Origin: Betaproteobacteria bacterium HGW-Betaproteobacteria-4
GTDB lineage: Bacteria > Pseudomonadota > Gammaproteobacteria > Burkholderiales > Rhodocyclaceae
Length of the DNA stretch: 64,000 bases
Direction: 5' to 3'
Assembly (NCBI GenBank): GCA_002840785.1
Contig: PHCH01000002.1
Span: 1-64,000 of the forward strand
The notes under the pieces: generated by a model
The model's input: only the letters and a program-made list of their open reading frames with translations
What the model was told of the DNA's origin: nothing
The model's database searches: none
Position numbers and translations under genes: made by a program
Shown: in pieces, positions 1 through 64,000 of the stretch
Layout of the letters: each line of letters begins with the position of its first letter
How positions within the stretch are numbered: the first letter of the stretch is position 1

Positions 1-2
1 GC

Positions 3-44
3 ATCGTCCGTATCCTCAGCCGCCGCAAGGAGAATGCAAAATGA
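3..44 (+). CDS. 3' end of an upstream gene (partial)
   Basis: A frame open from the window edge reads to a TGA at 42-44, ending in a basic tail (SRRKENAK). The stop overlaps the next start as ATGA, the usual sign of translational coupling, so the two genes are probably one operon. A basic tail fits the cytoplasmic end of a membrane-anchored protein, for example a multiheme cytochrome partnered by the downstream cytochrome b, but only 13 codons are visible and the identity cannot be decided. Confidence 0.35.
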   Translation: MVRILSRRKENAK

Positions 45-649
45 GCGAACGCATCTACATCTACAAGCGCTACGAGCGTTTCTGGCACTGGTCGCAGGCC
101 CTGCTCATCATCGTCATGATGATCACCGGCTTCGAGGTTCATGGCAGTTACACCCTGGTCGGCTTCCAAAAGGCAGTGCAACTGCATAGCCTCGCCGCCT
201 GGACGCTGCTCATCCTGTGGGCCTTCACCATCTTCTGGCAATTCACTACCGGCGAATGGCGGCAATACCTGCCTTCGCTGAAGAATGTCGGGGCGATGAT
301 CAAGTACTACACGGTCGGCATTTTCACCAACGCGCCGCATCCCTTCCACAAGACCGTGTCGCAAAAGCACAACCCGCTGCAACGCCTGGCCTACCTGGCG
401 CTGCTCGCCTTCATTTCACCGCTGATCTGGGGCACCGGCATCTTCTACCTGTTCTACGGCGACTGGGCGCGACTGGGCATCGACCAGAACCTGTCGCTGG
501 AAACGGTGGCCGTGCTGCATACGCTCGGCGCCTACATGATCACCGCATTTTTCTTCATCCACGTCTATCTGACGACCACCGGTCACACCGTCTTTGCCCA
601 CATCAAGGCGATGATCACCGGCTGGGAGGAAGTCGACGAAAAGCACTGA
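41..649 (+). CDS. Cytochrome b561-type membrane di-heme subunit
   Basis: A 202-residue inner-membrane protein with four hydrophobic segments (about residues 17-35, 48-68, 113-138, 153-178) and histidines suited to bis-His heme b ligation (H16, H49, H160, H174). This is the pattern of the b-type cytochrome subunits of hydrogenases, thiosulfate reductases and similar quinone-linked enzymes. It would pass electrons between the quinone pool and a periplasmic partner, probably the product of the gene truncated at the window edge, with which its ATG overlaps. A strong terminator follows, which separates it from the cyd operon. The exact partner enzyme is not identifiable here. Confidence 0.75.
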   Translation: MSERIYIYKRYERFWHWSQALLIIVMMITGFEVHGSYTLVGFQKAVQLHSLAAWTLLILWAFTIFWQFTTGEWRQYLPSLKNVGAMIKYYTVGIFTNAPHPFHKTVSQKHNPLQRLAYLALLAFISPLIWGTGIFYLFYGDWARLGIDQNLSLETVAVLHTLGAYMITAFFFIHVYLTTTGHTVFAHIKAMITGWEEVDEKH

Positions 650-673
650 ATATTCCGGCAAGAACTTGCGTTT

Positions 674-702
674 TGGGCGGAGCCAGTCTCCGCCCTTTTT
701 TT
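674..702 (+). terminator. Rho-independent terminator after cytochrome b gene
   Basis: A perfect 8-bp GC stem (GGGCGGAG at 675-682, CTCCGCCC at 688-695) with a 5-nt loop is followed by seven T. It ends the cytochrome b transcript. Confidence 0.85.
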
Positions 703-734
703 GTCCACGGCGCCGACAACCGGGTGCTACCCGG

Positions 735-773
735 TTTCCATTTTTGGCCTTTTTTCCGGTTGACCGTAGCAAT
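735..773 (+). repeat. Dispersed T-tract/CGGTTGACCG motif, copy 1
   Basis: First copy of the dispersed motif: AT-rich arm, T-run, then CCGGTTGACCGTAGCAAT. It is intergenic, just after the terminator. The 349-bp gap between genes (650-998) otherwise holds the terminator and a possible promoter for cydP. Confidence 0.85.
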
Positions 774-946
774 GGCCGATTGCCCCGGTGCGCCAGGGAC
801 AAGCATCGCGTCCTGCCAATAATGACAGACACCACCGCCAAATACGACAACGCATCATCCGAAAAGTAGCCGAATCGCCCCCGCGACCGAATGTCGCACC
901 CATTCCATCTCATTGATCGAACGGCAAATTATTTCGGGATGACGGC

Positions 947-962
947 TGGCACGAGTCTTGAT
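947..962 (+). promoter_or_regulatory. Possible sigma-54-like promoter upstream of cydP
   Basis: TGGCACG at 947-953, then 4 nt, then TTGAT. This matches the sigma-54 -24 element fully, with correct spacing, but the -12 element has TTGA in place of TTGC, and the -12 GC is normally important. It lies 37 bp before the chosen cydP start. It may be a weak or chance match. Confidence 0.25.
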
Positions 963-998
963 AAGCAAACACTGATACTTCTATCCCGACTACGTCCG

Positions 999-1199
999 AT
1001 GCCCCGCAAGCCTGTCAATCTTCGCCACGAACTTACCCTCCTCGTGATCATCAAGCTGATGGTGATCATCGGCCTGTGGTGGGCTTTCGTGCGCGAGGCA
1101 AAAGTCGAGGTGGATAGCGAGCGGATTGCCACGCATCTCTCGGCACCGGCCGTAGCAGCCAGTCCAACTCATCACACAGGAAACCCCCATGTTCAGTGA
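999..1199 (+). CDS. cydP: Cytochrome bd oxidase putative small subunit CydP
   Basis: A 66-residue protein with a basic N-terminus, one transmembrane helix (about residues 12-29) and a short polar tail. Size, layout and position directly before cydA fit CydP, a small protein often found upstream of cydAB in betaproteobacteria. The ATG at 999 is chosen over an in-frame start at 891 because the longer N-terminus has no family-like features. Its TGA lies 11 bp inside cydA, so the two are translationally coupled. Confidence 0.75.
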
Positions 1200-2745
1200 G
1201 CAACTCGTCGACCTGTCGCGCCTGCAGTTCGCCGTCACCGCGATGTACCACTTCCTTTTCGTGCCGCTGACCATCGGCATGACCTGGATCCTGGTCATCA
1301 TGGAAGCGGTCTATGTCATGACCGGCAACCAGATTTACAAGGATATGACCCGCTTCTGGGGCAAGCTTTTCGGCATCAACTTCGCGCTCGGCGTGACCAC
1401 CGGCATCACCATGGAGTTCCAGTTCGGCACCAACTGGGCGTATTACTCGCACTACGTCGGCGACATTTTTGGCGCACCGCTGGCTATCGAAGGTCTGATG
1501 GCCTTCTTCCTCGAATCGACCTTCATCGGCCTGTTCTTCTTCGGGTGGGATCGCCTGTCGCGCCGCCAGCACCTGTTGGTCACCATCCTCATGGCCGTCG
1601 GCACCAATCTCTCGGCCCTGTGGATCCTGATCGCCAACGGCTGGATGCAGAACCCGGTCGGCGCCGAATTCAGCTACGTGACGATGCGCATGGAAATGGT
1701 CGACTTCTGGGCCGTCCTGTTCAATGCCGACGCCCAGGCCAAGTTCGTCCATACCGTCTCGGCCGGCTACGTCACAGGCGCCATGTTCGTCCTCTCGATC
1801 TCGGCCTTCTACCTGCTGCGCGGTCGCGATGTCGAGTTCGCCAAAAAGAGTTTCCGCATCGCCGCCGCCTTCGGTTTCGCCTCGATCTGCTCGGTCATCG
1901 TCCTCGGCGACGAATCCGGCTACACCGTCGGCGAAGCCCAGCAGACCAAGCTGGCCGCCATGGAAGCGATGTGGGAAACCGAACCGGCACCGGCCGGTTT
2001 CAACCTGATCGCCATCCCCAACGAAGCCGAAATGAAGAACGACTTCGCCATCGAGATTCCCTGGGTCATGGGCATCATTGGCACCCGTTCGCTCGACAAG
2101 CAGATCCCCGGCATCAAGGAAATCCGCGAGAAGAACCGCGAGCGCATCCTTTCCGGCATCGAAGCCGTCACCGCCCTCGAAGCGCTGCGCAAGGATCCGG
2201 CCGACGCTGCCATGAAAACCCGTTTCGAGGAACACAAGGCGGATCTCGGCTTTGGCCTGCTGCTGAAGAAATACGTCGCCGACGTTCGCCAATCAACCCC
2301 GGAAATCATCGAAAAAGCCGTCGCCGATACCATCCCGCGGGTTACGCCATTGTTCTGGAGCTTCCGGATCATGGTCGCCTTCGGCTTCCTGATGCTCGGC
2401 TTGTTCACCGCAGCGCTGATCTATTCGCTGAAAGGCAATTTCGCCGACAAACCCTGGCTCCTGCGCTCCGCCCTGTGGATGCTGCCGGTTCCCTGGCTGT
2501 CCTGCGAGCTGGGCTGGTTCGTGGCCGAATACGGCCGGCAGCCGTGGACCATCTACGGCGTGCTGCCCACCCACATGTCGGTGTCGACCCTGTCGGTAAA
2601 CAGCCTGTACGGCTCGCTGGCCGGCTTCATCGGCTTCTACACCGTGCTGCTCGTCGTCGAGATGTACCTGATGGTCAAGTTTGCCAAGCTCGGGCCGGGC
2701 AGCCTCGGTACCGGCCGTTATGACAACGAATACGCCCACGCCTGA
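1189..2745 (+). CDS. cydA: Cytochrome bd ubiquinol oxidase subunit I
   Basis: 518 residues, close in length and sequence to E. coli CydA (522). It oxidises ubiquinol and carries hemes b558, b595 and d, reducing O2 to water at low oxygen. Visible landmarks are the N-terminal SRLQFA..MYHFLF segment with heme ligand H21, the conserved FGTNW and MQNP loops, a long Q-loop (about residues 245-385), and the quinol-site motif GRQPW near residue 450. The long Q-loop places it in the L subfamily. It is the second gene of the cyd operon and is followed by cydB after 39 bp. Confidence 0.97.
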
Positions 2746-2784
2746 GAAAACACGCGATGAAAACTCGACTCACAAGGAAAGAAC

Positions 2785-3924
2785 ATGCTTGACTATCCAA
2801 CCCTGAAAATCATCTGGTGGCTGCTGGTTGGCGTGCTGCTCATTGGCTTCGCCATCATGGACGGGCACGACATGGGCGTCGGCACCCTGTTGCCTTTCGT
2901 CGGCAAGAACGACGTCGAACGGCGCATCGTGATCAATACCGTCGGCCCGCACTGGGATGGCAACCAAGTCTGGTTCATCACCGGTGGCGGGGCTATTTTC
3001 GCCGCCTGGCCGCTGGTTTACGCCACCGCTTTCTCGGGCTTTTATTGGGCGATGCTCGCCGTACTCTGGGCGCTGTTCTTCCGTCCGGTCGGTTTCGATT
3101 ACCGCAGCAAGATCGCCAACGCGACCTGGCGCAATACCTGGGACTGGGGTCTGTTCGTCGGCGGTGCCGTGCCGCCGCTGATCTTCGGCGTCGCCTTCGG
3201 CAACCTGTTCCAGGGCGTGCCCTTCAGCTTTGCCGACAACCTGATGTCGACCTACAGCGGCAGCTTCTGGGGTTTGCTCAATCCCTTCGCCCTGCTCTGC
3301 GGCGTGGTATCAACGGCGATGATCACCTTCCACGGAGCGATCTATTTGATGCATCGCACCGACGACGCGGTCTATCGCCGCAGCCGCACTGCCATGCTGA
3401 TCTTCGGCGGGCTGCTGCTGGTCAGCTTCACGGCAGCCGGCATCTGGCTGTGGCAAGGCATCGAAGGCTACGCCATCACCTCAACGGTGACCCCGGGCGC
3501 CCTGCCCAATCCGCTCGACAAAACCGTGGTCCGCGAAGCCGGTGCCTGGCTGGCCAATTACGACCGCCACCCCGCCACAATGCTCTTGCCGGTCCTCGCC
3601 TACGCCGGCGCCCTGACCGCCATGCTGCTCGCCGCCAACGGCGCGACGCTGGCCGCCTTCGTCGCCTCCTCGCTGGCCATCCTCGGCATCATCGGCACGG
3701 CCGGCGTCTCGCTCTTCCCGTTCATCATGCCCTCATCGAGCGACCTGCGTTCCAGCCTCACTGTCTGGGACAGCGTTTCCAGCCAGTTGACGCTAAACAT
3801 CATGCTCTGGGCAACCCTGATCTTCATGCCGCTCATCATTGTTTACACCAGCTGGGCTTACAAGGTGATGGCCGGCAAGGTCACCGCCGCCTACATCCGC
3901 GAAAACGAGCACGCCGCTTACTAA
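2785..3924 (+). CDS. cydB: Cytochrome bd ubiquinol oxidase subunit II
   Basis: 379 residues, the same length as E. coli CydB. It begins with the typical MLDYPTLKIIWWLLVG and has the conserved MDGHDMGVG and GPHWDGNQVW motifs plus about eight transmembrane helices. It forms the heterodimer with CydA that holds the oxidase together. An AAGGAAAG ribosome-binding site lies 7 bp before the ATG. The next gene, a Rieske protein, starts only 10 bp after the stop, which is not the usual cydX arrangement. Confidence 0.97.
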   Translation: MLDYPTLKIIWWLLVGVLLIGFAIMDGHDMGVGTLLPFVGKNDVERRIVINTVGPHWDGNQVWFITGGGAIFAAWPLVYATAFSGFYWAMLAVLWALFFRPVGFDYRSKIANATWRNTWDWGLFVGGAVPPLIFGVAFGNLFQGVPFSFADNLMSTYSGSFWGLLNPFALLCGVVSTAMITFHGAIYLMHRTDDAVYRRSRTAMLIFGGLLLVSFTAAGIWLWQGIEGYAITSTVTPGALPNPLDKTVVREAGAWLANYDRHPATMLLPVLAYAGALTAMLLAANGATLAAFVASSLAILGIIGTAGVSLFPFIMPSSSDLRSSLTVWDSVSSQLTLNIMLWATLIFMPLIIVYTSWAYKVMAGKVTAAYIRENEHAAY

Positions 3925-3934
3925 GGAGTCTTCC

Positions 3935-4555
3935 ATGTCTGAATGCATCTGCCAAGGCCCATCCTTCACCACCGTCGACAGCCCGGCCCGCCGACAGTGG
4001 CTGATGGCCACCGTTGGCGTCGGCGGCGCCCTCACCGTCACGGCCATCGTGCCCTTCGTCACCAGCCTGATGCCATCCGAGCGGGCCAAGGCAGCCGGCG
4101 CGCCGGTCGAAGTCGATATCGGCAAGCTGGCTCCCGGCAACATGATGATCGTCGAATGGCGCGGCAAGCCGGTGTGGATTCTCAACCGCACCCCGGAAAT
4201 GCTGGCCGCCCTCAAGAAAGCCGAACCCATGCTGGTCGATCCGGCCTCCGAGGAAAACCAGCAGCCGGCCTATGCCGCCAACGAAACGCGCTCGCGGCAG
4301 CCGGAAATACTCGTCGCCGTTGGCATCTGCACCCACCTCGGCTGCTCGCCGTCACCGGCTTTTACCCCCGGTGACCCCGCGCTCGGTGCCGACTGGCCGG
4401 GTGGTTTTCTCTGTCCCTGCCACGGCTCGACGTTTGACTTCGCCGGCCGTGTTTTCAAGAACAAGCCGGCCCCGACCAATCTCGAAGTGCCGCCCCACCA
4501 ATACCTGACCGACACGCGCCTGATCATCGGCGCCGACGAACAGAACCAAGCCTGA
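3935..4555 (+). CDS. Rieske [2Fe-2S] protein (PetA-like) inside the cyd operon
   Basis: A 206-residue protein with an N-terminal twin-arginine segment (RRQWLMATVGVGG) that would serve as Tat signal and membrane anchor. A C-terminal Rieske domain carries both cluster motifs, CTHLGC (about 132-137) and CPCHGS (about 160-165). The fold is that of the ubiquinol-cytochrome c reductase iron-sulfur subunit. That gene normally sits with the bc1 cytochrome b and c1 genes. Here it lies between cydB and cydX with 10-12 bp spacing, so it is cotranscribed with the bd quinol oxidase. Either bc1 Rieske expression has been tied to the bd operon, or this is a second Rieske serving another quinol-dependent complex. 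Confidence 0.9.
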   Translation: MSECICQGPSFTTVDSPARRQWLMATVGVGGALTVTAIVPFVTSLMPSERAKAAGAPVEVDIGKLAPGNMMIVEWRGKPVWILNRTPEMLAALKKAEPMLVDPASEENQQPAYAANETRSRQPEILVAVGICTHLGCSPSPAFTPGDPALGADWPGGFLCPCHGSTFDFAGRVFKNKPAPTNLEVPPHQYLTDTRLIIGADEQNQA

Positions 4556-4567
4556 AAGGAATTCGCC

Positions 4568-4702
4568 ATGTGGTATTTCGCCTGGGCACTCGGTATCGGC
4601 TTTGCCGTACTGCTCGCCATCCTCAATGCCCTCTGGGGCGACAACGAAGAAGCCCGACTCGCCTCGCTGCGCCCGACGTCCCCCGATGACCGCCCAAACT
4701 GA
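4568..4702 (+). CDS. cydX: Cytochrome bd oxidase small subunit CydX
   Basis: A 44-residue single-helix protein starting MWYFAWALGIG and containing NALW, the hallmark of the CydX/YbgT family, which stabilises the heme b595/d site of CydAB. An AAAGGA ribosome-binding site precedes the ATG. In the standard order cydX directly follows cydB. Here the Rieske gene intervenes. The last 17 bp overlap the start of cydE. Confidence 0.93.
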   Translation: MWYFAWALGIGFAVLLAILNALWGDNEEARLASLRPTSPDDRPN

Positions 4703-5003
4703 AGCGCAATCAGACACACCGGATAAACCCGGCCTGGCCTGGCTGCCCTTGTTCCTGGCCCTGCTCATCCTCGTCGTCATGACGGTTCTGCCCGGCATGG
4801 CCACCGACGATGACGGCGTAGCCGATCACACGGCCGCCATGCTGTTGTTCGGGGCGATGAGCGCCGGGTTCGTGCGCGGCGTCGGCTTCGTTCCGCGCAA
4901 CCTGATCGGTCGCGTCCTGCTCTCGGGCGCCGCGACCGTCATCCTCTTCCTGCTGGCCTGCCTGCGTTTGATGCAGAACGGGCGCCTGCCCCCCATTTTC
5001 TAG
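4686..5003 (+). CDS. cydE: Cyd operon protein, YbgE family
   Basis: A 105-residue membrane protein with about three hydrophobic segments and the family-typical G(F/V)xxGVGFxPR block (about 60-72). YbgE/CydE proteins are encoded in cyd operons; their role is unclear. The ATG at 4686 overlaps the cydX stop by 17 bp and is preferred over a further-upstream start that would lie entirely inside cydX. Confidence 0.8.
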   Translation: MTAQTEAQSDTPDKPGLAWLPLFLALLILVVMTVLPGMATDDDGVADHTAAMLLFGAMSAGFVRGVGFVPRNLIGRVLLSGAATVILFLLACLRLMQNGRLPPIF

Positions 5004-5011
5004 GAGTCATC

Positions 5012-5380
5012 ATGCAAATCGCTGTCACCAGCCAAAACCGGAAAAACGTCACCGAACACGCCGGCAAATGCCGCAAGTTCTGGCTTTACGATATTGAAAA
5101 AGGCGCCATCACCGACAAGCACCTCGTCGAGCTGCCCATCGAAGACAGTTTTCACGCCCGCCAGCACTGCATGGCCGACGAGCTGGCCGGCATCAACGTA
5201 CTGATCACCGGCAGCATGGGCAACGGCCTGTACCACAAGCTCCTGCAGCGCGGCATCCTGTCCGTCATCACCCTTGAAGAAGACCCGGACAGCGCCGTCT
5301 CCGCCTTCCTCGACAACCGCCTCGACCGCCTGCCGCTGCCCGACAACACCCATTGCCAAGGCCATGACCATCACCACTGA
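5012..5380 (+). CDS. NifX/NifB C-terminal-domain protein (iron-molybdenum cofactor binding family)
   Basis: 122 residues of the dinitrogenase iron-molybdenum cofactor-binding fold (NifX/NifY/VnfX group): an N-terminal IAVTSQNxxxVTEHAGKCRKFW, a central HCMADEL..VLITGSMGNGL and a His-rich tail (HCQGHDHHH). Family members bind metal-cluster precursors. Outside nitrogen-fixation loci their role is mostly unknown. It starts 8 bp after cydE with a good ribosome-binding site (TAGGAG), so it appears to be part of the cyd transcript. The tail may bind a metal ion. No nif genes are visible in the window. Confidence 0.85.
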   Translation: MQIAVTSQNRKNVTEHAGKCRKFWLYDIEKGAITDKHLVELPIEDSFHARQHCMADELAGINVLITGSMGNGLYHKLLQRGILSVITLEEDPDSAVSAFLDNRLDRLPLPDNTHCQGHDHHH

Positions 5381-5849
5381 ACCCCGCACCATCACCCCGC
5401 TGCTGAGCCGTCGCACGATTCCGCGCCTGCCCATCCAGGGCCTGCTCCTCGGCTGCCTGCTCGCCGCCGGCCACAGCCAGGCCGAAGAAAGCCGGCTGGT
5501 CGTCAACCTGCTCGGCGTGCGCGACGCGACCGGCAATCTGCGCGCCTCGCTGTACCGCGAACCGGACAGCTTCCGCAAGGAAGACAAGGCGGTGAAAGTC
5601 GCCACGCTGCCGGCGGCCAAGGGCAACGCCAGATTCGTCTTCACCGGCCTGCCCGCCGGCCGCTACGCCGTCATGGCCTATCATGACGACAACATGGACC
5701 AGAAACTCAACCTGCGTTTCGGCATGTTCCCGACCGAAGGCTACGGCCTCTCCAACAACCCGAAAGTCATCGGGCCGCCGAAATTTTCCGACAGCGCCTT
5801 CGACCTGGCCGGGCCGGAAACCGCCATCGACATCAAACTTGCTTACTAA
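5364..5849 (+). CDS. DUF2141 family exported protein
   Basis: 161 residues. A basic N-terminus precedes a hydrophobic segment (about residues 25-40) ending at a plausible signal-peptidase site near HSQA-EE. A beta-rich domain follows with the DUF2141 signature: LVVNLLGVRDATGNLRASLY, then the F.GLPAGRYAVMAYHDDNMD block and a C-terminal LNLRFG.PTEGYGLSNN segment. Function is unknown in the family. The start chosen at 5364 overlaps the NifX-like gene by 17 bp, continuing the tight operon. Confidence 0.8.
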   Translation: MTITTEPRTITPLLSRRTIPRLPIQGLLLGCLLAAGHSQAEESRLVVNLLGVRDATGNLRASLYREPDSFRKEDKAVKVATLPAAKGNARFVFTGLPAGRYAVMAYHDDNMDQKLNLRFGMFPTEGYGLSNNPKVIGPPKFSDSAFDLAGPETAIDIKLAY

Positions 5850-5867
5850 CCACAAAAGGTAAAACCC

Positions 5868-6257
5868 ATGAAACAGACCCTGCTCCAGGAAAAGTACCCC
5901 GTTTTCGTCGCCGAGATCGCCAAAACCGAAACCACCTACAACACCGTCGATGAACTCATCGCCTACTACAAGGGCAAGATCGCCGAGAACCCGAAGGTCC
6001 AGTTCATCGGCGTCTTCGACCACTACGCGCATACCAGCAAGATCGGTGGCCCCATCGTCGAAGGCATGAAGGCCGCAGTCGACATCATTTTCTGCTTCGG
6101 CTTCGCCATCCCGACCCCGCAAATGCTCGCCGTCCGCCCCCGCTCCATCGGCATCGCCGACATGGGCGACAAATACGTCGTCAGCTTCATGGAAGCCCCG
6201 ATGCAACCGGCCAACGAAGCCATGGAAGCGTGGACCCTGGCCCTGCGCGACGCCTGA
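5868..6257 (+). CDS. Conserved hypothetical protein
   Basis: A 129-residue soluble protein with no signal peptide or membrane segment, starting MKQTLLQEKYPVF. It has notable conserved-looking blocks FDHYAHT, FCFGFAIPTPQMLAVRPRSIG and EAPMQPANEAME. I recognise it only as a conserved small protein seen in respiratory gene neighbourhoods and cannot assign a function. A good terminator follows, so it is probably the last gene of the cyd-led operon. Confidence 0.75.
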   Translation: MKQTLLQEKYPVFVAEIAKTETTYNTVDELIAYYKGKIAENPKVQFIGVFDHYAHTSKIGGPIVEGMKAAVDIIFCFGFAIPTPQMLAVRPRSIGIADMGDKYVVSFMEAPMQPANEAMEAWTLALRDA

Positions 6258-6273
6258 ACAAACCCGCCGCAAA

Positions 6274-6305
6274 CAAAAACCCCGGCGCTGTCAGGCCGGG
6301 GTTTT
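6274..6305 (+). terminator. Rho-independent terminator, end of cyd operon
   Basis: AAAACCCCGGC pairs with GCCGGGGTTTT around a short loop (6276-6304). The A-rich left and T-rich right flanks make it usable from both strands, which suits the convergent chrA gene. Confidence 0.85.
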
Positions 6306-6308
6306 GGC

Positions 6309-6348
6309 ATTTCAATTTTGGGCATTTTTCCCGGTTGACCGTAGCAGT
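6309..6348 (+). repeat. Dispersed T-tract/CGGTTGACCG motif, copy 2
   Basis: A complete copy: ATTTCAATTTTGG, then ATTTTTCCC, then CGGTTGACCGTAGCA. It lies between the convergent cyd operon and chrA, directly after the terminator. Confidence 0.9.
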
Positions 6349-6361
6349 CGGCAATCCGGTC

Positions 6362-7585
6362 TCACATGCCAAGAAACCATCCGCCGATAGCGGCAAGGAT
6401 GACCACGATGACCGGCGAAGCCTTGCCAAAGACCAGCAACCCGTATGCCGCCAAAGCCAGACAAAAGTCTGCTTTTGAATCAATGGCACTCGTCCACACC
6501 GGGTCATAAAGCGCGGCCCCGAGAACCCCGACGACGGCAGCATTAATGCCGCCCATTGCCCGCTGAACGCCATCCCGCTGGCGCAAGGTTTCCCAGTACG
6601 GCAGCGTTCCGGCGACCAGCAGGAATGAGGGAAGAAAGATGGCCAGCAACAGCACAATGCCGCCGAACCAGCCCCCCAGCGGCGATGGCATCGCCGCGCC
6701 AAGGAAAGCGGCAAACGTGAACAGCGGGCCAGGCACCGCTTGCGCGGCCCCATAGCCGGCCAGAAAGGTGTCGTTACTGACCCAGGCTGGCGGAACAACG
6801 CTGGCCTGCAACAGCGGCAAGACGACATGCCCACCGCCAAAGACCAGGGAGCCGGCCTGATAAAAGCCAGAAATGGCCGAAACGAGGAGAGAGTCGGACA
6901 GCGCAGCCAGGGTTGGCAGCCCGAGCAGCAACAGGCCGAATAGCGCCAGCAATAACCCGCCGGTCCTCCGGCTCACACCGAAATCCCGGTGTTCAACTGT
7001 CGGCAGATGCAGGAGCGACAACAGACGCCAGCCGGCCAGACCACCGAGCACGATTGCGGCAATCTGAATGAACGCCGATGAAAACATCAGCACCAGCATG
7101 GCGGCACCGATGGCAATGCCACCCCGCAGGCGGTCGGGACAAAGTGATTTCGCCATACCCCACACGGCCTGGGCCACCACGGCGACGGCCATCACTTTCA
7201 ATCCATGAACGACGCCGGACTGGGCCAACCCGGCCCAGTTGGCCACGCCAAACGCAAACAGGATGAGCGCGATGGCCGATGGCAGGGTGAAGCCGAGCCA
7301 GGCCGCCAGCGCGCCAAGCCAGCCGGCGCGTCCCAGCCCCAGGGCCATGCCCACCTGACTGCTCGCCGGCCCCGGCAGGAACTGGCACAAGGCCACCAGG
7401 TCCGAATAGCTTTTGTCGTCGAGCCATTGCCGACGTTCGACAAACTCGGAACGGAAATAGCCCAGATGGGCAACCGGTCCGCCAAATGAAGTCAGACCGA
7501 GCTTGAAGAAGGCACCCAGAACCTCAATTGGGCTGCCACGCTCGGGCCGGTTGGTGACAGGGGGTGATTCGATGTTGTTTTGCAT
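6362..7585 (-). CDS. chrA: Chromate transporter, ChrA family
   Basis: A 407-residue polytopic membrane protein made of two homologous halves, the long-chain ChrA arrangement. Conserved motifs include FKLGLTSFGGPVAHLGYF and the CQFLPGPASSQVG block in the first half, and FGGGHVVLPLL and AVPGPLFTFAAFLG in the second. ChrA proteins extrude chromate in exchange for proton motive force. No chrB regulator is adjacent. The YnfA-like gene lies directly upstream on the same strand, about 30 bp away. Confidence 0.92.
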   Translation of the reverse strand: MQNNIESPPVTNRPERGSPIEVLGAFFKLGLTSFGGPVAHLGYFRSEFVERRQWLDDKSYSDLVALCQFLPGPASSQVGMALGLGRAGWLGALAAWLGFTLPSAIALILFAFGVANWAGLAQSGVVHGLKVMAVAVVAQAVWGMAKSLCPDRLRGGIAIGAAMLVLMFSSAFIQIAAIVLGGLAGWRLLSLLHLPTVEHRDFGVSRRTGGLLLALFGLLLLGLPTLAALSDSLLVSAISGFYQAGSLVFGGGHVVLPLLQASVVPPAWVSNDTFLAGYGAAQAVPGPLFTFAAFLGAAMPSPLGGWFGGIVLLLAIFLPSFLLVAGTLPYWETLRQRDGVQRAMGGINAAVVGVLGAALYDPVWTSAIDSKADFCLALAAYGLLVFGKASPVIVVILAAIGGWFLGM

Positions 7586-7614
7586 GATCAGAAACGCTTA
7601 TTCGATGACTGTAA

Positions 7615-7947
7615 TCAGGCCACCGAAGGCTGCAGCGCAATCACCGCCATACCAACAAGGGCAACGCCCGCACCCAGCGCATCCCAGCGCGTCAGCGCGA
7701 TACCATCGACGAAATGCAGCCAGAGCAGCGCGACGGCAATATACATCCCGCCATACGCGGCATAAGTTCTCCCCGCCGCAGTCGGGTGCAGGGTCAGCAG
7801 CCAGGCGAAAACGGCCAGCGAAAGCGCCGCCGGAAGGAGCAAGAGAAGACTCTTGCCTTGCTTCACGACCAGCCACGGCAGGTAACAACCAACGATTTCG
7901 GCAACGGCCGTGACGGCAAACAACAGACTCAGACGCAACAGTTCCAT
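7615..7947 (-). CDS. Small membrane protein, UPF0060/YnfA family
   Basis: 110 residues with four transmembrane helices in a compact drug/metabolite-transporter-like fold. The family blocks [22 protein letters not shown] and [15 protein letters not shown] are present. The length matches E. coli YnfA (108). Transport activity has been suggested for the family but is not settled. It probably forms a two-gene operon with chrA. Confidence 0.92.
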
Positions 7948-8416
7948 GGGTTATCTCGAACGAACAGAGTCCGCCATACTGCCTCAACTTGCCGGCTGTT
8001 GTGCCAGCATCCCGAAAGTCATGGCTCCGCAAAATATTTGCCAACAGCCCCTGCGACCTGGCCGGCGTTTTTGCATTTCAATTTTGGGTGTTTTTTCCGG
8101 TTGACCGTAGGAAGGCCGGGGTGACCGCAGAATCGCGATGGCTCGGCCATTCAAACGAATCGGCGATAAGTTACCGAAATCACATCATAGACCAGCCTAT
8201 GTTGGTCGGCAGTTGTGTGCCCACAAGAGACACTCATCACATCGGTGATTGAACGGTAGGTTTGCGATTGGAGCGGTCGTTCAGCTTCCAAGCTTGATCA
8301 TTAATTTTATCGGCACCCTGATGTAGACAATCCTCAAACTGGCGTCGTATGGCTTAAGCAACTCCTAGCGCATATGCACTATGATTTCGCCTCCGTAAAA
8401 TTTCTAAGGCGGCGCA
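7948..8416. other. 469-bp gap before the NYN/RavA/ViaA cassette
   Basis: It holds the upstream region of the YnfA-like gene, dispersed-motif copy 3 (8074-8113), and then a clear drop in GC from about 8160 onward. A TATGAT at 8380-8385 could be the -10 of a promoter for the NYN gene, though no good -35 is seen. No gene is credible here. Confidence 0.5.
8074..8113 (+). repeat. Dispersed T-tract/CGGTTGACCG motif, copy 3
   Basis: CATTTCAATTTTGGGTG, then a T6 run, then CCGGTTGACCGTAGGAAG. The last part departs from the usual GCAAT. It sits at the boundary where GC content falls into the low-GC cassette. Confidence 0.88.
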
Positions 8417-9217
8417 ATGGTTTCCCCACGACTGGTAGCAAAAATTGAATCCGAAGAACCTACCCTCCGGCTTGCTGTGCTTATCGATGCGGACAATGCG
8501 CAAGCTGCCGTTATCGAAGGAATCCTCGCGGAAGTGGCTCGGTTTGGCGAAGCTTCGGTGAAGCGGATTTATGGCGATTTCACTTCCCCGAATAGCTCAT
8601 CCTGGAAAAAAGTTCTTCAGAAATACGCCATCAAGCCGGTCCAGCAATTTGCATACACAACAGGAAAAAATGCGACGGACAGCACACTCATCATTGACGC
8701 GATGGATCTGCTCTATACCCGCCGTTTAGATGGCTTTTGTTTGATTACCAGTGATAGTGACTTTACGGGTCTAGCCACTCGAATTAGAGAAGAAGGACTA
8801 TTGGTTTTGGGTTTTGGCGAACAGAAAACCCCTGACGCATTTCGAAATGCGTGCAATAAATTCATCCTCACGGAGGTACTTCGCCGACTTGTTTCCGAGC
8901 CCGAAGCGGCTCCAAATAAGTCTCATGTGACCCCTGTTGCAGTGGAAAAAACCAACCCAGAAAGGTTGGACTCCCCTGTTTTCCCCAAGGGGTTTCTACT
9001 TTCCGCCCTTGAAGAATCGTCAGACGAGAGCGGATGGGCTCATCTTGGCACTTTCGGCAGCTATCTCACAAAGCTCCAACCAGACTTTGATTCTCGGGTA
9101 TATGGCTTCAAGAAATTATCCGATCTGGTGAAGGCCAAGACTGATTTGTTCGTTACCGAAGAACGCCTACCACCTGGCGGCCAAACCCAAAAACAACTCT
9201 ACCTGCGCGCAAAGTAG
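8417..9217 (+). CDS. NYN (PIN-like) domain protein with C-terminal OST-HTH/LOTUS domain
   Basis: 266 residues. Residues about 15-160 form a NYN nuclease domain of the LabA/DUF88 type, with the acidic residues expected for a metal-dependent ribonuclease site: D24 and D26 in LIDADN, D88 in ATDSTL, D94, D113 and D115 in ITSDSDF. After a linker, residues about 195-262 match an OST-HTH (LOTUS) RNA-binding domain (GWAHLGTFGSYL...YGFKKLSDLVK). An AAGGCGG ribosome-binding site supports the ATG. It heads an AT-rich cassette with RavA- and ViaA-like genes. RNA cleavage or RNA binding is inferred from the domains; the target is unknown. Confidence 0.85.
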   Translation: MVSPRLVAKIESEEPTLRLAVLIDADNAQAAVIEGILAEVARFGEASVKRIYGDFTSPNSSSWKKVLQKYAIKPVQQFAYTTGKNATDSTLIIDAMDLLYTRRLDGFCLITSDSDFTGLATRIREEGLLVLGFGEQKTPDAFRNACNKFILTEVLRRLVSEPEAAPNKSHVTPVAVEKTNPERLDSPVFPKGFLLSALEESSDESGWAHLGTFGSYLTKLQPDFDSRVYGFKKLSDLVKAKTDLFVTEERLPPGGQTQKQLYLRAK

Positions 9218-9291
9218 TCAAAAAATCGGCGTGCGTTAGTTACCAACATGTGGTTTGCGTCGCTATAACAGCTCATCAAAACGGTGCCTTC

Positions 9292-10833
9292 ATGAAAAAC
9301 AATAAGCTCTCAGTTACGAATTCCCTACGAGATCGAATTGACCATCTGATCAAAGCAATTAGTGTGGGGATGTACGAACGGGAGGAAATAATCGCTGTTT
9401 CACTCCTAGCTGCGCTCTGCGGGCAGAATACATTTCTGTATGGCCCACCGGGAACAGCAAAGAGCCTGATATCCAGGCGTCTCTCCTGCGCTTTTCACAA
9501 ACCGGTCTACTTTGAATATTTGATGAACCGCTTCAGCACACCAGAGGAAGTGTTCGGTCCGGTTTCGATCAAGGCATTAAAGGAGGATCAGTATATTCGG
9601 AAGACAGATTCCTATCTCCCGAAAGCAGATTTCGCCTTTCTCGACGAGATCTGGAAATCCAGTCCTGCAATCTTAAACACCCTTCTGACACTCATCAACG
9701 AACGGATATTCAAGAACGGTGAAACCATAGAACAAGTGCCACTCAAGGCATTACTTGCTGCATCAAATGAAACGCCGGACATAAATCAAGGGTTAGAGGC
9801 GCTATATGATCGTTTCATTGTCCGATTGATGGTTCAGCCCATCGGGGAATTGCAACACTTTGAGTGGTTACTGAACAGTAAACCCAGTTCGGCAGAGGTT
9901 GATGTTCCTGAGGAGCTTCGCATTAAATCTGATGAATGGGGTGCTTGGCTGCACCATATTCACACAGTTGCCCTCTCCTCGGAAACACTGACTATCGTTC
10001 ATCTGATCCGTGAAAAACTGGCGAAATTGGATGAGTCGAACACGATTTACGTATCTGACAGGCGCTGGCAGCGAGCTGCCATATTGATGAAAGCTTCGGC
10101 GTTCTTTAATGGAAGAATGGAAACAAGCCATAGCGATGCGTTGCTGTTGCAGCATTGCCTTTGGACGCAAGAAAAAAATCATCAAGCTGTGACGGATATT
10201 GTCATGGAGGCGGTAAAGGAATCGGGAATTAATAGTGGATATAGCTTGGCCGAGATTGACCGAAAAAAGGAAACCCTCGACCAAGAAATATCTGAGGAGC
10301 TATTTCATTCGTCAGACATATACAAGACAGAAACAATACAGGAAAAAGAGTTCTTTAAATTCGCCCCGAACTTCCCTCGCTCAGGACACTACAACTCGAG
10401 TAAGTTGATTTACCTTTCATGTGAAAAAATTAAATCCGCGACCCCCTTCAAGCCCGTGGATATATCTGGCAATGAGATTCGAGAAATCGAATGCTCTTTC
10501 GATGGCCAAGGGTCGTGTAGGGTTCAATATATGCCGAATCGAGATTCGGTCAATTTCACGCCAGCCATCCTGTTTAATAAAGGTGACAAAAAAGAAGGCG
10601 TCAACCAGCGGCTTATTGCGGCGCTATCCAAATCAGTTTCAGAAATCAAATCTCAGCTTCTATCAGCATTAGATATAGTAACAAATAATTTTTCAAAAAT
10701 TGAATCTGAGCTTGCTTCTCTTTTTGTGCCAACCGATAAAACCAATCTGGCTATTCTTGGTATTTCTGAGCAGGTTGAAAGCTTGAAACTTCGCATCAAG
10801 GATTGCGAACGGCTTGAAGAGCTATGCCGATAA
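9292..10833 (+). CDS. RavA-like MoxR-family AAA+ ATPase
   Basis: 513 residues from the ATG at 9292; a start at 9250 is also possible and neither has a strong ribosome-binding site. The N-terminal AAA+ module follows E. coli RavA closely: RAxGxYER-like lead, Walker A GPPGTAKS (51-58), EYLMNRFSTPEEVFGP, Walker B FAFLDEIW (114-121), sensor 1 AASNETPD and YVSDRRW. The C-terminal third is divergent, with a long helical end instead of an obvious LARA domain. Its stop overlaps the ViaA-like gene by 10 bp, as expected for obligate partners. MoxR ATPases act as chaperone-like remodellers with VWA partners. Confidence 0.9.
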   Translation: MKNNKLSVTNSLRDRIDHLIKAISVGMYEREEIIAVSLLAALCGQNTFLYGPPGTAKSLISRRLSCAFHKPVYFEYLMNRFSTPEEVFGPVSIKALKEDQYIRKTDSYLPKADFAFLDEIWKSSPAILNTLLTLINERIFKNGETIEQVPLKALLAASNETPDINQGLEALYDRFIVRLMVQPIGELQHFEWLLNSKPSSAEVDVPEELRIKSDEWGAWLHHIHTVALSSETLTIVHLIREKLAKLDESNTIYVSDRRWQRAAILMKASAFFNGRMETSHSDALLLQHCLWTQEKNHQAVTDIVMEAVKESGINSGYSLAEIDRKKETLDQEISEELFHSSDIYKTETIQEKEFFKFAPNFPRSGHYNSSKLIYLSCEKIKSATPFKPVDISGNEIREIECSFDGQGSCRVQYMPNRDSVNFTPAILFNKGDKKEGVNQRLIAALSKSVSEIKSQLLSALDIVTNNFSKIESELASLFVPTDKTNLAILGISEQVESLKLRIKDCERLEELCR

Positions 10834-12317
10834 GCCCAATCTTATTCGCCTCAGAAAGCATCAGCGACGAGATCAACTCTTCCTATTCCGCACTGCTGGC
10901 CAATTCAAATGCCATCCACAGCCACGTCACTGATCGAATCAGGCAATGGGAGTTGGTGACGACGTCCATTCTCGATTCGAGATTTCCCTTTTTGTCGCAA
11001 GAACAATATTTTTCCGACTGGCACAATCGACTGCAAAGCCCAGCCATTTCCGAGAGCGACCTTGCTAAGGCTGTGGATGGGTACATGGATTTCTGCAAGG
11101 AAACTGGGCATCCCGCTAACGAATCGTTTTGGCGAGGTCAGTTCAAATCAAAAATGCCGAAAACGCCCATTGCCCAAAAGCTCGCTGACGACACATCCAT
11201 TGGAATCCGCCTCTTGTTGAATGAATGGCAAAAACGAATGGATCAAGTTCGTGCGGAATGGGAACTTCGAGAAATCGAGGCACGCCGGGCGGCTCTCATG
11301 GTAGAACTCGAAAAAATATTGCGCTCATTGAAAGACTTGCAAGAGCGGCTTCAAGAACTTGGCCTAGATACGGGCCTCTTGCTTGACCTGTCCAAGGGAA
11401 ATCTTACTGCTCAGGACATCCAGCAATTCGAGCGATGGGCAAAATACCTTGCGGAAGATAAGGGCATCAGGACGCTGTGCGAACTCTTGGGAAAAATTCG
11501 ACAAATCGAACTGTCGGAAAAAATAGAGCGCGTCAGGTCTGTCACTCCTGTTCAAGCACAACTGCCTGACATCAACTCGCGGGAGGAAATTATCGGCATC
11601 CGGCTTGGGCGTGATCTTGAACATGTGTTGCCCTCTGAACTTGCGCTACTTGCAGACCATGACACTTCCATCCTGTTCGACCTGAAATATGTCGAATCCA
11701 GTCTTATGTGCTTTGATATGAACGGTATTCAAAACATTCATAGGCACGTGGAAACAGAAGAAGAGCGAAGGATTAAAGAAGCCGAAAAGCAAGGCCCATT
11801 TGTTATTTGCATCGACACCAGCGGATCAATGAAGGGTTCGCCCGAGACTGTCGCCAAGGCTGTCGCTCTTTTCCTTGCCACGAAAGCAAGGGAGCAGAAA
11901 AGACCCTGTTACCTGATCAATTTCTCGACAGGTATCTACACGTTGGATCTGAGTGCAGATATCGGCATGGAATCCCTGCTACGCTTTCTAGGGATGTCAT
12001 TTCACGGAGGCACTGATGTTGCGCCAGCCCTTGAGCACGCATTGGATAAAATGGAAGAGGATGCTTACAAAAATGCAGACCTGCTGATCGTTTCCGATTT
12101 CATTATGTCCGAACTGCCCGAATATTCGCTAGGCCGAATTGAGAGCCGAAGGCTTTACGGAAATCGCTTCCACTCGCTTGTTGTGGGGAACTGCTACATG
12201 TCCCAAAGGCTGAAAACGTATTTTGACAATGAATGGGTCTATGACCCGCGAACTAGTCGCATTCATGAACTGGTAAGTTTTGAGCGAAACATAATTGAGA
12301 AAGCGTGTGTTCAATAG
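10824..12317 (+). CDS. ViaA-like VWA-domain protein
   Basis: 497 residues. The N-terminal two thirds are helical and coiled-coil rich, as in ViaA. The C-terminal VWA domain (about 325-480) carries the metal-ion-dependent adhesion site: DTSGS near residue 331, the T of GGTD near 394, and D in IVSDF. GPFVICIDTSGSM and SFHGGTDVA align with E. coli ViaA. It is encoded 10 bp inside the end of the RavA-like gene, so the pair is coupled. In E. coli, RavA-ViaA act at respiratory complexes and in aminoglycoside sensitisation. Whether this cassette does the same, with a NYN protein added, is unknown. Confidence 0.9.
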   Translation: MPISPILFASESISDEINSSYSALLANSNAIHSHVTDRIRQWELVTTSILDSRFPFLSQEQYFSDWHNRLQSPAISESDLAKAVDGYMDFCKETGHPANESFWRGQFKSKMPKTPIAQKLADDTSIGIRLLLNEWQKRMDQVRAEWELREIEARRAALMVELEKILRSLKDLQERLQELGLDTGLLLDLSKGNLTAQDIQQFERWAKYLAEDKGIRTLCELLGKIRQIELSEKIERVRSVTPVQAQLPDINSREEIIGIRLGRDLEHVLPSELALLADHDTSILFDLKYVESSLMCFDMNGIQNIHRHVETEEERRIKEAEKQGPFVICIDTSGSMKGSPETVAKAVALFLATKAREQKRPCYLINFSTGIYTLDLSADIGMESLLRFLGMSFHGGTDVAPALEHALDKMEEDAYKNADLLIVSDFIMSELPEYSLGRIESRRLYGNRFHSLVVGNCYMSQRLKTYFDNEWVYDPRTSRIHELVSFERNIIEKACVQ

Positions 12318-12563
12318 TTTGTGGCTGCAATTGCTGTAATCACAAGATGAATGACAGCATTGGCGATGCATTAGATTCGCTATTCCGGCCGCTTAGGGAG
12401 TAGAGCAGGCATTTGAATGGCTGCATTGTGGAAACGTCGTACGACAACTCCTGGCCGGTTGCCGCCCGATGAACGTAGGGGAATCAGGAACGCCTGTTCC
12501 CGTGGTCATCCGAGCAGACATGCCGCAGATGGCCACCAAACCTCGCGCCCACCGGGCGCAGCC

Positions 12564-13538
12564 TCAGCCCTGAACCGGCTTTTTCCCGAACAGCGTATCG
12601 GTCAGCTTGACGTACCACGCCGCCGACTGGACCTGGATGATGTAGGCCAGGGTGATGACCAGGGCGGCGTCGGAGGCGGCGCTGCCGAAGGCGTTCATGG
12701 CCAGGGCCAGGGCGATCGACAGGTTGCGCATGACGGTGCCGTACACCAGCGCGATGGCGTCGCCGCGGGGCAGCAGGGCCTTGGCGACGAGGGTGCTGAG
12801 CAGGTAGTTGATGCCGTAGAGGGCGAGCAGCGGGCCGACGAGTTGCAGCAGTTCCGCCGGTTGGGCGGCAAGTTGCTGAGCCTTGAGGGCCATGGCGACG
12901 AAGACGATGCCGAGCACGCCGAGCGTCGAGAAGGGCGGAAACTTCGGCCCCCATTCGGCCTGGAAAGCTTTCTGGCCGTGCTTCTTGAGCAGGTAGCTTT
13001 GGGTGAAGTGGCCGGCCACCATGGGCAGGAAAACGATGAAGGCGATCTGCGAAAACACCGCCCACAGATCGACCGGCACCGTCGCGCCCATCAGCCATTG
13101 AACGTAGAACGGGGTGGCCAGTGAACCGAGGATCAGGCCGAGCACGGTCATCTTGACCGCGGCGCCGAGGTTGCCGCCGGCAAAGCCGGTCCACGAAATG
13201 GTCATCCCCGAGGTCGGCAGCAGCGCGGCGAGCAGCAGGCCCATGGCGTAATACGGCTGAGCCGGGAAGAAATACTGGCCAAGGCCGAAGGCGACGAAGG
13301 GGATGATGCCGAAATTGATCAGTTGGGCAAGCAGCTGCGCCTTGCTGTCGCCGCCTTCGAGCACTTTGGTCAGCTTGAGCGTGACCATCATGGGATAGAC
13401 CATCAGGAAGGTGAGCGGGACGATCAGCGACTTGAGCCAGGCGGTTGGCGCGAGCAGGCCGAAACCAAAACCGAGCACCATCATGACCGGAATGGCGAGG
13501 ATCAGATTCTTCGAAACGAGGGACAATAACTTCAGCAC
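12564..13538 (-). CDS. SBF/ACR3-like transporter (bile acid:sodium symporter superfamily)
   Basis: A 324-residue protein with about ten transmembrane helices. It resembles proteins annotated as arsenic-resistance or bile-acid:Na+ symporters (FLMVYPMMVTLKL, LLPTSGMTISW, VYGTVMRNLSIALALAM). True ACR3 arsenite exporters use a conserved cysteine in helix 4. This protein contains no cysteine, so arsenite export should not be assumed. No ars genes are adjacent, and the substrate is open. The 246 bp between it and the ViaA-like gene hold no recognisable feature. Confidence 0.8.
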   Translation of the reverse strand: MLKLLSLVSKNLILAIPVMMVLGFGFGLLAPTAWLKSLIVPLTFLMVYPMMVTLKLTKVLEGGDSKAQLLAQLINFGIIPFVAFGLGQYFFPAQPYYAMGLLLAALLPTSGMTISWTGFAGGNLGAAVKMTVLGLILGSLATPFYVQWLMGATVPVDLWAVFSQIAFIVFLPMVAGHFTQSYLLKKHGQKAFQAEWGPKFPPFSTLGVLGIVFVAMALKAQQLAAQPAELLQLVGPLLALYGINYLLSTLVAKALLPRGDAIALVYGTVMRNLSIALALAMNAFGSAASDAALVITLAYIIQVQSAAWYVKLTDTLFGKKPVQG

Positions 13539-13665
13539 GATGTTCTCCAGAAGCCCCGCAATGGCTCTCGGTTACATAAGCAAACAATTATACGCCTCGG
13601 GTTTGCCGTCATTCGATTAACATCAGCATTTGCTAATTTTCTCTTCAGAAGAGCCCTGCCCGCCC

Positions 13666-14880
13666 ATGCCCCGCCTCTTTCGTTCCCGCTCCAGCCTGCT
13701 CGTCATCGCGGGCATTGCCATCGTGGCCTTGCTTGTTACCGGCTATGCCGGCTGGGGTGGCGAGCGCGTCGTGGTGGCCGTGGCCGAACGCGGCGAGCTG
13801 CGCCAGGCAGTGGTGGCCAGCGGCCGGGTGCGGACGCCGCAGCGCATCGAGGTGGCGGCGCAGATCAGCGCCCGCGTCGTCGCCGTCAAGGTGCGCGAAG
13901 GCGATGCCGTGACGGCCGGCCAGACGATGATCCAGCTCGACGACACCGAATGGCGGGCGAGCGCCGCCCAGGCGCGGGCCAGCCTGGCGCAGGCCGAGGC
14001 CAAACAGCGCCAGCTCGACCGTCTCGGCCGGCCGGTGGCCGAGCAAAGCGTGCAGCAGGCGGAAGCCACTGCCCTGCAGGCGAAGCGCCATTTCGAGCGG
14101 GTCGGCGAACTGGTCGCCAAGGGTTTTTACAGCACCGCCCAGCTCGACGATGCCCGGCGCAACGCGCAGGTAGCCGACAGCCAGTGGCAGGCGGCCAAAT
14201 TGCAGCTGGCCAGCAACCAGCCGGGCGGCAGCGAGGCGCAGGTCGTGCGCAGCAATGTCGAACAGGCGAGCGCCGCGCTGGCCGTGGCCGAAGCGCGGCT
14301 GGCCTACGCTACGCTGTCGGCGCCGAGCGCAGGCCGGGTGCTGACCCGCAATGTCGAAGCCGGCGACATGGTGCAGCCGGGCAAGGTTTTGCTGACCGTG
14401 GCGCCGCAGGGCGATACCGAACTGACGGCGCAGATCGACGAGAAAAACCTCGCCCTGCTCCAGCTTGGCCAGACGGCGCTGGCTTCGGCCGACGCCTATC
14501 CGGGCGAACACTTCAAGGCCGAGGTCACCTACATTGCCCCGGCCGTCGATGCCCAGCGCGGCTCGGTCGAGATCCGCCTGCGCGTCGCCGAACCGCCGGC
14601 TTACCTGAAGCATGAAATGACCGTTTCCATCGACATCGCCTCGGCCTACCGCGCCGACACGCTGATCGTGCCGGCCGATGTCATCCGCGACCAGGCATCC
14701 GGCCAGCCGTGGGTGATGGTGGTGCGCGATGGCGTGGCACAGCGCCAGCCGGTCAAGCTCGGCATCCGCGGCGCCGGTCGGGTGGAAATCCTCGATGGCA
14801 TCGTTGCCGGCGAAGCCTTGGCCGCGGCCAGCCAGAATCTGGCCGAGGGCAAGCGGGTTGCTACGGTCAACCGGAAATAA
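13666..14880 (+). CDS. Membrane fusion (HlyD/MacA-like) periplasmic adaptor
   Basis: 404 residues from the ATG at 13666 (an in-frame ATG at 13630 is less likely). One N-terminal anchor helix is followed by a lipoyl half-motif, a long coiled-coil hairpin (about 95-220, rich in Ala/Gln/Arg), the second lipoyl half and beta-barrel/membrane-proximal domains. It should bridge the inner-membrane ABC permease encoded next to an outer-membrane channel for export. The last codons (VATVNRK) and the stop are supplied by a copy of the dispersed motif. Confidence 0.9.
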   Translation: MPRLFRSRSSLLVIAGIAIVALLVTGYAGWGGERVVVAVAERGELRQAVVASGRVRTPQRIEVAAQISARVVAVKVREGDAVTAGQTMIQLDDTEWRASAAQARASLAQAEAKQRQLDRLGRPVAEQSVQQAEATALQAKRHFERVGELVAKGFYSTAQLDDARRNAQVADSQWQAAKLQLASNQPGGSEAQVVRSNVEQASAALAVAEARLAYATLSAPSAGRVLTRNVEAGDMVQPGKVLLTVAPQGDTELTAQIDEKNLALLQLGQTALASADAYPGEHFKAEVTYIAPAVDAQRGSVEIRLRVAEPPAYLKHEMTVSIDIASAYRADTLIVPADVIRDQASGQPWVMVVRDGVAQRQPVKLGIRGAGRVEILDGIVAGEALAAASQNLAEGKRVATVNRK

Positions 14881-14898
14881 CGGCCAAAAATGAAATCC
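14867..14898 (-). repeat. Dispersed T-tract/CGGTTGACCG motif, copy 4 (spans a gene junction)
   Basis: A minus-oriented copy (GTTGCTACGGTCAACCGG on the + strand, then the complement of the T-run and AT-rich arm). It encodes the adaptor's last residues and stop, and also contains the ATG of the permease gene. The whole intergenic junction is therefore built from the motif. Confidence 0.9.
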
Positions 14899-16110
14899 TG
14901 GATGCCTTTCGAGTGGATCGCCGCCATCCGCTTCCTGCGCGAGGGCCGCATGCAGTCGCTGCTGATTATCGTCGGCGTCGGCGTCGGGGTCGCCGTCATC
15001 GTCTTCATGTCGGCGCTGCTTTCCGGCTTGCAGGCCAATCTGGTCAAACGCACGCTCAGTTCGCAGGCCCACATCGTTCTGTTGCCGCCCGAGGAGATTG
15101 CCCGGCCGCAGTCACCGGCAGCGGGCATTGCCCTGCGCCTGCAAAAACAGGCCCAGCGCCTGCGCTCGATCGACCAGTGGCAGCAGATTCAGGCCCGGCT
15201 GGAAGGCTTGCCCAACATCGCCGCCATCTCGCCGATGGCTTCCGGCCCGGCCTTCGTCGTGCGCGGCGACGCCAACAAGGCGATCACCCTGCTCGGCATC
15301 GACCCGGTGCGCTACAGCGGCGTCATCGCCCTGCCTGAACGCATGGTCGCCGGCCAGTTGCGCGTCGGCGCCGGCGAGGCGGTGATCGGCATCGAACTGG
15401 CCAAGGATCTCGGCGCCGACATCGGCGACAAGATTCGCGTCACGACCGCCGGCGACGCGACCGAAACCTTCACCGTCACCGGCCTCTTCGACCTCGGCAA
15501 CAAGGGCGTCAATGCCCGCAACGTCTATGTCAGCCTGCGCTCGGCGCAAAGCCTGCTCGATCTGGTCGGCGGCGTATCGAGCATCGACATTTCGCTGCAC
15601 GACATCGACGAGGCCGAACGGCTGGCCAGCAAAATTGCCGCCGAAACCGGGTTGACCGCAGATAGCTGGATCAAGACCAACGCCCAGTTCGTCACGGCGC
15701 TGACCTCGCAGCGCGTGTCGAGCAACGTCATCCGCTTCTTCATCGGCCTCTCGGTCGCCTTCGGCATCGCCAGCGTGCTCGTCGTTTCGGTCATCCAGCG
15801 CGCCCGCGAAATCGGCATCCTGCGCGCCATGGGCGCCTCGCAGGGGCAGATGCTGCGCATCTTTTTGCTGCAGGGCGGCATTGTCGGCTTCTTCGGTTCG
15901 CTGCTCGGCTCCGGCCTGGCCTGGACTTTCCTGATGCTCTGGCGGCTAATGGCGCGCAACCCGGACGGCACGCCGATGTTCATCATCGGCGTCGACCCAT
16001 GGCTGGTCGCCATCGCGGCTGGTGGCGCCAGCCTGGTCGGCATTCTCGCCGCCCTGCTGCCGGCCCGCCGGGCGGCGCGGCTTGATCCGGTGGTGGCAAT
16101 CCGTGGCTGA
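14890..16110 (+). CDS. ABC transporter permease (MacB/LolC/FtsX type)
   Basis: 406 residues: an N-terminal transmembrane helix (about 20-42), a large periplasmic domain (about 45-270), then three C-terminal helices with the FtsX-type signature ([14 protein letters not shown] followed by a Q/LR loop). It works with the adaptor and the ATPase as a tripartite-type exporter or lipoprotein-release-like machine. The start codon lies inside a dispersed-motif copy, 9 bp after the adaptor stop, with no clear Shine-Dalgarno, so translation may depend on coupling. Confidence 0.92.
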
Positions 16111-16825
16111 TCCCGTGACCCATCCCGTTCTCCAGCTCAGCGGCATCCGCAAATCCTACGGCAGCGGCGAAACGGAAACCGAGATCCTGCACGGCATAGA
16201 CCTGCGCCTCGAACGCGGCGAATTCGCCGCCCTGATCGGCCCCTCCGGCTCCGGCAAAAGCACCCTGCTCAACCTCATCGGCCTGCTCGACCGACCGAGC
16301 GGCGGCCAGCTGTTCATCGATGGCCAGGAAACTGGCCAGCTCGACGACACAGGCCTGACCCGCCTGCGCGGCCAGCGCATCGGCTTCGTCTTCCAGCACC
16401 ACCATCTGATTCCCGCCTTCACGGCACTGGAAAACGTCGCCATGCCGCTGCTCGTCGCCCGTGGCCGGCCCGACGCCGACATGTTCGCCCAGGCCGGCCG
16501 ACTGCTCGACCAGGTCGGCCTCGCCGAGCGCAAGCAGAACCTCGCCAACCAGCTTTCCGGCGGCCAGCAGCAGCGCGTCGCCATCGCCCGCGCCCTGGCC
16601 ATGAGCCCCTCGCTGGTCCTCGCCGACGAACCGACCGGCAATCTCGACACGCATTCCGCCGACGACGTCTTCGCCCTGCTCCGCGAGGTCAACACCCGGC
16701 TCAACACCACCTTCCTGATCGTCACCCACGACCGCCGCCTGGCCGCCCGCTGCGACCGGATCATCGAAATGGTGGACGGCGACATCGTCGCCGACGACCG
16801 GGTTCACGATAAATTACCAGCCTGA
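16103..16825 (+). CDS. ABC transporter ATP-binding protein (LolD/MacB-like)
   Basis: 240 residues from a GTG at 16103 that overlaps the permease stop (GTGGCTGA); a second GTG lies 12 bp on. Walker [10 protein letters not shown] (46-54), Q-loop FVFQHHHL, signature LSGGQQQR, Walker [10 protein letters not shown] and the H-loop VTHD are all present. This is the energising subunit of the exporter encoded by the three-gene operon. The substrate is unknown: macrolide-type efflux or lipoprotein-type release are both possible. Confidence 0.93.
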
Positions 16826-16842
16826 CCACGACGGAAACCACC

Positions 16843-17577
16843 ATGAACAAACTGCTGACCTTCGGCGAACAGATCAACGGCTATGAGGTTCCCGTCCTCA
16901 ACGAGCGGGAAGTCCGTGCCAGCGCCGGCATCCTGTTTTTCCTGGCCCTGATCGCCTTCATGAACGCCTGGCTGGTCGGCGACTTTCGCTTCACGCGGGT
17001 CTTCGTCGTCGCCTTCCTGATCGATTTCAGCATCCGCGTCTTCATCAACCCGAAATACGCTCCCAGCCTCGTTCTTGGCCGCCTGATGGTGCGCCGGCAG
17101 CAGCCCGAATACGTCGGCGCGCCGCAAAAGCGCTTCGCCTGGGCCATCGGCTGGACACTGGCGCTGGCCATGCTGTTTCTCGTCGTCATCAACCGCGTCA
17201 TCGGCCCGGTCAACCTGATCATCTGCGCCACCTGCCTGCTCCTGATGTTTTTCGAATCAGCCTTCGGTATCTGCCTCGGCTGCAAGATCTACAACCTGTT
17301 CAGCCGCCGTCAGGCCCAGCTTTGTCCCGGCGGGGTTTGCGAGACGCCAACGGCCTTGCCGGTCAGCCGCGCCCAGATGGCGGTGACTGCGCTGTTCTTC
17401 GTCGGTATGGTGTTCATCGGACAAGCCTTGTTGAACGACGCCCGCGATGCTGAACCTCAACCGGCCGCCGCTGCGACGCCCGAAACAACCCAGCCCGCCA
17501 GCGAATGCACGCCACCGGACTGGGCGGTCGCCATGGGCCATGCCGAAAAGTGGAAGCTGCACCACAACTGCAAATAA
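16843..17577 (+). CDS. DUF4395 family membrane protein
   Basis: 244 residues with about five transmembrane helices, starting with the typical FGEQINGYEVPVLNEREVRA. A Cys-containing region GICLGCKIYNL and CPGGVCE follows the third helix pair, and a polar Pro/Ala-rich tail ends in CxPPDWAVAMGH. DUF4395 genes often neighbour thioredoxin-like genes, as here (17853). The cysteine pairs hint at a thiol-redox role. The gap to the ABC ATPase is 17 bp, so it may share that transcript. Confidence 0.8.
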   Translation: MNKLLTFGEQINGYEVPVLNEREVRASAGILFFLALIAFMNAWLVGDFRFTRVFVVAFLIDFSIRVFINPKYAPSLVLGRLMVRRQQPEYVGAPQKRFAWAIGWTLALAMLFLVVINRVIGPVNLIICATCLLLMFFESAFGICLGCKIYNLFSRRQAQLCPGGVCETPTALPVSRAQMAVTALFFVGMVFIGQALLNDARDAEPQPAAAATPETTQPASECTPPDWAVAMGHAEKWKLHHNCK

Positions 17578-17595
17578 GCTGAAAACGGACAGAAC

Positions 17596-17637
17596 ATGAG
17601 CACCCGCCAAAAACTCATCGCCATGGCCCATCCTTGA
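17596..17637 (+). pseudogene. Possible truncated 5' end of a gene (13 codons)
   Basis: An ATG preceded by GGACAG opens a 13-codon frame (MSTRQKLIAMAHP) that stops just before the inverted-repeat element. It reads like the beginning of a normal protein cut short. It may be a remnant interrupted by the repeat, or chance. Confidence 0.3.
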
Positions 17638-17645
17638 AAAGACCG

Positions 17646-17741
17646 AAACCCCACCCGGCCTCCCCTTGTCAGGGGAGGAGCACCCCAAATCGCGCGAGAT
17701 CAGGCTCCCTCCCCTGACAAGGGGAGGGCTGGGGAGGGGTT
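17646..17741. repeat. MITE-like inverted repeat, about 96 bp
   Basis: Two arms are reverse complements of each other. CCTCCCCTTGTCAGGGGAGG (about 17658-17678) and its complement near 17709-17728 are flanked by GGGG/CCCC-rich ends. Each arm is also a small hairpin by itself (CCTCCCCT with AGGGGAGG). Similar CCTCCCCTTGTCAGGGG hairpins are common interspersed elements in proteobacteria. It is the only copy in this window. Confidence 0.75.
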
Positions 17742-17852
17742 TGTATGACAAGTAATAGTTCGCGAATAGCTTCTAAGCTCCGCGCCGACTGGCGGTTGGC
17801 CCGGAACCGGCTATTCTGAGACTAGCGCCGGTATCCCGCCACGCGAACAAAC

Positions 17853-19055
17853 ATGTTCTCCCGCCTCCTATTCGCCTCCCTATTCAGCCTGTGTCTCGCC
17901 TTCCCGGCCCGGGCACAGGGCGAGGTTGATCTTTACCTGTTCTGGTCCTTGCGCTGCCCGCACTGCCTTGAGGCGCGGCCGCAGGTGCAGGCGTTGGCGG
18001 CAGAGCAGCCGTGGCTACGCCTGCATGACCACGAAATCACCCAGTCGCCGGAAAACCTCGAACGCTTCGTCACTATGGCGCGCCAGCTTGGCGAAGAGGC
18101 GCAATCCGTCCCGACGCTGATTTACTGCGGCCGCATGGAGGTCGGCTGGGATGATTGTCCGGAAGCCAAAGCGGCCCTGCTCGCCCGGCTGGAAGCCTGC
18201 CGCGACGGCAGCGGCTCAACCGAAAAGCCCATCGCCAGCGCGCCACTGAACCTGCCGCTGATTGGCGAAATCGATCCAGCGTCGGCCTCGCTCCCCCTGC
18301 TGACCCTGCTGCTGGCCGGGCTGGATGCCTTCAACCCCTGCGCATTTTTCGTGTTGCTCTTTTTGCTGTCGCTGCTCGTCCACCAGCATCAGCGCCGCCG
18401 GATGCTGCTCATCGGCGGCGTCTTCGTCGCCTTTTCCGGGCTGATGTATTTCGCCTTCATGGCCGCCTGGCTCAATCTGTTTCTCGTCGTCGGCAGCCTG
18501 CCCTGGGTCACCGCCGGCGCCGGGCTGGTTGCCTTGCTGATCGGGGCGATCAACATCAAGGATTTCGTTGCGTTCAAGCGCGGGCCTTCGCTGTCGATTC
18601 CGGAAGGACGCAAGGCCGATATTTTCCAGCGCGGCCGGCGCATCCTGGCCGCCGGCAGTCTGCCGGCCATGCTGGCGGCGACCGTCGTCCTGGCCATTGC
18701 CGCCAATTTCTATGAACTGCTGTGCACGGCCGGCTTCCCGATGGTGTTCACGCGCCTGCTCACCCTGCGAGAGCATGGCCTCGGCCAACACTACCTGTAT
18801 CTGGCGCTCTACAACGTGATTTACGTTTTGCCGCTGCTCGTCATCGTGCTCGCCTTTGTCCGCTCGATGGGCAGGCACAAGCTCAGCGAACGCGACGGCC
18901 GGCTGCTCAAACTGCTCTCGGGGCTGATGATGGCCGGCCTCGGCGCCGTCCTGCTGCTGGCGCCGGAACGCCTCGACCAGCCGGCAGTGGCACTGGCCTT
19001 ACCCGCCATCGCCGTGGCGCTGACCTGGCTGGCCAGGCGCTACGGTCGATTTTGA
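17853..19055 (+). CDS. Thioredoxin-fold plus DsbD-like membrane protein
   Basis: 400 residues. A signal peptide (1-21) leads to a small periplasmic thioredoxin/glutaredoxin-like domain with a CPHC active site (C35, C38). Six or more transmembrane helices follow from about residue 145, beginning with DAFNPCAFFVLLF, which resembles the CcdA/DsbD electron-carrying segment with its NPC motif. A role in moving reducing power across the inner membrane to periplasmic thiols is inferred. The preceding DUF4395 gene is a frequent partner of such proteins. Its stop codon falls within a dispersed-motif copy. Confidence 0.8.
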   Translation: MFSRLLFASLFSLCLAFPARAQGEVDLYLFWSLRCPHCLEARPQVQALAAEQPWLRLHDHEITQSPENLERFVTMARQLGEEAQSVPTLIYCGRMEVGWDDCPEAKAALLARLEACRDGSGSTEKPIASAPLNLPLIGEIDPASASLPLLTLLLAGLDAFNPCAFFVLLFLLSLLVHQHQRRRMLLIGGVFVAFSGLMYFAFMAAWLNLFLVVGSLPWVTAGAGLVALLIGAINIKDFVAFKRGPSLSIPEGRKADIFQRGRRILAAGSLPAMLAATVVLAIAANFYELLCTAGFPMVFTRLLTLREHGLGQHYLYLALYNVIYVLPLLVIVLAFVRSMGRHKLSERDGRLLKLLSGLMMAGLGAVLLLAPERLDQPAVALALPAIAVALTWLARRYGRF

Positions 19056-19088
19056 TTTTGGCTGTTTTTTCCGGTTGACCGTAGCAAC
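19050..19088 (+). repeat. Dispersed T-tract/CGGTTGACCG motif, copy 5
   Basis: TTTTGATTTTGGCTG, a T6 run, then CCGGTTGACCGTAGCAAC. It overlaps the stop of the thioredoxin-fold gene. Just upstream, GCTACGGTCGA (19040-19050) complements the core, so RNA here could fold into a hairpin followed by A-rich sequence. Confidence 0.9.
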
Positions 19089-19111
19089 CTGAAAAAACCG
19101 AAAAATCAGAC

Positions 19112-20464
19112 TCAGATCTGCGCGAACTGCTCGCGCAAATCCTCGACAACAACGCTTGCGCCGCGAACCTTGAAGAATGCGCCGTCCGCGTCAGCGCGTT
19201 CCTCCAGCACTTCGCAACTGGCGAAGATTTCCTTGCGCAGCTGCTGTGCAGACCAAGGCAGGAAAAGCTCAGCCTCGACATGATCGCTCTGGAAAAAGGC
19301 GATGATCTTGAGGCGTAGCGCGGCCACTTCCTCCGGCCGGCGAGCGCTCATCACGACACAATCGGGATACTTTGCCCGCAAGGCCGCTTCGCACTCGGCC
19401 TGCGCCTCGGCATCGCCGACGTGGTCGATCTTGTTGAAGATGCGCAGACGCGGAACGACATCGGCGCCGATTTCTTCGAGCACCTTGTCGGTCACTTCGA
19501 GCTGACGCTCAAAACCGGGGTCGCTGGCGTCGATGACGTGGAGCAGCAAGGAGGCATCGAGCGCTTCGTCGAGCGTTGACTTGAACGACGCCACCAGACC
19601 GTGTGGCAAATTCTTGATGAAACCGACCGTATCGCTGACCAGCACGCGCGGCACGCTCTCCGGATACAAGGCGCGAACAGTGGTGTCGAGCGTCGCGAAC
19701 AGCTTGTTGGCGACCAAAACCTCGCTGCCGGTCAGCGCCCGCATCAACGTGGACTTGCCGGCATTGGTGTAGCCGACCAGCGCGACGGCCGCCTGGCTCT
19801 GGCGCTCCTGGCGACGGGCGCGCTGCGTCTTGCGCTCGGCCTCCATGGCGAGGATTTCAAGCTGTAGTTCGGCGATGCGGTCGCGGATCTTGCGTTTGTC
19901 TAGTTCGGTGTGCGACTCGCCGGCCCCGCGGCCGCCAACGCCGCTGCGCTGCCGCCCCTGCGGCCCGGCCAGCTTGGCCGCTTCGCGCAGACGCGGTGCC
20001 ATGTAGCCAAGGCGGGCGATTTCGACCTGCGCCTTGGCCGCCCGCGAGCGGGCATTGCGATGGAAAATTTCGAGGATGACCATGGTACGGTCCATGACCT
20101 CGCAACCGGCCTCGATTTCCAGATTGCGCGCCTGCGACGGCGAGATTTCGTGATCAACGAGAATCGCGTCGATTTCCGGCAGATTCGACTCGGCCAGCGA
20201 CAGCACCTCGTCGCCCGCCTCGTCAAAAATCGGTTCGCCATGCACGAAAGCGCGGATTTCCTGCCGCTTGCCGACGCCCAGATAACCCGTCGTATCGAAA
20301 CTGGTACGCTTCTGCACGAAGGTATGGATGACCTTGAAACCCAGCGTCTTGGCCAGTTCGCGCAGCTCCATCAACGACGCCTCGAACTCCATGTCGCTCA
20401 CGTTCGGCAGTTGTACAGCCGCCGCAACGGCGATCCTGAGCTTTTGTTCTACTTCTATCTGCAT
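19112..20464 (-). CDS. hflX: GTPase HflX
   Basis: 450 residues. The N-terminal HflX domain holds TTGYLGVGKRQEI and VDHEISPSQARNLE. A Gly-rich linker (GGRGAGESHTELDKRKI) follows. The G domain has Walker A GYTNAGKST, switch DTVGFI and NKID. HflX is a ribosome-associated GTPase that splits stalled ribosomes under stress. Here it is separate from hfq, which usually precedes it. The 151-bp upstream region to the convergent lipoprotein operon contains a terminator belonging to that operon. Confidence 0.95.
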   Translation of the reverse strand: MQIEVEQKLRIAVAAAVQLPNVSDMEFEASLMELRELAKTLGFKVIHTFVQKRTSFDTTGYLGVGKRQEIRAFVHGEPIFDEAGDEVLSLAESNLPEIDAILVDHEISPSQARNLEIEAGCEVMDRTMVILEIFHRNARSRAAKAQVEIARLGYMAPRLREAAKLAGPQGRQRSGVGGRGAGESHTELDKRKIRDRIAELQLEILAMEAERKTQRARRQERQSQAAVALVGYTNAGKSTLMRALTGSEVLVANKLFATLDTTVRALYPESVPRVLVSDTVGFIKNLPHGLVASFKSTLDEALDASLLLHVIDASDPGFERQLEVTDKVLEEIGADVVPRLRIFNKIDHVGDAEAQAECEAALRAKYPDCVVMSARRPEEVAALRLKIIAFFQSDHVEAELFLPWSAQQLRKEIFASCEVLEERADADGAFFKVRGASVVVEDLREQFAQI

Positions 20465-20570
20465 TCTTGAATTGCTTTTCTAAATTCGGCGAAGACGGAT
20501 AGTAACCGGCAATGGATACCCGCACCTGATTCGCGCCCAATCGGAGCAGGCAAGCGAATGGAAAGTCCAC

Positions 20571-20597
20571 AAAAAACGGGGAGCGAACTCCCCGTTG
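20571..20597 (-). terminator. Rho-independent terminator of the lipoprotein operon
   Basis: On the minus strand, AACGGGGAG and CTCCCCGTT form a 9-bp stem with a 4-nt loop, followed by a T-run (the + strand A6 at 20571-20576). It lies 19 bp after the last gene of the CsgG-like operon. Confidence 0.85.
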
Positions 20598-20615
20598 TCG
20601 GCAGGTCAGAAGAGA

Positions 20616-21293
20616 TCAGGGCGTCGGCGAACCGTCCTTGAGATACTTCGGGGAGCGTGGTCCGTAGAGAATTCCGTTTGGACGCCCGGCCGCCAGCAGG
20701 CGGTTGCTCGTCATACCGGCAATGGCATGGCCCCGGTTGCTCAGGCTATCGATGATCTGACTGACTACGGCCTGGACCAACAGACCGACAAGCCCGCCAC
20801 CGGAGTTGTTGCCGCCTTCGTTGCTGGAAGCCGTGGCGCTACCCGCCCAGAGGGTTTTACCGCTGCGCAGATCGACCAGCCGGCCCTCGGCCGTCACCCG
20901 TGTCTCGCTCATCACGATGGCATAGGTGGTGCCGTACTGCTTGACGTTGATGTACAGGGCGGCATCCGCACCAAATATTTCGCGCAGCTTGGTGACAGGA
21001 AGCTGATGAATATCGGCCGGCGTCGTCATGCCGTTCTGCTTGAAGGTTTCGTCCACCAGCGTCACGGGCAAGACGTAGTAGCCCGATTCGGCCAGCGGCA
21101 AGGTCGCCTGTGACAGCATGCTGTAGGTGGCATTGACATCGGGCGAAGCGTTCAGCGGCGGCAAGACGAGAATCGAGGCCGGGCGGCTTTCGCGGAAGGC
21201 AGAATAGTCGTACTTGGCCTGCGTCGCGCAACCGCTCAGGAGCAGGAAACCCACCGCCAGCGCCAGCCATTTGATCGAGATAAGTTGTTTCAT
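20616..21293 (-). CDS. GNA1162/DUF799 family lipoprotein
   Basis: 225 residues with a lipoprotein signal (LLLSGC at about 18-23), then SRPASILVLPPLNASPDV, the hallmark opening of the GNA1162-type fold, and a C-terminal Gly/Ala-rich amphipathic stretch. GNA1162-family lipoproteins are encoded next to CsgG-like and DUF4810 lipoproteins and are thought to form an outer-membrane complex. Its start overlaps the DUF4810 stop (ATGA), so it is the third coupled gene of the trio. Confidence 0.88.
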   Translation of the reverse strand: MKQLISIKWLALAVGFLLLSGCATQAKYDYSAFRESRPASILVLPPLNASPDVNATYSMLSQATLPLAESGYYVLPVTLVDETFKQNGMTTPADIHQLPVTKLREIFGADAALYINVKQYGTTYAIVMSETRVTAEGRLVDLRSGKTLWAGSATASSNEGGNNSGGGLVGLLVQAVVSQIIDSLSNRGHAIAGMTSNRLLAAGRPNGILYGPRSPKYLKDGSPTP

Positions 21294-21676
21294 TGGCTCA
21301 CCTTGGCATCGACTTGCGGCGAAAACTTCCTGAGCAAGAAATCCATGAAGGTCGCGCTCTCAGGGAACTGCTTCTTCTCGGCCTCAAGCTGCTCGACCAG
21401 ACGTTCGGAACGCCCGGTCTGACCGTAGAGCATGGCGAGGTGAGCCTGGAATCCGGGTGGCAGTGCCTTACCCTCGGCCAGTGCTTCCTCGCGCACCGCC
21501 TCCAGCGCCGCAATCTGCTCCTCGGGTCCTTTTTCACCTTTGAAGTGGCCGTACACTTGAGCCTGATAATCACCCCAGTAATAAAGCGGCTGGGGCCGGG
21601 AGACGCATCCGGCGAGAAGTATCGTCGAAAGGATGAGCAACCCGAACAGGCGAGCCTGTTTTGGAAGAATGTTCAT
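21290..21676 (-). CDS. DUF4810 lipoprotein
   Basis: 128 residues with a lipobox (LLAGC, about 20-24) and the family-typical RPQPLYYWGDYQAQVYGHFK segment, then helices that look TPR-like (GFQAHLAMLYGQTGR). It is the middle gene of the CsgG-like/DUF4810/GNA1162 operon and overlaps the next start by 4 bp. The family role is unknown beyond its constant association with the two partners. Confidence 0.88.
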   Translation of the reverse strand: MNILPKQARLFGLLILSTILLAGCVSRPQPLYYWGDYQAQVYGHFKGEKGPEEQIAALEAVREEALAEGKALPPGFQAHLAMLYGQTGRSERLVEQLEAEKKQFPESATFMDFLLRKFSPQVDAKVSQ

Positions 21677-21696
21677 GATCGAGCGCTCTGCCGGAC

Positions 21697-22371
21697 TTAG
21701 TTGGCCGGGCGCCAGGCGCCGGAATCGATCCCGGAAACCAGCGAATCAACGGCCTCGCGAATGGCCAGATCAAGCACCTTGCCATTCAGGGTCGAGTCGT
21801 AGCTCGCCGTGCCACCGAAACCAACCACCTCGCGGTTCGACAAGCTGTATTCGCCGGCGCCTTGGGCCGAATAGACGACTTCCGAGGTTTGCACATCGAC
21901 CACGTTCAAAGCCACCTTGGCATAAGCGATCTGCTGCTTGCCGCGACCGAGAATACCGAACAACTGGTGATCGCCGACTTCCTTGCGGCCAAACTCGGTA
22001 ACGTCGCCGGTAATCACGTAGCGAGCCCCCTTCAAGACCTGATTGGTCTTGGCCAGCGCAGCTTCCTGCTTGATCTCGGACATGTTTTCACGATCAAGAA
22101 CGCTGAAACGGTTGGTTTGCTGCAGGTGCGTGATCAGGATGGTCTTGGCCTGGCTACCCAGACGATCGACACCATCGGTAAAGATGCCGCGCATGAAGCT
22201 TGATCGATTGTCGAACTTGCCTATCGAAATCGGATTGCGCACACCGTTGTATGGCCGCGTCGACGAAACCGATTTCGCCACGGCGAGGCTGCGTGAATCT
22301 TCCGTCGCACAACCGCCCAATGCGCCAAGCATGGCGATGGCGACAAACACGGGAACGATTTTTCTCTTCAT
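21697..22371 (-). CDS. CsgG-like outer-membrane lipoprotein
   Basis: 224 residues from the ATG at 22371, which has a GAGG ribosome-binding site and directly begins a lipoprotein signal (MKRKIVPVF...LGGC). The mature part has the CsgG nucleotide-like fold motif NRFSVLDRENMSEIKQEA and GARYVITGDVTEFG. CsgG in E. coli is the curli secretion pore. In this operon type, without curlin genes, the substrate is unknown. It heads the three-lipoprotein operon. Confidence 0.9.
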   Translation of the reverse strand: MKRKIVPVFVAIAMLGALGGCATEDSRSLAVAKSVSSTRPYNGVRNPISIGKFDNRSSFMRGIFTDGVDRLGSQAKTILITHLQQTNRFSVLDRENMSEIKQEAALAKTNQVLKGARYVITGDVTEFGRKEVGDHQLFGILGRGKQQIAYAKVALNVVDVQTSEVVYSAQGAGEYSLSNREVVGFGGTASYDSTLNGKVLDLAIREAVDSLVSGIDSGAWRPAN

Positions 22372-22640
22372 ACGGATGCCTCGCAAAAGTGATGGTTTGT
22401 TCAATACTGGCCAAAATTATATCAGTATCATTAATTCAAATTTCCGCAATTCCTTTATAGACAAGCAATTTGCGGCTTTCTTGTGTTTCCGTTCAGTGCC
22501 GACAAACATTGCAAAAATAGCCACTCGGTGCGTTTTCCGCTTCCTCAACATAGTCCCGCCCCGCCAATCGATCAACACGTAAAATGGTTACCCGCCGGAC
22601 TGCCTGTTTTGCCCCCGACCAACCCAAAAACGAGATCACC

Positions 22641-23189
22641 ATGACCGCCTCCCTCTACGACATTCCCCTCAAAAGCCTCGATGGCCGCGCCCTGACGCTG
22701 GGCGAGTTCAAGGGGCAAGTGTTGCTGGTTGTAAACGTCGCCTCCAAATGCGGGCTGACGCCGCAGTACGCCGGGCTGGAAAGCCTGTTCACGGCGTATC
22801 GCGGGCGCGGTTTGCAGGTACTCGGCTTTCCGTGCAACGACTTTGCGGCACAGGAGCCAGGTTCGGCTGAGGAAATCGCCAGCTTTTGCACGACCAATTT
22901 TGGCGTCGAGTTCCCGATGTTCGAAAAGCTCAACATCAACAGCGCGCCGCGCCATCCGCTCTACGCGCAACTGATCGGCGCGCTGCCCGAAGCGGTCTTC
23001 CCGGCCGGCAGCGATTTCCGCGAAAAATTGGCTGGTTACGGCTGTTCGCCCAAGCAGCCGAGCGACGTGCTGTGGAACTTCGAGAAGTTCCTGATCGGGC
23101 GCGACGGCCGGGTTCTCCAGCGTTTTTCGCCGGATACCACGCCGGACGACCCGGCCCTGGTCGCCGCGATTGAAGCGGCCCTCGGCTGA
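22641..23189 (+). CDS. Glutathione peroxidase family protein
   Basis: 182 residues with the peroxidatic cysteine in VNVASKCGLTPQY (C37), GFPCNDFAAQEPG and the C-terminal LWNFEKFLIGRDG block. It reduces hydroperoxides with glutathione or thioredoxin. Catalytic glutamine and tryptophan/asparagine contexts are conserved, with a D in place of the usual Q in GFPCNQF. The ATG at 22641 starts the family-typical ASLYDIPLKSLDG. Confidence 0.95.
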   Translation: MTASLYDIPLKSLDGRALTLGEFKGQVLLVVNVASKCGLTPQYAGLESLFTAYRGRGLQVLGFPCNDFAAQEPGSAEEIASFCTTNFGVEFPMFEKLNINSAPRHPLYAQLIGALPEAVFPAGSDFREKLAGYGCSPKQPSDVLWNFEKFLIGRDGRVLQRFSPDTTPDDPALVAAIEAALG

Positions 23190-23216
23190 CCCTGCAACCC
23201 AAAAACAAGAAGATCG

Positions 23217-24184
23217 ATGCCCCGCACACGCAAACCGGATGTCTGCCAGCCGACCGGCTCGGCCGAACTCGCCATGCTCGACGTTTACATGCCGATGATG
23301 AAGTCCCGCTGACGGTGGAGGAACTGGCCGCCAGGATCGATTCGAGCCTGCGCGGCACGGCGACGCTGGTCGATTTTCTGGTCGCCATCGGCTACCTGGA
23401 AAAGGAAGACGACGCCTTCGCCAATACGGCGAGCACCCAGCGCTGGTTCACCAGTGCCGGCCAGGTCGATTACACCCCCGGCCTGCTGTGGACCCACGAA
23501 GCCTGGGCGATGATGGGCAGCCTGGCCGAAACCGTGCGCAAGGGCGAACCGGAGCAAACGCTGTGGGAGGCGATGATCGAAAAGCCGCATCTCGGCCCGC
23601 TCTTCTCGTCCTACATGGGCGCCTTTGCCGCCGATCTCGGGCCCGACCTGCTCAGGCACGTGCCGGTGTCGCCGGACTATCGCCGCCTGCTCGACCTTGG
23701 CGGCTCGCACGGCCTGCACTCGATCCGTTTCTGCCAGCACTACCCGCAGCTTGCCGCGGTCATCGTCGACATGCCGAGCGCCTTGACCGAAACCGGGCCG
23801 GAGATCGAAAAGGCCGGGCTGAGCCAGCGCATCAGCCTGAGCCCCGGCACCTTGCAGGAACACGAGTGGGGCGAGGCCAACGACCTGGTCTTCTACCTGT
23901 CGGTCGCCCACAACCACTCGGCCGAAGAGAACCGCCTGGCCATCCGGCAGATTGGCGATTCGATGAACCCGGGCGGCCTGCTGGTCATTCACGAATACCT
24001 GGCCGAAACCTCGCTCGACGCCCTGAACGCGGCCTTCCGCCTGACCCTGCTGCTGGAAACCGGGACCCAGACGCACCGTCACGAAGACTATTGCGCCTGG
24101 CTGCTGGCCGCGGGATTTTCGGCGATTGAACGAATCGATCTCGAGCCGCGCGAAAAAGGCTCGCTGATCCTGGCCCGGCGCTGA
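23217..24184 (+). pseudogene. SAM-dependent (O-)methyltransferase with broken N-terminus
   Basis: The body (23315-24184) is a small-molecule methyltransferase: a winged-helix dimerisation part (TVEELAARIDSSLRGTATLVDFL), the SAM-binding LLDLGGSHGLHSI and a C-terminal fold to EKGSLILARR. The expected N-terminus is in another frame. An ATG at 23217 opens a 31-codon frame (to 23312) ending in LDVYMPMMKSR, while the body frame reads back through LHADDEVPLTVEEL. A frame change with loss of some sequence around 23290-23300 separates them. Expression from the GTG at 23315 would give 289 residues lacking most of the dimerisation domain. Confidence 0.7.
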
Positions 24185-24185
24185 A

Positions 24186-24222
24186 TTCCGATTTTGGCCG
24201 TTTTTCCCGGTTGACCGTAGCA
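24186..24222 (+). repeat. Dispersed T-tract/CGGTTGACCG motif, copy 6
   Basis: GATTTTGGCCG, T5, CCCGGTTGACCGTAGCAAG. It starts 2 bp after the methyltransferase stop. Confidence 0.88.
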
Positions 24223-24254
24223 AGCCCGCCTGGCCGCTGCCTCCCTGGCGGCGG

Positions 24255-24294
24255 CACAAAATAAAAATGCCATTCAGCCCGCGCTGAATGGCAT
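24255..24294 (-). terminator. Terminator of the PEP-CTERM gene
   Basis: A perfect 12-bp stem, ATGCCATTCAGC (24267-24278) with GCTGAATGGCAT (24283-24294), is followed on the minus strand by a T-rich run (TTTTTATTTTG). Confidence 0.85.
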
Positions 24295-24329
24295 CCGGGC
24301 CGCAGCCCTTTGCGGCGAATTCGTGTCGA

Positions 24330-24929
24330 TCAGGCGCGACGGCGGCGAGCCGATACAGCCAGGATACCGAGGCCGGCCAGCAGCATGGCTGCGCTACCCG
24401 GTTCCGGCACAACCGTTACCGAGATATTGTCGAGCGAACCGCCGAGGCTGTCCGAAGTGCCGATGGCAGCAAATTTCAGGATACCGAAGCCGTTTGCATC
24501 GGCTTGTACGTCGTAGACAAGATCAAGCCAGCTGGGGCCACTGCCACCGTTGGCTGTGATGGAGCCCAGCGACAGGTCGTTCCAGAAAATCTGGATGCCA
24601 TTGCTTTTGGCCGCGACACCGGCACGCGGGGCATAGGAGAAGGCCAGTTCCAGCGACTGGAAAGCATTGGCTTGAATGGTCTGGGAAATCCAGCTATTGC
24701 CGGTGCTATCGAGTTCGGCAAAACGGACGCCGTCGGCAGCCGTACCAGCCACGTTGTTGCGGATTTCGACGCCCAAGTTGCTGGTTTCCCAGCCGTGGCC
24801 GCTACCGAAGATTCTCCAGCTACCGGTACCAACCGTCGAATAATCTTCGAAGCTGCCGTTGACGACGAGATTGGCCTGGGCAAAGGCAGGGACGCTGAGC
24901 AGCGCGGCGAGGGCAAGCAGTTTTTTCAC
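24330..24929 (-). CDS. PEP-CTERM sorting domain protein
   Basis: 199 residues. A cleavable signal peptide (1-19, AFAQA) precedes a beta-rich exported domain (LVVNGSFEDYS..., a DUF642/PEP-CTERM-type galactose-binding-like fold). The C-terminal sorting signal VPEPGSAAMLLAGLGIL ends in a basic SARRRRA tail. Such proteins are processed by exosortase (EpsH) and anchored or released with exopolysaccharide. The exosortase gene is not in this window. The gene is monocistronic, with its own terminator. Confidence 0.92.
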   Translation of the reverse strand: MKKLLALAALLSVPAFAQANLVVNGSFEDYSTVGTGSWRIFGSGHGWETSNLGVEIRNNVAGTAADGVRFAELDSTGNSWISQTIQANAFQSLELAFSYAPRAGVAAKSNGIQIFWNDLSLGSITANGGSGPSWLDLVYDVQADANGFGILKFAAIGTSDSLGGSLDNISVTVVPEPGSAAMLLAGLGILAVSARRRRA

Positions 24930-25077
24930 GGGGTATTCCTTGTCGATTTATTGGCCGAATTCCAGATGGCATAGTTCGGCCCGAACAATAGCCCGACCGG
25001 ACCAATGGCCGCGTGAAGTAATCCACAAAAATGCGGCAATCGCATCAATTGGCGGTGCTAACGGCGGTTTGACCGCC

Positions 25078-25115
25078 TTCGATTTTGGCCTTTTTTCCCG
25101 GTTGACCGTAGCAAT
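25078..25115 (+). repeat. Dispersed T-tract/CGGTTGACCG motif, copy 7
   Basis: TTCGATTTTGGCC, T6, CCCGGTTGACCGTAGCAAT. It ends 7 bp from the stop codon of the convergent glutamate dehydrogenase gene. Confidence 0.9.
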
Positions 25116-25122
25116 CGTCAAA

Positions 25123-26406
25123 TCACGGATACAGCCCGCGCGTTGCCCGTGCGGCGAGCACCCGGCTGCAACCGATGACGAAGGCGGCTGAACGGAGCGG
25201 CATTTTGCGTTCTTCGGCCATCTGCCAGATGGCGTTGAAGGCGTCGGCCATGATCCCTTCAAGGCGGGCGTTGATTTCATCCTCGCTCCAGAAGAAGCTC
25301 GAGAAATCCTGCACCCACTCGAAATAGCTGACGGTGACGCCGCCGGCATTGGCCAGCACGTCGGGGACGACGATAATGCCGCGCTCGGCGAGGATGGCGT
25401 CGGCTTCCGGCGTGGTCGGCCCGTTGGCGCCTTCGACGACGATGCGGGCGGCGATGTGCTCGGCGTTGTAGCGGTTGATCTGCGACTCGAGCGCGGCCGG
25501 CACGAGGAATTCGCAGGGCACCGACCAGAAATCGTCGTTGCTGATCGTCTCGGTGCCGGGCGCGCCGAGCAGCGTCTTGTGCTCGCTCAGATAGCGCTTG
25601 AGGGCAGCCACATCGAGTCCGCCGCCGTTGAACACCGTGCCGCTGACATCCTGCACGGCCGTCACCCTGGCCCCGGCCTGGGCGAACATCCGCGCGCTGG
25701 CCTCGCCGACATTGCCGAAGCCCTGCACGGCGACCCGCGCCCCGTCGATGGGCAGGCCGATCTTGCGCGCTGCCTCGCGGGCCGTGACGAAAACCCCGCG
25801 CCCGGTCGCATCCGGCCGCCCGAGGGAGCCGCCGAGCGACAGCGGCTTGCCGGTGACGACGCCGGTCACCGTGCGCCCTTCGCCCATCGAGTAGGTGTCC
25901 ATCATCCAGGCCATGACCTGGGCGTTGGTATTCATGTCGGGGGCCGGAATATCCTTGTCGGGGCCGATCATCGAGCTGATTTCGCTGGTGTAGCGGCGGG
26001 TCAGCCCTTCCAGTTCGGTCAGCGAAAGTTGCCGCGGATCGACCCGCACGCCGCCCTTGGCGCCGCCGAAGGGCACGTTGACGACGGCGTTCTTGATCGT
26101 CATCCAGCCGGCCAGGGCCATGACTTCGGACAGCGTCACGTCCTGGTGGAAGCGGATGCCGCCCTTGCCCGGCCCGCGCGAGGTGTTGTGATGCACGCGA
26201 TACCCCTCGAAATGCTCGACCACACCGCTGTCGAGGCGGATCGGCACATCGACGATGAGCGAACGCTTCGGCCGGCGCAGGGTTTCCACCCACGGCCACA
26301 GCGACTTGTCGAGCAAGGGGGCGACCTGCTCGACCTGTTGCAGGAAGATATGCCAGGGACCGATGTTTTCCTTGGAAAGGTAGGAAGGCAGTTGGGGCGT
26401 GCTCAT
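25123..26406 (-). CDS. Glu/Leu/Phe/Val dehydrogenase (glutamate dehydrogenase type)
   Basis: 427 residues. Substrate-binding motifs [10 protein letters not shown] and the active-site [15 protein letters not shown] are followed by a Rossmann domain ([12 protein letters not shown]). It interconverts glutamate and 2-oxoglutarate with NAD(P). The catalytic lysine context and the DxN cofactor loop look intact. It is divergent from the aminotransferase gene at 26524, and the 117-bp gap must hold both promoters. The amino-acid preference cannot be fixed from sequence alone but is most likely glutamate. Confidence 0.93.
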
Positions 26407-26523
26407 GGCGGTTCCTTTCGAACTGATTTTCCGCCAGTGTCGCCCAACAAGGCGACGCTGACTAGCGCGCCGTCAGGGCTTGCAGGTATGCTCCCGAAAA
26501 CAACGATCAACAGGAGACCTTCC

Positions 26524-27657
26524 GTGCCCGCACTGCTGCCCCAACCCGATCCCGACGGCCTGCTCGAATACTCGGTGGTGTACACCGACCGCGCCCTGAA
26601 CCATATGTCGCAACGCTTCCAGGGCGTCATGAAAGATATCTCGCGGCTGATCAAGAAGGCCTACAACGCCAAGTCGGCCATCATCGTGCCCGGCAGTGGC
26701 ACCTTCGGCATGGAAGCCGTCGCCCGCCAGTTCGCCACGCATCGCAAGGTCCTGGTCATCCGCAACGGCTGGTTCAGCTTCCGCTGGACGCAGATTTTCG
26801 ACATGGGCCGGATCCCGTCCGAAAGCGTCGTCCTCAAGGCCCGGCAAGTCGGCAGCGGGGCGCAGGCGCCGTTTGCACCGCCGCCGCTAGCCGAGGTCGT
26901 CGCCGCCATCCGTCAGCACCGACCGGAAGTCGTCTTCGCGCCGCACGTCGAAACCTCGTCGGGAATGATCCTGCCCGACGACTACATCCGCGCCGTCGGC
27001 GAGGCCGTGCGTGCCGTCGATGGCTACTTCGTGCTCGACTGCATCGCTTCCGGCACGGTATGGGTCGACATGATTGCCAACAACGTCGACATCCTGATCA
27101 GCGCCCCGCAGAAAGGCTGGAGCGCCTCGCCGTGCTGCGCCATGGTCGCCCTCGGCGAACGCGCCCGCGCCCACATTGACGCGACGAGCAGCACGAGCTT
27201 CGCCTGCGATCTCAAGAAATGGCTGCAGATCATGGAGGCCTTCGAGAATGGCGGCCACGCCTACCACGCGACGATGCCGACCGATGCGCTGGCCACCCTG
27301 CGCGACGTCATGCTCGAAACCGAAGCCTACGGTTTCGACAAAGTGCGCGAGGAACAGTGGGAGCTCGGCAGGCGTATCCGCCAACTGGTCGTCGCCAACG
27401 GCTTTCCGAGCGTTGCTGCCGAGGGCTTCCAGGCACCCGGCGTGGTGGTCAGCTACACCACCGACCCGGACATCCACACCGGCAAGAAATTCATCGCCGT
27501 CGGCCTCCAGAGCGCCGCCGGCGTCCCGCTGCAATGCGATGAGCCGGCCGATTTCCGGACTTTCCGCCTCGGCCTGTTCGGGCTGGAGAAGCTGCACAAT
27601 CCGGCGCAGACAGTCGACAACTTCGCCACGGCCCTGGCCGCAGCCACCCGCGCCTAA
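26524..27657 (+). CDS. Alanine-glyoxylate/serine-pyruvate-type aminotransferase (class V)
   Basis: 377 residues from the GTG at 26524, which has AGGAG 8 bp upstream; an in-frame ATG at 26488 would include the ribosome-binding site. It is a PLP enzyme of fold type I: GSGTFGMEA at the phosphate-binding loop, DCIASG aspartate, and Schiff-base lysine K197 in SAPQKGWS. The family includes serine-glyoxylate, alanine-glyoxylate and 2-aminoethylphosphonate transaminases. Conserved residues do not settle the substrate. No operon partner is seen. Confidence 0.88.
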   Translation: MPALLPQPDPDGLLEYSVVYTDRALNHMSQRFQGVMKDISRLIKKAYNAKSAIIVPGSGTFGMEAVARQFATHRKVLVIRNGWFSFRWTQIFDMGRIPSESVVLKARQVGSGAQAPFAPPPLAEVVAAIRQHRPEVVFAPHVETSSGMILPDDYIRAVGEAVRAVDGYFVLDCIASGTVWVDMIANNVDILISAPQKGWSASPCCAMVALGERARAHIDATSSTSFACDLKKWLQIMEAFENGGHAYHATMPTDALATLRDVMLETEAYGFDKVREEQWELGRRIRQLVVANGFPSVAAEGFQAPGVVVSYTTDPDIHTGKKFIAVGLQSAAGVPLQCDEPADFRTFRLGLFGLEKLHNPAQTVDNFATALAAATRA

Positions 27658-27671
27658 GGCCTCAAGCCAGC

Positions 27672-28769
27672 TTACTGGACGGCAACCGCGTTCGCCATGC
27701 GTTCGAGGTTGTCGATAACCCCCACGCTGCCCTGCTCCATGGCCTGAACATGTTTCAGCATGGCCTCGATGTCGCCCGAGGCCTTGGCCTGCAGGGCGGC
27801 CTTGCCGCTGTTATGGACCACGACGTGCGGCGCCTCCATCTCGCGATAGCCGGGTAGCTGGCTGAACAGCGACTTTCCTTCGCCTTCGTAGTACCACTTG
27901 CCGAGCCGGCAGCCGGTGTGCAAGGCGACGCCATCGGCCGACAGGCTTTCAAGGTCGAACAGCGCCATATAGATGCGGAACTTGAAGACCAGGTGATCGA
28001 CCTTGGCAACTTCGACAAAGCTGCTCAGGGCGCTGGCCGCGATGACCTGTTCCATTTTCTGCGACATGTCCATGAGACGGCGCATGTCTTCGGTCGACTT
28101 GCCGCCCCGCTGGCTGAAATCGTCGGCCGATGACGAGAGAAGCTCCATGGCCTCCTTGGCATTCGTCGAATTGTGGCGGATGTCGTTGACCAGGCCATCG
28201 ATGTCCTGCGTTGCCTTCGAAGTGCGCTCGGCCAGCTTGCGAACCTCGTCGGCGACGACCGCGAATCCGCGCCCCGATTCACCGGCCCGCGCCGCCTCGA
28301 TGGCCGCATTGAGCGCGAGCAGGTTGGTCTGGTCGGCAATTTCGTGAATGAGCTGGACAATCGACCCGATCTTGTCGGCTTGAATCGCCAGCGACTCGAC
28401 TTCATGGGCGGATTTCGCCGAGTCCTGCGCCAGCTGGTGCAGGTTGGTGGCAATTTCCGTCGTCGCCTGGCCGCTCAGTTTTGCCACTTCAGCCGCTTCG
28501 ACCGCCTGCAATTTCTCTTCATGCAGCACGTTGGCCATGTTGCCCAGGCTGCCTTGCGAACCGGCCAGCGTCGCACTGAAACTCGACAGGCTGCGCACTA
28601 CGCTTTTGAGCGTCTCGCACTCCTTGTTCTTGGCTGCAGCGGCGTTTTGTTGTTCAACCAGCGCCCATTTTGCTGCCTCCAGTTCCTGCTTGAGGCTCGC
28701 CTCACGCTGCTGCAAAGCTTCATTTGCCTGCTTGACGACGGATAATTCGTTGTTTCCAAACCACGCCAT
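27672..28769 (-). CDS. Soluble chemoreceptor with C-terminal CZB zinc-binding domain
   Basis: 365 residues without transmembrane segments. An N-terminal coiled coil (1-60) leads into a methyl-accepting signalling domain with the hairpin tip [45 protein letters not shown] domain (about 255-350) follows with its His/Cys zinc motif: [19 protein letters not shown] and HVVVHNSG. Cytoplasmic MCP-CZB proteins such as TlpD sense oxidants through the zinc-thiolate centre. No che genes are adjacent. Confidence 0.92.
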
Positions 28770-28909
28770 TGATCAATCTCCGCATTTATTACCCACCCCG
28801 GGAAGCGATGTGGCCACATCTCGCCGCAATCCAGGCCGCTTGGTTTTTATTTAGCGCGGGAGTATCGCACCACTATGCCGAATGGCGTAGTAAAAAATCT
28901 GTAACAATG

Positions 28910-29689
28910 TCAACCGGGTTTGACCCACTTTCTTTCCCCGGCCGACACGGCAAACGGCAACCAGTTTTCCGGCGGCGGCAGCGGGCAGGTCGCGAAGGGC
29001 GTGAAGGCGCACGGCGGGTTGTAGGCGCAATTGAAATTCAGGCGAATTTTCCCGTTGACCGCAGGACAGGCCTTGAGAAAGCGCCCGGCGCCGTATGTCT
29101 CCTTGCCGCTCGTCCGGTCGCGGAAGACGAAGAAAACCTCCTGGTCGCCGACAGCCATGGGCAGCAAGGTAACGGCCTGGCCGGCGACTTCAAATACCGC
29201 CCGATGGCTGACCTCGACCACCTTCAGATCGCCGCTGACATTGGGCACTTCCATGTGCAGCGGCGGTGACAGCGCCTGCCATTCGGCCTCGATCTGCCAC
29301 TCCGGATCGAAGTCGAAATAGTCCAGGCCGTCGAACGGCAGGCTCGCCGCCCAGTTGCGGTCGCGCAGACGCACCGCTACACGACTCTCACGGTCAACCG
29401 GAAAAAACGACCAATTTTGAAAATCGACCACGCCCGGCTGTCCGGCAATATCCGTCTGCAACTCCCGCGACTCACCGCCGACCGGCTGCCAGATCACCCG
29501 CCCGTCCTGCCACAGCAGATCGCCAAGATGCGCCGGGCCGCCGGGCAGGAGAACGACCGCTCCTTCGCCGCTACCGACGCGGTTCAGCCCCGGTTCCAGC
29601 CAGAACAACCCGCGTATGCCCAGCCAGCTTTCCGGCCCGGCCAGTTCGGCATGACGGCCAGCCTGCCATTTTTTAAAGTTATCCCACAT
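28910..29689 (-). CDS. DUF1684 family protein
   Basis: 259 residues, cytoplasmic, with the typical opening FKKWQAGRHAELAGPESWL, a central beta-barrel and the C-terminal block FNCAYNPPCAFTPFATCPLPPPENWL. The family is broadly conserved in bacteria without a known function. Two dispersed-motif copies lie within the reading frame (29030-29064, weak; 29383-29425, strong). At the strong copy the protein reads FFPVDRESRVAVRLRD, still in register with the family's RxGxRxxLRVRD-like strand, so the motif has not broken the gene. Confidence 0.85.
   Translation of the reverse strand: MWDNFKKWQAGRHAELAGPESWLGIRGLFWLEPGLNRVGSGEGAVVLLPGGPAHLGDLLWQDGRVIWQPVGGESRELQTDIAGQPGVVDFQNWSFFPVDRESRVAVRLRDRNWAASLPFDGLDYFDFDPEWQIEAEWQALSPPLHMEVPNVSGDLKVVEVSHRAVFEVAGQAVTLLPMAVGDQEVFFVFRDRTSGKETYGAGRFLKACPAVNGKIRLNFNCAYNPPCAFTPFATCPLPPPENWLPFAVSAGERKWVKPG
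29030..29064 (+). repeat. Dispersed motif, degenerate copy inside DUF1684 gene
   Basis: GAAATTCAGGCGAATTTT, then CCCGTTGACCGCAGGA. The core has lost one G and has GCAG for GTAG. It may be partly coincidental because the encoded residues are themselves conserved. Confidence 0.4.
29383..29425 (-). repeat. Dispersed motif, copy 8 inside DUF1684 gene
   Basis: On the + strand: CACGGTCAACCGGAAAAAA, then CGACCAATTTTGAAAATC. The motif is intact from AT-rich arm to core and is read through in frame by the DUF1684 gene. Confidence 0.85.
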
Positions 29690-29771
29690 TTTTTAAATCC
29701 CGGTCATCCATGACGACATTAATTCGTTATATGGTTTCACCTGTTTCATCCCTGCTAAAAGGAAATAACAA

Positions 29772-30071
29772 ATGAAAAAACTGATTCTGGCTGCAATGAT
29801 CGCCGCCACGCCAGTATTGGCCAGCGCCGTCGACATTAACGTCAACCTCGGCAGCGTCCGCGTCGATGCCCCGGGCGTCAGCGTCACCTTCGGCTCGCGC
29901 AACGACCGCGGCTATTACTGGGACGGCTACGACTGGCGCGAACCGGCCTACTGGCGAGAGCACAACGGCCCGCGCGGCGAAAAATACTACACGGGCCATG
30001 GCAACAAGAAAGGTCATCACAAAGGTGGCGGCCACTGCCCGCCGGGACAGGCCAAAAAGGGCAATTGCTGA
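29772..30071 (+). CDS. Small exported basic protein, DUF2502/YpeC-like
   Basis: 99 residues with a signal peptide (1-19, ATPVLASA). The mature region is rich in Gly, Tyr, Trp and Arg (YYWDGYDWREPAYW), ending in a His/Lys/Gly tail with two cysteines (CPPGQAKKGNC). The aromatic WDG.xWR pattern matches DUF2502 proteins such as YpeC, small periplasmic proteins of unknown function. AAAGGAAA precedes the ATG and a very strong terminator follows, so it is monocistronic. Confidence 0.8.
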   Translation: MKKLILAAMIAATPVLASAVDINVNLGSVRVDAPGVSVTFGSRNDRGYYWDGYDWREPAYWREHNGPRGEKYYTGHGNKKGHHKGGGHCPPGQAKKGNC

Positions 30072-30090
30072 CCCTTTTCGACTTCTGCCG

Positions 30091-30130
30091 ACGACAAAGG
30101 GCGAGGCTTTCCGGCCTCGCCCTTTGTCGT
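30091..30130. terminator. Strong hairpin terminator between convergent genes
   Basis: A perfect 17-bp stem, ACGACAAAGGGCGAGGC (30091-30107) with its complement at 30114-30130, and a 6-nt loop. It lies between the DUF2502 gene and the 3' end of clpB and may serve both. Confidence 0.8.
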
Positions 30131-30144
30131 TAAGCACGCGCCCT

Positions 30145-32736
<2,592 letters not shown>

Positions 32737-32772
32737 GTCAGTTCTCCTGATACGGAATTTCCAATACCAGGC

Positions 32773-32800
32773 AGATGAGGACTTTCCCGTAAATTTCAAC
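32773..32800 (-). promoter_or_regulatory. Sigma-32-like heat-shock promoter of clpB
   Basis: Read on the minus strand: GTTGAAA (-35), 13 bp, CCTCATCT (-10). This is a close match to the CTTGAAA-N(11-16)-CCCCATNT heat-shock consensus. It lies about 37 bp upstream of the clpB ATG, which has AGGAG before it. Confidence 0.7.
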
Positions 32801-32873
32801 CCGCAGCCCGAGGTTGATTTTCTGTACCGATACCACCAAAAATACCATTCGCATTAAGCATTAGTGATACGCT

Positions 32874-32879
32874 TATAAT
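32874..32879 (+). promoter_or_regulatory. Possible -10 element for the chemoreceptor gene
   Basis: A perfect TATAAT 48 bp before the ATG, in an AT-rich patch between the divergent clpB and chemoreceptor genes. No good -35 at 16-18 bp is seen. Confidence 0.35.
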
Positions 32880-32926
32880 GATACTTTTGAAGTATTCGAT
32901 AAAAATAACACGCGGAGGATGAAAAA

Positions 32927-34561
32927 ATGGCCAACCAAGGAATGACCCTACGCGGCAAGTTGCTCGCCATGACGGCCATCACCGTCATCGCACTGACCGC
33001 CTTGCTCTCGGCAATACTGATCAACGGCAAGAGCCAGATGCTGGAAGACCGTGAAGCCAAGGTGCGCAACCTGGTCGAGGCAACACATGGCATTCTGACT
33101 TTCTACGAGAAGTCGGCACGTGACGGGCAGATGTCCGATGACGACGCCAAGAAATTCGCGGCCGCGGCCATCCGCACGCTGCGCTACGACAAGGTCGAAT
33201 ATTTCTGGATCAACGACCTGCAGGACACCATGATCATGCACCCGATCAAGCCTGCACTTGAGGGCAAGAAACTCGACCAGATCAAGGACAAGAACGGCAA
33301 GTTCCTGTTCCAGGAGTTCAACAAGACAGTCAAGGCCAACGGCTCGGGTTTTGTCGACTACATGTGGCCGAAGCCGGGTTCCGAAGAAGACGTGCCGAAG
33401 ATTTCCTTCGTCATGGGCTTCGAGCCCTGGGGCTGGGTGATCGGCTCGGGCATCTACATCGATGACGTCGATGCCAAATTCCGTAGCGACGCCATCAAGC
33501 TCCTGCTCTGGGGGCTGGGCATCGCCGGCTTCATCACCGTCTCGCTGCTCGTCCTCTCCAACAACATCGTCAAGACCCTGGGCGGCGACCCGGCAGTCGC
33601 CTCGGCCATCACCAAGCGCATCGCCGGCGGTGACCTGGCGACGCCCGTCGACTGCCCACCGGGGGATCAGGACAGCCTGCTCGCCAACATCCGCAGCATG
33701 CAGGAGACCCTGCGCTTCATGATCTCGAGCATCGTTGCCAATGCCGAGCAGGTGGCCAGTGCCGCCACCCAGCTCCTCAGCGCCTCCGAGCAGGTTGCCG
33801 TGCGGGCCAGCCAGCAGAGCGATGCCGCATCGTCGATGGCTGCCTCGGTCGAGGAAATGGCGGTCAGCATCGATCAGGTCAAGGAGAACGCCAGCGAAGC
33901 GCACAGCATTTCGCAAAACGCCGGCGAAATTTCCGAAGATGGCGCCTCCGTCATTCACAACGCGGCCAGCGAGATGCGCAAGATTTCCGATGCGGTGCAG
34001 GCCTCTTCGCAGATCATCGAGGATCTCGGCCACCAGTCCGACCAGATCACCTCCATCGTCAATACCATCAAGGAAATCGCCGACCAGACCAATCTGCTGG
34101 CGCTCAATGCCGCCATCGAAGCGGCCCGCGCCGGCGAACAGGGGCGCGGCTTTGCCGTGGTCGCCGACGAAGTGCGCAAGCTGGCCGAGCGCACCGGAAA
34201 CTCGACCAAGGAAATCGGCGACATGGTGGCCAAGATCCAGAACGGGACGCGCAGCGCTGTCGCCAGCATGCAGGACGGCGTCCGTCAGGTCAGCAACGGT
34301 GTCGAGCTGGCCAACCAGGCCGGCGATTCGATCAACCGCATTCGCGACGGGGCGCTACGCGTGACGGTCGTGGTCAACGGCATTTCCGACTCGATTTCGG
34401 AACAGAGCATGGCCAGCAACGAAATCGCCCAGAAGCTCGAGGTCATCGCCCAGATGTCGGAGGAAAGTGCTGCTGCCGTTCGCAACACAGCCGATGCGGC
34501 GCGCCAGATGCAGGCGTTGTCCACCTCCTTGCGGCAGATGGTGGCTCAGTTCAAGACCTGA
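32927..34561 (+). CDS. Methyl-accepting chemotaxis protein with single Cache sensor
   Basis: 544 residues: TM1 (about 12-32), a periplasmic single-Cache (sCache_2-type) ligand domain (about 35-190: [26 protein letters not shown]-like [15 protein letters not shown]), TM2 (about 192-212), a HAMP-like region, and the signalling hairpin with [41 protein letters not shown]. Single-Cache receptors of this kind often sense small organic acids. The ligand is unknown here. GCGGAGGA gives a strong ribosome-binding site. Confidence 0.95.
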
Positions 34562-34586
34562 GCCCGGTATCCTGCGGTCGACCGTG

Positions 34587-34627
34587 ATTGCTACGGTCGA
34601 CCGGAAAAAACAGCCAAAATTGAAATC
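34587..34627 (-). repeat. Dispersed motif, copy 9 with perfect palindromic core
   Basis: + strand: ATTGCTACGGTCGACCGG, A6, CAGCCAAAATTGAAATC. The core CGGTCGACCG is a perfect palindrome. A second CGGTCGACCG lies 9 bp before it (34575-34584), giving a tandem pair. Confidence 0.92.
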
Positions 34628-35084
34628 AGTCAGCGCCCTGCCAGCGCGCTGCGGCGCTGTCGTCCGTCTCGCGGGCATCGACCCAGCGCGCGCCTTGCGG
34701 CGTCGCTTCGCGCTTCCAGAACGGGGCGCGGGTTTTCAGGTAATCCATGATGAATTCGCAGGCGGCGAAGGCTTCGCCGCGGTGGGCGCTGGTCACGGCA
34801 ACGAGCACGATCTGGTCGCAAGGCTTGAGCGGGCCGACGCGATGGATGACCAGCGCGTCATAGATGTCCCAGCGGCCTTGGGCTTCGGCGACGATTGCCT
34901 CAAGCGCCTTTTCGGTCATGCCGGGATAGTGCTCCAGCGTCATTTCAGCAACGCTGGCCCCATCGTTCAGGTCACGAACCAGACCGAGAAAGCTGGCCAG
35001 CGCGCCAACCCCGGCGTCAGCCGCGCGCAGCGCCAGCAACTCGGCGCCAAGATCGAAATCGGCTTCCTGGACCCGGACAGTCAT
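34626..35084 (-). CDS. moaE: Molybdopterin synthase catalytic subunit
   Basis: 152 residues. MoaE motifs are visible: FLGLVRD near the N-terminus, LEHYPGMTEKAL, VIHRVGPL, and the catalytic lysines in FIMDYLKTRAPFWKRE. It transfers sulfur from MoaD thiocarboxylate to precursor Z in molybdenum cofactor synthesis. moaD is not adjacent. Its start is 2 bp after the prfC stop, so it is transcribed with prfC, which is an unusual pairing. The last two bases overlap the edge of a dispersed-motif copy. Confidence 0.95.
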   Translation of the reverse strand: MTVRVQEADFDLGAELLALRAADAGVGALASFLGLVRDLNDGASVAEMTLEHYPGMTEKALEAIVAEAQGRWDIYDALVIHRVGPLKPCDQIVLVAVTSAHRGEAFAACEFIMDYLKTRAPFWKREATPQGARWVDARETDDSAAARWQGAD

Positions 35085-35086
35085 GC

Positions 35087-36661
35087 TCAGATTACCTCGC
35101 GTGCTTCCATGAAACGCAGCTTGGGATACTTCTCTTTGACCATGTTCAGATAAACATTGTTCGGCGCCAGGTAGACCGGATCGTCGGCCCCGTCGAGCGC
35201 GACGTTGGCGCTGTAGCGGTCGGAAATCTGGCGCAGTTCGGCGGCATCGCCCTGAATCCAGCGCGCCGTGGCGCAGTTGTAGGACTCGAAAATGACCTGC
35301 ACGCCGTATTCGTTTTCCAGTCGGCTGGCCACCACGTCGAACTGCAGCGTGCCGACCGCACCGAGGATCAGGTCAGTGCCCGAGAGCGGCCGGAACAACT
35401 GGGTCGCGCCTTCTTCCGCCAGTTGCTGCAAGCCTTTTTGCAGTTGCTTGATCTTCAGCGGATTGGCGATGCGGGCCAGACGGAAGTGTTCCGGGGCGAA
35501 GGACGGAATGCCAGTGAAACGCAGGTCCTCGCCCTCGGTGAAGGTTTCGCCGAGACGGATGGTGCCGTGGTTCGGGATGCCGATGATGTCGCCGGGATAA
35601 GCTTCATCGGTCGTGCTGCGGTCGCGGGCCATGAAGGTGATGGCGTTATTGACCGCCATGAACTTGCCGCCGGCGCCCTGCTTGACCTTCATGCCGCGCT
35701 CGAACTTGCCGGAGCAGACGCGCAGGAAGGCGATGCGGTCGCGGTGCTTGGGGTCCATGTTGGCCTGGATCTTGAAGACGAAACCGGAGAATTTCGGCTC
35801 GTTCGGCTGCACTTGGCGGGTCACCGCCGGCCGGGCAATCGGTGGCGGCGAGAGGTCGACGACGGCATCGAGCAGGCTCTGCACACCGAAGTTATTGACG
35901 GCCGAACCGAAGAAGACCGGCGACTGCTTGCCGTTCAGGTAGGCCTCGGCATCGAAGGCGTGCGAAGCGCCGCGAACCAGTTCGATGTCCATGCGCAATT
36001 CGTCGGCCTGGCTGCCGATCAGCTCGTCGAGGCGCGGATTGTCGAGGCCCTGGATGATCTCGGCCGTGCCCTTCTCGGCCTGCGGATCGAAGAAGGCGAT
36101 GGCGTCGTCGTAGAGGTGATAAACGCCGCGGAAACGCTTGCCCATGCCGATCGGCCAGGTCATCGGGGCGCACTGGATGCCGAGAACCGACTCGATTTCA
36201 TCGAGCAGGTCGATTGGCTCCTTGCCCTCGCGGTCGAGCTTGTTAATGAAGGTCAGGATAGGCGTGTCGCGCATGCGGCAGACGTTGAGCAACTTGATCG
36301 TCTGCGCCTCGACGCCGTTCACCGAGTCGATGACCATGACGGCAGAGTCGACGGCCGTCAGCGTGCGGTAGGTATCTTCCGAAAAGTCCTCGTGGCCCGG
36401 CGTGTCGAGCAGGTTGACCATGCACTCCCGATACGGGAACTGCATGACCGACGAGGTCACCGAAATGCCGCGCTGCTTTTCCAGTTCCATCCAGTCCGAG
36501 GTTGCATGGCGCGACGCCTTGCGGGCGCGCACTTCACCCGCCACCTGAATGGCGCCGCCGAACCACAGCAGCTTTTCGGTCAGCGTCGTCTTACCGGCGT
36601 CGGGGTGGGAAATGATGGCAAAGGTACGCCGGCGGGCGATTTCAGTATCGAGGGGAGTCAC
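35087..36661 (-). CDS. prfC: Peptide chain release factor 3
   Basis: 524 residues from a GTG at 36661, chosen because [30 protein letters not shown] matches the RF3 start; a longer start at 36718 is not supported. The GTPase domain has [24 protein letters not shown] and NKLDRE, followed by RF3-specific domains ([20 protein letters not shown]). RF3 recycles RF1/RF2 after peptide release. It forms a two-gene unit with moaE. Confidence 0.96.
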
Positions 36662-36724
36662 GGCTGGGCTTGGAAATGCGGAAAGGCGGCAATTATACCT
36701 TTGCCACCCGGCAAGCACCGGCGT

Positions 36725-37456
36725 TCAGGAAACGGGCAGCGCTTGCCGGTACACCGCCCGGCTGGCGTAGGCCAGCCACGGCAAGGTCAGCGGCAGCAGC
36801 GGCAAAAGCAGGACGCTGCCGATTGTTACGGTCGACAGGAAAAAAGCCCAAAAAATGGCCGGTATAAAATTGGCGAAAACGACGCGCACGCTGAGCACGA
36901 CGGCCTCGACCAGCCCGGCCCGACGCTCGCAGAGCAGCGGCACGGAAAAGGCCGCAACGCAGTACAGCAGCAGCGCGATAACTAGGCCGGAAACGCTGGC
37001 CCAGCGCATGAAGGACAGCACGTTGGCGGCGGCCGGCAGCAGCCTGTCGAGCCACACCGGCGTCGCCCCGACCATGTAGGCGTAGAGAATCGCCGCGTCG
37101 GTGACGAAGATCATGAAGAGCAGCGCGCAGACCAGCGACAGCGCCCAGAGCGCCCGTGAGGCCTGGGCAAAACCGCTGACGATGCTGCCCGGCCCGACCG
37201 CCTCGCCGGCTTCATAGGCCCCGGCGATGCCGAAAAACCCGGCCAGGGCGACCGGGCCGACCAGCATGAAAGCGCCCGCCGCCGCGATGATGAAAGGCGT
37301 CCAACCTTGAGCCAGCAAGCCACCCATGATGGCCATGCCGCCGAGCGCAAAAACGAGGGCGTAGCCGGTGCTGATGCCGCGCGTTGCGCCGGCGATGCGC
37401 CAGCCTTCAGCCAGGGCGCGGCGCAGGCTGCCGACGGTCAGCGGGGAAAGGGTCAT
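36725..37456 (-). CDS. DUF2189 family integral membrane protein
   Basis: 243 residues from MTLSPLTVGSLRRALAEGWR (37456), with about six transmembrane helices and the family's conserved C-terminal NxxPAxFWA-type block. Function is unknown. Dispersed-motif copy 10 lies in frame in this block, where the protein reads IFWAFFLSTVTIGS. The segment still has the hydrophobic pattern of the family helix, so the motif is tolerated. The reading frame is intact. Confidence 0.8.
   Translation of the reverse strand: MTLSPLTVGSLRRALAEGWRIAGATRGISTGYALVFALGGMAIMGGLLAQGWTPFIIAAAGAFMLVGPVALAGFFGIAGAYEAGEAVGPGSIVSGFAQASRALWALSLVCALLFMIFVTDAAILYAYMVGATPVWLDRLLPAAANVLSFMRWASVSGLVIALLLYCVAAFSVPLLCERRAGLVEAVVLSVRVVFANFIPAIFWAFFLSTVTIGSVLLLPLLPLTLPWLAYASRAVYRQALPVS
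36822..36860 (-). repeat. Dispersed motif, copy 10 inside DUF2189 gene
   Basis: + strand: ATTGTTACGGTCGACAGG, A6, GCCCAAAAAATGGCC. One base of the core differs (ACAGG for ACCGG). It is fully inside the coding frame. Confidence 0.8.
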
Positions 37457-37469
37457 CGTCAATCCGATC

Positions 37470-37498
37470 AAAAAACAGCCATCCGGACGGGATGGCTG
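37470..37498 (-). terminator. Terminator of the hexose-phosphate mutarotase operon
   Basis: CAGCCATCC (37476-37484) pairs with GGATGGCTG (37490-37498). On the minus strand the stem is followed by TTTTTT. It lies about 86 bp after the mutarotase stop. Confidence 0.75.
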
Positions 37499-37583
37499 GG
37501 TGATTGACCGAGACTAGCGAAAATCCGCCGGGCACCGCTCTAATCCAAATCAAATTTGTCCGGCGGAGTCAAAAGCCAAGCAA

Positions 37584-38429
37584 TCAAACGACGACCAGCG
37601 TCTGCCGTCCGTACCATTCCTCGCCGGCCGGCAGCGTGATCGGCCGGGTGGCTGCTGCCTCGACGCAGAGCATGTGGCGCCAGCCGTTGGCCGGCATGTC
37701 CTTGAGCTCGGCGCAGCGGTCGACAAAGGGGTTCCACACGACGACATCCGGGAAGCCCTGGTTCTGGGTGGCCAGGGTCTGTTTGCCGCTGTGCAGCAGT
37801 TGCGGCCGCTTGGCGTTGAAATAGACGCGGTCGACTTCGCTGTCGACCGTCAATTCGGGGCGAGACTCAAGGGCACTCCGGTCACCGTCGAGCGAATCGC
37901 AGTACTCCAGCCCTTTCAGCCCCTCCAGCACCGCCTCCTCGACCTGGGCGACACGCAGGTAGGTGTGCAGCGCCCCGGTAAACGACAGCGGCGTGCCGCC
38001 GGTATTGGTGATGCACAGCTCGACGTCGATGCGGTCGGCTTCCAGCATCAAGGTCAGTTCGGCGACGAAGGCATGCGGCCAGAGCGCCAGCGTGGACGCG
38101 TCGCTGGCCAGCTCCATCGTCACCAGAGCGAAACCGTCGCCAGTCCGCTCGGTGCTCACCGTCCATTCGCGGGTCCGCACCAAGCCGTGCTTGGGCAGAT
38201 CGCCACGGTCGGCGAATTGCGGAAAACAGACGGGAACACCGCCGCGAATGGCGACACTGCCATCAAAAATCGCCTTGTCGGACAGGAACAGGCGCTCCTT
38301 GCCGTCCGGCGGCACCCAGGACAAAACCTGTGCGCCCAGCTTGCTGATGATGGCGCTGGCGCCGCGCGGGCCGTTCAGGCGCAGGGCTTCGATACCGTGG
38401 AAATCGATGGTTTCAATGGAGAGTTTCAT
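37584..38429 (-). CDS. D-hexose-6-phosphate mutarotase (YeaD-like)
   Basis: 281 residues of the aldose-1-epimerase superfamily. YeaD-group motifs include VAIRGGVPVCFPQFADRGDLPKHG (His catalytic), FTGALHTYLRV (second catalytic His) and VVVWNPFVDRCAELKDM, where the C-terminal WNP is typical. It interconverts anomers of glucose-6-phosphate or related sugars in the cytoplasm. Its start overlaps the DUF3301 gene by 17 bp. Confidence 0.92.
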   Translation of the reverse strand: MKLSIETIDFHGIEALRLNGPRGASAIISKLGAQVLSWVPPDGKERLFLSDKAIFDGSVAIRGGVPVCFPQFADRGDLPKHGLVRTREWTVSTERTGDGFALVTMELASDASTLALWPHAFVAELTLMLEADRIDVELCITNTGGTPLSFTGALHTYLRVAQVEEAVLEGLKGLEYCDSLDGDRSALESRPELTVDSEVDRVYFNAKRPQLLHSGKQTLATQNQGFPDVVVWNPFVDRCAELKDMPANGWRHMLCVEAAATRPITLPAGEEWYGRQTLVVV

Positions 38430-38754
38430 GGGGATTCGGAATCACGTAAAGGTGGGGGCGAACATGCAGGATCTCGACCTCATGGCCAAGCAGCGTCACG
38501 CTGCCGGAACGACGGTCGTTACCGGTGTCGCTGTATTCGAAGGAATAAATTCGGCGCAGCCTGAGCAGCCCGGCATCATCGCGCGCCAGGCGCACCGAGG
38601 TGCCAACGACGGTTTCGTCGAGAAACTGGAGATGGTCGTCCTGACAAGCCTGGCGGGCTGCCCTGACGCCAATTTCCCGCGTTTTCAGGCTATCCAGCCA
38701 GAACCAGACGCCCAGTCCGATCAGGACAAGAAACAGGATTTCGCTCAAATTCAT
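38413..38754 (-). CDS. DUF3301 family protein
   Basis: 113 residues. One N-terminal transmembrane helix (about 5-22, LFLVLIGLGVWFWLDSL) is followed by a basic stretch (REIGVRAARQAC) and a soluble domain ending RRSGSVTLLGHEVEILHVRPH. This is the DUF3301 layout; function unknown. The ATG at 38754 begins this layout; the longer open frame further upstream has no family features and crosses the divergent promoter region. Confidence 0.85.
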   Translation of the reverse strand: MNLSEILFLVLIGLGVWFWLDSLKTREIGVRAARQACQDDHLQFLDETVVGTSVRLARDDAGLLRLRRIYSFEYSDTGNDRRSGSVTLLGHEVEILHVRPHLYVIPNPHETLH

Positions 38755-38842
38755 GGCCGGAGTATACGTAATGCGGAAATAACGCACAGAAATTCCCGGA
38801 AAATTACCGGATAATTCGCATGTCAAATTTTCTGTGGCCATC

Positions 38843-40369
38843 ATGGAATCACCCCTGCAACTGCTACGCGACCTGTTTCCGTTCGGCCAGAATGCGGCCG
38901 AACAGAAAAGCGCAGCCGCAGTTCGCGGCCTGCTCGATACGGTGACCGGCCTGTCGCCGCAGGAAACCATCGCCAAGCTGGCCGGCAGCGTCCTGCCCAG
39001 CATCAACGGGCAACCCAACCTGCACATGCGCTTCAAGCTGCTTGAAGACGTCCGTCTCGAAGCCGAAGAAGCCTTGCCCGTTCTCGAAAAACTGATCGGC
39101 CACGCGGTCCTGCCCTTGCCGCTCAGCGCCTCCACCTCGGCCCTGCACGCCGACAATCTGCTCAAGGGCCTGGCCCTCGCTTACGCCGGCATCGCCCGCA
39201 GCATCAACAAGGGCCATCTCAACGACGGGCTCAGCCACCTCATGCATCGCAGCGTGCGCCGCGCCATGGCCATGATCGGCCGCCGTCAGCTCCTCGCCTA
39301 CCGGGCCTACGCGGCCCCCTCGGCGGGTTCGTGGCAGGCCCTGCACGACCTTTACCAGATGGTGCGCGGCCAGCGTTCGCAGCCGCTCAACGGCGAAACT
39401 GCACCGATCGAACACGAATACCTGGGCGCCCTGCTCTTTGCCTACCTGGAGCCGACCAAGCTGCCCAGGGCCGAGCTCGACGTCATCAACACCTGCACCC
39501 GGCAACTGGCCGCCTACGCCCTGATCGGCGAAGTCACGCCGGAAACCGGCAACGGCAAGACCAGTGATCCCTGTTTCGTCGTTCGCCCGGACGAAGGCAA
39601 CCCGGGTTATCCGATCTCGCGCCTGCCTTCCGGCACCTCGACTTTCGGCAGCCTGCTCATCGACTGCACGCAGATCATCACGGCCATCGACCGCAACATC
39701 ACCCGACGCCCGGGCAAGACCATCGACCCCGATCTCGATGCCTCACCGGCCCTGCTCCAGACCCTGCGCGTCGCCATTGGCGGCAAGAGCGCCCGCCGCT
39801 TCAGCCGCACCCGCTTTCGCCCGCGCGGCGACCTGGTCAGCGGCTTCGGGTCGGTCCTCAGTTTCCTCGACGGCAACACGTTCTCGCGCCGCTCGGTCGA
39901 TTCGGCCTCGCGCTACGATGGCCGCGACTACGCGTCGAGCGAATGGGCCATGGTGGACGAAAGCCCGGACGGCTTCCGCCTGCGCTTCATCAAGGGCGAG
40001 AAGCGCAAGCTGGGCGCTGGCGACATCGTCGCCCTGCAGCCGCGCGAGTCGAGCAAGATTCACGTCTGCCTGGTCCGTCGCATCTCCTCTTCCCAGATTC
40101 GGCTCGAGCTCGGTTTGCAGCTCATGTCGCCGCAGGTCAGCGTGGTCGATGTCGTGGCCGAGGAAATTGCCGAGCAGCGGGCCGTTTTCCTGCACACCCT
40201 GCCGGCCTACGGCAAGTATTCCGGGCTAATCACGGCACCGGGCACATTCCGGACCGGCCAGAAAATCATGGTCAAATTGCCGGGACGGTCGCTGCACCGT
40301 CAAATCGGGACATGCATGGAAGCCAACGAGGGGCTAGAATTCTTCGCCCTCGACCGACTCCCGGATTAA
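38843..40369 (+). CDS. Conserved hypothetical protein, about 508 aa
   Basis: 508 residues, soluble, mostly helical in the first two thirds. The C-terminal part is beta-rich (WAMVDESPDGFRLRFIKGEKRKLGAGDIVALQPRESSKIHVCLVRRI), with the look of a PilZ-like or related barrel, but without a clear RxxxR/DxSxxG pair. The ATG at 38843 is preferred to a GTG 9 bp upstream. I do not recognise a characterised family; similar long proteins occur in Rhodocyclales. It is followed after 21 bp by the rlmJ remnant. Confidence 0.7.
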   Translation: MESPLQLLRDLFPFGQNAAEQKSAAAVRGLLDTVTGLSPQETIAKLAGSVLPSINGQPNLHMRFKLLEDVRLEAEEALPVLEKLIGHAVLPLPLSASTSALHADNLLKGLALAYAGIARSINKGHLNDGLSHLMHRSVRRAMAMIGRRQLLAYRAYAAPSAGSWQALHDLYQMVRGQRSQPLNGETAPIEHEYLGALLFAYLEPTKLPRAELDVINTCTRQLAAYALIGEVTPETGNGKTSDPCFVVRPDEGNPGYPISRLPSGTSTFGSLLIDCTQIITAIDRNITRRPGKTIDPDLDASPALLQTLRVAIGGKSARRFSRTRFRPRGDLVSGFGSVLSFLDGNTFSRRSVDSASRYDGRDYASSEWAMVDESPDGFRLRFIKGEKRKLGAGDIVALQPRESSKIHVCLVRRISSSQIRLELGLQLMSPQVSVVDVVAEEIAEQRAVFLHTLPAYGKYSGLITAPGTFRTGQKIMVKLPGRSLHRQIGTCMEANEGLEFFALDRLPD

Positions 40370-40390
40370 GGGCCAGACAGGCTCCAAAAA

Positions 40391-41097
40391 ATGCTCAGCT
40401 ACCGCCATGCCTTTCACGCCGGCAACCACGCCGACGTGCTTAAACACCTCATCCTGATCGAGATCGCGCAATACATGGCTGAAAAGCCGGCGCCGTTCTG
40501 GATCATCGACACCCACGCCGGGGCCGGGCGTTATGCGCTGGAATCGGCTCACGCCAGCAAGCTCGGCGAATACCGCGACGGCGTCGGGCGCCTCTGGGAG
40601 GCCAAGGGCTTGCCCAAGGCCGCGCTCAACTACCTCGATTTCGTCAGGATGCTGAACCCGGACGGCCAGTTGCGCCATTACCCCGGTTCGCCGTGGCTGG
40701 CCCGCCAACTGCTGCGCGACAGCGACCGTCTGCGCCTCTACGAAATGCACAGCACCGACGGCAAGCTGCTGACCGAATGCTTCAAGGGCCCCTGCAGGAT
40801 TCGCTCAAACGCTTTGCCACCGGCACCTACGCGCTGTGGTACCCGATGCTCGGCAAGCCGGAATCCCGCCAGTTGCCGGATAAGCTCAAACGGCTGGGCG
40901 CTGCCAACTGGCTGCACGCAACGCTGGAAGTCAAGGCACCGGCCAGGGATGGTTTCGGCATGCATGGCAGCGGGATGTTCATCATCAATCCGCCATGGAC
41001 GCTGGAAAAGACCCTGCACGACACGCTACCGGCACTGGCCAAGCTGCTCGCCCAGGATGCCGGCGCGAAATACACGCTGGAAAGCGAGTCGAGTTAG
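40391..41097 (+). pseudogene. rlmJ: rlmJ (23S rRNA m6A2030 methyltransferase) with internal deletion and frameshift
   Basis: The N-terminal half (MLSYRHAFHAGNHADVLKH, DTHAGAGRY, YEMHSTD) is in frame up to about 40790. The C-terminal half (LKRFATGTYALWYPM, DGFGMHGSGMFIINPPWTLE) continues in another frame to 41097. Between them roughly 45 residues are missing compared with E. coli RlmJ (280 aa), including the catalytic DPPYE-type motif. The 707-nt length is not a multiple of three. As read, no active methyltransferase can be made; an assembly or sequencing fault is the main alternative. Confidence 0.85.
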
Positions 41098-41170
41098 TTA
41101 CCCAGGATCGAGGAGGGAAGCTGCGAGTAAGCGTCCACGCTTTACCAACTCCCCTCCTCGATCCTCCCAA

Positions 41171-41524
41171 CTAGAACTCAGTATATTTGGCCCGCGAGCC
41201 GCGGGCTTTATCGACCGGGTATTTCTCGGCGTTCTTGGCCAGTTTGGCGCGCGCTGCGGCGGCGAGATCGATGCCCGCCGTGTCGGCGATGAGCAGCAGA
41301 TAGAGCAGGATGTCGGCGCATTCGTCGCGCAGGGCTTCGGCGGCTTGCGGGTCGGCCGGCAAGGCCTCGACTTCGGCGTCACTTTTCCATTGCGTCAGTT
41401 CGAGCAACTCGGCCGCTTCGAGATTGAGCGAGGTGATCAGGTTGCGCAGGGTGTGAAACTGCTGCCAGTCGCGGGCATCGCGAAACGCCCGCAATGCTAC
41501 GGTCAACGCCGAAAAATCGCTCAT
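41171..41524 (-). CDS. MazG-like nucleotide pyrophosphohydrolase
   Basis: 117 residues of the RS21-C6/MazG all-alpha NTP-PPase type: WQQFHTLRNLITSLNLEAAELLEL with the metal-binding ExxE, and DECADILLYLLLIAD with the second acidic pair. It probably removes noncanonical or excess nucleoside triphosphates. The first 12 codons (MSDFSALTVALR) lie in a dispersed-motif copy, yet read like a normal start for this family, where an ALxxALRxFRDxRDW pattern is typical. Confidence 0.92.
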   Translation of the reverse strand: MSDFSALTVALRAFRDARDWQQFHTLRNLITSLNLEAAELLELTQWKSDAEVEALPADPQAAEALRDECADILLYLLLIADTAGIDLAAAARAKLAKNAEKYPVDKARGSRAKYTEF

Positions 41525-41533
41525 TTTGAAATC
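41492..41533 (-). repeat. Dispersed motif, copy 11 covering a gene start
   Basis: Read on the minus strand: GGATTTCAAAATGAGCG, ATTTTT, CGGCGTTGACCGTAGCATT. The core has CGGCG for CCGGT at its left end. The ATG of the MazG-like gene is inside the AT-rich arm. Confidence 0.8.
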
Positions 41534-41706
41534 CTTTTGATTGAGCGGCGATCATGCCAGCCCGGCCCGGTCGCAGCAATGCGCGTGCCGGCATTTGCGG
41601 GGAACCTTCGGCCGCGGACGGCTATCCAATTCGACGTATTTATCGCGGATTCGGCGTTTAACGGAATCATCCGGGAGAAACAAGAGGCATTGCATGGTCA
41701 CGACTG

Positions 41707-42951
41707 ATGCAGGTCTTTGAGAAAATATTCGAGGCGGTTCCCGATGGCTTGCTGGTGGTTGATGCAGCAGGCCTGGTTTTGTATGCGAACGGCGCGCTTG
41801 AACGTCTGTTCGGCTACCGGCCGGAGGAACTTGTCGGCCAGCCGGTCGAGCGTCTGACGCCACGCCAGCTGGCCTCGGTGCATGCGGCTTATCGCGAGCA
41901 ATACCAGGCGGCGCCCAAAGCGCGCGCGATGGGGGCGAGCAACGACCTGCTTGGCTGTCGCAAGGATGGCAGCCTGTTTCCGGTCGATGTCATGCTCTCG
42001 CCGCTGGAGATCGGCGACCGGAAACAAACCCTGTGTGTCGTCCGCGATGCCACGGCACGCAAGGAAGTCGAGGCCAAGCTGCACATCGCCAGCACGGTGT
42101 TCCAGTCGACGCAGGAGGCCATCGTGGTGACCGATGTCGATTGCCGCATCGTTGCCGTCAACCCGGCTTTCGAGATGGCCACCGAATATTCCGAGAAGGA
42201 AGTGCTCGGCCAGCACATGCGCGTCCTGCGTTCGGGCCGGCACGACCCGTTCTTCTACCGCCGGATGTGGGACTCGATTCTGAGCACCGGCGAATGGCAG
42301 GGGGCGATCTGGAATCGACGGAAGAGTGGCGAGATTTATCACGAGTGGCTGTCGATCAGCACGGTCAAGGACCGCGACGGACGGCCGGTGCAGTATGTCG
42401 GGATCACCACCGACATGAGCCGGATGAATCACGTCGAGACCGCCGTCGAGCGCCTGGCCCACTACGATGCGCTGACCGGACTGCCGAACCGCCTGTTGCT
42501 CAATTCGCGCATCCAGAAAACCTGGGAGCGCGCCCACCGTGACGGCAAGCCGTTTGCCGTGATGTTCCTCGACCTCGACGGCTTCAAGGCGGTCAACGAC
42601 CGGCTCGGCCACCCGATCGGCGACGAGCTGCTCAAGGTTGTCGCCACCCGCCTGCGCGAGAACATGCGCGAAACGGACACCATCGCCCGGCTCGGCGGCG
42701 ACGAATTCCTGATCGTTCTCGAGGATGTCGGGCGCGACGAAATTGTCGCGGTGGCCGAGCAACTGATCGAACGGATCGGCGCCCCCTTCGACCTCGGGCT
42801 GGCCGAGCCGGTTTGCGTCGGCCTGAGCCTGGGCTGGAGCCATTACCCGGAACATGCCGACAACGTGCCGGCGCTGATCCGCCAGGCCGACGAGGCGTTG
42901 TATCAGGTCAAGCGTTCGGGCCGGGGCGCCTGGCGGGAGTATTGCGCTTAG
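41707..42951 (+). CDS. PAS-PAS-GGDEF diguanylate cyclase
   Basis: 414 residues: two PAS domains (about 5-118 and 125-245; EAVPDGLLVVDAAG, TQEAIVVTDVDCRI with PAC-like tails) and a GGDEF domain (about 250-412). The active site RLGGDEF is intact, and an allosteric I-site RxxD (RETD) sits five residues before it, so c-di-GMP synthesis with product feedback is expected. No EAL domain is present. The PAS ligands are unknown. Confidence 0.94.
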   Translation: MQVFEKIFEAVPDGLLVVDAAGLVLYANGALERLFGYRPEELVGQPVERLTPRQLASVHAAYREQYQAAPKARAMGASNDLLGCRKDGSLFPVDVMLSPLEIGDRKQTLCVVRDATARKEVEAKLHIASTVFQSTQEAIVVTDVDCRIVAVNPAFEMATEYSEKEVLGQHMRVLRSGRHDPFFYRRMWDSILSTGEWQGAIWNRRKSGEIYHEWLSISTVKDRDGRPVQYVGITTDMSRMNHVETAVERLAHYDALTGLPNRLLLNSRIQKTWERAHRDGKPFAVMFLDLDGFKAVNDRLGHPIGDELLKVVATRLRENMRETDTIARLGGDEFLIVLEDVGRDEIVAVAEQLIERIGAPFDLGLAEPVCVGLSLGWSHYPEHADNVPALIRQADEALYQVKRSGRGAWREYCA

Positions 42952-43000
42952 TTGGCGGCCGCCAGGCAGGTAAAATCGGCCAATCTCGCGGTTAGCCGGC

Positions 43001-43041
43001 ATTGCTACGGTCAACCCGAAAAAATGGCCAAAATTGAAATG
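43001..43041 (-). repeat. Dispersed motif, copy 12
   Basis: + strand: ATTGCTACGGTCAACCCG, A6, TGGCCAAAATTGAAATG. It lies directly upstream of the gamma-carbonic anhydrase gene, ending 9 bp before its AGGAG ribosome-binding site. Confidence 0.92.
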
Positions 43042-43056
43042 TCCCAAGGAGTCCGC

Positions 43057-43578
43057 ATGCCCCTCTTCCGCCTCGCCGACAAACAGCCGCAACTCGGCGC
43101 CAACGCCTGGATCGCGCCCAACGCCACGGTCATCGGCGACGTCCGCCTCGGCGCCAACAGCTCGATCTGGTGGAACGCCACGCTGCGCGGCGACAACGAT
43201 CCGATCCACATCGGCGACAACACCAATATCCAGGACGGCTCGGTGCTGCACACCGACGAAGGCGTGCCGATGCACATCGGCAACAACGTCACCGTCGGCC
43301 ACCTCGTCATGCTGCACGGCTGCACGGTCGGCGACGGCAGCCTGATCGGCATCGGCTCGGTCATCCTCAACCGGGCGGTGATCGGCAAAGGCTGCATCGT
43401 CGGCGCCAATACGCTGATTCCCGAAGATAAGGTCTTCCCCGACCGCGTGCTCATCGTCGGCTCTCCCGGCAAGGTGGTGCGCGAACTGAGCGACGATGAT
43501 GTCGCCAAGCTGCAGAAATCGGCTGAACATTACGTCGCCAACGCCCAACGTTATCGCGACATGCTGATGCCGCTCTAA
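43057..43578 (+). CDS. Gamma-class carbonic anhydrase family protein
   Basis: 173 residues of left-handed beta-helix hexapeptide repeats (IGDVRLGANSSIWW, IHIGDNTNIQDGSVLH, IGNNVTVGHLVMLHG) ending in a C-terminal helix. Three zinc-ligand histidines can be picked from the TNIQDGSVLH, GHLVMLHGC region, as in YrdA/CaiE/PaaY proteins. It may hydrate CO2 or bind another small substrate. The start at 43057 follows AAGGAGTC; a longer frame reading through the dispersed motif is rejected. Confidence 0.9.
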   Translation: MPLFRLADKQPQLGANAWIAPNATVIGDVRLGANSSIWWNATLRGDNDPIHIGDNTNIQDGSVLHTDEGVPMHIGNNVTVGHLVMLHGCTVGDGSLIGIGSVILNRAVIGKGCIVGANTLIPEDKVFPDRVLIVGSPGKVVRELSDDDVAKLQKSAEHYVANAQRYRDMLMPL

Positions 43579-43590
43579 GCCGGCCAGCCG

Positions 43591-44256
43591 ATGCGCCTCC
43601 TGCTCATTCTGCCCCTGCTGCTCATGGCCAGCCCGAGCCGCGCCGACCCGTGCGACGCGCTGCCCAAACCGTCGGTGACGATCAAGCGCATCGAAGAGCG
43701 CCTGAGCACCAACACCGAGTACAGCTACCAGTCGCTGACCAACATCGGCGCCGCGCTGGCCCGCCCCGGCAAACAGGTGCTCGGCCTGACCCGCGGCAAC
43801 GCGACTGTCGGTTTCGCCTCGAATACGCCGGCCATCACCGACCCGAGCGGCCGCTGGGAATGCGCCAGCCCGCAGATCACGCTGAGCTTCGGCTTCAGCC
43901 CGATGACCGTCTACGTCGCCCGCGAATTCCCCGCAGGCAGCTGCGCCTACAAGGAAATCCTCGACCACGAGATGCGCCACGTCGAGGCCTACCGGAAGCA
44001 CATCGCCAGCATCGAGAAGACGCTCACCGAGTCGCTGACGGCCCGCTTTGCCACCGGCGCCATCTGGCGCGGCCCGGTCGGCCAGACCGCCGCCCGGCTC
44101 CGCCAGGAACTCGATGAACGCTGGGCCCCCTACGTCCAGCGACAGATCAAGCTGGTCGACGAAGCCCAGGCCAAAATCGATACCGCCGAAGAGTACGAAC
44201 GCGTCGCCAATGCCTGCGACGGCGCCGTCGGCAAGGTGCTGCGCGGCAAGTCATGA
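43591..44256 (+). CDS. Exported protein with HExxH motif
   Basis: 221 residues with a signal peptide (1-18, MASPSRA) and a mature domain containing HEMRH (an HExxH zinc-protease-like motif) in EILDHEMRHVEAYRKHI, followed by a long helix. It resembles small DUF-type periplasmic metallopeptidase-like proteins; activity is unproven. The start is 12 bp after the carbonic anhydrase gene, so the two may be cotranscribed. Confidence 0.7.
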   Translation: MRLLLILPLLLMASPSRADPCDALPKPSVTIKRIEERLSTNTEYSYQSLTNIGAALARPGKQVLGLTRGNATVGFASNTPAITDPSGRWECASPQITLSFGFSPMTVYVAREFPAGSCAYKEILDHEMRHVEAYRKHIASIEKTLTESLTARFATGAIWRGPVGQTAARLRQELDERWAPYVQRQIKLVDEAQAKIDTAEEYERVANACDGAVGKVLRGKS

Positions 44257-44291
44257 GCGACTGCACGCCCCGGATGCAGCGATATCGGGAC

Positions 44292-44327
44292 GTAAAAAAA
44301 GCCACTATCCGATGAATAGTGGCTTTG
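44292..44327 (-). terminator. Terminator of fliW
   Basis: AAAGCCACTAT (44298-44308) pairs with ATAGTGGCTTT (44316-44326). Minus-strand reading continues into TTTTTTT. It lies 20 bp after the fliW stop. Confidence 0.85.
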
Positions 44328-44346
44328 TGCTGAAACTGGAAACGTT

Positions 44347-44790
44347 TTAGACGGCGCTCGCCAGATTCGACAGCGTGATGTTCGGACGCATGTTTTCCAT
44401 GATTTTCTGCAGGCCAACCCGCGCCTTGGTATTGATCAGCAGCGGCGCGCGCAGGTTCGGCGTGATCGCCGCCTTGCCGCCTTCGTCCGCCTTGAACAGC
44501 ACCTGCATGACCACCACATCCTCCGGAGCGGGCGACTGGAGCAGCGCGTTTTCGGCATCGCTCAGTACCAGTTCATAGTTGAAGCCCAGCGTCGAGGGAT
44601 CGACGATCTGGAAAGCCAGCATGGGGTCGTCAAGCGACTGCAGCGTATAGCTGACCGGGTGCTCCTTGCCTTCTTCATGGGCCAGCATGAAGCGCTTGTT
44701 CTGCTCGAACCCGGCCAGGCCACTTGGGAAAGTGATGACTTTTTCCGGACTGACCTCAACGGCGCCAAACAAATAGGTTTCAATTTTCAT
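44347..44790 (-). CDS. fliW: Flagellar assembly factor FliW
   Basis: 147 residues from [13 protein letters not shown] (ribosome-binding site GAGGAGAG), with FliW blocks [32 protein letters not shown] and the C-terminal [19 protein letters not shown]. FliW binds CsrA and flagellin and links flagellin level to translation control. csrA is not adjacent; the gene is monocistronic with its own terminator and is divergent from tex. Confidence 0.94.
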
Positions 44791-44907
44791 GGTTTCTCTC
44801 CTCTCGATTGGAATGCATACAACATACTCCACACCCTGCGGCGATGGTTGTATTTTCTACCACTATTGCGCATAGTGCACCCCCATTTTTGCCGTACTGC
44901 CGCACCC

Positions 44908-47229
44908 ATGCTGCCATCCATCGAACACCGCATTGCCGCCGAACTCGGCGTCCGCCCGGCCCAGGTCAACGCCGCCATTACCCTGCTCGACGAAGGCGCC
45001 ACCGTGCCCTTCATCTCGCGCTACCGCAAGGAAGCGACCGACGGCCTCGACGACACGCAACTGCGCAACCTCGAAGAACGCCTGACCTACCTGCGCGACC
45101 TTGAAGAGCGGCGCACCGCCATCCTGGCCAGCATCGAGGAACAGGGCAAGCTGACGCCGGAACTCAAGGCCGAGATCAGCGATGCCGAAACCAAGCAGCG
45201 ACTGGAAGACTTGTACCTCCCCTACAAGCAGAAACGCCGCACCAAGGCGCAGATCGCCCGCGAAGCTGGCATCGAGCCACTGGCCCTCGGCCTGCTTGAA
45301 GATCCGAACCTGACGCCGGACGACGAGGCCGAAAAATACCTCAACGCCGAGGCCGGCTTCGCCGACGCCCGTGCCGTGCTCGACGGCGCCCGCCAGATCC
45401 TCATGGAAAAATTCGCCGAGGATGCCGAACTGCTCGGCGGGCTGCGCGCCTACCTCAGCGAGCACGGTCACGTTCGCTCGACCGTCGTCGAAGGCAAGGA
45501 AACCGAAGGCGCCAAGTTCCGCGACTGGTTCGACTTCGCCGAGCCGATTGCCACCATGCCCTCGCACCGCGCCCTGGCCCTGCTCCGCGGCCGCAACGAA
45601 GGCATGCTGCAGGTCGCGCTGGTCCTCGACTCCGAACTCGATCCGGATGCCGTCAAGCCCGGCACGCAAAACCCCTGCGAACAGCGCATCGCCGTCCGTT
45701 TCGGCATCAAGCCGCAGGGCCGCCCGGCCGACAAGTGGCTGGCCGACACCGTGCGCTGGACCTGGAAGATCAAGGTTTTCACCCACCTCGAACTCGAGCT
45801 CATGAACGAGCTGCGCGAGCGCGCCGAGGAAGAAGCCATCCGCGTCTTCGGGCGCAACCTCAAGGATCTGCTGCTTGCTGCCCCGGCCGGCCAGCACGTC
45901 ACCATGGGCGTCGACCCCGGCATCCGCACCGGCTGCAAGATCGCCATCGTCGACGCCACCGGCAAGATGCTCGACCACGCCACCATCTATCCGCACGAGC
46001 CGCGCTGCGACTGGGACGGCTCAATCGCCACCATTGGTCGCCTGGCTGCCAAGCACCAGGTCAGCCTGGTCGCCATCGGCAACGGCACGGCCAGCCGCGA
46101 GACCGACAAGCTTGTGCAGGACGTCATGAAGCGCTACCCGGAAGCCCGGCTGCAGAAGATCGTCGTTTCCGAAGCCGGCGCCTCGGTCTATTCGGCCTCC
46201 GAATTCGCCGCCAAGGAATTCCCCGACCTCGACGTCTCGATCCGCGGCGCCGTGTCGATTGCCCGCCGCCTGCAGGATCCGCTGGCTGAACTGGTCAAGA
46301 TCGATCCGAAATCCATCGGCGTCGGCCAGTACCAGCACGACGTGTCGCAATCCAAGCTGGCCAAGAATCTCGACGCCGTCGTCGAGGACTGCGTCAATGC
46401 CGTCGGCGTCGACGTCAATACCGCCTCGGTGCCGCTGCTCGCCCGCATTTCCGGCCTGACCGCCGGGCTGGCTGCCAACATCGTGAGCTACCGCGATGCC
46501 AATGGCGCCTTCCATTCGCGTGACGAACTGAAGAAAGTGCCGCGCCTTGGCGACAAGACCTTCGAGCAGGCGGCAGGATTCCTGCGCGTGCCCAACGGCG
46601 ACAACCCGCTCGACAGTTCCTCGGTACACCCCGAAGCCTATCCGGTGGTCGAAAAAATCATTGTCGACCTCAACAAGTCGATCAAGGAAATCCTCGGCGA
46701 CAGCCGCGCCCTCAAGGGCCTCAACCCGGCGAAATACACCGACGAACGTTTCGGCCTGCCCACCGTGCAGGACATCTTCAAGGAACTGGAAAAACCCGGC
46801 CGCGACCCGCGCCCCGAGTTCAAGACCGCGACCTTCGCCGACGGCGTCGAAAAGGTTGGCGACCTGCGCCCGGGCATGATCCTCGAAGGCGTCGTCACCA
46901 ACGTTGCCGCTTTCGGCGCCTTCGTCGACATCGGCGTCCATCAGGACGGCCTGGTGCACGTCTCGGCGCTCTCCAACACCTTCGTCAAGGACCCGCACAC
47001 CGTCGTCAAGGCCGGCCAGATCGTCAAGGTCAAGGTCCTCGAAGTCGACCTGCAGCGCCAGCGCATCGCGCTGACCATGCGCATGGGTGACGAGCCGAGC
47101 CAGGCCAAACGCCACGACGCCGCCCCGAGCGGCCGCGGCAATGCACCGAGCCGGCCGCAGCAACGCAGCACCGGCCCGGCCCCGGCCGGCAACGCGATGG
47201 CCTCGGCCTTCGCCAAGCTGAAACGTTAG
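44908..47229 (+). CDS. tex: Transcription accessory protein Tex
   Basis: 773 residues from [14 protein letters not shown] at 44908. Tex N-terminal helical domains ([17 protein letters not shown]), a YqgF-homologous domain with [17 protein letters not shown], helix-hairpin-helix repeats ([29 protein letters not shown]) and a C-terminal S1 RNA-binding domain ([26 protein letters not shown]) are in order. The tail is Pro/Ser/Gln-rich. Tex acts in transcription and RNA stability. Confidence 0.95.
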
Positions 47230-47257
47230 AAGACCGTTCCGGCCATCAGGCCGGAAT

Positions 47258-47602
47258 TCAGCTTGACGGTGGAGCGGTCATTCTGCCGGGCTGTTCATTG
47301 CCGAACATCCCGCCCAGACACCGCACCGCCTGCTTCCAGAGCAAGCCGCTCTCGGGCGGGATCAACAGTAGTTCGACGCCATCGCCGGCAAGCAGATCGA
47401 TCCAGCCGCCGTCGCTGATCACCAGCGACTGTTCTGTGCCAAGCCGTTGTTCCGGCGCGACCATGCTCTCCGCCAGCCAAACCAGCGGACCGCGCAGGAC
47501 CAGACACCCCGAGATGACCAGCACGGTCGTCCCGGCGTCCACCAGAAACCTTTGCGACTCGCCCTTGCCCAGCGCGAGCTTCATCAAACGGCGATCAGCC
47601 AT
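47258..47602 (-). CDS. Hypothetical protein, possibly DUF2917-like
   Basis: 114 residues from MADRRLMKLALGKGES at 47602, soluble, beta-rich (TTVLVISGCLVLRGPLVWL, ISDGGWIDLLAGDGVELLLIPP), resembling a small cupin or DUF2917-type fold. Its start faces the MocR regulator gene across a 187-bp region with candidate operators, so it is a likely target of that regulator. Confidence 0.55.
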   Translation of the reverse strand: MADRRLMKLALGKGESQRFLVDAGTTVLVISGCLVLRGPLVWLAESMVAPEQRLGTEQSLVISDGGWIDLLAGDGVELLLIPPESGLLWKQAVRCLGGMFGNEQPGRMTAPPSS

Positions 47603-47691
47603 GACATTTCTCCAGGGAGTTGTCCCCAAGCCGGGACGGTGGAGAAATGGTAGCGAGCGACACCAGGCCAAAACAGAGACAGAAATTCCCT

Positions 47692-47734
47692 ATCTGCACC
47701 GAAGCAGATGCAAAAAACACCATCTGTTATGGTG
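47692..47734. promoter_or_regulatory. Candidate operators of the MocR regulator
   Basis: In the divergent region lie two inverted repeats: ATCTGC-6-GCAGAT (47692-47709) and CACCAT-5-ATGGTG (47718-47734). ATCTG recurs again at 47753. The paired sites and AT-rich spacing fit autoregulation by the adjacent GntR/MocR gene. Confidence 0.5.
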
Positions 47735-47789
47735 CAAAATTCGCCGAACTATATCTGTCGTCAAACCGTCCGCCGGGAGAAGATAAGGC

Positions 47790-49235
47790 ATGGATCCGCA
47801 ACCCATCTACCGCCGTCTTGCCAGCCATTACCGGGATGCCATCGAATCCGGGACACTGGCTACCGGCGACCGCTTCCCGTCCATGCGCACGCTGATGTCC
47901 CGCCACGAAATCAGCCTGTCCACAGCCCTGCAGGTTTGTCGGCAACTGGAAAACGACGGCTGGCTGGAAGCCCGCCCACGCTCGGGAAACTTCGTCCGCC
48001 AGCCCCGGCGGACCAGCCCTCGCCCCCTGTCGGAACCCTTGCCCGGACAGCCCCTGGATCCGGCCCAGTATGTCGGGATCAATGCCCGTGTTTCGGAATT
48101 CATCGCCCGCGGCCGGCAAGCCGAGGTGAAGGCCAACCTGTCCGGCGCCCGATGCGCGCCTTCCCTCTACCCCGGCGAAGCCCTCAAAAATGCCGCGACC
48201 CGTGCCCTGCGCCACGACCCGGACCTGATGGTCAAGGTCTCGCCCCACAACGGCAACCCGGAATTCCGCAACGTTCTAGCCCGCCGCGCCATGGCCAACG
48301 GCATGCTGATCGCCGCCGACGACATCGTGGTCACCCAGGGCTGCATTGAAGCGCTCAACCTGGCCCTGCGCGCTGTCACCCAGCCGGGCGATATCGTCGC
48401 GGTCGAATCACCGACCTTCTACGGCCTGCTGCAGATCCTCGAAAGCCTCGGCCTGCGCGCTCTTGAGATACCGACCAGCCCACAGACCGGGATTTCCCTC
48501 GAAGCACTCGAACTGGCAACGCAAACCCACGAACCGATTGCCGCGCTGGTCGTCGTGCCGCATCTGCAAAACCCGCTCGGCAGCATCATGCCCGACGCCC
48601 ATCAAGCCCGGCTCGTTGAATTTTGTGCCAACCACGGCATCCCACTGATCGAAGACGACACCTACAGTGCGCTGGCCGACGGCGACACCCCGCTCAAGGC
48701 CCTTAAATCATGGGACAAGACCGGTAACGTCATCCACTGCGCCTCGCTGCACAAGGTGCTCGCCCCCGGCCTGCGTCTCGGCTGGATGAGCGCCGGCCGC
48801 TGGCAGGGGCGGGTCGAAATGCTCAAGCATGTCCAGAGCCGGAACAATGAAGAACTGTCGCAGCAGGCGGCCAGCCACTTCATGGGCTCAGGCGCCTACG
48901 ACCGCCACCTGCGGCGACTGCGGGTGGCGCTCTCGAATCAGCGCGAACAAACGGCGGCGGCCATCGTCAATCATTTTCCCGGCGGCACCCGGCTCAACCA
49001 TCCCAATGGCGGACTCTCCCTGTGGGTCGAACTCCCCGGCCAACTATCCTCCGCGCTGCTGTTCGATGCCGCGCTGACCGAAGGCATCCTGATTGCGCCG
49101 GGCGTCATGTTCTCCAACTCCAACCGCTTCGCCCACTTCATCCGCCTCAACTGCGGCTGGCCCTACAACCCCGAAATCGAACGGGCCGTGAAGCGCCTAG
49201 GGCAACTATGCGCTGGTTTGTTGCCGCCTGACTGA
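47790..49235 (+). CDS. MocR-type transcription regulator (GntR HTH plus aminotransferase domain)
   Basis: 481 residues. An N-terminal GntR winged helix (about 1-72; SGTLATGDRFPSMRTLMSRHEISLSTALQVCRQLENDGWLEARPRSG) is joined to a fold-type-I aminotransferase-like domain with the PLP lysine in CASLHKVLAPGLRLGW. MocR proteins sense PLP or amino compounds and usually act on a divergent neighbour, here the hypothetical gene at 47258. The effector is unknown. Confidence 0.93.
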   Translation: MDPQPIYRRLASHYRDAIESGTLATGDRFPSMRTLMSRHEISLSTALQVCRQLENDGWLEARPRSGNFVRQPRRTSPRPLSEPLPGQPLDPAQYVGINARVSEFIARGRQAEVKANLSGARCAPSLYPGEALKNAATRALRHDPDLMVKVSPHNGNPEFRNVLARRAMANGMLIAADDIVVTQGCIEALNLALRAVTQPGDIVAVESPTFYGLLQILESLGLRALEIPTSPQTGISLEALELATQTHEPIAALVVVPHLQNPLGSIMPDAHQARLVEFCANHGIPLIEDDTYSALADGDTPLKALKSWDKTGNVIHCASLHKVLAPGLRLGWMSAGRWQGRVEMLKHVQSRNNEELSQQAASHFMGSGAYDRHLRRLRVALSNQREQTAAAIVNHFPGGTRLNHPNGGLSLWVELPGQLSSALLFDAALTEGILIAPGVMFSNSNRFAHFIRLNCGWPYNPEIERAVKRLGQLCAGLLPPD

Positions 49236-49361
49236 CCACGACGTATCCGGTAAAGGACGTGCCCCGGGAAACATGCTTTTACATCTGGCAACTCGGGGCA
49301 AACATCTTTTCCATTAAGTTGGCATACAGTTATCTCTCCCAACAACAATCGCAACAACACC

Positions 49362-50650
49362 ATGAAACGCCCGCTTACCCTTCTCGCCCTGATCCCCCTC
49401 GCCCTGTGGGGAATCTTCGCCCTGCCCGACGTCCTCGCCGCCAACCCGGAAGGCCCCTGGGCCTGGCGGAAGTCGCTGATCATCCTGTCCGGCCTGCTCG
49501 CCCTGTGGTGGATGAGCGCCGGCATGCTGCTCGCCACGCGTGCCCCCTGGCTCGAACAACGTTTCGGCGGCCTCGACAAGCTTTACCGCCTGCACAAGAA
49601 CATCGGCATCGGTGCCGGCTTGCTCGTCTTCACCCACTGGATGATCGAATGGCTGCCCAAGAACCTGTCCAAGGCCGGGCTGATCACCGGTCCACGCGGC
49701 CCGCGCGGACCACGTGGCGAACCCAACCTGTGGATCGACCTGGCCAAGGATGTCGGCGAATGGGCCGGCTACATCCTGATGGCGCTGGTCGTCGTGGCCC
49801 TGATCAAACGCATTCCCTACCGCTATTTCCGCTGGGTGCACAAGGCCTTTGGCGCTGTTTTTCTGGCTGGCGCCTTTCACGGCCTGCTGCTCATGCCGAC
49901 GACTTTCTGGCAAAGCCCGCTCGGCTGGCTGACCGCAGCCGTCGCCGCGGCCGGTGTCATCCCCGCCCTGCTCTCGCTAAGCAATCGCATCGGCCGCAAA
50001 CGCCAGCATCGCGCCGAGATCGTTTCGCTCAGCCGGCACGACGGCAAGCTGCTCGAAATCGTCTGCCGCCCCGAACAGAACTGGCCCGGTCACCAGGCCG
50101 GACAATTCCTCTTCGCCAACTTCGGCTCGCGCGGCGAAGGCGCCCACCCGTTCACCATCGCCTCGGCCTGGAACGCGCAGGAAGGCACGCTGACCCTGGC
50201 CATCAAGGCGCTCGGCGACTTCACCGCCCAGCTCCCCGCCTTGATTTTTCGGCAAAAATTCCGGTTGACCGTGGGAATGCGGCACATCAGGTTTGGGTCG
50301 CCGGCGGCATCGGCATTACGCCCTTCCTCGCCCGCCTTGAGCAACTGGCCGCCGCCCCGGCGCCAGCGCAAGCCACGGCCGATCTGTTCTACTGCACACC
50401 AAATTTCGCTGCCGGCGATTTCCCCGAACATCTGGAAACCCTCTGCGACGCCGCCGGCGTCCGCCTGCACCGCCGCCAGACCGACAACACCGGCCCGCTC
50501 ACGCCGCAGGAAGTCGCCGCGACGCTCCAGCCAAACAGCACCGTCTGGTTCTGCGGCCCGGCTGCCTGGGGCAAGGCTCTGGGCGAAGCGCTGCACAACA
50601 GCGGCTTGTCCCGTAAAGCCTTTCACCAGGAAGCCTTCGAGTTCCGCTAA
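49362..50650 (+). pseudogene. Ferric reductase-like transmembrane protein, frame broken at a dispersed-motif copy
   Basis: The N-terminal part (49362 to about 50245) has a ferric-reductase transmembrane domain with conserved heme-type histidines (LHKNIGIG, THWMIEW, VHKAFG, FHGLLLM) and a flavin-binding beta-barrel (AHPFTIASAWN). The NAD-binding part (VWVAGGIGITPFLARLE ... WFCGPAAWGKAL) is in another frame and ends at 50650. At the break the expected VEGPYGRF loop is missing and a dispersed-motif copy is present. As read, the first frame would run on to 50768 as nonsense. It could be real decay or an assembly fault. Confidence 0.85.
50241..50279 (+). repeat. Dispersed motif, copy 13, at a frame break
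   Basis: TTGATTTTTCGGCAAAAA, then TTCCGGTTGACCGTGGGAATG. The core is intact, the AT-rich arm and T-run are irregular. It lies exactly where the ferric-reductase frame is broken. Confidence 0.75.
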
Positions 50651-50703
50651 GCCCCGCCTCGGCTGGTATCATGCGGCCTTCCCCACGAACCACATCCGCC
50701 GTC

Positions 50704-51048
50704 ATGATCAAGGTCTTTGGCATCAAGAATTGCGACACCATGAAGAAAGCCATGAACTGGCTCACTGAAAATGGTGTCGCCTACGAGTTTATCGACTACA
50801 AGAAAGCCGGCGTCGCCGAAGCCAACCTGCCGGACTGGAACGCCCGCGCCGGTTGGGAAAAGCTGCTCAACACGCGCGGCCTGATGTGGAAGAAGCTCAG
50901 CGACGAGGAACGTTCTGCGGTCGACGAGCCAAAAGCCCTCAAATTGATGGCGCAATACCCGAGCCTGATCAAGCGCCCGGTCCTCGACACCGGCAGCCAG
51001 CTCATCGTCGGCTTCGCGCCGGACAACTACGCGGAAAAACTAAAGTGA
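50704..51048 (+). CDS. ArsC/Spx/MgsR family protein (YffB-like)
   Basis: 114 residues with the thioredoxin-like opening KVFGIKNCDTMKKAMNWL (C10), IDYKKAG and KRPVLDTGSQLIVGF. This is the ArsC-like family that includes YffB and Spx. A single N-terminal cysteine suggests glutathione-dependent thiol chemistry; arsenate reduction is unproven. Its stop overlaps the hslO GTG (GTGA). Confidence 0.88.
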   Translation: MIKVFGIKNCDTMKKAMNWLTENGVAYEFIDYKKAGVAEANLPDWNARAGWEKLLNTRGLMWKKLSDEERSAVDEPKALKLMAQYPSLIKRPVLDTGSQLIVGFAPDNYAEKLK

Positions 51049-51920
51049 GCTACGTCCAGCGCTTCATTTTCGAAGGTCTCGACATTCGCGGCGCCGTCGT
51101 TCATCTCGGCGACGCCTGGCAGCAGATGCAGGCTGGCCGAGACTATCAGCCGACCGTCGCCCAATTGCTTGGCGAAACAGCCGCCGTCACGGCGCTCATC
51201 GCCGGCCAGCTCAAGCAGCCCGGCCGCCTGACGCTGCAATTGCGCGGCAACGGCCCGGTCCAGTTGCTGGTCATGGATTGCAATGAACAGCTGCAGATGC
51301 GCGGCATGGCGCGCAGCAACCCGGTCGTGCTGGCTGCGCCGGTGTCCGAACTACTCGGCGCCCACCAGGGCGGCCAACTCATGATGAGCCTCGACATGCC
51401 GGAAGCCCGCCAGCCCTATCAAAGCTACGTGCCGATGGTCGGCGACAGCATCGCGGCGATCTTCGAGCATTACCTCGAACAGTCCGAGCAGCAGCCGTCG
51501 CGCCTGTTCGCGGCGTGCAGCCCGGAAGCGGCGGCCTGCCTGTTCCTGCAAAAGATGCCGGCCGCCGACCATCACGACGAGGATGGCTGGCAGCGCATCA
51601 CCCAGCTCGCCGCCACGGTCAAGCCGGCCGAGTTGCTCGAACTCGACAGCGCCAGCCTGCTCGGCCGCCTCTTCCACGAAGACATGAGCGAACGCGGCAT
51701 CCGCCTCTACGATCCGCGCCCGGTGGCCTACCACTGCCCGGAAGACCGCTACAAGGTGGCCGACATGATCCGCAGCCTGGGCCGGGCCGATGCCGAGACG
51801 ATCCTCGTCGAACACGGTGAAATCGTCATTCGCGACGACATCTGCAACCGCGACTACCACTTCAGCGCCGATGACGTGGCCGCCCTGTTTGCCGTCAGCG
51901 AAGGCAAGGCCCTGCATTGA
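51045..51920 (+). CDS. hslO: Hsp33-type redox chaperone with a reduced zinc site
   Basis: 291 residues from a GTG overlapping the upstream stop. The body is Hsp33: [15 protein letters not shown], the [11 protein letters not shown] sheet, [10 protein letters not shown], and the C-terminal linker and zinc region. E. coli Hsp33 uses four cysteines (C232, C234, C265, C268). Here only two remain, C231 in YHCPEDR and C267 in [10 protein letters not shown]; the other two positions are tyrosine and aspartate. Normal zinc binding and disulfide switching are therefore doubtful. It overlaps the kinase gene at its end. Confidence 0.9.
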
Positions 51921-53263
51921 CCCTGCCGACAGACGCTTTCGTCCTCGGCCGTCGGGTCGAACTGCTCTATCGAAACGTCCTGCTCGGGCAGAGCGTTTCG
52001 CTCGTCAATGCCTCGATGCTGATCTGGGTCGCCGAGTCCCTGATCTCCAACCCGGCCATTTACGCCTGGTGGCTGGCCGCTGTCGCGATAGCCGGCCTGC
52101 GCATCAGCCAGGCCATCAGCTATCGGCGCACCGCCCTGCCGGACAAACTGGACAACGCCGGCATGTGGCGCCAGCGCGCCCTGCTCAGCGCCTGCAGCGC
52201 CGGCGTTGTCTGGGCCGGCGGCGCCCTGCTCCTCATGTCGCAAGGCAACACCTACCTGCAACTGTTCGTCGGCTTTCTCATGTCCGGCATGATCGCCGGG
52301 GCCGTGCCTATCCTCGCCGCCGACCGCTTCATATTCCGCTGCTACGCAATACCCATCGCGCTGGCCGTCGCCTTCGGCACGCTCGGCAGCGACCCGCTGC
52401 ACATCGCCTTTACCGCCATGTCGCTGCTCTTCCTGCTGGCCGTCACGCGCAGCGCCGATTTCTTTCACGGCACCCTGCAGGAAACCTTCCGGCTCGAACA
52501 CGAAAAGGATGGCCTGCTCACCGAACTGGAGCAAGCCAGCGCCACCGCCGAACGCTCGAACCGGGCCAAAACCGAGTTCCTGGCCAACATCAGCCACGAG
52601 CTGCGCACGCCGATGAACGGCATCCTCGGCTTTTCCGAACTGCTCGAGCAGGAGCCGCTCAGCGAAGCCCAGCAAGAGCTGCTCAAGCCCCTGCGCACCT
52701 CGGCCGAGGACCTCATGGCGCTGATCAACGACCTGATCCAGCTTTCGGCACTCGAAGCCGGGCACATCCAGCCGAGCCCGACCGCCTTTGCCATGAACGA
52801 TCTCGGCAACACCCTGCTCGCCGCTTATTTCAAGCCGAGCATGAGCAAGGGGCTCGACTTGCTGGAACAGTTCGATGCCGACCTGCCCGCCGTCGTCAAG
52901 GGCGACATTTCCCTGCTCCGGCAGGCATTTGCCCAGTTGATCGGCAACGCCATCAAATTCACCGAGCGCGGCAGCATCACCGTGTCGGCAAAAGTAGACC
53001 GTCTGACGGAAAAAACGGTGACCATCGAATTCGCCGTGAGCGACACCGGCCCGGGCATTCCGGCCGAGAAAATCAGCACCCTGAGCGGCCTGTTCACCCA
53101 GGTCGACAGCTCGAAAATCCGCCGCCATGGCGGCACCGGCATCGGCATTCCGATTGCCCGCAAACTGATTCAACTGCTGGGTGGCACGCTGCGCATCGAA
53201 AGCCAGGTCGGCGTCGGCAGCCGGTTCAGCTTCACGCTGCCCTTCGAACTCGCCGAGTTCTGA
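51917..53263 (+). CDS. Membrane sensor histidine kinase
   Basis: 448 residues from a TTG that overlaps the hslO stop (TTGA). About six transmembrane helices (about 25-190) are followed by a coiled coil, HisKA with [11 protein letters not shown] (phospho-accepting H227), and HATPase with [23 protein letters not shown] and [10 protein letters not shown]. No response regulator is adjacent, so its partner is unknown. Coupling to hslO suggests an envelope or oxidative stress setting, but that is only inference. Confidence 0.92.
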
Positions 53264-54655
53264 TCAGAGCACCTTGCCGGGATTCATCAGGCCGCGCGGA
53301 TCGAGCGCCTGCTTGAGCGAATGCATGAGCGCCATCTCGACCGCGCTCTTGTAACGCAGGATTTCCTCGCGCTTGAGCTGGCCGATGCCGTGTTCGGCCG
53401 AGATCGAGCCGTTCAGCGCGTGCACCGTGTCATGGACGAGGCGATGCACTGCCGGCTCGCTGGCGAGGAAGGTTTCGTTGTCGTAGGCATCAGCCTTCGA
53501 CAGGTTGTAATGCAGGTTGCCGTCGCCGACATGGCCGAAGGCAACGACGCGGATACCGGGAAAAGCGCTGGCCAGCACCGCATCGGCCGTCGCCAGGAAC
53601 TCGGGAATGGCCGAAACCGGCACCGAAACATCGTGCTTGATGCTGATGCCCTCGATCTTCTGCGCCTCCGAAACGCTCTCGCGCAGCGCCCACAGCTTCT
53701 TGGCCTGGGTTTCCGACTGGGCGACGACGCCATCGGAGACCTCGGCGCTGTCGATTCGTCCGGCCAGCCAGGCTTCGACGGCGGCCGGCTCGGCGTCGGA
53801 AAACTCGGCCAGGACGTACCACGGCGACGCTTCGCACGGCCGCGTTGTATCGGGAATGTGCTTGAGGACCAGCCCGAGCGCCGTTTCCGAAACCAGCTCG
53901 AAGGCCGTCAGTTGCGCATCGAAAGCGGTTTTTGCCGAATTCAGGAGGTCGACCGCAGCAGTCGGCGAAGCGACGTTGAGCCAGCAGGTGACCTGCCTTT
54001 TGGGCAGCGGAAACAGCTTGAGCACGGCGCCGGTGATGATGCCCAGCGTGCCCTCGGCGCCGATGAACAGTTGTTTGAGGTCGTAGCCGGTGTTGTCCTT
54101 GCGCAGGCCGCGCATGCCGTTCCAGATGTCGCCGTTGGGCAGGACCACTTCGAGGCCGAGCGTCAGTTCGCGGGTATTGCCGTAGCGCAAAACCTGGACG
54201 CCGCCGGCATTGGTCGACAGGTTGCCGCCGATCTGGCACGTCCCTTCCGACGCCAGCGCCAGCGGAAACAACCGGTCGGCGGCGCGTGCCACCTCCTGAA
54301 TGGCGGCCAGAGTGCAGCCGGCTTCTACTGAAATCGTGCTGTTTTTCCGGTCGACCGTAAGAATGCGGTTCAGGCGACTCAAACTGACGACCACCGCGCC
54401 GCCCGAGCCATCCGGCGTTGCCGCGCCGCACAGGCTGGTGTTGCCGCCCTGCGGCACGATGGCCACGCCGGCCGCGAGGCAGGCCTTGACGACCGCCGCC
54501 ACCTCGCCAGTGTTGCCGGGACGGACGACGCATCGCGCCGCGCCGCGATACCGACCGCGCCAGTCGGTGACGAAGGGGGCGATGTCGGCCGGCTCGGTCA
54601 GCACCTGCGCCGGGCCGACGAGAGCGGTGAGTTGATCGATCAGGGAATTGGTCAT
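53264..54655 (-). CDS. FAD-linked oxidase (GlcD/D-lactate dehydrogenase type)
   Basis: 463 residues from MTNSLIDQL (54655). A PCMH FAD-binding domain (IVPQGGNTSLCGAATPDGSGG, GGNLSTNAGGVQVLRYGNTRELTLG) and a C-terminal oxidase domain with HVGDGNLHYN and EHGIGQLKREE are present. It oxidises a 2-hydroxyacid such as glycolate, D-lactate or D-2-hydroxyglutarate. A dispersed-motif copy lies in frame where the protein reads RILTVDRKNSTIS, a segment that still fits the family (typically ILEIDPENRT). It is last in a minus-strand operon with patatin and rimO. Confidence 0.92.
   Translation of the reverse strand: MTNSLIDQLTALVGPAQVLTEPADIAPFVTDWRGRYRGAARCVVRPGNTGEVAAVVKACLAAGVAIVPQGGNTSLCGAATPDGSGGAVVVSLSRLNRILTVDRKNSTISVEAGCTLAAIQEVARAADRLFPLALASEGTCQIGGNLSTNAGGVQVLRYGNTRELTLGLEVVLPNGDIWNGMRGLRKDNTGYDLKQLFIGAEGTLGIITGAVLKLFPLPKRQVTCWLNVASPTAAVDLLNSAKTAFDAQLTAFELVSETALGLVLKHIPDTTRPCEASPWYVLAEFSDAEPAAVEAWLAGRIDSAEVSDGVVAQSETQAKKLWALRESVSEAQKIEGISIKHDVSVPVSAIPEFLATADAVLASAFPGIRVVAFGHVGDGNLHYNLSKADAYDNETFLASEPAVHRLVHDTVHALNGSISAEHGIGQLKREEILRYKSAVEMALMHSLKQALDPRGLMNPGKVL
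54329..54365 (+). repeat. Dispersed motif, copy 14 inside FAD oxidase gene
   Basis: TGAAATCGTGCTG, T5, CCGGTCGACCGTAAGAATG. The core is the perfect palindrome CGGTCGACCG. It is inside the coding frame, with the protein still in register with its family. Confidence 0.8.
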
Positions 54656-54663
54656 ACCGATTT

Positions 54664-55530
54664 TCAATCGAGCAGCGAATGCAGCAGCGGCAGCATGTGT
54701 TCGGCGGCCTTGCGCCCGGCGGAAATGGCTTCGCCGGCACGATGGTAGTCGAGCAGGTTGAGCTGGCCGAGACGCGGCGTGATCAGCACGTCGGCCGGCT
54801 CGCCAGCCAGGCGCGAACGCGAGATGCGGCCCTGCATGATGGCGATGCTGTTACTCACCACATCGGCCAGCGAAGGCAGGACCGGCGTGGCCTCGCCGCC
54901 GCCGAACCAGCGACCGACGGCGTTGCGCCAACCGCCGCCGGCCGCTGCCGGCTTGCCGTTGCGGCGCTGCAGCGTGGTCAGCATGTCCATGCCGAGATCG
55001 ACGGCAATCACCACTTCGGCGTCGAGTACCCGGCACAGCGAAACCGGCACCGGATTGACCAGACCGCCATCGACCAGGAAACGCTCGTCGAGCAATTGCG
55101 GTGAAAACAGCCCGGGCAGCGCGATGGAGGCACGGACCGCGGCAGCAACCGAGCCCTCGCGCAGCCAGATTTCGCGCCCCGTCGCCAGATCGGTGGCAAC
55201 GCAGGCGAAGGGCCGGTCGAGGTCGGCAAAGGTGTTGTCGAGGAAGGAGGTCGAGGCAAAATCGAGCAGCTTCGCGCCTTTGATCAATCCGCCGGTCAGG
55301 CTGACGTCGAAAAAGCCGAGGACATCGCTCCGGCTCAGTCCGCCTGCCCAGGCCTCAAGCTTGTCGAGATCGCCCGAGGCGTAGGCGGCGCCGACAAAGG
55401 CACCAATCGACGTGCCGCAAACGACGTCAGGTTCGACCCCGGCCTCCTGCAGGGCGCGCAACACGCCGATATGCGCCCAGCCGCGCGCCGAGCCGGAACC
55501 AAGGGCGATGCCGAGACGCGGCCGGGCCAC
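54664..55530 (-). CDS. Patatin-like phospholipase (RssA-like)
   Basis: 288 residues. Oxyanion-hole GSGSARGWAH, nucleophile S41 in GTSIG, and the dyad aspartate D154 in VDGGLVNPVP give an intact Ser-Asp catalytic dyad. It probably hydrolyses acyl esters of lipids. It starts 6 bp after rimO and ends 8 bp before the FAD oxidase start, so all three are cotranscribed. Confidence 0.93.
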   Translation of the reverse strand: MARPRLGIALGSGSARGWAHIGVLRALQEAGVEPDVVCGTSIGAFVGAAYASGDLDKLEAWAGGLSRSDVLGFFDVSLTGGLIKGAKLLDFASTSFLDNTFADLDRPFACVATDLATGREIWLREGSVAAAVRASIALPGLFSPQLLDERFLVDGGLVNPVPVSLCRVLDAEVVIAVDLGMDMLTTLQRRNGKPAAAGGGWRNAVGRWFGGGEATPVLPSLADVVSNSIAIMQGRISRSRLAGEPADVLITPRLGQLNLLDYHRAGEAISAGRKAAEHMLPLLHSLLD

Positions 55531-55536
55531 GACAGA

Positions 55537-56868
55537 TCAGCCCGGCCCGACCGGCTGGGCGTAGAGGTCGTGGTGGTCGGCGTCGATGACCTTGACCTGC
55601 AGGAAGTCGCCCGGCTGGGCGTCGAAATAGCCGTCGAGGTAAACCACGCCGTCGATTTCCGGCGCATCGGCCTTGGAACGGGCAATCGTGCCCTCCTCGT
55701 CGACGGCATCGACCAGCACCTGGATGACCGTGTCGATCTTGGCTTCGAGCTTGGCGGCGGAAATATCTTCCTGGACCTGCATGAGCCAGCGCCGGCGATC
55801 CTCGCGCACGGATTCCGGCAGCAGGTCGGCCAGTTCGTTGGCCTTGGCGCCTTCGACCGGCGAGTAGGCAAAGGCACCGACGCGATCCAGTTTCGCGTCT
55901 TCCAGGAACTGGATCAGCTGATCAAAATCCTCGTCCGTTTCGCCCGGGAAGCCGGTGATGAAGGTCGAGCGGATAACGATTTCCGGGCAGATCTCGCGCC
56001 ACTTGGCGATGCGCTCGAGCGTATTTTCGGCCGAGGCCGGACGCTTCATCGCCTTGAGGATGGTCGGGCTGGCGTGCTGGAAAGGCACGTCAAGGTAAGG
56101 CAGGATCTTGCCTTCAGCCATGAGCGGAATGACATCATCGACCGACGGGTACGGGTAAACGTAGTGCAGGCGGACCCAGATGCCGAAGCTGGCCAGCGCC
56201 TCGCACAACTCCTTGAGGCGCGACTTGACCGGCTTGCCACCCCAGAAGGCGGTGCGGTACTTGAGGTCCACGCCGTAGGCGCTGGTGTCCTGCGAAATGA
56301 CGAGGATTTCCTTGACGCCGGCCCGGGCCAGGTTTTCGGCTTCGGCCAGCACATCGCCGACCGGCCGCGAAACGAGCGGGCCACGTAGCGACGGGATGAT
56401 GCAGAAGGTGCAGCTGTGGTTGCAGCCTTCGGAAATCTTCAGGTAGGCAAAGTGATCCGGCGTCAGACGGATGCCCTGCGGCGGCACGAGATCGGAATAC
56501 GGGTCGTGCGGTTTCGGCAGGTGGGTATGGACGTAGCCCATGACCTCGTCGGCTGCGTGCGGGCCGGTGACGGCGAGCACGGCCGGGTGCGTCGATTGCA
56601 CGATATCGCCCTTGGCGCCCAGGCAGCCGGTGACGATAACCTTGCCGTTCTCGTTGAGCGCCTCGCCGATGGCGTCGAGCGATTCCTCCACCGCAGCATC
56701 GATGAAGCCGCAGGTATTGACGATCACCAGATCGGAATTGTCGTAGCTCGGCGAAATCTCGTAGCCTTCGGCGCGCAGCTTGGTCAGGATGCGCTCGGCA
56801 TCGGAACTGGCTTTCGGGCAGCCGAGGGAAACAAAGCCGACGGTCGGCACTTTTTGCTGAATACTCAT
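55537..56868 (-). CDS. rimO: Ribosomal protein uS12 methylthiotransferase
   Basis: 443 residues. The N-terminal UPF0004 domain has cluster cysteines (SLGCPKA, VNTCGFI, TGCLGA), the radical-SAM triad is CNHSCTFC, and a C-terminal TRAM domain follows. The RimO-specific [19 protein letters not shown] distinguishes it from MiaB. It adds a methylthio group to Asp of ribosomal protein S12. It leads the operon with patatin and FAD oxidase. Confidence 0.96.
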
Positions 56869-56925
56869 GCGATGGAAACCTTATCCGGACGGGCCGGCAA
56901 ACAAAGGGCGTATTTTACGGGGGAA

Positions 56926-58299
56926 TCAGGCCGGCAGGCGGGCAAGTGCCTGTTTCAGCGCCTCAAAACATTTGGCGTCAATGGCCGTGCCGACATTCTC
57001 GGCCATGATTTCCAGCGTCTTGGGAATCGGCACCGCACCGCGATACGGGCGCTCTGCGGTGATCGCGTCGAAAATATCCGCCGTCGTGATGATCCGCGTT
57101 TCGAGGCAGATATCTTTCGCCGTCACGCCGCGCGGGTAGCCCTTGCCGTCGAAGCGCTCGTGATGGGCGGCTGACACCTGCGCCAACTCGGTGAAGGCGT
57201 CGATGCGGGAGAGGATCGTTTCGGTGTACATGGCGTGCGCCTTGACCGCCTCCCACTCTTCGTCGTCCAGCTTGCCGGGCTTGTCGAGCACGCTGTTGCT
57301 GACGCCAAGTTTGCCGACATCGTGGAGCAGCGCGCCGCGCTTGAGCCAGCGCCGACGATCCGCCGCCAGCCCGAGCGTTTCGGCGATCAGGTCGGCGTAG
57401 AGCGCAACCCGGGTGCTGTGCCCGCTGGTGTAGGGGCTTTTCGAGTCGACAACCTGGCCGAAGGCAGCGGCGATGTCGTCGAGATAATCGTCGTCGAGCG
57501 CCACGACATGCCCGGCCGGCTCGAGCGCCAGCACCGCCGTCATGACGTCGGGCGCAGCCAGCATTGTCCAGAAGGCGTCGTCGCCTGCCAGTTGCTCGAA
57601 TGCCTGAACCAGAGCGGGATCGAACCAGCCGCCGACGCGCTGCCGCACCTCGTCGAAAGCCGCCTGCGGGCCACCGGAGGTATGAAAGACGTCAATCACC
57701 TGAGCCAGCAGCGCAATCCGCGAATAAAGCGGAATCGCCTCGCCGGCCAGGCCGTGCGGCTTGCCCTGCCCGTTGAAATGCTCGTCCAGGCTGTAGATGC
57801 CGGCCGACACGCTTTCGGGGAAACGCAACAGGCGGGCGATTTCGGCCCCCCGCTGGCAGCGCGTGGCGATCAACTCGGTGGCGATCTGTTCGCCGTCGCG
57901 CATGATCGTCATGACGCTGCGGAAACGCTCGGCCAGCGGCGCCCTCAGCCCGGTATGGCTGAGCACGAACTGGAGCACCCGGGGCAGGCTGTCGCCGACT
58001 TTCTTGAAATCGCGTTTGAAGCTCAGGTCGTCGGTCAGGTACAGCTCGCAAATGCGCGCCGCGTTGCTGCTGCAGCCCAGATCCTTGAGCAGCAAGGTGT
58101 AGTAGAGATTCCACAGATCGTCGTCACCCAGCCCGAGGCGACGGCCGATGTGCATGCCGATCCAGCAGCAACGAACGCAATGACCCTCCGGCTGACCTTC
58201 GGTAATGTCGAGCGCGTGGCTGAGCGCCGAGATCAATTCGGAAAGTTTCAAGCCGGCCAGGGCGGGCAAGGTAAATTGAACTGGAGAATTAGCTGGCAT
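56926..58299 (-). CDS. HD-GYP c-di-GMP phosphodiesterase-like protein with a second HD-like domain
   Basis: 457 residues from MPANSPVQF (58299); a TTG 21 bp upstream is less likely. The C-terminal half is HD-GYP: SGHSTRVALYADLIAE, LLHDVGKLGVSNSVLDKPGKL, HHERFDGKGYPRG and ITTADIFDAITAERPYR, with the metal-binding HD and GYP residues intact. The N-terminal half repeats the architecture in decayed form (EGHCVRCCWIGMHIGRRLGL, LLKDLGCSSNA), where HD is replaced by KD. It probably hydrolyses c-di-GMP; the first domain may be regulatory. Confidence 0.9.
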   Translation of the reverse strand: MPANSPVQFTLPALAGLKLSELISALSHALDITEGQPEGHCVRCCWIGMHIGRRLGLGDDDLWNLYYTLLLKDLGCSSNAARICELYLTDDLSFKRDFKKVGDSLPRVLQFVLSHTGLRAPLAERFRSVMTIMRDGEQIATELIATRCQRGAEIARLLRFPESVSAGIYSLDEHFNGQGKPHGLAGEAIPLYSRIALLAQVIDVFHTSGGPQAAFDEVRQRVGGWFDPALVQAFEQLAGDDAFWTMLAAPDVMTAVLALEPAGHVVALDDDYLDDIAAAFGQVVDSKSPYTSGHSTRVALYADLIAETLGLAADRRRWLKRGALLHDVGKLGVSNSVLDKPGKLDDEEWEAVKAHAMYTETILSRIDAFTELAQVSAAHHERFDGKGYPRGVTAKDICLETRIITTADIFDAITAERPYRGAVPIPKTLEIMAENVGTAIDAKCFEALKQALARLPA

Positions 58300-58437
58300 C
58301 GGTTCGTAGATTACCAACAAATAACGAAGTTCTCTCGCTGCACAACGATTTCCACACGCCAGGGCGAAGCGCCAAACAGATCAACCTCATTCGGAACACT
58401 GGCGCAACGCGCTTAATTCGTTATAATGCGCGCCCAT

Positions 58438-58513
58438 GCGTTCTTAGCTCAGTTGGTAGAGCGTCTGCCTTACACGCAGAATGTCGGCGGTTCGAGCCCG
58501 TCAGGACGCACCA
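58438..58513 (+). tRNA. tRNA-Val (anticodon TAC)
   Basis: 76 nt including the encoded CCA. The 7-bp acceptor stem GCGTTCT/AGGACGC has one G-T pair. D-arm TTAGCTCAGTTGGTAGAGC, anticodon stem TCTGC/GCAGA with loop CTTACAC, and T-arm GGTTCGAGCC are canonical. TATAAT lies 10 bp upstream. A P4-type integrase gene follows, so the 3' end is a probable attachment site. Confidence 0.97.
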
Positions 58514-58520
58514 AACACCT

Positions 58521-58575
58521 ACTTCATGACAGATCATGAAGTACCAAAGCCCCGCTCTGGCGGGGCTTTTCATTT
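58521..58575 (+). terminator. Terminator after tRNA-Val (left copy of a duplicated flank)
   Basis: Two hairpins in a row: ACTTCATGA/TCATGAAGT, then AAAGCCCCGC (58546-58555) with GCGGGGCTTT (58560-58569) followed by T and ATTT. A close copy of this stretch recurs near 63348-63405. Confidence 0.85.
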
Positions 58576-58709
58576 GTACATTCGCCCCGCGCCGTCTATA
58601 TTCATCCCATGAAATACCGTCATTGGTGACGGTATCGGTGACGGTATACTCAGACGTTGACGGTATACATAGCAAAAACAGCCCCGAAATACACCATTTG
58701 GAGGGCATC

Positions 58710-59924
58710 ATGGCGCTTTCTGATACTGCAATTCGCACAGCAAAACCGGCGGAAAAGCCGCGCAAACTAGCCGATGAAAAGGGAATGTACCTCCTGATTC
58801 AGCCCGGCGGGGCAAAACTTTGGCGCCTGGATTATCGGTTCGACAGCAAGCGAAAAACCCTGGCCCTTGGCTCCTACCCTGACACTGGCCTTGCCCTTGC
58901 GAGGGAGAAGCGCGATGCAGCCCGCAAGCTATTGGCGCAGGACATCGACCCGGCGGCCCAGCGCAAACAAGACAAACACGAACGCAAGGTGTCCCAAGAA
59001 AACACTTTCGAGGCGGTTGCACGCGACTGGATGAAGACCAAGGGGAAGGAGTGGACTGCCGGCTACGCCACCAAGACCCGGGCCTGCCTTGAGCATCACG
59101 CCCTTCCATCCTTGGGCAACAAGCCGATCACAGAGATCACCGCCCCCCAACTACTGACGATGCTGCGGGTGATTGAGAAACGCGGCACGGTCGACATGGC
59201 CCATCGTATTCAGCAACATTGCGGCGCAGTCTTTCGCTATGCCATTGCCACAGGTCTATTGTCGGCAGACCCCACTCCAAGCCTCCGGGGCGCGCTCTCA
59301 ACGGTAAAGACAGAGCACTATGCTGCACTGACAGATCCGAAGGACTTCGCCGATTTGCTGCGAAGCATTGATGAATACCGCGGGGAGGTCACTACCAAAA
59401 TAGCGATGCAATTGCTGGCCGGTACCTTCCAGCGGACCAAGGAGGTCCGCTTTGCTGAATGGTCACAGTTCGATTTCGATACGGCGCTGTGGCGCATTCC
59501 TGCCGAAGTCATGAAAATGCGCGAGGCCCATCTGGTTCCCCTAAGCACACAGATGCTCGCCCACCTCAAGGAATTGCAGGCACTGACCGGTGGCAACCGC
59601 CTGCTCTTCCCTTCGAGCACAAACAGGAATCGCCCAATCTCTGAGAATACCGTCACCTATGCCCTTGCCCGACTGGGCTTCAAAGGGCGTATGACCGGCC
59701 ACGGTTTCCGCTCTATTGCCTCGACCATCCTCAACGAACAAGGCTATCGACACGACGTGATTGAACGACAGCTCGCCCACGCCGAGCGTAATCAGGTACG
59801 TGCTGCCTATAACCGCGCCGAGTATTTGTTCGAAAGAAAAGCGATGATGCAGGAGTGGGGAGATTATCTGGACAAACTGAAAGCAGGTGCCGCAGTTATC
59901 CAGTTACGTGGAGAAGCAGCGTAA
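58710..59924 (+). CDS. P4-type tyrosine integrase
   Basis: 404 residues from ATG 58710, preceded by GGAGG. An N-terminal DUF4102 arm-binding domain (ALSDTAIRTAKPAEKPRKLADEKGMYLLI), a SAM-like core-binding domain and a C-terminal catalytic domain follow. The catalytic domain contains R in FQRTKEVRFAEW, the HGFRS box, H in LAHAER and the nucleophile region AAYNRAEYLFERKAMMQEW. All catalytic positions look intact. Placed 196 bp after tRNA-Val and pointing away from it, it is the integrase of the island. Confidence 0.95.
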   Translation: MALSDTAIRTAKPAEKPRKLADEKGMYLLIQPGGAKLWRLDYRFDSKRKTLALGSYPDTGLALAREKRDAARKLLAQDIDPAAQRKQDKHERKVSQENTFEAVARDWMKTKGKEWTAGYATKTRACLEHHALPSLGNKPITEITAPQLLTMLRVIEKRGTVDMAHRIQQHCGAVFRYAIATGLLSADPTPSLRGALSTVKTEHYAALTDPKDFADLLRSIDEYRGEVTTKIAMQLLAGTFQRTKEVRFAEWSQFDFDTALWRIPAEVMKMREAHLVPLSTQMLAHLKELQALTGGNRLLFPSSTNRNRPISENTVTYALARLGFKGRMTGHGFRSIASTILNEQGYRHDVIERQLAHAERNQVRAAYNRAEYLFERKAMMQEWGDYLDKLKAGAAVIQLRGEAA

Positions 59925-60021
59925 TCCAGATTCTGGCCATGTATTGAGTTCGACATTTGGTTTGGTGGGCGTTCGAGCTTCGCAAGAACTGCTCTATCAA
60001 CAGAGGATGTTTAGCTTATTG

Positions 60022-60350
60022 TTACGCCTCATCGGCCTGAATCTCCATCCTTCGCAACTTCTCCCTGAGCATCTTTCTGAAAATGCCAAGAGCTTCCGCT
60101 GTCTGCGTCATGTGCCAGTCATGTTTATCCAGCGCAACCTGAAAATAGTCACGCTCGCAAGCCATATGGTAGTGGGCTCACGATGGAGAAATCTTCCCCG
60201 CCGATTCACCACATTCCGGACTAACACCAAAAAATGCTAATGCCCCGAAAAATAGCTCAGAGGAGAGGATGCAAGCCGGTTCGACGGCGTGCTTGAGTTC
60301 ACGGACATTGCCAGGCCAGAGATAACTGGTGAGAACCTGTTCCGTTCTAG
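60022..60350 (-). pseudogene. Remnant of a sigma-54-dependent activator (NtrC family)
   Basis: Read on the minus strand, one frame gives EQVLTSYLWPGNVRELKHAVE (end of the AAA+ domain), then a linker interrupted by an in-frame TGA, then a FIS-type helix-turn-helix (QVALDKHDWHMTQTAEALGI, FRKMLREKLRRM) to a TAA at 60022. The remaining AAA+ core and any receiver are absent. It is the 3' end of a decayed regulator gene. The rest of the 524-bp gap between genes (59925-60448) holds nothing recognisable. Confidence 0.8.
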
Positions 60351-60448
60351 TCTGCAAAGTAACTACAGACTAAAAGAACGCCCAGCGGATGAGTGCAAAG
60401 CACCCCAAATAAATTTACTGAGTGCTGTATGCGGATTTCCGGGTCACG

Positions 60449-60967
60449 CTATTTCACCCGGCGCAATACCGATTGCGCGGCCTCGCTGCCTTTCACGATT
60501 TCCAGTGCACGGTCGACCTGAGAACGTATAAGGCAGCGCTGGGCAAAGCGCACCGTCACCACCAGCGGCGGGTACAACAACGTGAGCGGCAAGCTGATCA
60601 GCAAGGCAGGCCACGCCGTCAATGTGAACGCAACGACACTGGCAACCAACAGCCCCGCTACAAGCACTGCATCGCAGCGTCGCCAAAGTAGTGGTGGATC
60701 GGCTCGAATAAAGTTTGCCTGCTTCCCCGTGGATGCGTTGTAAAGTCCGACCGGCCTTTCGCCGAGAAGCAGAACCGTCACCTGATGACCGCGTCGGGCC
60801 GGCATCTGGCGGGTGTGGACGACGAGCTTGATGTCGTTGCCGCTGTTCGTCGACAACCAGAGTTCGCGCCTTTCGCGCACCGGGTATTGCTCGCACCAAC
60901 GCATTGGTACGTTGATATAGCGTTGAACCTCGACCAGTTGGCCACTGACTGAATAGAGTTTTTCCAT
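60449..60967 (-). CDS. Hypothetical membrane protein of the island
   Basis: 172 residues: a polar, beta-rich N-terminal domain (about 1-95; YSVSGQLVEVQRYINVPM, IKLVVHTRQMPARRGHQVTVLLLG), two close transmembrane helices (about 97-135), and a basic tail (SQVDRALEIVKGSEAAQSVLRRVK). A strong AAGGAG ribosome-binding site precedes the ATG. I do not recognise the family. The layout resembles small inner-membrane proteins carried by integrative elements. Confidence 0.65.
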   Translation of the reverse strand: MEKLYSVSGQLVEVQRYINVPMRWCEQYPVRERRELWLSTNSGNDIKLVVHTRQMPARRGHQVTVLLLGERPVGLYNASTGKQANFIRADPPLLWRRCDAVLVAGLLVASVVAFTLTAWPALLISLPLTLLYPPLVVTVRFAQRCLIRSQVDRALEIVKGSEAAQSVLRRVK

Positions 60968-61104
60968 GCGGGACTCCTTGTGTGTCCGCTCAACGTCGCA
61001 TGCGCACCCTTGAAATCAACCCTCATTCGCAGCAATGGTCGGCGAATCCAATGCCAGCATAGTGACACCCGGTAACGGTGTATCGAGACTGCAGTGAGGG
61101 TATT

Positions 61105-61138
61105 GCTCAGTCATGCTGCTCAGTCATGCAGCTCAGTC
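61105..61138 (+). repeat. 13-bp direct repeats (2.6 units)
   Basis: GCTCAGTCATGCT, GCTCAGTCATGCA and GCTCAGTC follow without spacers. They begin the gene-poor stretch of the island and could be iteron-like protein-binding sites or simple slippage. Confidence 0.7.
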
Positions 61139-61139
61139 C

Positions 61140-62060
61140 GCCTGGCTCTATCTCTGTGGCAAGACCACATTCACGCTCTATCCGCCCGCCGAAGGGGCAC
61201 TTAACTGTGACTTATGACCTCGTGATACCCACAATCCGTACCAGAGGCCATGATTATTCCCGTCAATCCCTGATACAGCTTGCCCGTCAGCGTCTAGCAG
61301 TAAATGGAGCCGCATCAAGCGCTGATACAACACCACCCGAAATGCCCTGAAAAACACGGCTGTTGCGTTGCCGGCGCCTTGACGGTGCGGAATGACGGGT
61401 GTCAACTGACGACTCCCGACGGCCCTCCTGATGGCCGGCTCCATGTGGAGCGAAAGGCGTTGCAGTCGTTACCTGCCTCTGAAGTTCCGATCCTCGAATC
61501 GGACTGGTCGCCGCCCCTGAGCTGGCGGCCTTGTAGAAATCATTCGTAGAGCCAATGTCTGCGACCTGCCGACGATTTTCGTCGGACGCTCCCGAAGCGT
61601 GTCGCAGCCAGAGCTGATGTCGTGCCTGGCACCAGATGCCGGTGCACCTGTTCCCGCCATTCCTTCGAGCACCTGCCCTTCCTCCGTGAATGGCGAGGCC
61701 TGCGGTCGTGCTTGCCCCTGATGGGCTCCGCCGCGGGCCATTCCGCTCGATGACCTGACACCACCCCGGACTCTCGGTGAGGGGTGGGCCCATGCAGGTG
61801 GATGGCGCTACGAAGTAGAGAACTGATCCCTCGCAGGCAGCAGGCTCGACCTGTCTGCCGGTACCGCCTTGGCCCTTGAGGCCAGTGGCATCAAAACCCC
61901 CGTGTAGCGCGGAAACCCGCGCACGGGCCGGATCAACTCGTTTCATTTTTAAGGATGACCGAGTCAGCCCGTAGCGAGCCTTTCACAAGGGCCGACACAA
62001 CCCTGGGTAGGTGCAGCAACGCTGGGTCGCGTGCTGCACTGAATCTTCTGACCACTGCTT
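61140..62060. other. About 0.9 kb without a credible gene; possible structured RNA or decayed DNA
   Basis: Frames in this stretch have odd composition and no family features. It contains many short GC-rich inverted repeats, for example CCGAT-TCGAG-ATCGG type near 61490, GACGA/TCGTC near 61571, an ACCCC...GGGGT hairpin near 61772-61790, and a CGCGG/CCGCG-type hairpin near 61908-61928. It lies directly upstream of the second integrase. A large noncoding RNA, a recombination or replication site, or mere decay are all possible. Confidence 0.35.
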
Positions 62061-62160
62061 GGCCGGGCGACGGAATCCACCCCGCCAAGCATAACCACCG
62101 ATTCCAACTACATCCCTTGCGCGCTATTCGGGCAGTGCGCGCCTTCTCCTGGAGAAAGCC

Positions 62161-63330
62161 ATGTCTTATCTCGCCGCCGATTCGGCTCTCCCTCACCGAC
62201 CACATTCTGCAGGCCGGGCGACCCATAAAGCTCAGAACCCACGCGACTGGTCGGGCCTGAATGCGCCGGATATTCTGGCTCGCTACCGGCCGGGCCACGC
62301 TGCCCCGATGAACGTGCTGGAGGTGCTGCTCAAGCTGTTCAACGAGCGGCATACCGCCCGGATGAAGACCGTGTCGCACAAGACCCGCCAGGAGCGTGCC
62401 GACTTCCTGCGGCGGTTTTTCCGCGACCTGCAGAGACGGGCGGGCTTCAAGACCTTGCCTGATCCGCGCAATCTCGGCCAGAAACATATTCAGGCCATGG
62501 TGCAGATATGGCGAGAGGACAAACTGAAGCCGGCCACCATTCAGACCTATCTCAGTTTCTTGCGTGGTCTGGCCAAGTGGCTGGGCAAGAACGGCTTCGT
62601 GCGTAGCCCGGCGCACTACGGACTGGAAATCGATGAGTACCAGCGCCACGAGGCGGCCGAGCGAGACAAGAGCTGGTCGGCGCAAGGCGTGGATGTCGAG
62701 GCGTTGATCGACAAGGTCTGCGTATACGACCCATATGTCGGTGCGTCACTACGACTGATCCGGGCGTTCGGTCTGCGGCGCAAGGAATCGGTAATGCTAC
62801 GACCGAATGAGTGCATTGTGCCCTTCGAGTCTACAGGTCTGGCGGAGAGTGAGAAGCTAGCAGATCGGTATGTCTGGATCAGGCAGGGGGCCAAAAATGG
62901 CCGCCAGCGATTTGTGCCGCTGAGCACGCCGCAACGGGTGGCCGCCATCGAGTACGCGCAATCGGTAGTGTGGGGAACGGAAGCGCACATGGGCGACCCG
63001 GCCAACGACCTCAAGAGGAATCTGCGTCGCTTCGACTATGTGCTGGATAAATTTGGCATCACAGCGCGCGAGTTGGGTATTACCGCGCATGGTCTTCGAC
63101 ACGAAGCGCTGATCGACGAGTTTGTTGCGTGTTCAGGACAGCAGCCGCCCGTACGTGGTGGTGGCATCCTTGCGCCAGAGGTCGAAGCTGCGGCTCGCCG
63201 AGCCGTTGCCAGGCTAGCCGGTCATGAGCGCCAGCGCGCATCGAATGCCTATTGTGGAAAGCTCGCCCGACGCGCCAGATCATGTCCACCAACAGGTGAC
63301 CCTGACATTGATACCTCGGACGAAACCTGA
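62161..63330 (+). CDS. Tyrosine recombinase of the Integrase_1 type
   Basis: 389 residues. An N-terminal SAM-like domain (VSHKTRQERADFLRRFFRDLQ, IQAMVQIWREDKLKPATIQTYLSFLRGLAKWLG) is followed by a catalytic domain with the first Arg in LIRAFGLRRKESVML, the HGLRH box, H in LAGHERQRASNAYCGK and its tyrosine. This is the Integrase_1 type often found in integrative and conjugative elements. It starts after CTGGAGAA and looks intact. It is the second recombinase of the island and has no visible accessory genes beside it. Confidence 0.88.
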   Translation: MSYLAADSALPHRPHSAGRATHKAQNPRDWSGLNAPDILARYRPGHAAPMNVLEVLLKLFNERHTARMKTVSHKTRQERADFLRRFFRDLQRRAGFKTLPDPRNLGQKHIQAMVQIWREDKLKPATIQTYLSFLRGLAKWLGKNGFVRSPAHYGLEIDEYQRHEAAERDKSWSAQGVDVEALIDKVCVYDPYVGASLRLIRAFGLRRKESVMLRPNECIVPFESTGLAESEKLADRYVWIRQGAKNGRQRFVPLSTPQRVAAIEYAQSVVWGTEAHMGDPANDLKRNLRRFDYVLDKFGITARELGITAHGLRHEALIDEFVACSGQQPPVRGGGILAPEVEAAARRAVARLAGHERQRASNAYCGKLARRARSCPPTGDPDIDTSDET

Positions 63331-63334
63331 TTGC

Positions 63335-63480
63335 AGAACACCAAATATAGACTTCATGATCTGTAATGAAGTACCAAAGCCCCGATCCAGCGGGGCTTTT
63401 CATTTGTATATTCACCCCACGTCGTCTCGTCGTCTATATCTATCCAATGAAGTACCGCCATTCCTGACGGTATCGGCGAC
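63335..63480 (+). repeat. Degenerate second copy of the tRNA-proximal flank
   Basis: From ACACCAAAT (about 63334) through the paired hairpins, AAAGCCCCG/CGGGGCTTT (63376-63399), TTTCATTTGTATATTC and GACGGTATCGGCGACGG, the sequence repeats 58510-58650 with scattered changes. It marks the far end of the island or an older, partly decayed insertion in tandem. Confidence 0.85.
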
Positions 63481-63489
63481 GGAACACTC

Positions 63490-63660
63490 TGACACAGCAA
63501 TTCGCACGGCAAAATCGAAAACAAGCGGCTCAAACTAGCCAGCAAAAAAGGGGATATGTCTCCTGATTCAGCCCGCCGGGTCAATGCTTTAGCGCATGAA
63601 ACACCGGTTCGACAGCGATCGGAAGACCCTGCATTCCCGCCCCTGTATCCGATCGCCAAT
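63490..63660 (+). pseudogene. Decayed 5' fragment of a P4-type integrase gene
   Basis: CTGACACAGCAATTCGCAC, CTCAAACTAGCC, TCTCCTGATTCAGCCCG and CACCGGTTCGACAGC follow in the same order as in the integrase gene at 58725-58850, but with frame losses, deletions and no open frame. It is a truncated relative of the intact integrase. Confidence 0.8.
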
Positions 63661-63697
63661 GTCCGGATCAGGATTTATTCCACAGCCAAGCACAAAC

Positions 63698-63826
63698 TCA
63701 GCGAGGAATTAGCGGATGAGGCGCCGCCTTCTCCTGTTTCTTGACTTGCTTGGCCAACTTCTTTTCCTTGAGGGTCAAGACAGCCGGCTTCTTGCCTTCC
63801 TTCGTTCCGTGTTTTTCCTTGCCCAT
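63698..63826 (-). CDS. Small Lys-rich protein (42 aa)
   Basis: A 42-residue basic protein (MGKEKHGTKEGKKPAVLTLK...), with about a third Lys/Arg, no membrane segment and a very good ribosome-binding site (AAAAGGAGAGCGACC before the ATG). MGKEK-starting small basic proteins of this kind recur in proteobacteria, so it is probably real. Function is unknown; nucleic-acid or ribosome association would fit the charge. The 174 bp to the window end hold nothing else I can support. Confidence 0.65.
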   Translation of the reverse strand: MGKEKHGTKEGKKPAVLTLKEKKLAKQVKKQEKAAPHPLIPR

Positions 63827-64000
63827 GGTCGCTCTCCTTTTAGTCAATGGGGAATTATTGAAACTAGCCAGAAATCAATTGTCTGTATGTTGGCGAGCGC
63901 ACATATCGTTTCAGCTTTGTTCTGTATCATGCAAATTGGTTGGGGATAACATAAATGACTAATGCCAAAGGCAGCCGGTCCTGAATTAGAGAAAGCACAA

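What the first reader, a model, noticed from the sequence alone, without database searches (positions are those of the whole stretch)
735..54365. A dispersed 40-bp motif, about one per 4 kb, with the build of a DNA uptake or chromosome-marker signal
At least 14 clear copies (735, 6309, 8074, 14867, 19050, 24186, 25078, 29383, 34587, 36822, 41492, 43001, 50241, 54329) and one weak one (29030) share an AT-rich arm ATTTCAATTTTGG, a T5-T6 run and the core CCGGTTGACCGTAGCA. They occur in both orientations, single, without duplicated flanks. The two T-tracts are about 10 bp apart, i.e. one helical turn. This recalls the Pasteurellaceae uptake sequence, where a core is followed by two helically phased AT tracts. 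The inner CGGTTGACCG is near-palindromic (perfect CGGTCGACCG in copies 9 and 14), which alternatively suggests a dimeric DNA-binding protein, as for macrodomain or nucleoid markers.
Basis: partly seen in the sequence, partly recalled or inferred. Interest (0 to 1): 0.8.

Follow-up and report, generated by a model that had tools for sequence, protein, structure and literature searches.

The report
Likely DNA uptake signal in Azonexus
A 40-letter DNA tag scattered hundreds of times through the genomes of Azonexus/Dechloromonas-type bacteria looks like a password by which cells recognise and take up DNA of their own kind, something so far described in only two other bacterial families; the uptake itself has not been tested.

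Summary
The window has 15 core matches (0.47 expected); a profile adds a 16th. The genome has 449 core copies, a reversed control 1. A 459-kb sample carries 92 full sites, none in shuffles.

The host is of the Azonexus/Dechloromonas group (inferred). In reverse complement the motif is a core, TGCTACGGTCAACCGG, followed by two AT tracts about 10 bp apart, the layout of the Pasteurellaceae uptake signal sequence (USS). Relatives use dialects of the core with tracts at the same offsets (9 sampled genomes); 4 sampled relatives show no over-representation. Outside the genus only isolated hits appear.

Sites lie on both strands without replication polarity, favour convergent gaps, persist in genes as degraded copies, change by point substitution, and are missing from foreign islands, including elements inserted in comEC. 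comEC and dprA are nearly universal.

Best reading: a third, independent DNA uptake signal, spread by biased import. Uptake is untested and no receptor was identified.

The parts
733..775 (+). motif copy 1, exact core; first arm shifted by one base
   Evidence: 55.8 bits
6308..6350 (+). motif copy 2, exact core
   Evidence: 62.8 bits
8074..8116 (+). motif copy 3, one core mismatch
   Evidence: 60.9 bits
14855..14897 (-). motif copy 4, exact core
   Evidence: 64.2 bits
19048..19090 (+). motif copy 5, exact core, between convergent ORFs ending at 19055 (+) and 19112 (-)
   Evidence: 58.9 bits
24184..24226 (+). motif copy 6, exact core
   Evidence: 58.4 bits
25075..25117 (+). motif copy 7, exact core
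   Evidence: 59.0 bits
29028..29070 (+). weak motif copy
   Evidence: 40.2 bits
29382..29424 (-). motif copy 8, degraded 3' end of core
   Evidence: 53.0 bits
34585..34627 (-). motif copy 9, palindromic core CGGTCGACCG
   Evidence: 63.6 bits
36820..36862 (-). motif copy 10
   Evidence: 41.5 bits
41491..41533 (-). motif copy 11
   Evidence: 45.4 bits
42999..43041 (-). motif copy 12, one core mismatch
   Evidence: 65.5 bits
50238..50280 (+). motif copy 13, within long ORFs, A-run in place of the second T-run
   Evidence: 47.0 bits
   Evidence: 19.1 bits
54324..54366 (+). motif copy 14, palindromic core CGGTCGACCG
   Evidence: 33.5 bits

Best explanation
The motif is a self-DNA uptake signal of the Azonexus/Dechloromonas group, working like the Pasteurellaceae USS but with its own sequence. 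Inferred mechanism: a surface receptor on a type IV pilus (probably a minor pilin) binds the core TGCTACGGTCAACCGG in free DNA; the two AT tracts lying one turn apart on one side let the helix bend or kink while the pilus draws it in; one strand passes ComEC, is protected by DprA and recombines with the chromosome. Because DNA carrying the motif is taken up more often, alleles carrying it are copied into more genomes, so the motif accumulates by biased import, in place, through point mutations, most freely where no gene or promoter is harmed, and not in recently acquired islands. Shown here: the motif, its abundance, layout, dialects, distribution and the presence of comEC and dprA. Inferred: binding, receptor identity, uptake, and biased import.
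For: Genome-wide count 449 v 1. A motif word is the most over-represented 9-mer in 7 of 9 motif-bearing samples (G000, G104, G101, G030, G051, G031, G059), dialect by dialect, and second in G015 and G048. AT excess at the same offsets (-19..-16 and -8..-7 from the octamer GTYGACCG) in all 9, and no such pair of tracts in 4 samples without the motif, which hold only 14-23 octamers each. Strong consensus in G000: exact 32, one mismatch 20, two 21, against 0, 0, 2 in a shuffle, the pattern described for USS/DUS (PMC1626085, passages). 46+/46- strands; 27 of 47 strong sites intergenic against about 20% of random placements, 14 of 25 classifiable gaps convergent against 27%; 18 of 20 weak sites inside genes. 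No polarity about ori/ter in the G104 chromosome, about 55:45 (100 of 111 exact places, counted by hand from the bins; list). One site in 100 kb of a low-GC island, 25 expected. No site in 169 kb of elements inside comEC of five motif-bearing genomes, against 8 in their 38 kb of flanks. In-place substitutions at orthologous sites, no whole-motif gap in 27 scored pairs. comEC matched in 75 of 76 and dprA in 75 of 76 genomes of the genus (68 and 73 over the curated cut-off). In motif-poor G048 a motif-bearing patch is, over the 2.5-2.8 kb that align, 90-91% identical to six motif-dense species and 79-83% to three motif-free ones, while a control stretch is about 80% to three of those dense species and 78-80% to the same motif-free ones.
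Against: No uptake or transformation data; no study of competence in this genus appears in the listing (12 of 901 papers shown; none opened). No receptor: the ComP_DUS-family pilin occurs in motif-bearing and motif-free species alike, and the prepilin clusters compared also occur in both. 32 of 76 genomes have fewer than 12 profile matches although nearly all keep comEC and dprA, and comEC breakage does not clearly track the motif. In G104 exact copies of the G000 core are fewer than near-misses (9, 23, 34), unlike the USS pattern. The core is near-palindromic, almost fully dyad-symmetric in the G101 dialect, which also fits an intracellular dimeric protein. Density (1 per 4-5 kb) is below the about 1 per kb of classical USS/DUS (PMC1626085 passage). 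The import evidence is one patch and one control; only part of the patch aligns; G002, motif-dense, is 87%, G007 87%, and G005 (10% contamination) matches both stretches at 90-92%; parts of the G048 patches match motif-bearing loci at 79-93%. Four of the six G048 stretches had been chosen because hits cluster there, so its profile is biased. Absence from islands is expected of any slowly gained host motif.
Confidence: 0.75

Rival explanations
1. The sites bind an intracellular dimeric DNA-binding protein that organises the nucleoid or marks the chromosome; the AT tracts provide bendable flanks.
For: Near-palindromic core, almost full dyad TTTTCACGGTCGACCGTGAAAA in the G101 dialect; somewhat even spacing, CV 0.66, KS p 0.017 against exponential in 83 spacings; found across much of the genus.
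Against: No ori or ter enrichment and no polarity in G104; the two strong AT tracts lie on one side of the octamer, with a weaker AT excess on the other; 4 sampled species of the genus show no over-representation; hundreds of redundant 40-bp sites are hard to keep by selection on each (inference).
Confidence: 0.13
2. A small repeat family (REP or MITE-like) copied around the genome by a transposase.
For: Abundance, strong consensus, preference for convergent intergenic gaps.
Against: Copies grade from strong to degraded, and the degraded ones lie inside genes in several frames and both directions; in 27 scored orthologous pairs only single-base gaps, never gain or loss of the unit; asymmetric unit without inverted ends (sequence); dialects change base by base with tracts fixed.
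Confidence: 0.05
3. Replication or repair signal with polarity (Chi- or KOPS-like) or a terminus/origin mark (matS-, Noc-, parS-like).
For: Genome-wide oriented motif.
Against: Equal strands overall and about 55:45 by replichore; present at ori, arms and ter of G104. Only one complete chromosome was examined.
Confidence: 0.02
4. A transcription-termination or 3'-end RNA element.
For: Strong sites favour convergent gaps; T-run present.
Against: The T-run lies in front of the core, no two sites lie closer than 150 bp, and 52 of 92 sites are wholly inside called genes.
Confidence: 0.03

Closest known systems
Uptake signal sequence (USS) of Pasteurellaceae (Hin AAGTGCGGT, Apl ACAAGCGGT)
   Same: A core followed on its 3' side by two AT segments about one turn apart, dialects within one clade, strong consensus (PMC1626085, passages). 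The Azonexus core in reverse complement holds CGGTC, and in the G030-type dialects GCGGTC, which contains the USS inner core GCGG (named in PMC12616744); the outer arm CCAAAATTGAAAT resembles the Apl segment 3 AAAATTTTGCAAAT.
   Different: Longer core (about 16 bp), first tract several bp farther from the CGGT word, near-palindromic core, lower density, betaproteobacterial host, no shown uptake, and the ComN/PpdA candidate receptor was not looked for here.
DNA uptake sequence (DUS) of Neisseriaceae with receptor ComP
   Same: Betaproteobacterial, genome-wide, several dialects (PMC12616744 introduction); a ComP_DUS-family pilin is present. Dyad arrangements were also noted for some DUS (PMC3630211, passage).
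   Different: DUS has no flanking AT segments (PMC1626085 passage) and an inner core CTG; the ComP-family pilin here is found in motif-free species too, downstream of a PilY1-like ORF in the loci viewed (PilY1 judged by recall).
KOPS, Chi, matS, parS and Noc-type chromosome signals (recalled)
   Same: Short DNA words read by a protein, many copies.
   Different: Those show replichore polarity or ori/ter zoning (recalled); this motif does not in G104.

Membership tests
USS-type uptake signal | Core with two AT tracts on one side, about one turn apart | tested here: met
   tract centres about 10 bp apart in 9 of 9 motif-bearing samples
USS-type uptake signal | Strong genome-wide over-representation | tested here: met
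USS-type uptake signal | More exact than near-miss copies of the core | tested here: inconclusive
   met in G000 (32, 20, 21), not in G104 with the G000 core (9, 23, 34)
USS-type uptake signal | Both strands, no replication polarity | tested here: met
   (one complete chromosome)
USS-type uptake signal | Dialects within a clade | tested here: met
USS-type uptake signal | Core sequence of Pasteurellaceae (AAGTGCGGT or ACAAGCGGT) | tested here: not met
   only CGGTC/GCGGTC shared, so it is not filed as a Pasteurellaceae USS
USS-type uptake signal | Preferential uptake of DNA carrying it | not testable with these tools
   needs a competition assay
Neisseriaceae DUS | Short word without flanking AT tracts, inner core CTG | tested here: not met
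Neisseriaceae DUS | ComP receptor | tested here: inconclusive
   ComP_DUS pilin in 70 of 76 genomes irrespective of the motif
KOPS/Chi-like polar signal | Strand skew along replichores | tested here: not met
   about 55:45 leading to lagging in G104
Mobile repeat (REP/MITE) | Insertion into empty sites, flanking duplications | tested here: inconclusive
   none of 27 orthologous pairs has a whole-unit gap, but pairs at alignment breaks were not scored

The most novel reading that the evidence does not exclude
The Azonexus signal and the Pasteurellaceae USS are read by related pilin receptors: the shared polarity, the GCGGTC word of the G030-type dialects and the AAAATT...AAAT outer arm reflect one recognition module, not convergence, so that uptake codes are an older and wider trait than the two families known. 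The near-palindromic dialects would then mark a receptor acting as a dimer.
Probability: 0.1. Interest if true: 0.92.

Novelty: new variant of a known kind. Interest (0 to 1): 0.78.

Why it matters
[quoted passage not shown] A third, independent case, with dialects and sister species without the motif in one genus, would allow the origin, drift and loss of an uptake code to be studied, give a new system in which to look for the receptor, and suggest a way to bring DNA into these environmental bacteria (the group includes perchlorate and nitrate reducers, by recall): put the motif on the DNA.

Tried and rejected
Pfam PF11773 was searched from memory as the DUS receptor; it proved to be ComGE and found nothing in 76 genomes. 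PF16732 is the ComP_DUS model; its pilin occurs in 70 of 76 genomes regardless of the motif. Co-distribution of prepilin genes was looked for in four motif-bearing (G104, G111, G043, G101) and four motif-free complete genomes (G047, G044, G100, G035) by N-methyl motif, with only some of the clusters fetched and compared: a five-gene cluster (MSHA-like by recall) occurs in G104, G111, G043 and also in motif-free G044, with related genes in G100 and G035; no receptor emerged. The ComN/PpdA family was not searched. comEC breakage as the cause of motif loss was considered; broken copies occur in motif-rich (G111, G002, G005, G029) and motif-poor (G044, G018, G056) species alike. Other genera: 19 of 285 non-genus genomes of the family have 1-4 hits, and of 40 genomes from other families of the order 5 have one core match; two other Rhodocyclaceae genera sampled at 40 kb each show no such word among the five top 9-mers listed. 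Low profile counts need not mean no motif, since the profile was built on the G000 dialect; only four low-count genomes were tested without it. The refinement for G048 drifted into T-rich noise and its logo was not used. Paper searches for the motif letters and for 'uptake sequence' with Rhodocyclaceae found 0 papers, for 'uptake signal sequence' with Dechloromonas 0; searches gave no prior report in the rows listed (25 of 498; 20 of 127; 12 of 901). Kingsford 2007 (PMC1852404) holds no mention of Dechloromonas in its main text.
Full report
CHECK. The core CCGGTTGACCGTAGCA at up to 3 mismatches occurs 15 times in the window, 0.47 expected. The copies share one 40-bp unit, ATTTCAATTTTGGCC-N-TTTTTT-CCGGTTGACCGTAGCAATC, whose information falls to background within about two bases of both ends. 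A profile refined on 459.3 kb of the host genome (window plus 20 stretches of contigs C12, C15, C40, C60) finds 92 sites of at least 15 bits and none in a Markov shuffle, 16 of them in the window. The whole draft genome (4.07 Mb, 174 contigs) has 207 + 242 core copies at up to one mismatch against 1 + 0 for the reversed pattern.

HOST AND SPREAD. The host's placing in this group is inferred from that. Core counts in the host's genus run from 449 down to none. With a sequence profile of 60 sites, 71 of 76 genomes of the genus have at least one match at E 0.01, many at the scoring cap of about 84, while 32 of 76 have fewer than 12. In the family, 19 of 285 genomes outside the genus have one to four hits (21 candidates per genome were scored).

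DIALECTS. 9-mer counts against a Markov expectation in samples of 100-460 kb put a motif word first in G000 and G104 (GTTGACCGT), G101 and G031 (GTCGACCGT), G030 and G051 (GTCGACCGC) and G059 (GTTGACCGC), second in G015 and G048, and not among the words listed for G047, G044, G100 and G035. Anchored on GTYGACCG, the AT excess peaks at -19..-16 and -8..-7 in all nine; the four others, with 14-23 octamers each, show scattered single-position excesses but no such pair of tracts. Four of the six G048 stretches were picked for their hits, so G048 is not an unbiased sample. The letters around the octamer change (TAGCA, TGAAA, CRRCA, CAA) while the tracts stay in place: the recognised object seems to be a core plus two tracts on one face. 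Tracts may be T-runs or A-runs, which suggests shape rather than base reading (inference). The G101 form is close to a full dyad, TTTTCACGGTCGACCGTGAAAA.

DISTRIBUTION. In the G000 sample 46 sites are on each strand. Of 47 strong sites (50 bits or more) 27 are intergenic (about 20% expected, with a home-made gene caller that covers 78.5% of the sequence), and 14 of 25 classifiable gaps are convergent (27% expected); of 20 weak sites 18 lie inside genes. In the complete chromosome G104 GC skew places ter near 2.4 Mb; sites occur in 18 of 20 sampled stretches, the two empty ones being low in GC (0.52, 0.55), and exact copies show no replichore polarity, about 55:45 (100 of 111 places listed). 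Spacing in G000 is somewhat even (CV 0.66) and no two sites are closer than 150 bp. The first 100 kb of contig C40, GC 0.53-0.59, rich in oxidoreductase and transport genes with a transposase-like ORF (judged by eye from protein starts), has 1 site where 25 are expected.

COMPETENCE GENES. comEC is matched in 75 of 76 genomes of the genus (68 over the cut-off) and dprA in 75 of 76 (73 over); comEC of the host lies in a 760-codon open frame. In 10 genomes comEC pieces lie more than 1 kb apart on one contig (counted). Eight of these were fetched: between the pieces lie 2.4-49 kb of GC 0.48-0.56, in all 273 kb with no motif (in G018 a third comEC piece lies between). Three of the eight hosts are motif-poor, so their zeros say little; in the five motif-bearing hosts the flanks hold 8 sites in 38 kb (three of them weak, in G103) and the elements none in 169 kb. 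This is what an uptake signal would show, and equally any slowly gained host motif. Transposable elements breaking comEC are reported elsewhere (PMC12955456, start of abstract in the listing).

EVOLUTION IN PLACE. Between G000 and named relatives 27 site pairs could be aligned with 60-bp flanks in one alignment; in 13 the relative's copy is the very one for which its locus was fetched. None shows gain or loss of the unit, only substitutions and single-base gaps. In the 14 other pairs motif identity is 94.4% and flank identity 90.1%, and all 14 relatives keep a site. Pairs at alignment breaks were not scored, so insertions are not excluded everywhere. Exact, one- and two-mismatch cores number 32, 20, 21 in the G000 sample against 0, 0, 2 in a shuffle; in G104 they number 9, 23, 34.

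IMPORT. G048 is motif-poor, but 11 of its 21 hits listed fall in three patches of about 8-25 kb (57 hits were counted, not all placed). For one patch, 1605000-1611800, some 2.5-2.8 kb of the 6.8 kb aligns to others: 90-91% to motif-dense G104, G106, G111, G052, G054 and G000, 87% to motif-dense G002 and to G007, 79-83% to motif-free G047, G044 and G100. A control, 2005000-2011800, is 80% to G000, G052 and G054 and 78-80% to the same motif-free species, with G005 and G007 nearest at 92 and 89%; G104, G106 and G111 have only short matches there. So this segment seems to have come from the motif-dense clade. It is one patch and one control; G005 has 10% contamination and matches both. Parts of the G048 patches match motif-bearing loci at 79-93%.

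READING. The pattern agrees with USS and DUS in most points tested and with no polar or zoned chromosome signal. In reverse complement, core then A6 then CCAAAATTGAAAT, it has the polarity of the Pasteurellaceae USS, where an AT segment lies just 3' of the core and a second about one turn on, AAAATTTTGCAAAT in two Apl-type species (PMC1626085, passages). The GCGGTC of the G030-type dialects contains the USS inner core GCGG (PMC12616744, introduction). I take this as convergence, with common recognition as the bold reading. That paper names only two families with such specificity; the searches named under Tried and rejected found no report for Rhodocyclaceae. Uptake, receptor and competence of the genus remain untested, so confidence is 0.75.

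Noticed in passing
G111:C1:2720418-2763735, G002:C33:109617-143311, G103:C22:222975-271519, G005:C9:209006-249642, G044:C1:2218699-2251157, G018:C8:1065462-1114276, G056:C1:179288-202425, G029:C11:203687-206051 (L221-L239): comEC is a recurrent insertion target in the genus (10 genomes, eight fetched): low-GC elements of 2.4-49 kb, with a serine-recombinase-like ORF in G002 and DNA-methylase- and Vsr-like ORFs in G111 (by eye), breaking the gene near profile positions 143-166 (8 genomes) or about 590 (2 genomes).
   Followed up: partly
G000:C40:1-100000 (L111-L115): A 100-kb lower-GC stretch with many oxidoreductase, acyl-CoA and transport genes and a transposase-like ORF (by eye), nearly free of the motif: a probable acquired catabolic island.
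   Followed up: partly
window 8417-12317: Low-GC (0.47) cluster with a NYN plus OST-HTH/LOTUS protein, a MoxR-type AAA ATPase and a VWA protein, without a motif copy between 8116 and 14855.
   Followed up: no
G048:C1 around 291-316 kb, 1605-1617 kb, 3571-3580 kb (L135-L137, L140): A motif-poor species whose best motif copies cluster in patches, at least one of which looks imported from motif-dense relatives.
   Followed up: partly
G153:C15 6055 and 11485; G193:C150 38766 and 41448: Motif hits in other genera of the family lie in pairs on one contig, as if a piece of Azonexus-type DNA had been acquired.
   Followed up: no
L303, L304 (G120, another Rhodocyclaceae genus): Strongly over-represented overlapping words CGCCGCTCC and GCTCCCACA, resembling by recall a Pseudomonas-type REP element.
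   Followed up: no
G005:C50 and C83: Two versions of one locus (92% and 81% to G048) and 10% contamination: probably a mixed assembly.
   Followed up: no
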